A stretch of DNA of 27,738 nucleotides from Scenedesmus sp. ARA3 (taxonomy: Eukaryota; Chlorophyta; Chlorophyceae; Sphaeropleales; Scenedesmaceae), in assembly GCA_004335835.1 (NCBI GenBank), contig RWJK01001296.1, positions 1,129 to 28,866 on the forward strand. The letters are read 5' to 3'. This document shows, one piece after another, positions 1-27,738 of the stretch. Under the pieces are notes generated by a model. It was not told the origin of the DNA and did no database searches. It saw only the letters and a program-made list of their open reading frames with translations. The translations under genes were made by a program, and so were the position numbers. How positions within the stretch are numbered: the first letter of the stretch is position 1; each line of letters opens with the position of its first letter.

Positions 1-606
1 CGGTGCACCCCAGGAGGCAGGAGTGCCACTCGTACTTGCTGGCAGGCGCCACATCCAGCACCTGCTTCATCATGTACAGGCTCTTGGGCAGCGTGTGGCC
101 CTGCAGCACATCACAGCATGCTGCGTCATTGGTTATAATTATGCAGATGATGATAACATGCAGTGGCTCAACAGAAAAGCACGAGCAGTCACACACAAAC
201 CTGCTGGAATCAACAGCCTGATGCGACAAGCCATGCGGCATGCTACTTCCAACAACAAACTCACCACCCACAGCTCTCACCTGCGGCAGCAACTCTGTGA
301 TGAAACCGAGCGTGTCACTGAAGGCGCTATTTGTCATGCTATGGTCGTTCCAGATGGAGACGACCTTGAAAATGGCATCCATGTTGGTTACACGCGCGCC
401 TGGGTACACCGGGTCGCCAGCGTGCTCCTGCCACCAAGTGTGTTGCGGCAGGTTGCGTGGCATGTCCTCTGGCCTGGCATAGTCCTTGGCAGTTTTGGCT
501 GGACGGCCCCAGAAGAAGCCACCAGACGATGTGCTGGCCCCAGGCGCAGCCGCTCCTACTGGCTGTGGGCAGCGGGGCCCTGTCGTCGTCATCGTAGGCC
601 AGTGCT
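1..606 (-). CDS. TNP2-like (CACTA/En-Spm superfamily) transposase, partial, two exons
   Basis: Two minus-strand exons are visible. One covers about 281-606, with donor GTGAGA directly below 281. The other covers 1-100, with acceptor CTGCAG at 101-106, and continues off the window. The frame joins in phase 0 across the intron 101-280. The first exon contains GRPAKTAKDYARPEDMPRN, an HTWWQEH segment, the block DPVYPGARVTNMDAIF, and a helical segment ending in ITELLPQ. The second begins GHTLPKSLYMMKQVLDV and ends near ASKYEWHSCLLGCT. This order matches the region leading into the transposase domain of algal and fungal TNP2 proteins, which move CACTA DNA transposons. The upstream limit is uncertain: an ATG lies at 592-590, and a TAG acceptor lies at about 607 just after a (CAG)11 tract (gene sense). 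The catalytic core is outside the window, so I cannot say whether the element is intact. The family call comes from remembered motif order, not a search. Confidence 0.75.
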
Positions 607-612
607 ACTGCC

Positions 613-614
<2 letters not shown>

Positions 615-647
<33 letters not shown>
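615..647. repeat. (GCT)11 microsatellite
   Basis: Eleven perfect GCT units on the plus strand lie just 5' (in minus sense) of the transposase exon. In gene sense this tract reads (AGC)n, the opposite orientation to most tracts in the two complete genes. Confidence 0.95.
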
Positions 648-650
<3 letters not shown>

Positions 651-1740
651 GGCCAGCTTGCCCAGGTGTTGCTGAAACATACGACACCTGGCAACCATAA
701 GAAGAGTATGAATGTACTGGGTGGGTTTTTGTGGGGTTCCCGACGCTGCAATGGCCGCTCAGCTGCGTGCAGATGAAGTGGTCTGGCACCAAAGCATATC
801 ACCACCCCCAGTCATGCATGCCACGAGACTGTGTTCATTACTTGAATCATAAACAGAAGTATCAGTCATTTTTCCCGTTGTCTATCGGTTTCGCCGATTG
901 CAAGCGAGGGTCTTCGACAGATTGACACCAGAGTTGTTGGTGACCGAAGTGCTTGCTCCTAAGCTGGCCGCTGCGAGCGTGGTGTGTGAATATCACAATG
1001 AGATACAGCAAAGATACCAACATATTGTCACGCATCGTACCCAAGATCTTTGCGCGCAGGCCGGCTTCCATAGGAGAACCCTAAAGCAGCAGGATACAGC
1101 ACATAAGATTACTGCTGCATGTTTTGTGGGGCACCCCTGCCAATGACGGATGGCATCGCTATGAGCCAATGCGTGTAATCTGCTGCTCGTAGCTTTGTTA
1201 CCAATCAAGGCACAGCAACAGCAACAGCAACAGCCGTAGGTGCTCATGAACTCAAGTTCTCCTGGAACCTCTCTGTGCAGTGCATCCCTCAACATGTTGC
1301 ATCTGCAGCACGCAAGGGGTGGTGCTTAGGGACTGTTCAAAGCCCAAGCAACAGAGGTGGCACCACCTAAACAGATAGTATACAGCCACCATGTACCATG
1401 GATTGGTGACACCTTTCAACATCAACATCAACAGCCATCCAGACCCTTAGCACACCATTTGGTGAGCACACAGCCCGTCCTTACCGGCAAGCAATCATGC
1501 TGCACTTCCAAGATGTGACACACAAGCCTGCAGCTGTTCTGCAACCAGCAGCAGCCGCAGCACTGTCAAGCACCCTTTTAATGTTCGTGTTGCAGTCCAA
1601 ACAATTGGACTCCCTGGAATGCGCCATTCCTCCTGCAGGCAGCTGTTATGACGCAAGCGATGCTGTACAGCACAACAAAAATAATAATAATAGTCTTCTT
1701 GTAAGCCATACCTTATCGGCATCGGCAACCGCGCCCCGTA
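648..1740. other. no recognisable gene
   Basis: I see no convincing coding region on either strand. The open frames here are short and low-complexity. An imperfect CAGCAA tract lies at about 1209-1233. An isolated, diverged fragment of the downstream 45-bp minisatellite lies at about 1645-1676, separated from the main array by an A-rich stretch. Confidence 0.6.
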
Positions 1741-1742
1741 AC

Positions 1743-2237
1743 GGAGCACAGCACAACATGTACATAACACGTTATGACACAGGCGATGCTGTACAGCACA
1801 ACGTGTACATAACATGTCGTGACGCAGGCGCTGCTGTACAGCACAACGTGTATATAACACGTTATGACACAGGCGATGCTGTACAGCACAACGTGTACAT
1901 AACATGTCGTGACGCAGGCGATGCTGTACAGCACAACGTGTATATAACATGTCGTGACGCAGGCGATGCTGTACAGCACAACATGTACATAACATGTTAT
2001 GACGCAGGCGACGCTGTACAGCACAACATGTACATAACATGTCATGACGCAGGCGACGCTGTACAGCACAACATGTACATAACATGTTATGACGCAGGCG
2101 ACGCTGTACAGCACAACATGTACATAACATGTCATGACGCAGGCGATGCTGTACAGCACAACGTGTACATAACATGTCGTGACGCAGGCGATGCTGTACA
2201 GCACAACATGTACATAACATGTCGTAACATGTCGTAA
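1743..2237. repeat. 45-bp minisatellite, about 11 units
   Basis: The marker GCTGTACAGCACA recurs at about 1788, 1833, 1878, 1923, 1968, 2013, 2058, 2103, 2148 and 2193, so the period is exactly 45 bp. A degenerate unit precedes the series and a truncated one closes it. Units differ at a few positions (GTGTACAT, GTGTATAT or ATGTACAT; TGTCGT, TGTCAT or CGTTAT). Variant order suggests 90-bp dimers were copied: units 1-2 resemble 3-4, and 6-7 resemble 8-9. Each unit holds two palindromic TGTACA hexamers, so it could fold into hairpins. Because 45 is divisible by three, the array is open in one plus and two minus frames. I read these open frames as a consequence of the period, not as genes. Confidence 0.95.
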
Positions 2238-5010
2238 GGGCTGCGCCTGTGTTGAACGCAGCACCCTGTGGACATGTGTATCACCACGCGAGCACACACA
2301 GCGTGCACCCATATCACACAGAAGCTCCAGACACGCCCTGCAGGTGTAATAGCTACACCCAACTCACCCTTAACAAAGCAACAACTGCTGACGCCGTGCT
2401 GCACTGGCAAACCATGCCGCATGAACCATCCATCCCACCAACCAACCACAAGAGTATACTAGTACATCCATTCTGTTCTCTGCGCAGCTGGTGAATCCCT
2501 GCAACACCCCGCAGCCACAGCCACAGCCCGCATGCAACAGCCCTTACAAACACCTTGCACCCTAAAACCCAAGCCTAAGGGCTTGCAAATCCGATCCAAG
2601 CCCTCTAGAACAAGACCTACCCCTCCTTTACCAGTCACTGGGGGAAACCATCATCAGCTAAGACCCAAGGAAACAGAGCAAATCGCCCAAACACGTTTTG
2701 CAGTACAGCTCGGTGTTGTAGCCACCCTGCAGCTGAGCGCTCCAGTACTAGCCAGCTGAGCCCTTGAAAGGTGGCACAGCTGTACGAGCCTCGAGCATGG
2801 TACAGATCAGTCAAGCAGCCTGCAACTGATCCCGGGGATTGTACATGCAAGCCAGACCCGACTGAACAACAAGCGCCCGTACAGAGAGACGCAGCAAGGC
2901 CAAGCGCCCTTGCGGCGGTGTCATGTTATGCCGCACGAAAGCGCCACACACATCGAGTAACCAGGCCAGCTCGCTTCCTCTCCCAACAACAACAGCTATG
3001 TCTGCAAAAAGGGCTGTGCAACGCCCTTTTGGGCCACACACACAGCGCAGAAGAGGTTCCCGCGCACCCACTCCCAGCATTTGCCCTCCATTTGGTGTCT
3101 TATAACGGAGCGGATTTAGGTGTCCATAGACACCTAGTAGCTGCTAGAGGCACTACCATCAGTTTGAACTGCATCATAATGCGCCTACGCGCACTCAGCT
3201 GCACCAAGCCCAGCATATACACCTTTGTGCGCAGCAAAAACAGCAGCCGGCGTGGTACCCAGCAGGCGCCAGCACAAACTGGCCTCTGCGCAACCCGCAG
3301 TGCCATCACACACCCACAGTCTCAGACACCTCAGCAGCAGCACAACAATGCTCACACACAATTCATGCGGCCGCATCGACGGAGCACACGCCCTGCTCCT
3401 GCTGCCCATTTTACACAGCTGCAAGCCCTTGGCTGCATGTACACGCGGCAATCCAGGCAAGAGAAGCTGATGCACACACAATCCATCAAAGCTGCTGCCA
3501 ATGCGACAGACAAAGAAAGCAGGGACATCCAATCCACAGAGTGTGGGAGGTCACCGGGCTCATGCCGCAGTGTGACTTCCAGCATACTTCTGGGTGTGTG
3601 TCACACACTTCCAAGGATCTATGTGGCGGGTGACGCGTGACGCGTAATCCGTCACAAAAATGACACATCAGCATCACTTCTCGCCAGCCACTGTAACACG
3701 CCGCCCCATATTAGCGGTGGCCAAAAATGCACGGATGCACGGCTGCATCAGACGTCACACCAGCGGTCGTATTCCTGGCGGGTAATGCAGAAATCCCGTG
3801 CGAGCACAGCACATCACGCAGCTAGGGGTAAATCAAGAAGGCAAGATATGCATCAAAGATCTGCGCAGTGCAAATCAAAAGGTGCCCACACAGCCGCGCA
3901 AGCAGCTGCACTGGGCGCATCCAAACAGTGCTCTGTGAAGCAAAAGACGGACAGACAGACAGCGCAAATGCTCACATGCAGATGCAGTGTGCTTGAAATG
4001 AGGATCTACACCAAGCCTCCAAAAGCCGTCAAAAGCCTCTAAAAGCATTCAAAGTTGCAAAGTTTTAAGCTCAGTTGGAAAGGGTGCAGCGCCTGGGCCG
4101 CAGACGCACAGTCTGCGCACCAAAATGAGGCAAGCTCAGTCAAGCCGCATATCAAGACACGCGGCGCTGCATTTGCCATCAACATGCTACACCACAGCAA
4201 GCTAGATTTAAGCCTGGCACAACTGGAAGCTGCAAGCACACAGGCTCAAACAACTGCACACACGCACGCACACGCATGCAGACACAGGCAGGGTGCAAGC
4301 TGCCAATGTTGGCACGAGACAGTCGCAGTGCACCGCAGCCCAACATGCATTTCCTTTCAAATCCAGAATCAACACGCATTCGCAACCTCCCCGCAATTAA
4401 ACCTGCCTGCCCACAGCCACGGCCCAAACGCATCTATATGCAGCACTATCCCTGGAAAAGAATCAGCGCTGTACCCAGCCACAACCCACACGTATCTTCC
4501 GGACGTCTAATGCGCGTGATTCGCCGCAGCCTGTTGGCGCATGCAGTCGCCACAACCTCAATTAGTTCAGTCAACAGCCGCCAAGCGCACCGCCACAGAC
4601 ATGTTCTAAGTCTGGTGAATGCGACCTCAGCCACATGCAACTAGCAGCCTCCAGAGCTCTCAACAGCCAACCTCCAACCTCCAGCCACCCACAAACCACA
4701 GCCGCCAAGCAAAGATCACGGTTGCACGCAGCATACACAGGCAGCCACACATTTAGCACTTTCAACAACATGACACAACTATCCGCTCCCAACCTGTTAG
4801 TGGCACTGGCCCACCGGCATGGTGTAAACCAGGCCAGCAGTCGCCCTGCCTGCAGCCCACCGCCATTGACTGTCCCGGCGCACGGCTTGCTGCAACATCA
4901 GCATGCAGCATCCGGCAAGCACCTCCCTGGCAGCGATGCTCATGTTGCTGCACACACTCTCCCAAGCAAAGCCTGCCGTGCGCTGCACGCCCATCTGGCA
5001 GCCACACAAG
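2238..5010. other. gene-poor, G-poor interval
   Basis: About 2.8 kb without a supportable gene. The plus strand is rich in A and C and poor in G (about 4140-4740 is typical). A 289-codon plus-strand frame at 2771-3640 has no recognisable domain and a composition explained by the base bias. A small direct repeat GTGACGCGTGACGCGT lies near 3630-3650. The right part may belong to the 3' flank of the kinase gene. Confidence 0.5.
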
Positions 5011-5011
5011 T

Positions 5012-5215
5012 AGCGCCGCACACCTGAAGCGCACCGGATCAAACCCAGAAACTCCTCCCAAGCACACGCCTGGGCTGTGTGCCACACATCCATCTAGTCA
5101 GTCAAACAATTGTCAGCGCACACCTGAAACCAGCGGGACCACCACAGAACTCCTCCCAAGCACACGTTTGGGCTGTATGCCACACATCCATGTCTAGTCA
5201 GCCACACAAGTGTCA
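5012..5215. repeat. tandem duplication, about 104-bp period
   Basis: Two diverged copies of a segment running from a CACACCTGAA motif through CTCCTCCCAAGCACACG and GCCACACATCCAT to TGTCAGCG. The flanking blocks at about 4890-5010 and 5265-5430 also resemble each other (both contain CAGCATGCAGCAT and a CACACAAG or CACAAG motif). This suggests a larger, older duplication around the smaller one. Confidence 0.75.
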
Positions 5216-5248
5216 GCGCACTCACAGCACTTGACACCAACCGGACCA

Positions 5249-5253
5249 TTACA
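5249..5253 (-). terminator. TGTAA poly(A)-type signal, candidate for the kinase gene
   Basis: The plus strand reads TTACA, which is TGTAA in gene sense. It is the first such pentamer after the kinase stop codon, 484 nt downstream. TGTAA is the usual chlorophycean polyadenylation signal, and 3'UTRs of this length are common there. The assignment rests on position only. Confidence 0.4.
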
Positions 5254-5481
5254 CAAAGCTGTCATTGCTGCAACATCAGCATGCAGCATTTGACCAGAAC
5301 CTTCCTGGAAACAAGGCACTCCACGCCCGCCCGCGCCAGCCAAACAAGCAGCACCGCACTTGAACATATCCAAACCACCACACAAACCACTGGCCCTGTA
5401 TGCACCCCTCTGGCAGCGACACAAGCAACACCGCACCCGCTGCATTTATCCACGACCGGACCGGATCACATCACACGAACA

Positions 5482-5568
5482 CCACTGGCTCTGCCCCGCC
5501 CCTGCCAGCGGCAACAGCCCTCCACTTTTAGGAGTGAGCGTTGGCAGCTCCTTGCTGTGGTCCCTGCA
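5482..5568 (-). repeat. tail copy of kinase exon 13 (C-terminal coding end)
   Basis: This segment repeats 5746-5832 with about 90% identity at an offset of 264 bp. It still encodes the C-terminal motif TLTPKSGG..PLAGAGQSQW, but it lies past the stop codon, so it is 3'UTR or flank. It follows the same pattern as the exon-edge copies inside the gene, except that what is copied is the end of the coding sequence and not a splice donor. Confidence 0.85.
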
Positions 5569-5736
5569 CATAGTCCAGCCTGAAAGCAAGCATATCACCA
5601 CACAAACCACTAGCCCTGCGCTCCAACCCTGAAACAGCTGGGCCTGCTGTGCATGGCGCATCTACCCAGTCATTACTGCACATGTTGATGTCAAACCTGC
5701 AGATCATCAGAAAGGAAACTGGAAACAAACACTCCA

Positions 5737-6487
5737 TCACACAAACCACTGGCTCTGCCCCGCCCCTGCCAGTGGCGACAGCCCGCCACTTTTGGGAGTG
5801 AGCGTTGGCACCTCCTTGCTGTGGTCCCTGCTGCCCGGCCTGCTGCTGCCTCCAAAGATGTTGCTGCTGCTGCCGCCGTTGCCAGCTAGCTTACTGAAAA
5901 AGCTGCGCACACCAGATCCAGATAGAGGCCGCCGAGCAGCCAATGGCGAGGCACGATTCGAACCGCTGTCGTCACTTACATCGTCCGGCCTCTCACCGTC
6001 ACCGATTGTTAGTGACAGCCGCCGCGCGGGCAGCGCGACCGCACTCTTTAAGCTCGCTGCTTTGAGCAAGTTCTGCTGCTGCTGCTGCTCGCGCTGCACC
6101 TGCCGCTTTGCAGGGTTGCTGAGTAGCTCCTCGGCTGACTTGTGCGTGACCGGCGCTGCTGTCTGCGCTGCTGCTGCTGGGTTAGAAACAGCCACCGCGC
6201 CGGCTTGCAGTGCTGCGATGCGGCTGCCTGCGATGTGGCTGAGGCACTCCACCAGCTGCTGCGCTGTGGGGCGCTCTGAGGGGTCTGTGGCCCAGGCGTG
6301 CTCCATAAGGGTGGTGTAGTCCTGAGGCATGCTGGGGGGGACCACCTGAACGCACAAAAGAATGAAAGCGGCAGGTTGAGAAAGCAGCAGCAGCAATAGG
6401 CGTGCTCCGTGAGCGTTGTGTAGTCCTGCGGCATGCTGGGGGGGACCACCTGCACAGAGCACAAAAGTGGTTTCAAGGCAAGTTTGA

Positions 6488-6525
<38 letters not shown>

Positions 6526-6709
6526 GCAATGGTCGTTCCAGCTGGCAGCACTTCCCTCCGTGCTGTGGGTGGAATGCACTTGTGCACATTGCTGGAAGCC
6601 TCAACAAAGCAAAAGCAAGAGGCAGCAGCCGCAGCAGGAGCCCTGAAGGGACAGGACAGGCGATGCTGTCTCACACCCCGCCTCTACCTCTCTGCGCCAC
6701 CAGTACGGT

Positions 6710-6740
<31 letters not shown>

Positions 6741-6848
6741 CACCGGGCGCAGGTCGTTGACCACGATCGTCTCAAAGAACTGCCCATACAGCAGCTTGCC
6801 AAATGCCTCCTGGCCGGTGAACAGCTCCCACATCATGATGCCAAAGCT

Positions 6849-6879
<31 letters not shown>

Positions 6880-8284
6880 GAGGTGGTCAGCATCCTCATA
6901 TGCGCAAGTTCTGCCGCCCCAGGCATTGCATGAGTGGATGTAGGGTTCAGCGCATGCCTTGCCTCAATCACTCACCTGTACAAATCATCACCCTGGCTGC
7001 CGTGTCTCACCTGTAAACGTCCACGTGGGGCGACATGCGCCCCGAGCGCAGCAGCTCCACAAGAGAACGCCCTGATCTCTACACAAGCTCAGGTGTCTCA
7101 CTTTCACAAAATCTGAAGCCTCTTCAATGAATATGTCTAAGTCAGCAAGCACTGCAGCCAGCCAACCAGCAGAAACCACGGGAACCTTCTGTTAACCTTT
7201 CGTTCACCTGAACCAGAGTGTCTCACCTGTACACGTCCACATGTGGCGATATGCGCCCCGAGCGCAGTAGCTCCGGCGCCGAGTGTGTGATGGTGCCTAG
7301 GTTGGTGGTGGTGCGGTGCGTCTTGTGCTGTGCGATGGCCTTGCTGATACCCAAGTCTGCAATCTTGGCGGTTGCCCCGGCCTCAGATGCAGTGTCGGTT
7401 GCGACCAGCATGTTGCGGGAGTTCTGCAAACATTGCATTGACGGCAGGGCACACCATGGGTAAGTGACTGGCAAAGTATGGGTGCCGTGTGCTGCGGGAT
7501 GGCCTTGCTGATACCGAGATCAGCGATCTTGGCTGTCGCGTCGGCCTCTGATGACGCATCGGTTGCAACCAGCACGTTGCGGGAGTTCTGCAACCATTAG
7601 ATATGACAGCAGGGCACACCATGGGTAAGTGACTAGCAAAGTGATGTGGATGTTTCTGAGCTGAGCAATTGCATTGCTTGTGCCGAGATTTGCGACCTTG
7701 GCAGTTGCGCCAGCTTCTGATGACGTGTCAGTCGCAACCAGCACGTTGCGGGAGTTCTGCGTGTGTGTCGGCAGCACGGCGCGCCAGACGTTTGTTGCGG
7801 TGTTATGCGGCTGTTTGTTGTACATAGATGGCGAGAGGAAGGAGCTGCGTGACAGACGCTGTGCGGATCACAACATCCCTCCAGCACGTTGTAGACTAAG
7901 CAGAGCACTCGCCACACATCCCTATGCATGGTCATAACAACATAAGTAACAGCATGACAGCTGCCGTCCTCACCAGGTCCCCGTGCACCACCGCCTGGTT
8001 GTGCAGTGCAGCCAGGCCCTTAGCGGTGCCCCTTTTTCTTGACATACTTTGCAACACGTTTATAACAACAAACCTAACAGCATGACAACTGCCGGCCTCA
8101 CCAGGTCCCCGTGCACCACGGCCTGGTTGTGCAGCGCCGCCAGGCCCTTTGCTGTGTCGCGCAGCATCAGCACCAGCAGCAGCACCGCCTGCTCGTCGCA
8201 AGCCGCCAGCCGGGCAGGCACCTCGTTGCGAGCCAGGAAGGCCTTCAGGGTGCCCTGGTCACAGTACTCCTGCAAAAGCAGCAA

Positions 8285-8316
<32 letters not shown>

Positions 8317-8410
8317 GCTGCAGGTTGAAGACAGCGCAGGAGGACGCGTGGCAGGAAGGCCTTCAGTGTGCCCTGGTCACAGTACTCCTGCAGCAGCAGC
8401 AACAGCAGCG

Positions 8411-8442
<32 letters not shown>

Positions 8443-8522
8443 TGCAGGGTGAAGACAGCGCAGGAGGACGCGTGGCAGGAAGGCCTTCAGTGTGCCCTGG
8501 TCACAGTACTCCTGCAGCAGCA

Positions 8523-8562
<40 letters not shown>

Positions 8563-8661
8563 CAACAGCAGCAGCAGCAGCAGCAGCAGCTGCAGGGTGA
8601 AGACAGCGCAGGAGGACGCGTGGCAGGAAGGCCTTCAGTGTGCCCTGGTCACAGTACTCCT

Positions 8662-8705
<44 letters not shown>

Positions 8706-10316
8706 TGCAGGGTGAGGACAGGGCAGGAGGAGGCGTGCCAGGAAGGCCTTCAGCGTGCCAGGGTAGCAGTACTCCTGCAGCTGCTGCTACTGCTGCAGTT
8801 GCTGCTAGAGGAGGGTTCAACATATGGCTAAAGCTGCAGGTGGCAGAGTCTCCTGACTTTCATCCATCCCAATGCTCATTCGCCTTCAAGGCCGCCTGCC
8901 CTTGCGCAGCGTGATGGATTGCAACACAAAGCACCGAGTTGCTTGTGCATTGCCTCAAAGATTCAGTTTGAGGTAAAGAACAAGCACCGCAGTGCTTGAT
9001 GTAACAATGCCTTGCAGCTGCACAAGCAGCAGGAATGCTACAACCACAATCTGCAGCAGACTGGACAGTCACAACCTCCCATGACTGCTTGAACAGTAGG
9101 TTTAGTTAGGAGTTGGAATGGATTGCTTAGAATTACTGCTCTGCCTGGTCTGCTGAGCACCACTTGAATGATGGCAGCAGCATGCCACACCACACCACGC
9201 GCAAATGCACAACAAAGCATCCACATCGGCTCGCATGATAACAACAACCCCGCCTGTACAACAACCCTGCACCACCCGCCGCACCTGTACCAGCCATGTC
9301 GCCAGCATGTTCATGCCCTCATGCACATTCTTCGACCCCCTCGATCCCTGGCCGACACCTGCCGAGCTCCTGCTCGTCTGCAGCAGATTCGTGCCACCTG
9401 GAGTCATCTGCACGCTACTGCTCTGGTTGCTGCCGCTGGGTCTACTGCAGTGGCCGCCGCCGCCGCTGTTTGGAGGCGTGACATGCATCCCGCTGCTGCT
9501 GCGCACTTTGATCAGCCCGCCCACAATGCTGCTGCTGCTGGGGGTGCCTTGCTGCGACTGGCCGGCTGAGGGAGGAGCAGATGCCACCACTACCTCACTT
9601 GCTGCAGCAGCAGCATCGCCAGACTTCCGCGAAGGCTTCACAGCCGCATTGCTGCTGCCAATGCTGCGGCTGCGCTCAAAGCTGCTGTTGCTCTTGCGCT
9701 TGCCGCCGCCGCTGCTGCCAGCCCCTGCTGCCGCCGCTGCAGCTGCTGCCGCCACGGAGGACTGGTCATTCAGGGGTGTGCCTCCAAAGCTATTGAGCTC
9801 CATGCTGTTGTTGTCCATGCTGTCACGTGTGCCGGCTAGCAGGGACTCGCTGCGCTCAGGGGCCAGCAGCCGGCGGTAGGTGAGGCAGCGGTAGGCGCGG
9901 ATGACGTAGGGCGAGTTGAAGGCCATGAGCAGGTGCATCTCGTTGACCTGCACAATGTGGGGAAAGAGCAGCAGCAGCAGCACAGTATGCGTATGAGCAG
10001 GTGCATCTCGTTGACCTGCAGGAACAGGCATTGCCTAAGTCAAATGTGCAGGTGGATAAGAATCAGGCGTAGTGACAGATCCACGGCAGCATCTCAATGA
10101 CCTGCAGCGCTGTGCATGATAACCGGATGCGCAGCAGATGAGGCCTAGGCCTTCTGCAAGATCCATGGCAGCAGCCCCGTGCACCCTGGCAGTAGCCTGC
10201 GCACATAGCAGCAGGTCAGATTGACTAGCAGGAGCACAAGTTCATATTGCTGGAAATGAACTGCTGCAGAGTTGCTCGGGACCGCTGCCAGAAACCGCTG
10301 CAAGGGACCAGCAGCA

Positions 10317-10358
<42 letters not shown>

Positions 10359-11044
10359 GCACCAGGGCCTCACCACGGACTCCGCTGTGTCCTGGTTGTG
10401 CTCCACCACCTTGACAGCAACGTCCCTGCCGTCCCACCTGCAGACACACCACGGCAGCACAGCACACCACGGCAGCAGACAACCAAGCCAGCTTGTCAGG
10501 CACAAATCAGGCAAAGTAACTGGTGCACTGATAGCATGCAGAAGCGCCAGAACAGGCGCCGCAGGTCTGGCTGGGGCGCTCTGCATAGGCATTGCCCAGC
10601 CATTGCCCAGCCATTAACAGCAGCAGCAGCAGCAGCAGCGGCATTCCACCCACCTGCCCCTGACGGCGCTGTTCGGCGTTTTGGGCAGGCACATGGTGTG
10701 ACGATCGCGGAAGATGCTAGTGCAGGCACAACAAGAAACTACAGCAGCCAGCTGCAGCCGTCGATATGGCTGGTGTGCTTTACCAGGCAACCTACAAGAC
10801 AGCAACAGCACGTCTGCACCATGCAGAGCATCTGCCCCTGTGCACCATGCTAATGACAGCAGCAATCCTACCTGCCCCTGTACACCCGGCCGAAGCTGCC
10901 AGCTCCGATGAACTCCCTGAACTCAATCGGGGCATCCGGGTCCTCAACAGTCCCCAGGAAGGGCGACACAAAGCTGCTTGCAAGCTCCCAGCCCTTATCG
11001 GTGCCTTTTGGCATGAGCGAGGCGCCGCCAGAGCCATGGTAGCT

Positions 11045-11086
<42 letters not shown>

Positions 11087-11212
11087 GCAGCAGTGCAACA
11101 CAGAATTGTGTCAAGCCACAGTCCCCAGGAAGGGGGACATAAAGCTGCTTGCCAGCCCCCAGCCTTTGTCGGTGCCCAGGCATGAGTGTGGCACCGCCAG
11201 AGCCATGGTAGC

Positions 11213-11256
<44 letters not shown>

Positions 11257-11397
11257 GCAGCAGTGCAGCACAGATTTGAGTCCAGCCACAGACCCCAGGA
11301 AGGGAGACACAAAGCTGCTTGCAAGCTCCCAACCTTTATCGGTGCCCAGGCATGAGTGTGGCACCGCCAGAGCCGCCATGGTAGCTGCAGCAACGGC

Positions 11398-11434
<37 letters not shown>

Positions 11435-11519
11435 CTTTAGCAAAGGTCAGCTCCCAGCCCTTGTCGGTGCCCGTAGGCATGAGTGTGGCACAGCCGGAGC
11501 CGCTATGGTAGCTGCAGCT

Positions 11520-11564
<45 letters not shown>

Positions 11565-12449
11565 GTAATGCACCATAGAATCAAAGGAAAGCCACAGACC
11601 TTCTGGATTGCCATCAGCTGCTGCAACAGTCGCGCATTCTTCGGCTCAGCAGCCAATCAATCGTTTGCTGTTGATGAAGCAGCAGTCTGCCCAGGTCTTC
11701 CCATCACGCCCTGCCTACCTTTTGCCCGTCATGCGCTCTCCCGGCGTGCCTGTGCCTGCCTCCGAGTCAAGCAACGTCTTGGCAGCTGCATACAGCTTCT
11801 TCTGCTTGCGGTGGTACAGCACCATTCCCAGCACACCACCCAGCAGCACTGCAGCAGCAGCACAGCCATTGAAACAATCAGCACATGCGGCCAACATACA
11901 TTGCTGCACGAAGGTAGTCCTGCGACAGATGCTCTACAATTGGTGTCGACAGCGCTCACAGCACACATCCAACAGCAACACTGCAGCTGCCTGCAATAGC
12001 CGCAGCCGCTTTCCACTTGTGATGTTACAACAGGCATGCTGCATGCAAACTCCTGCAGCACTCACATGCAGCAACCAGGGGCACTGCGATGGCTGCTGAT
12101 CTGAGAGGGCTTGACAACACACACAGGGCATCAACCAACTGCAGCAATGCAGCTGCACCTGCACAGAGGAGTCGCTTCCCACTCGGACTGTAACAACACG
12201 TTTGCTGTGTATTACATTTCACAGCTAGTAGGAGGTATTGCAACCCTGCTTGCATGCAATTGACTGTATTTCCTCTGTCAACAACAGAGTCAATTTTTGT
12301 TGACAGAGGACAACAATGAATCAAGAAACTACTCACGTGCAGCGACCAGGGGCACTGCAATAGCCACTGCCATGAGCGGCCCTGACAGCTTGCCCTGGGA
12401 GCGCTGCTGCTCCTCCACCTGGTCAATCAGCTTGTTCACGCAGGCCTCT

Positions 12450-12493
<44 letters not shown>

Positions 12494-12813
12494 CACAACA
12501 GCACAGCTGATCGCTTGAGGACTGCGTTCTGAACACTGAGTTAGGCATGCGTGCGTAGCCAAACTGCTGCGGTTATAACCCCTCTTCCAGCGGCATGCAT
12601 GTGTGGGGGTTACTTTCAGCGAGGCATCGCTTGTCATATGCAGCTGCCGACTGGCTTTCACTGCTTCATCACCAGATCAAATCACTTGCTTGCTAGAAGT
12701 ACTGCACCAACGTAAGCCAGCCTCACCTGCAGACTCGCCCTCCAGGCACTCTTTCGTCACGTAGTGCTCACACACACGGAAGGAGTTGATGGCATGCTGC
12801 AGGCACAGACGTC

Positions 12814-12845
<32 letters not shown>

Positions 12846-13672
12846 ACCAGGCAGTGTACACACGCTGAGGGTCAGAGACAGGCCTCCACAGTGCTGCACA
12901 GAAGTGCAGGCGGCTGCCTCAGCAAAACAGCAGCAACACCAGAACCCACATGTAACTACCTCGCTTCCACATTGCAGCATTGCATGCGTGCATGGCAGCG
13001 CAACAGGCTTGAAAAGGGCTGCACAGAGCTTGTGTGCTAGCGCGCTGCTTGAAAGAAACTAACGGCAAGAGCAGGCAGCTGGCTCAGCAACACAGCAGCA
13101 GCATGACGCAGCATTGCAAGCGTGCTGGTCTTGCAGCTGGCCTATACAGAGCTGTGTAAAGCCGGAAGCGGGTAAGCTGCGCGATTGAAGCCACAGCGCC
13201 TGCCATTATAGTTTAGGAGTTAGGGGTTTAGGTTAGGGCTGAGTAAAAATCCTCAACGTCAAACCCTTGAAGCCACAGTGCCTGCCATTACTTGCCTGTG
13301 CGTAGCCGCCAGTGTAGCCACGCCCTGCAGCACAGACAACACGGCAGCAAGAAACACAATTCGGATGCATGCTTGCACAGCAGGGCGAGAGCGCATTGTG
13401 TCAGGCACCACTGCTGCTGCCGCTGCTGCTGCTGCTGCTGAGGAAGCATCCCTTTTCTGGCATAGCACCCATCTTTGCTCTGCTGCTGAGCTGCTGCTGC
13501 TCAGGGGGGGGCTATGTGCCTGCTCAAACTTCACAGCGGCCGCAGCAATGCGAGCATGCTGCATGTCACAGCACTGGACAGCAGCTGCTGCCAGGCTGCT
13601 GCGCAAACATGTACACACACAAGGCTGCACAAGCCGTGCATGCCAGGCAGCTGTGCAGCTCTTGCGCAGTAC

Positions 13673-13704
<32 letters not shown>

Positions 13705-16100
13705 GCAGCAGCATGAATCGCACCTTCATCAACCTGGCGGGGAGCATCCCACGTGATGTCCTCGTACAGGATCGAGTCTGGGTACTCCTTGCCCTTCACG
13801 CAGCAGCAGCAGCAGCAGCAGCATAAGCAGCAGTGGCAGCGGCAGCATTCATTGACTGTGCAGAAGTGGGGCATGCTTGACGCCGCACGTGGCGCCTGAG
13901 CTGATGATGAATGCATGGGTGCTGTGCTGCAGCAACTGCACACACCAGCAGCCGCACCAGCTGCCGCCGCCTCCCCTGCTCAGCACTGCAATGCAATTTG
14001 CGCGCAAGTGAAAAGCTCCAGGCTGCACACCCACAGCACACTGCGCGACCACACGCTGAAACTCGTCAATGTGCTTTTACATAGCCTCACCTGGTAGGTG
14101 ATGTTTTTGATGTGCAGCTGTTGCGGCTGCTTTGCGCCCGGCAGGATCGCGCTGCGCGGCAGGCCCCGCAGCGTCTGCGCTGAGTCATGCGCTTCAGTGC
14201 ATGCCAGCCTGTGGCGGTAGATGCCATTTAGCACTAACACACTGCCTGGCTGGCCCACAAAAAAGTCCACCAGAGGTGAGGTGCCTCTCCTGGCATTTGC
14301 CATAGTGAGGTTTGCCAGCAGGCTGAAGCGGCAGCTGCTGCAGATCTCCACCACAGAATGCGCAAAGTTGAGGTCTAGGGTGTACCAGCTGCCTGGCGTG
14401 CTGGTGAGGGTGATGTTCCTGCAAGGAAGGGCGCAAAACGAGGCAGCAGGTGAGATATAGTCAAGCTAGAAGGTGTACCAGCTGCCTGGTGTGCTGGTGA
14501 TGGTGATGTTCCTGCAAGGACAGGACGCAACAGGAGGCAGCAAGTGACTATTAGAAGCGATACAATCAAGCCTGAAGGTGTGCTTGTGATGGTGATGTTA
14601 CTGCAAGAGAAGGGCGCAAAACGAGGCAGTCATTGTCAAGTTGAAGCGATGTGGTCAGGCTAGAAGGTGTACCAGCTGCCTGGCTGACTGGTGAGGGTGA
14701 TGTTCCTGCAAGGACAGGACGCAACACGAAGCAGCAAATGACAAGTCGACAAGTTGGAGTGTTGTGGTCAAGCTAGAAGGTGTACCAGCTGCCTGGCGTG
14801 CTGGTGAGAGTGATGTTCCTGCAAGGACAGGACGCAAAACGAGGCAGCAGATGACAAGTTGAAGTGATGTGGTCCAGCTATGGGGTGTGCCAGCTGCCTG
14901 GCGTGCTTGTGAAGGAGATGTTCCTGCAAGGGAAGAACGCAAAACGAGGCACAGGTGAGATACAGTTCAGCTAGAAGGTGTACCAGCTGCCTGGTTTGCT
15001 TGTGAGGGTGATGTTCCTGCAAGGGAAGGGCGCAAAACGAGGCAGTCATTGACAAGTTGAAGCGATGTGGTCAAGCTAGAAGGTGTACCAAGTGCCTGGC
15101 GTGCTGGTGAGGGTGATGTTCCTGCAAGGACAGGAAGCAAAACCAGGCAGTCATTGACAAGTTGAAGTGATGTGGTCAAGCTACAAGGTGTACCAGCTGC
15201 CTGATGTGCTAGGGATGGTGATGTTCCTGCAAGGACAGGAAGCAAAACGAGGCAGTCATTGACAAGTTGAAGTTATGTGGACAAGCTAGAAGGTGTACCA
15301 GCTGCCTGGTGTGCTGGTGAGGGTGACGTTCCTGCAAGGGAGACGGCGCATGGGATGGGATGGGGTGGGATGGTGATGATGGAGCAAGGGTGCAGCAGTG
15401 AATGGCAGTCCCTGCTGTTGCTACATTGTCTTCATCGTCATATACCGAATGAGGGAGCTGTTCCTGCAAGGCTATCAGAAGGCACAGCAGATGCGTGTCA
15501 AGCTGTCTAACTGCCATGCTGCTGATGAGTCATCACCCAGGGCAAAATAACATAGGCAAACAGAAGATTGCAATTTGCTCAACTGCAAACAATCCTCAGA
15601 TAAAAGCCGCTACAAAAGTGTGGTGCAGAAGGCGCCTGCCGCGTGAGCCCTGGCGACTGTTGCAGACAGCTGGAAACACAACAGAGGGTGCACACCTTCT
15701 GTTCTTGTGCCTGCAACAGCTCTCTGCATCCAGCACTCAGCTTGTACCAGCCAGCAGCCGTCCAAGCAGAACTCAACAGCATGCAGTTTCAGTTAGCGTG
15801 ATTCTGCCCAGCCAAGGGCATGCTGCATGCTGCTGCTGCTTGCTGCTGGGAATTACTTGTCACACACCTGTTGATAGGAAAGGGTGCCCCCTGCAGAGGG
15901 TCAAACTCGTCTCCGGCAGCATAGTCCCCCACCAGCTCAATCCTGTCTACGTTCTGATCAGCCAAGGCCTTCATGAGCGATACAGTGCCCTGCCCACGAT
16001 AAGTTCCGGGCGTGCTCGAGACATATGCAGTAGTGGCACCTGCTGCTGGCAGGCTGGCTGCCAGCCCGAGCAGCAGCAGTGCCACTGCGGCCACTATCAT
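5737..16100 (-). CDS. receptor-like TKL-type Ser/Thr protein kinase, single-pass membrane protein
   Basis: Exons in gene order: 16100-15868, 14418-14091, 13793-13734, 12796-12727, 12447-12337, 11848-11719, 11042-10872, 10437-10374, 9947-9285, 8269-8102, 7423-7227, 6846-6744, 6345-5737. They sum to 2907 nt, and all phases join, giving 968 residues. Residues 1-22 are a signal peptide (MIVAAVALLLLGLAASLP). Residues 23-254 form an extracellular region with a beta-helix-like Asn-rich part (INRNITLTSTPGSWYTLDLNF). Residues 255-278 form a membrane segment split by an intron (LMAVAIAVPLVAA + LLGGVLGMVLY), followed by HRKQKK. The kinase domain starts near 350: Gly loop GAGSFG 357-362, AVK Lys377, HGDL Asp665, Asn670, DLG Asp689, APE 715-717, and DVYSFGIMMWELFTG. 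An insert of about 180 residues, rich in Ser, Gly and Ala, separates VNEMHLLMAFNSPYVIRAYRCL from the hinge LVQEYCDQGTL. A disordered tail follows about 800. It presumably phosphorylates cytosolic targets after an external cue; the ligand is unknown. HGD replaces HRD, as in many algal TKL kinases. Exon 3 has weak sites (GAAG acceptor, GTTGAT donor) and is the least certain. Confidence 0.9.
6398..6467 (-). repeat. head copy of kinase exon 13
   Basis: This repeats 6295-6359 about 105 bp upstream (gene sense) of the real exon head. It includes a good acceptor (TGTGCAG before GTGGTCCCCCCC), and its translation VVPPSMPQDYTTLTEHA is nearly that of the true exon. It then runs into a leucine/cysteine-type CTG stretch and the real acceptor. 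The phase-consistent model uses the proximal copy. Confidence 0.9.
7000..7058 (-). repeat. tail copy of kinase exon 11 with splice donor
   Basis: This repeats 7221-7279 at an offset of about 221 bp. It preserves the coding end ELLRSGR.SPHVDVY and the donor AG|GTGAGAC. It lies in intron 11, downstream of the true donor, and has no acceptor attached that would make it a separate exon. Confidence 0.9.
7500..7761 (-). repeat. two head copies of kinase exon 11
   Basis: The acceptor-plus-exon-head block at 7341-7430 recurs with offsets of 164 and 169 bp (marker GCGGGAGTTCTGC at 7415, 7579 and 7748). Each copy retains an AG acceptor before AACTCCCGCAAC. The middle copy still encodes KIADLGISKAI. 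The most upstream copy reads KVANLGTSNAI, so the metal-binding Asp of the DLG motif is replaced by Asn. Neither copy has the activation segment or a matching donor, so they look like intronic decoys and not alternative complete exons. Confidence 0.9.
7968..8026 (-). repeat. tail copy of kinase exon 10 with splice donor
   Basis: This repeats 8096-8154 at an offset of 128 bp, including the donor CTG|GTGAGG and the coding end KGLAALHNQAVVHGDL. The flanking intron start (CTGTCATGCTGTTA-like) is copied too. It is intronic in the phase-consistent model. Confidence 0.9.
8345..8783 (-). repeat. four head copies of kinase exon 10, interleaved with CAG tracts
   Basis: The marker GGAAGGCCTTCAG occurs at 8236 (true exon) and again at 8354, 8478, 8626 and 8741. 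Each copy holds the first part of the exon (EYCDQGTLKAFL), the acceptor CTGCAG|GAGTACTG, and its own (CTG)n tract in gene sense, so length differences between units come mainly from the tract. The most upstream copy has a substitution in the GTCACAG part. After KAFL every copy switches to the same non-exon sequence (PRVLLRCLHP-like), showing that the copies derive from one another. Confidence 0.92.
9993..10020 (-). repeat. short head copy of kinase exon 9
   Basis: Twenty-eight bases repeat 9924-9951 almost perfectly, 69 bp upstream of the true acceptor in gene sense. The copy includes the acceptor TGCAG and the codons for VNEMHLL. A short CAG tract lies between the two. Confidence 0.85.
11110..11562 (-). 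repeat. three head copies of kinase exon 7 with CAG tracts
   Basis: The block encoding YHGSGGASLMPKGTDKGWEL recurs: marker GAGCC..ATGGT at 11031 (true exon), 11200, 11370 and 11497. Each copy is preceded in gene sense by a (CTG)n tract of about 12-16 units that ends in the acceptor CTGCAG, or CTGCCAG in the second. The copies stop before the Gly-loop sequence, so splicing into them would add sequence and usually shift frame. Period is roughly 125-170 bp. Confidence 0.92.
11930..12200 (-). repeat. tail copy of kinase exon 5 plus duplicated intron
   Basis: Positions 12063-12096 repeat 12334-12372 (coding AVAIAVPLVAA and a donor GTGAGT) at an offset of 271 bp. The adjacent intron blocks at about 11980-12030 and 12165-12210 (CGCTTCCCACT..TGTAACAAC-type) are also related, so the duplication included intron sequence. 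The copied segment encodes half of the membrane helix. Confidence 0.8.
12880..13165 (-). repeat. tandem duplication inside kinase intron 3
   Basis: About 12898-13035 and 13068-13160 share CAGGC.GCTG.CTCAGCAA.ACAGCAGCA, GCAGCATTGCA.GCGTGC and CAGAGCT.TGT blocks at an offset of about 170 bp. A further short pair (GAAGCCACAG.GCCTGCCATTA) lies at 13189 and 13270. No coding content is recognisable. Confidence 0.6.
13209..13243. repeat. degenerate telomere-like TTTAGGG motifs
   Basis: The run GTTTAGGAGTTAGGGG followed by TTTAGGTTAGGG resembles a few units of plant/green-algal telomere repeat (TTTAGGG) with errors. It sits in kinase intron 3. It could be an interstitial telomere-repeat insertion or chance. 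Confidence 0.45.
14475..15350 (-). repeat. nine head copies of kinase exon 2 (3' splice-site array)
   Basis: The core GTGATGTTCCTGCAAGG appears at the true acceptor (14411) and again near 14503, 14593, 14698, 14811, 14916, 15009, 15113, 15219 and 15324, so units are 90-113 bp. Each copy carries, in gene sense, a pyrimidine-rich TGTCCTTGCAG or CCCTTGCAG acceptor and about 40 nt of exon head (NITLTSTPGSWYT). Where the true exon continues LDLNFAHSV, most copies read TTCTAG, a stop in the exon frame. The unit at 14593 is truncated. The intron part (AACTTGTCAATGACTGCC) is also conserved. The whole array lies in intron 1. Confidence 0.95.
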
Positions 16101-16120
16101 CGCCTCGAGGCTGCCAAGTT

Positions 16121-16129
16121 TTAGGGTTT
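16121..16129 (-). promoter_or_regulatory. telo-box (AAACCCTAA) in the kinase 5' leader or promoter
   Basis: In gene sense the sequence is AAACCCTAA, 21 nt upstream of the start codon, inside a TTTTAGGGTTTAAGGG stretch on the plus strand. AAACCCTAA is the plant telo-box, found near transcription starts of many plant genes. Function in this alga is inferred by resemblance only. Confidence 0.4.
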
Positions 16130-17228
16130 AAGGGCTCTGCGGAAGGCCCAGAGGCCGCGCTGCAGGAAAGCTGCCAGGTGCTGCCCCCGCCAAATGGTTA
16201 TGCACCGACACACCCGCTCTTGACAGCCGTTTTCCGGTCTGATTATCGGTTTGGTTGTCAATACGGGCTTCTGAAATCACCAACCGGCTGCAGCGTTGTC
16301 TAAACTTATGACTCAAAGATCTTACATCAGTACTACGAGGCTGCTTGCAGCCAATATCAATTGACATGTTCACAGACACAGTTGCGGCAGACGGTGTGGC
16401 TGGAGCGAATTGACCACAAAGAGGTTAGGCCCGCCCCGACCTCTTGACAGCCTGGACAGCCCAAGTTACGGAAGCGGATGTTCATACACAGGCACAGTAA
16501 TTCAGCACATCTAGTTACAAATGTTCGTGGAAGAAAGCAAGCAGCGTCGAACTCGCTAGGTGCAAGCGCGTCACTCACGAGGCTCACTAGCCTAGCAGGA
16601 CCTCCCGTGCCGCTACTGCCCCAACCAGCAGTTCATACACATGTGCAAATGATGTGTTCCTCTTTTTCACTCTGGGCGCCGATGTCGTTTCTTGTTCAGT
16701 GGATTGGTCACACTCCCGACTGCGAAGTTCATCCGTGAGAGCGCACCCGGGAGGAGCACGATGCAGAAGCAGCCTCCTCCTGACCGGCATTGTAACGATT
16801 AAGCATGTAACTGCAGCGTGTGCTGGAAGTGCTGTTCAGTGACGCACCATCTGTGAACAACATGCTCTCCTAGCAGGACTCCTCATCAGAGATGATCTGT
16901 CTCCTAGCAGGATCTGTCTGGCCACATCTTGCACTTGTTGATGGGCCTCCACAAGCTCCTAGCACAGCAGATTATGACGTGTTACAAGACGGAATCACTG
17001 CCATTGTCACGCATGCTTGAGACCAATACCCACACTCGCACGCCCACCTACTAGCACTGCTTGCTGCACAGCATGCAGCAGCCGCCCACTCAGAATCGCT
17101 TGCACTCCCCTCAGAACAACAGAGAACCGACAGCCTGCGAAGGCCGCTTGCAGCTGCCCACATAGCATCCATTCATGATGCAGAAACTTTCCTCACTCCA
17201 GTCATGCCACGCACTCAATAACACCCGG
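16130..17228. other. intergenic spacer between chaperone 3' end and kinase start
   Basis: No coding region is supported. The spacer must hold the chaperone 3'UTR (right part) and the kinase promoter (left part). A short direct repeat CTCCTAGCAGGA/TCTCCTAGCAGGAT occurs near 16866 and 16909, with a related CTAGCAGGAC near 16590. I see no clear TATA box. Confidence 0.5.
16982..16986 (-). terminator. TGTAA poly(A)-type signal, candidate for the chaperone gene
   Basis: TTACA on the plus strand, TGTAA in gene sense, 243 nt past the chaperone stop codon and the only such pentamer between them. This fits chlorophycean polyadenylation well; the exact cleavage site is not visible. Confidence 0.55.
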
Positions 17229-20200
17229 TCACAACTCTTCGTGTGCAGGCAGCTCCTCATCCTCCGCAGCAGTACTGCTGCTGCTGCTGCTGTCGCCGCC
17301 CTCTTGCTCCCCCGCACTTTCTTCCGCACCTGCACCCGCCTCACCCCCAGCATCCGCACCAGCTCCCTCTGCTCCTTCTGCTGTGCCTTCTGCTGCACCC
17401 TCTGCAGCTGCTGTCTCATTCGCAGATGCTGTCTCATTTGCCGCAGGCTTTGGCGGCTTTGGCTTCCGTTTGCTGTCCGTCTTGTGCAGCGCCTTCTGCA
17501 CGCCCTCCCACTTGGTGACAACATCCATGGCGATGAATGCAGGCTCCTCGGTGGGCTCCTTCTTGTCCTGTGCTTCAACCTGCTGCTGCAGCCACTGCGT
17601 GAACTCCTCCAGCTGCAGCAGTAATGATGATAGTATGGCAAAGCGACGGATGCACAACAGGCGACAGCGGCGGCGGTGGATGGCACAAGGCGGAACAGTG
17701 TCAGAAACGCGGCGAAGCAGGGAGCAACCTTTGAAGCAGAATATATGGGGCATACAACACACAATCTCAATCAATGTGTCGCCAGGGACGCAAGACGGCA
17801 GAAGGCTGCAACACTGCTGCATCTGCAACTCACACACTACAGCGCACCAAGCAGCAGCAGCGCCCACACCACGCACCTTGTCTGCAGCCGCCTTGGTGTC
17901 GTTTTCGTTGATCCAGGGCTTGGTGTCTGCCCAGCTGGCAATCAGCTTCTCAGCTGCCTCGCTCTGCTCCTTCACAGCAGACAGCACCTGCAGGAAAAAA
18001 AGTAGCAGCAACAGCAGCAGCAGCAGGCAGCAGCAGCACTCTCAGGCAATCACATGCACCTGCAGCATCAAGCAGCCTTCTTGCATCGTCGCCATACTTA
18101 CTGCGTTGCACCTGGCTTGTACAAGATGCGGCTGCTCCTGCCAGCGCAGTGTGCTGCTCCTGCACACCCACCACCAGCACTGCACGCCAACTGCTGCCAG
18201 CACAACGCCAGCAAATGCGTAAAACACCAATGAACAGAGACGCCTGATTGCCCACCTGTGGCCGCAGCCCCACCCACATCACCAAAAAGCCAACTCAACT
18301 GCAGCCAGCAAACTTTCAGCGGCACAATGCAAAGCACGAACGCAACATAACAATCCCCACCTGTGGCCGCAGTTCCAGCTCTGCTGCCCTGCGGGCGATG
18401 GGCTCCCCAACCGCCTTGAGGCCAGCCAGGCGGGTTGAAAATGCATCTGCAGCCTCCGCCTCGCCGTCACCGTACAGCCAGTCCTCAGCCTCTGTCAGCT
18501 GCTCGATGAACATCACGCGAGCCTCCTCGGTGGTGACCTGGCAGCAGCAGCAGCAGCAGCATCAGCAGCATCGCCAGAGGGCATTATCTGAAGTAAAGAC
18601 AGTAAAGCCTAAGCGCCTGCTGCGCTTCAAGGGTGTAGCCTGTTTTTGAACAAAAAATCACATTGGCAGGCAGCCCGCTCGCTGCAGCGCCTCCTGCGTC
18701 TGTGTAAGCCTCCAGGTGGTTTACATATACATGATAGATCGAGCTGCATCCAGATGCCGCGAGCCATCAAGACCCAGACGCACCATTTGTTCCCCATCAT
18801 CCCACCATTCCTCTCCAACGCACCAATATACAGGCATGCTGCAGCCAGGTGTACACATGTGCAGCTACACATGCCGATCATGTAGTCTATGGCAACACCT
18901 TGATCAGCGCAACACCTCCCACGCCCACAAACCTACCTGCTGCAGCGCCTCCTGCGTCTCCAGCTTCTCCCTTGTGGCAATGATGTAGGCCTCCAAGTCA
19001 TTCTTAGCCATGGCAGTGGCTGCATGCAGATGCCGCAAGCCATCCCAAACCAGGTGGCGTCTCCAACCACCCCACCGCTCCTTCCAACACACAAGCCAGC
19101 TGCAGCCCAGGTGTCCAGTCACACGTGCAGCGGCTGTGGTCCACGCCAACACTTGAAATTTGGCATCATGTAACACCTCTTGCCCGCAGACCCACCTGCT
19201 GCAGCGCCTCCTGTGTCTCCAGCTTCTCCCGTGTAACGATGATGTAGGCCTCCAAGTCATTCTTAGCCTTGGCAGTGGCTGCCTTCACAGTCTCAGCAGC
19301 CACCCAGGCAGCCAGGTGCGCCTGGGCCTGCTTGAGGGGCTCGCCTGAGAGCGGCGCGTGGCGCGGGCCGTCGCCCGTCACATTCAGCGTCACCTGCATG
19401 GACAAAACATAGGACAACATACACGGCTGATCAGTGCCGTGGAAAGAAACTGCTTGAGGGGCTCGCCTGAGAGTGGCGCATGGCGGGGGCCGTCGCCCGT
19501 TACGTTCAGCGTCACCTGCGCAGCCAACACGTACATAGACACTTGGTAAGTGTAATGAATAACTGGAGGCCGGGTGCCGAAATGCTAGATATCAGGCGCG
19601 AAGGATGCGTGGTAAAGCATCGAGCGTGTGGTGTGCGCTGCTGCCTGCAGCTGCTGGTTCCACAGGCAGCCACATGTGTCTGACAAGCTGTTGTTGCGAC
19701 ACCACCACAGCACTAAGCCAAGCCTGACTTGCACTGGCCCTGGCACGCAGCGCAGTGAACGATGATGGTGCTGACAGTTGCTGTGTGCCGTGCATCACGC
19801 TGCATGCAGCTGTCTCACGCCCCGGCTTGCACAGCTTGCCGCATCATACGCACATGGAACACCTTGCGCCGGGGGACCTGGATGGTCTTCTTGATGAACA
19901 CCGTCTTGTTGGCGGGCGCAGCCGCCTCGGTTGCGTTGGCAGCATCACCGCCAGCAGCTGCATCTCCTTCCTTCTTCTCCGCCTGCTGCTCATCATCTGC
20001 CTTGGCTGTCTCATCCTTCCCAGCATCCTTATCACCCTTGCTGTCAGCACCAGCATCCTTTGATGCGGCATCCTTATCTTTGTCGCCGGCCGCATCATCC
20101 GTTGCGTTAGCTGCAGCCCGCTCCGTTTCGTTTGCAGGCACAGGTACCTCGATGACCTTATCCTCAATCACTTCAAGTTCAACCACGCACTCAGCGCTGC

Positions 20201-20829
20201 TGAAGTGCAGCAGGCTGCTGTAGTCGGCCTCGAAGCGCAGCGTGGTCACGCCGGACTGGTTGTACCTGCAACACACAGGGAAGGGCGTGTGGGACGCAGC
20301 AGCAACAGTCGCAAAGGTTTCAGCAATCGGGCTATGTGATGCAACTGCACAGCAGTAGGAGCTCAACAGAAGCGCACCGCTTGGCGATGGCGTCCGTGAT
20401 GCCTGCCACGGTGTACCTGGCCAGCTCCGTGTTGGGCGGCAGGCCGTGCAAGGAGGCGTTTCACAACAAGCAAACACCAGAGAACATAAAAAGGCATCCC
20501 AAGCACATGGCCTCACCTCTTGATGGCATCCTGAATGCCTGCCACCGTGTACTTGGCCAGCTCTGGCGACTCCACACCCGGCGGCAGGCCATGCACGGTG
20601 CTCGCGTTGTAGCGCAGCTCGAAGCTGAAGCCGTCAATTGTCAAGTTGGTGTACTTGATAGCGCGCTTGATGGGCAGCTTCTTGCCTGCGGGGCAGCAGC
20701 AGATCACAAGTATTGGAGTGTGATTGTCAAAAGGCATTGTAGCGCAGCTCAAAGCTGAAGCCGTCAATCGTCAAGTTGGTGTACTTGAAGGCGCGCTTGA
20801 TGGGCAGCTTCTTGCCTGCAACCATACAG

Positions 20830-20866
<37 letters not shown>

Positions 20867-23757
20867 GTAGCAGCCAAGTACATTTGAGCGACTCTGAGGG
20901 TCAGCCTGGTGTACGTGATGTGTGCTTGCACAGCATCTTGCTTTCGGGCAGCGCGGCCGGGACGCGCGTGTTCAGGGACAATTTGTGTTTGACTGATGCA
21001 AACGTGTGTGTAGGTGTGCAAGGAGCGTCTTAGTGCGGCACGCTTGCCTGCTGATCCCTGTGACACAAATTACACGTAAACAAACCTCGTACGCTACGCA
21101 TGAAGGGGTGCTGCCGGGTACAATCCAGACCGGAAAGCCAAACATCAGCAAGCCGCACCTGCGGGCAGCAGGTTCTTGAGCACGTGGCCAGATTTGCTGC
21201 TGGCCAGCGGCTCCACCGCCTCCTCCTCCACTGCTGCTGCTCCCTTCTTGCCCTTCGCCTTGGACTTCTTGGACGCCTTGCTGCTGGCGGCTGCGTCCTT
21301 GGCGGGCGCTGCTGCTGCTGGTGGCAGGTGCAGGTCGTGGCTCTCAAAGCTGACGCCGAATGCGGCGATGTCTGTCATGCCAAACTTCTGCAGGCGGCAA
21401 GGCAGAATGACCCAGGGTAGGCAGCAGTTTCAGGGTTGTCGACAGCCAAGCTGTTGCATGCGGCAGGTGGTGCCTGCACAGCATGATGCAGGCGAGCCGC
21501 ATGCTAGCACTGGGCGATGTCTGCCACGCTGCACCCGCCACTACTGTGCTGTGCTGCCTAGGTGGTGGCCATCACCGATGTACTCATGGAGCTATCAAAT
21601 CAATGACGCTATCAATGGCTGTGCCCCTCACCCGCAGCCTGAAGCTGCTGGACAGGTTGGCTGCAAACAGCCCCGCACCCAGCACCAGCGCCTCGTCAGC
21701 ATCCAGGTGCCGATCCAGGTGCCTATGAGGAAGCAGCAGCGGCAGCAGCAGCAGCAGCAGCAGCACAAGGTCAGGGCCCAGGCGCAAACATTAGTTGTCA
21801 TGCATTTGTAAGGCACTAGCGCCTTGTCATCATCCAGGTGGCGATCCAGGTGCCTGCCGGGTGGCAGCAGCAGCAGCAGCAGCAGCGCAAACATACAACC
21901 CCAATCAACGCGAAAACAAGCATCAAACACGCACTGTGCACAGTTTTGCCGAGCTGTGCTCAGCTGCTGCTGGGTACGGGCTGCGTGCAGACACACACCA
22001 CATCACCAGTGAACTGTTATGAACACAGCTGACCACATGCACCTGCCGCCCAGCGCTGCGGACAGCTCCGCCTGCAGCTTGGGCGCGCATTGATACGCAA
22101 CTTGCAATAAGACATTATTTGCAACACAAAACACTCTGCCCATCATCGAATTGAGTGCTGCTGAGGTCTCATCTCAAGCGCACCTGCCGCCCAGCGCTGC
22201 GGACAGCTCCGCCTGCAGCTTGGGCACGCGGCTGCCTCCGCCTAGCAGCTCCACCGGTTCAACGACTACACACAAACCATGCGTGAGTCGTGTCGCAATC
22301 AAAACCAATGAACAACGGCCAGCCCATCAACACGTTGAAGCCTGCTGGGTGTAGGCGCAACCTGCAGTCTGGCACAAACCACACCACTGGCTGGTGTGGC
22401 CAGACCCGTCACACGGCCACACGCACCTGCCGCCCAGCGCTGCGGACAGCTCCGCCTGCAGCTTGGGCACGCGGCTGCCGCCTCCCAGCAGCTCCACCGC
22501 GTCCACGTCCTTGGCGGCAAGCTTGTTGCGCGCCAGCAGCTTCGTCAGCGGCGCCTGCACAGTGCAAACGAAGGTTGATGGCAAGATAGGCGATAGTTAG
22601 TGCGGCTATTGCGGGACAGCAGCTTCGTCAGCGGCGCCTGCGCGTGCGCAGCGATTCAGAGCAAGGGGCTTGTTCAGGCTTGCACGCACACATCATAGAC
22701 ATCTCCACCCAGCCGCCTGCCGACCAAAGCCGCACACAACCAAACAAATGATTTTTTCACATCAAAAGAGCGGCCGAGCAGCAGCGCACTCACCGCCACG
22801 CGCTTCCAGTAGTCTCCCGCCATCGCCTCAAACTCCTCGCGCTTGATCGAACTTTGGAAGTCCTTGCCCTCGTGCAGCTCCTCCACGCTGATGGGGGCGG
22901 CGCTGTTGGCTGACAGCACCTCCTTGGTGCGGCGCACCTGCTTGCGCAGCTTGGCCATGGCCTTGGGGGACTTCCTGCAAGCAGCACGGCATGCTTGCTT
23001 TGAGGTTATAACGGGTGAGTTTTCATTTTACAACATGTAAGCAGGGACACCAGTGGTTATGTTGAATATGCATCCTGGCCTGTTGTCACGGGTGCCGCAG
23101 GCTTGATAGCTGCCTGCTGCTGAATAGCGCTTCTGCAGAGGTGCTGCTGCATGCCGCTGCTGGTGCTGCCTGCGGGCTGCTGCTGCTTTCGTAGCTGCGC
23201 TTGCTGCTGCTTCAGTACTGCTGCGACCTCTGCTCCACTGGCCAGATGTGTGCAAGCCACCTGGCATGGCCCGCTGCCTGCTGCTCCTGCTGTACTCCCC
23301 TGCCTGCACTTGATGCTGATATGGGCCGTGGGCCGATGGCCATATGCTATGGCTGCATTCATAGCACACTGAGTTGTTGAATGGCTGCGGCTGCTGTCTC
23401 ATTTGATGTAGCCTGCTCACACAGCCTGATTGGCACCCGTTTTCCGCATTACTGGGGCGGGGAGCAGGTGGTGCTAATGTTGCTGTTGGCTGAATTGGAG
23501 ATGTTAATGGTGCTGGGAGACCGCGCTGCCCCACCTGACGTCGCCGCCTCCCTTGTCCATGAATTCCTTGGCAAAGTGCTCCGCCAGCAGCAGGTCAAGG
23601 CTGTTGCTGCCCAGGCTGCAGCCAGCAGCAGACAAACAGAGAAAACAGCAGCAGCAGCCGCAGCAGCGGCGGTGTTGGCGGACAGCAACGACTTTCAACA
23701 GACGCAGCTGCGTGAGAATTTGAGGGCTGCACCAGTGCACTAGCTTATACGCATCTC

Positions 23758-23790
<33 letters not shown>

Positions 23791-24530
23791 TGACTTTTTG
23801 TCACCAAGGCCAGGCCCCTACCTGTGGTCCCACTCCACGTCCAGCACCTCAAACTAGTTGGTGACGCCCTTGGAGGATCCCGGCCTGCAAAACATCACGC
23901 TGCGCTGGCCCAAAACCACTGCACGCCTAACAGCAGCCACAGCAACACCGATACCACAACAGAAAAAGCAGCCAGCCAGCCAGCCAACAGCAGCAGCCGC
24001 AGCTGCTCTCAAACTATCAGCCCTGTCAATAGCCAACCGACTACACCCACCTGTGGTCCCACTCCACGTTCAGCACCTCAAACTGTTTGGTCACGCCCTT
24101 GAAGGAGCCCGGCTTGCAAAACATCACGCTGCGCTGGCCCAACACACCACTGCACGCATAACAGCAGCCACAGCAACACCGCTACCACGACAGAAAAAGC
24201 AGCCAGCCAGCCAACAGCAGCAGCCGCAGCTGCTCTCAAACAGTCAGCCCTGTCAACAGCCAATCGACTACACCCACCTGTGGTCCCACTCCACGTCCAG
24301 CACCTCAAATTGGTTGGTCACGCCCTTCGAGGAGCCGGGCTTGCCGTACACGCTGTACTTGACCAGCGCGGCCTCTGTGCTGCCGCTGCCGATGTCGTAC
24401 AGGATCACCTGCAGTGTTACAAACAAGTGTGACAAGCTGGTTGTAAAGCACTGCAAATACAGTATGACATGTATACTACACCAGAACAAGGACATTCGCT
24501 CTCAGTGTCTCTTGCTATGAGGTGCTGCTG

Positions 24531-24567
<37 letters not shown>

Positions 24568-26580
24568 GTCTATGTGTCAAATACGCGGATCCAGCCAGCG
24601 CAATGCTGAGATGGCTTTGACTGTGTGCTGGGCACATGCAGCTGCGCAGCACGTTGTTGCATCACAGCTAGGCTGCTGCAGCTGTACGCTGCTGCTGGCC
24701 AGCTGTATGCTGCAGCTGTGGCTGGCCTGCTGCCACCCCACAAGCTAACCAGTATCACACATGCACATCAGCATGCTCTCACCGTCTGCTCCTTTTTAGC
24801 GAAGTCCCGCTCGATTCCAAACTGCAGCGCTGCTGCTGCGTGGCCGTTGACCAGCCCCAGCACGTTGAGTCCTGCAAGGCTTGCTGCATCAATCACTGCC
24901 TGGCGCTGCGCCACGCCAAACCAGGCGGGCACTACAACCACTGTGTCCACAACTGATTCGCCGGCCTGCGCATCTGTGATCTGCTTGGCGTACTGGAAGA
25001 TGCCAGCCTGCAGAAAGGGCAGCATTGCGGTTGCAAATGTTTGGGCGTGATATACAAAGGCACCACCACCACTGTGTCCACAACTGACTTGCCAGCCTGC
25101 GCATCTGTGATCTGCTTGGCATACTGGAAGATGCCAGCCTGCAGGAGCGCGCAGCAGTGCGGTTGAAAATGTGTAGTGCATGATATACACAGGCACCACC
25201 ACCACTGTGTCCACAACTGACTCGCCGGCCTGCGCATCTGTGATCTGCTTTGCATACTGGAAGATGCCAGCCTGCAGGACAAGCAGCAGTGCAGTTGCAA
25301 TGTTTAGTGCATGATATACACAGGCACTACAACCACTGTGTCCACAACTGACTCCCCGGCCTGCGCATCTGTGATCTGCTTGGCGTACTGGAAGGTGCCA
25401 GCCTGCAGGACAGGCAGCAGTGCAGTTGCGATTTTTTAGTGCATGATATCAAAAATACCACTACCACTGTGTCCACAACTGAATCGCCGGCCTGCGCATC
25501 TGTGATCTGCTTGGCGTACTGGAAGATGCCAGCCTGCAGGAAAGGCAGCAGTGCAGTTGCAAATGTTTGGGCATGATGATTTGAGAGGCGGCAAAGGGAA
25601 CGAACGGTTCCCCATGGTAATGGCCGTAAAGTGTGCTGACTGCACCCCCCTATTTGCATGCGACAAGATAGATTAGTTGAGTGTGAGGCTGGAAGCAAGG
25701 CAGGCATGCAGCAGGGTTGCTGGGACAGGGTTTGCTGCAGGAGCACCTTGCTGTCCTGCAAGCGCTGGCAGCTGCTTGCAAGGACAGCTTGATGCCGCTG
25801 ATTGCCAGACAATAGATGCTATCACCAACACAGCAGCCGTAATAGGGTGGGTCACTAGCAGCATGCCAGCTGAAGGCATGTGCAGGACCGTTGGGTTGGG
25901 TTGCTGCAGCGATGCAGTGTGTCCCATTTGCCTGGCATTTGCTGCATGCTGTTATTGGCTGCTGCTAGGCTGTAACAGACATACTTTCCCTTTTGAAATC
26001 CAGATACACAATGCTTGGTGATTGCTGGGCACACACATGACCGAACATGTGCGCAGCAGCCACTGCAACCGCCAGCACTGTTGGCAACTGCTGCTGTGTA
26101 CTGCCTGCTGCTGCACCAAACGCTCTCTGCCTTTGTTCCACTCACCACTAGCTCTTCCACCAGATAGGAAGTGGTCTCATTGACCTGCAGCGCTGCTGTG
26201 CCTCGCTCTGGGTGGTCCACCACTGTGTAGGGCAGAAGGTTCTGCTGCACAAGTCGTTGCACCTCTGCGTCCCCTGCTGAGCGTCCCAGCAGGTTACGCA
26301 GCTGGCTGAAAATCAGGTTGGGGTAACGAATTCCTAAAGAAGATGCCTCTTCTCCCAGGACACGCTCCTCCTCCACTATGCCCACGAGCGCGGGGCTCTT
26401 GCGCCTGGACATCTCATTCACCACTATGCTGATGGGCGTGCGTCCAGGTTTGACTAAACACACCTTCAGATATTCACTGCCAAGATCGATTGCCATGAGC
26501 GATCCCTGGGCGGCCAGCATCAGCTGGCACGCCAGGAGTGCAACCAAGCAGCAGGACGCGGTGCCTTTTAGCCTCGTCAT
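17229..26580 (-). CDS. HYOU1: ER-lumenal Hsp70-superfamily chaperone, HYOU1/GRP170 (Hsp70-17) type
   Basis: Exons in gene order: 26580-26146, 25007-24783, 24408-24278, 23615-23535, 22974-22794, 22554-22427, 21722-21632, 21387-21159, 20685-20517, 20265-19854, 19393-19196, 18537-18361, 17987-17877, 17612-17229. They sum to 2952 nt, all phases join, and the protein is 983 residues, close to human HYOU1 (about 1000). Residues 1-26 are a signal peptide. The ATPase domain shows MAIDLGSEYLKV at 29-40, DTVVVVPAWFG in exon 2, ILYDIGSGSTEAALVKYSV in exon 3, LLLAEHFAKEF in exon 4, PKAMAKLRKQV and TKEVLSANS in exon 5, and DAVELLGGGSRVPKLQAEL in exon 6. Exons 8-10 encode the beta substrate-binding region with a charged Ala/Asp/Lys loop, and exons 11-14 the alpha lid (KNDLEAYI, EDWLYGDGEAE). 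An acidic, Asn-Glu-Thr-rich tail ends in HEEL, an HDEL-like retention signal. GRP170 proteins hold unfolded clients and act as nucleotide exchange factors for BiP. The donor of exon 10 could instead be 12 nt earlier (AAG|GTGTTC). Confidence 0.94.
18248..18275 (-). repeat. short tail copy of chaperone exon 12
   Basis: CCCACCTGTGGCCGCAG repeats the exon-12 end and donor at 18356-18372, about 106 bp further into the intron. It retains CAG|GTGGG in gene sense. Confidence 0.65.
18676..19020 (-). repeat. two tail copies of chaperone exon 11
   Basis: The exon-11 end at 19196-19280 (coding AKNDLEAYI and REKLETQEALQQ, then donor GTGGGT) is repeated at about 18937-19020, with coding preserved (AMAKNDLEAYIIATREKLETQEALQQ). 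A shorter repeat lies at about 18678-18705. The intron segments after each copy are also related (GCATCCAGATGCCGCGAGCCATC and GCATGCAGATGCCGCAAGCCATC), with an offset of about 259 bp. Confidence 0.88.
19445..19530 (-). repeat. head copy of chaperone exon 11
   Basis: This repeats 19330-19400 with one-base differences. The acceptor GCAG|GTGACGCTGAA and the codons for VTLNVTGDGPRHAPLSGEPL (with small changes) are retained. Offset is about 125 bp upstream in gene sense. After the copied part it diverges into intron. Confidence 0.9.
20380..20456 (-). repeat. tail copy of chaperone exon 9, diverged but in frame
   Basis: It encodes NASLHGLPPNTELARYTV then AGITDAIAKR, compared with NASTVHGLPPGVESPELAKY then TVAGIQDAIKR in exon 9 (20517-20606). 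Differences include synonymous changes and in-frame length changes. It ends in a usable donor AAGCG|GTGCGC in the same phase 2 as the true donor. No AG acceptor precedes it, so it is not a ready-made exon. Confidence 0.8.
20735..20820 (-). repeat. head copy of chaperone exon 9
   Basis: This repeats 20604-20688 at about 95% identity, offset 132 bp. It includes an acceptor TTGCAG|GCAAGAAG and encodes GKKLPIKRAFKYTNLTIDGF. It is preceded in gene sense by a (CTG)10-11 tract. The copy runs out where the true exon reads NASTVHG. Confidence 0.92.
21820..21890 (-). repeat. head copy of chaperone exon 7 with CAG tract
   Basis: TCATCATCCAGGTGGCGATCCAGGTGCCTGCC repeats the exon-7 head at 21695-21725 (HLDRHLDADEALV), offset about 125-140 bp, each followed on the plus strand by a (CAG)n tract (21732-21764 and 21864-21886). 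The flanking CGCAAACAT is also shared. Confidence 0.85.
22041..22260 (-). repeat. two tail copies of chaperone exon 6
   Basis: The exon-6 end at 22425-22500 (coding GGGSRVPKLQAELSAALGG, donor GTGCGT) recurs at 22182-22255 and, shorter, at 22041-22090. Donors read AG|GTGCGCT and AG|GTGCATG. The longer copy still encodes a glycine-rich SRVPKLQAELSAALGG. Confidence 0.92.
22616..22640 (-). repeat. short head copy of chaperone exon 6
   Basis: CAGCAGCTTCGTCAGCGGCG (then CCTGC) repeats 22535-22558 about 82 bp upstream of the real acceptor, keeping GCAG|GCGCCGCTGACG in gene sense. Confidence 0.75.
23815..24130 (-). repeat. two tail copies of chaperone exon 3
   Basis: The exon-3 end at 24278-24345 (coding VTNQFEVLDVEWDH, donor AG|GTGGG) recurs at about 24050 and 23819, period about 230 bp. 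The following intron (AACATCACGCTGCGCTGGCC, CAGCAGCCACAGCAACACCG, AAAAAGCAGCCAGCCAGCCA) is copied as well. The farthest copy contains an in-frame TAG (AAC TAG TTT) and the donor variant GTAGGG, signs of relaxed constraint. Confidence 0.93.
25060..25560 (-). repeat. four head copies of chaperone exon 2 (3' splice-site array)
   Basis: The block GTACTGGAAGATGCCAGCCTGCAG recurs with its first bases of GATGCC at 24999 (true exon), 25130, 25263, 25394 and 25525, offsets 131, 133, 131 and 131. Each unit holds about 80 nt of exon head (AGIFQYAKQITDAQAG, then the DTVVVV block), an acceptor CTGCAG, and about 50 nt of intron tail with a CACTAAA-like branch-site candidate in several units. None of the upstream copies continues into PAWFG. 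Because 131 and 133 are not multiples of three, splicing to the next copy upstream would shift frame. Confidence 0.95.
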
Positions 26581-27738
26581 GTTTAAATTCACCTCAGCCA
26601 ACAATGGAAGGCAATGAGGGCGATCACAGGTGAAGTCTGCAGGCCAAGAAAACAGGGTGTGCAGAACACTGTTGCAGGTGAGGTGTCCACTGTTCACTGT
26701 AGCCCGAAGCTTCCCATAGGAACGGCTGCAGCAGGATTCACGGACCGACTGCCTCCCATTATACGTGTACATTACTATGCGTGTTTGCGTTTTCTGCCTC
26801 TGATGCTTCATGGTACCACCACTGGTGGGCTGTACAGTACTGCTGTTGGCACATGCCTGCCTGCCTCTGGCAGTGCTGCTGCCAGGACACCGACCGCCGC
26901 GTAAAATGATGTGTTATTCATCAAAATGACGATGAAGTTTAATGGCGAAAGCAGCCATCAGCGCAGCATTACGCCAAGTACCTAGTGCACAGATGTATTG
27001 TCATTGGCTGCAGTTGGCTTGTTGCTATGCCCTCCTGCTTACAGTAGGAAGTGAACATGAACATAGTCAAAGTGTGAAATGGTATCACTCTCGCTCAGTG
27101 CATGGTGAGTGAACCATGTGCCTTCACCTGTGTGCAGTTGTGCAAGCTACAGCTGCCACTGCCACCAGTACAGATTTTTACAACTCGCTTACAACCACAA
27201 GCGTTGTTGTAAGCCGGTTGTAAGCATGTTGTAAGCGGGTTGTAGACTGAAAGTTGTAAGCAGGTTGTAATTAAGTGGGACTTGTAAGCATGTTGTAAAC
27301 ATCAGTTGCAAGCAAGTTGTAAGCATGGTACAGTGTTACAAATTTTGTAAATGTGATGTGCTGTGCCACTGAATAGTATCGCATTCCACATGCTCAACCA
27401 GTCATGTGGTCCACTGACAGCAGGTAACACATGGCCACATGCCAGACAGCATGAGCCACGCAGAGCATATGCGCATGCATACGCCATGCACTTAACATAA
27501 GTTGGTGCGTTGATGCTATGGCTTGATGAGTAACATGATGATGATGATGATGATAAATTGGTGCGTGCAAGTGCAAGTGCCACCACACATAGCGATAAAC
27601 ACTGCGCAACTCTGTACAAGGCGTATGCAATCAAACGCTTTTATAGAAGTGACTTTCATCTGCTGTGCAACTTAAGCAAAAACACACAAGCACAACTGCT
27701 GCACAACAACAAGGTGTGACAATTTGTGCGTAAACATC
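26581..27738. other. chaperone upstream region, no gene recognised
   Basis: No coding region is supported on either strand. A palindrome GAAGCTTC at 26706-26713 resembles a two-unit heat-shock element, but the third unit is out of spacing. A (ATG)6 microsatellite lies at 27535-27552. The core promoter of the chaperone must lie in the left part; I see no definite TATA box. Confidence 0.5.
27187..27324 (+). repeat. array of TTGTAAGC octamers with flanking inverted copy
   Basis: TTGTAAGC or close variants start at 27207, 27218, 27229, 27240, 27254, 27265, 27282, 27293, 27306 and 27317, so the common step is 11 bp. An inverted copy GCTTACAAC at 27187-27195 can pair with GTTGTAAGC at 27206-27214 around a 10-nt loop. 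Each full unit contains TGTAA, the green-algal poly(A) signal, on the plus strand. No plus-strand gene is seen ending here. Confidence 0.85.

What the first reader, a model, noticed from the sequence alone, without database searches (positions are those of the whole stretch)
5482..25560. Exon edges are reiterated in tandem inside introns across two unrelated genes
In the kinase, exons 2, 5, 7, 9, 10, 11 and 13 have edge copies; in the chaperone, exons 2, 3, 6, 7, 9, 11 and 12 do. Head copies carry intron tail + acceptor + exon start; tail copies carry exon end + donor + intron start. Exons 10, 11 and 13 (kinase) and 6, 9 and 11 (chaperone) have both kinds. The only model with consistent phases uses, every time, the splice sites that give the shortest exon. 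Inference: segmental tandem duplication across exon-intron junctions is a continuing source of intron length here, and the spliceosome must ignore dozens of near-identical sites. I know of no named system of this kind.
Basis: partly seen in the sequence, partly recalled or inferred. Interest (0 to 1): 0.88.

Follow-up and report, generated by a model that had tools for sequence, protein, structure and literature searches.

The report
Exon-edge copies fill algal introns
In a green alga, many introns carry repeated copies of the neighbouring exon's edge with its splice signal, which go with longer introns and leave the cell several near-identical places to cut, so it is a natural test of how splicing picks the right one.

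Summary
The window is nuclear DNA of the green alga Tetradesmus obliquus, with two minus-strand genes of 14 exons each: an ER Hsp70 (HYOU1/Hsp70-17 type) and a receptor-like kinase. Sixteen of their 26 introns carry direct-repeat copies of an adjoining exon edge with its splice site. It is not local: in gene sets taken from the same genome, edge copies occur in 16 of 29 introns (CCT/Cpn60), 8 of 25 (Hsp70) and 4 of 56 (kinesin). Of 101 copies called on exon sequence alone, 95 keep GT or AG; the used site scores best at only 29 of 53 copied junctions. Introns without copies have a median of 245 bp, those with copies 667 bp, and 263 bp after copy spans are removed. Best reading: recurrent tandem duplication (median unit 127 bp) across exon-intron junctions; the 'shortest exon' rule follows from keeping the old coding sequence. 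Unexplained: homology often stops at the splice site, and copy-exon differences are third-position biased although copies carry frameshifts. A preference for exon edges is not proven once intron shortness and fast intron decay are allowed for. My searches listed no paper describing this.

The parts
17232..26580 (-). ER Hsp70 (HYOU1/Hsp70-17 type, ends HEEL), 14 exons: 26580-26146, 25007-24783, 24408-24278, 23615-23535, 22974-22794, 22554-22427, 21722-21632, 21387-21159, 20685-20517, 20265-19854, 19393-19196, 18537-18361, 17987-17877, 17612-17232
   Evidence: 983 of 983 residues to P0002 plus an N-terminus read from the window
5740..16100 (-). Receptor-like kinase, 14 exons: 16100-15868, 14418-14091, 13793-13724, 13324-13296 (GC donor), 12796-12727, 12447-12337, 11848-11719, 11042-10872, 10437-10374, 9947-9285, 8269-8102, 7423-7227, 6846-6744, 6345-5740
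   Evidence: 976 of 987 residues (P0121 with 72 residues of exon 10 read from the window); P0122 agrees at 18 of 18 splice sites it covers
25059..25539 (-). Four head copies of chaperone exon 2 (acceptor + 77-82 bp), tandem array
23816..24123 (-). Two tail copies of chaperone exon 3 (67-73 bp + donor)
22607..22643 (-). Head copy of chaperone exon 6 (31 bp)
22037..22266 (-). Two tail copies of chaperone exon 6 (22178-22266 and 22037-22088)
21813..21859 (-). Head copy of chaperone exon 7 (41 bp)
20734..20821 (-). Head copy of chaperone exon 9 (82 bp, 94%)
20386..20427 (-). Tail copy of chaperone exon 9 (86%; donor lost)
19450..19521 (-). Head copy of chaperone exon 11 (66 bp)
18931..19030 (-). 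Tail copy of chaperone exon 11 (94 bp, 90%)
18250..18271 (-). Short remnant of a tail copy of chaperone exon 12; P0001 (another T. obliquus record) bears a longer copy of this exon's end, annotated as coding
   Evidence: 14 of 16 bases + GT; proteins
14464..15337 (-). Nine head copies of kinase exon 2 (acceptor + 24-48 bp)
12060..12116 (-). Tail copy of kinase exon 6
11118..11514 (-). Three head copies of kinase exon 8, separated by CTG tracts
9993..10021 (-). Head copy of kinase exon 10 (23 bp, 100%)
8346..8759 (-). Four head copies of kinase exon 11 with CTG tracts (8346, 8470, 8618; shorter match 8733-8759)
7968..8030 (-). Tail copy of kinase exon 11 (57 bp)
7488..7762 (-). Two head copies of kinase exon 12
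7005..7058 (-). Tail copy of kinase exon 12 (48 bp)
6398..6455 (-). Head copy of kinase exon 14 (52 bp)
5469..5567 (-). Copy of the kinase stop-codon end plus 3' flank (matches 5735-5831, 92%)

Best explanation
Short direct tandem duplications (repeat unit median 127 bp, middle half 110-143 bp) arise often in this alga's genes. Those that span an exon-intron junction are tolerated because the exon-proximal donor or acceptor still restores the old mRNA; those inside exons are purged. Some junctions then expand into arrays of up to nine copies by unequal exchange. The copies are non-coding relics in the intron. The exon part and the splice-site consensus stay alike longest because the used exon is held constant by selection (and perhaps by gene conversion), while the indel-rich intron side drifts in both copies. 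Introns grow from about 250 bp to several hundred bp and hold rows of strong decoy sites, among which splicing takes the exon-proximal one. Shown: copies, position, splice-site retention, array structure, intron length, gene models. Inferred: the duplication mechanism, the unequal exchange and conversion, the purging, and that copies are not used.
For: Direct orientation only in the window and in 30 kb taken without regard to genes, 20 of 20 repeat pairs within 1.5 kb. Intron flank homologous to that of the used site in 45 of 92 copies and to another copy in 5 more; outermost array copies less often (6 of 20) than inner ones (33 of 47). Residual similarity upstream of 27 'non-homologous' copy acceptors: mean 0.44 against 0.30 for unrelated acceptors at -24 to -7 (my averages of the listing). 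Frameshifting indels in the exon part: 39 of 45, over 83 of the 92 copies. Intron length 245, 667 and 263 bp. Spacer never under 45 bp (acceptor) or 55 bp (donor). P0002, P0003 and P0122 use exon-proximal sites. Junction-spanning tandem duplication has a precedent in potato RdRp (PMC4974935, passages).
Against: Copy-exon differences are 234 synonymous of 358 (65%, copies of one array not independent), against about 40-43% if the copy is neutral and the exon changes only silently. At sites covered by one copy only, 86 of 127 differences are at third positions (p 8e-5 against one half). Changes assigned to copies in arrays: 27, 22 and 66 at positions 1, 2 and 3; copy singletons 15, 12 and 34. 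Intron homology is undetectable at 19 of 25 single-copy junctions and at 24 of 32 in the later uniform calls. In 27 acceptor copies the match to the used site falls to that of unrelated acceptors right at the junction. Gene classes differ (24 of 54 against 4 of 56, p 7e-6), which plain random duplication does not predict. No reads and no other strain's DNA were available.
Confidence: 0.6

Rival explanations
1. Exon-limited copying: break repair or replication in the intron switches template at short shared motifs (TGCAG at acceptors, AG-GTGNG at donors), copies 40-90 bp of the exon edge and returns, so that only the exon edge plus splice motif is inserted.
For: No detectable intron homology in 27 of 51 acceptor copies, with the match ending at the junction, and in 15 of 41 donor copies, with the match ending near +5. 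Copied fraction of 16-mers 0.16-0.20 just inside the exon edge, 0.04-0.05 just inside the intron, about 0 deeper than 100-110 bp in the exon. Introns rich in CTG/CAG tracts.
Against: Copy acceptors without detectable homology still have a full pyrimidine tract (0.65, n 25; used acceptors 0.64, n 111; other intronic TGCAG 0.50, n 210; p 9e-11), so they are not random TGCAG sites. Residual intron similarity 0.44 against 0.30. About half of the copies do have homologous flanks (50 of 92).
Confidence: 0.2
2. The copies are used: alternative acceptors and donors that yield regulated, partly unproductive or strain-specific isoforms, so that selection keeps splice site and reading frame.
For: 95 of 101 copies keep GT/AG; scores close to used sites; third-position bias; P0001 is annotated with an in-frame extra copy of the exon-12 end.
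Against: 39 of 45 indels in copies shift the frame; units not biased to multiples of three (23 of 92); no excess of an opposite splice site at the distal end of copies (10 of 40 tail copies with an acceptor score of at least 6 against 25% in controls; 0 of 48 head copies with a donor score of at least 6 against 8%); the branch-like motif CTNAY (recalled consensus) is in 24% of copy acceptors without flank homology, 53% of used acceptors, 19% of other intronic TGCAG; P0002, P0003 and P0122 use none of them.
Confidence: 0.12
3. Assembly artefact: two diverged haplotypes or collapsed repeats were joined into false local duplications.
For: A published assembly of strain DOE0152z is about twice the size of that of UTEX 393 (PMC5552973 and PMC5255914, whole texts), so diverged haplotypes may exist; the synonymous bias would fit two alleles joined together. 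Some fetched loci have gaps (L003, L006).
Against: 101 copies in 42 of 136 introns at regular spacing, with graded divergence and arrays of up to nine; no base other than A, C, G, T in the window; another record of the species (P0001) bears a copy of the same exon-12 end.
Confidence: 0.06

Closest known systems
Tandem genomic duplication as a source of introns (Rogers model; ATP2A1; fission yeast; PMC3443670, PMC4974935, passages seen)
   Same: Short tandem duplication in a gene, with duplicated splice signals deciding which part is removed
   Different: There an exonic AGGT segment or an intron-exon unit makes a NEW intron or exon; here existing introns are lengthened and, in the two window genes, one coding path is kept
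Potato RdRp duplication of an intron-exon structure (PMC4974935, passages seen)
   Same: Unit carries polypyrimidine tract, 3' splice site and exon sequence, as in the head copies
   Different: One event that added an intron and inserted exon sequence; here 44 of 136 sampled introns (BLAST calls) carry copies
Duplicated splice-site competition constructs (Reed and Maniatis 1986; recalled, not read here)
   Same: Identical sites compete; exon context and proximity decide (recalled)
   Different: Artificial constructs; here natural and found in many genes
Introner-like elements (PMC9860276, search listing only)
   Same: Repeated DNA tied to introns
   Different: Introners are families shared between genes; here cross-gene intron matches were 8, seven at E of 3e-4 or weaker and one at 2.5e-9 between neighbouring kinesin paralogues

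Membership tests
Local tandem duplication | Direct orientation, copies close together | tested here: met
   71 of 71 pairs direct in the window, 20 of 20 local pairs direct in 30 kb; adjacent spacing median 127 bp
Local tandem duplication | Contiguous unit: homology runs through both exon and intron part | tested here: inconclusive
   45 of 92 copies have an intron flank homologous to the used site, 5 to another copy only, 42 none detectable
[quoted passage not shown]
   copies lie inside existing introns; both window genes keep one coding path. No outgroup DNA, so past gain was not tested
Introner-like elements | Same sequence family in introns of many genes | tested here: not met
   8 cross-gene hits among 111 introns; two flanks next to an L048 copy found once each in the genome, a search that skips common words
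Alternative splicing of duplicated exons | Copy is a complete exon with both splice sites | tested here: not met
   no opposite site at the distal end above control: acceptor 10 of 40 tail copies against 25% control; donor 0 of 48 head copies against 8%
Alternative splicing of duplicated exons | Copy appears in mRNA | tested here: inconclusive
   not in P0002, P0003 or P0122; one annotated extra copy in P0001; no RNA reads available

The most novel reading that the evidence does not exclude
This alga has an active process that preferentially copies exon edges together with their splice sites into the adjoining intron, more in some gene classes than in others. The exon parts pass through a coding-constrained state (diverged alleles or part-time use) before decaying, which makes exon-edge copying a lineage-specific engine of intron growth and new-exon birth.
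Probability: 0.2. Interest if true: 0.85.

Novelty: new variant of a known kind. Interest (0 to 1): 0.62.

Why it matters
Intron length in this lineage (published mean 462 bp against 230-302 bp in the four other algae of one table, PMC5966456, passage seen) would have a concrete source: repeated junction-spanning duplication. Each array is a natural splice-site competition experiment with near-identical sites and real exon context, so rules of site choice (proximity, exon definition) can be measured with ordinary RNA-seq. The copies are also raw material for new exons, as the P0001 record may show. Gene predictors and assemblers could be misled by them.

Tried and rejected
Microhomology-only insertion at TGCAG: weakened by the pyrimidine tracts of copy acceptors. 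Coding selection on the copies today: weakened by frameshifts. Cassette exons: no excess of an opposite splice site at the distal end. Introners: no intron family shared between unrelated genes was seen. Foreign origin of the spacer next to a 99% copy in L048: found once in the genome; I first took its two intron flanks as unrelated, but they share a diverged stretch (by eye; above the null). Simple neutral tandem duplication: does not explain the third-position bias. Gene conversion alone: by reasoning, not by simulation, it predicts at most about 42% synonymous differences. An elongation-factor family search gave too few exons to use.

Ascertainment and dropped rows. Copies were found by exon similarity, so exon identity is biased upward. 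My first acceptor null was spoilt by masked bases and was redone. CCT: 72 of 72 hit rows and 11 of 11 loci used. Kinesin: 121 of 139 hit rows used on 28 loci of 27 contigs; 5 further contigs were not fetched and their 18 rows dropped. Hsp70: 6 loci fetched, 3 others besides the window gene not. Introns were kept only if splice scores summed to at least 12 and the residue gap fitted within 3: 85 of 142 neighbouring core pairs for CCT and kinesin (my count of the listing), 25 of 43 for Hsp70. Exon edges outside the window genes are inferred, without transcripts. The 7 intron-only families were counted by eye from the listing; intron-internal repeat pairs of any kind were in 14 of 111 introns, 13 of them with an edge copy.
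Full report
What the window is. The best protein matches are from Tetradesmus obliquus (Scenedesmaceae, Chlorophyta). The window is G000:C943:1129-28866 of an 87.3-Mb assembly in 1567 contigs. Two minus-strand genes take up most of 5.7-26.6 kb: an ER Hsp70 ending in HEEL and a receptor-like kinase. A splice-aware protein-to-DNA alignment gives 14 exons each, with 983 of 983 and 976 of 987 residues identical; 56 and 72 residues of the queries were read from the window itself. P0002 and P0003 agree with the model at 26 of 26 splice sites, P0122 at 18 of 18. P0121 agrees at 26 of 28, being annotated with an extra intron inside kinase exon 10, and P0001 at 25 of 28 because of its extra exon-12 copy. 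P0122 is a 742-residue uninterrupted frame on a 5.9-kb contig; I infer, without proof, that it comes from a transcript.

The observation. Self-comparison of the window with CTG tracts masked gives 71 repeat pairs, all in direct orientation. Of the 50 at 5469 or beyond, 38 include exon sequence at or within 8 bp of an exon edge (one at the stop-codon end), 10 join two copies of such an edge, and 2 do neither. Sixteen of 26 introns carry copies; a 17th has a short remnant.

Beyond the window. I took gene families by Pfam search of the same genome, fetched loci and inferred introns from neighbouring domain hits plus splice-site scores. Edge copies occur in 16 of 29 CCT/Cpn60 introns and 4 of 56 kinesin introns and, in a later replicate with the same thresholds, in 8 of 25 Hsp70 introns. 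Introns with repeats but no edge copy: 1 of 111 and 0 of 25. One shuffle per locus gave no hits. Edges paired with introns of other genes gave about 1.2 hits against 90. Chaperone-type genes and kinesins differ (24 of 54 against 4 of 56, p 7e-6); I have no tested reason for this. In three 10-kb stretches chosen without regard to genes, 20 repeat pairs within 1.5 kb were all direct.

Anatomy. Called on exon sequence alone, there are 101 copies at 53 junctions in 42 of 136 introns; 95 of 101 keep GT or AG. Adjacent spacing has a median of 127 bp and a middle half of 110-143 bp. The spacer between the exon part of one unit and the next unit is never under 45 bp at acceptors or 55 bp at donors, which would fit the need of the used site for intact intron signals (inference). 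In gapped alignments the copied exon part reaches 40-86 bp into the exon in the group with homologous flanks and 40-108 bp in the other (5th to 95th percentile). Position by position, the copied fraction is 0.16 (donor side) and 0.20 (acceptor side) just inside the exon edge and about 0.05 and 0.04 just inside the intron. Deeper than about 100-110 bp in the exon it is 0, save 0.007 in one donor-side bin; in mid-intron it rises again, to 0.06-0.25, because the copies themselves lie there.

Effect on intron length. Introns without copies have a median of 245 bp (75 introns), those with copies 667 bp (36 introns), and 263 bp when copy spans are removed. A published table gives T. obliquus a mean intron length of 462 bp against 230-302 bp in the four other algae (PMC5966456, passage).

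Splice sites. Copy sites score close to used ones (donors 10.7 against 11.3, acceptors 10.1 against 10.6). The used site scores highest at 29 of 53 junctions, so a weight matrix does not explain the choice; exon proximity fits it. In the acceptor copies without flank homology the branch-like motif CTNAY (recalled consensus) is found in 24%, against 53% of used acceptors and 19% of other intronic TGCAG, which may help to keep them silent. That the used site always gives the shortest exon is what any junction-spanning duplication must look like, because copies lie in the intron by construction.

Two features that resist a simple account. First, intron flanks. In 45 of 92 copies the flank is homologous to that of the used site and in 5 more to another copy; in 42 it is not detectably so, including 19 of 25 single-copy junctions; the later uniform calls give 24 of 32. 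In the 27 acceptor copies of this kind the match beyond the junction is about that of unrelated acceptors at -1 to -6, with a mean of 0.44 against 0.30 at -24 to -7 (averaged by me). Their pyrimidine tracts equal those of used acceptors (0.65 and 0.64; other intronic TGCAG 0.50). I read this as diverged duplicate flanks in indel-rich introns (identity 0.81 and 2.8 gaps per 50 bp in the alignable group, against 0.91 on the exon side). Exon-limited copying remains open. Second, codon phase. Copy-exon differences are 234 synonymous to 124 not. At sites covered by one copy, 86 differences are at third positions and 41 elsewhere; a neutral copy should not exceed about one half (p 8e-5). Changes assigned to copies within arrays show it too: 27, 22 and 66 at the three positions, copy singletons 15, 12 and 34, although the two largest arrays (kinase exon 2 and L011) look neutral. 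Copies are not coding now, since 39 of 45 indels shift the frame. A possible cause is that copy and exon have separate genealogies in a species with diverged haplotypes; one strain's assembly is about twice the size of another's (PMC5552973, PMC5255914, whole texts). I could not test this without other strains' DNA.

Is the edge preference real? For random 127-bp units around a 250-bp intron, 33% should be intron-only. I count 7 of 52 families (p 0.002), or 7 of 62 with the Hsp70 replicate (p 0.0001). Allowing 20%, because intron-only pairs fade faster, p is 0.30 and 0.11. The 20% is my estimate. So the raw pattern is strong, but targeting is not shown.

Polymorphism. P0001, another T. obliquus record, has an extra in-frame copy of the exon-12 end at residues 764-794 that P0002 and P0003 lack. 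The window keeps only a 16-bp remnant plus donor at 18250-18271. This suggests turnover between strains and a path to a new exon, or an annotation error.

Literature. Searches for intron, tandem duplication and splice site, duplicated splice sites or partial exon duplication, exon remnants in introns and T. obliquus genomes showed no description of this pattern among the titles and abstract openings listed. They cover only the open papers held, and long result lists were cut. PMC7590803 and PMC12571836 do not contain the word 'intron' in the main text held. The nearest named process is tandem genomic duplication in intron gain (PMC3443670, PMC4974935, passages), which makes new introns rather than lengthening old ones.

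Verdict. A real pattern, found in every one of the four gene sets sampled from this genome and not described in what I could search: a known kind of mutation in an unusual place and number, with two unexplained features that make it worth a population and RNA-level study.

Noticed in passing
window 1748-2223: Intergenic tandem array of a 45-bp unit, 10.6 copies, 93% alike
   Followed up: no
window 13290-13324: Kinase exon 4 is only 29 bp long and is followed by a GC donor (GCAAGT), so it is easily missed
   Followed up: partly
26 window introns: Donors mostly begin GTG (23 of 26) and acceptors mostly end TGCAG (21 of 26)
   Followed up: partly
window 5469-5567 and 5735-5831: The stop-codon end of the kinase and its 3' flank are also duplicated, outside any modelled intron
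   Followed up: no
P0001 (UniRef A0A383VU00), residues 764-794: Extra in-frame copy of the exon-12 end annotated as coding in another T. obliquus record; absent in P0002 and P0003
   Followed up: partly
P0121 versus window 9594-9377: P0121 is annotated with an intron inside kinase exon 10 that P0122 does not have
   Followed up: partly
L006, L011 and L048 loci: Six-frame Pfam hits alone already show partial exon copies as repeated hits to the same domain positions
   Followed up: yes
CCT and Hsp70 versus kinesin loci: Edge copies are about six times more frequent in chaperone-type genes than in kinesins (24 of 54 against 4 of 56); cause unknown, expression level untested
   Followed up: partly
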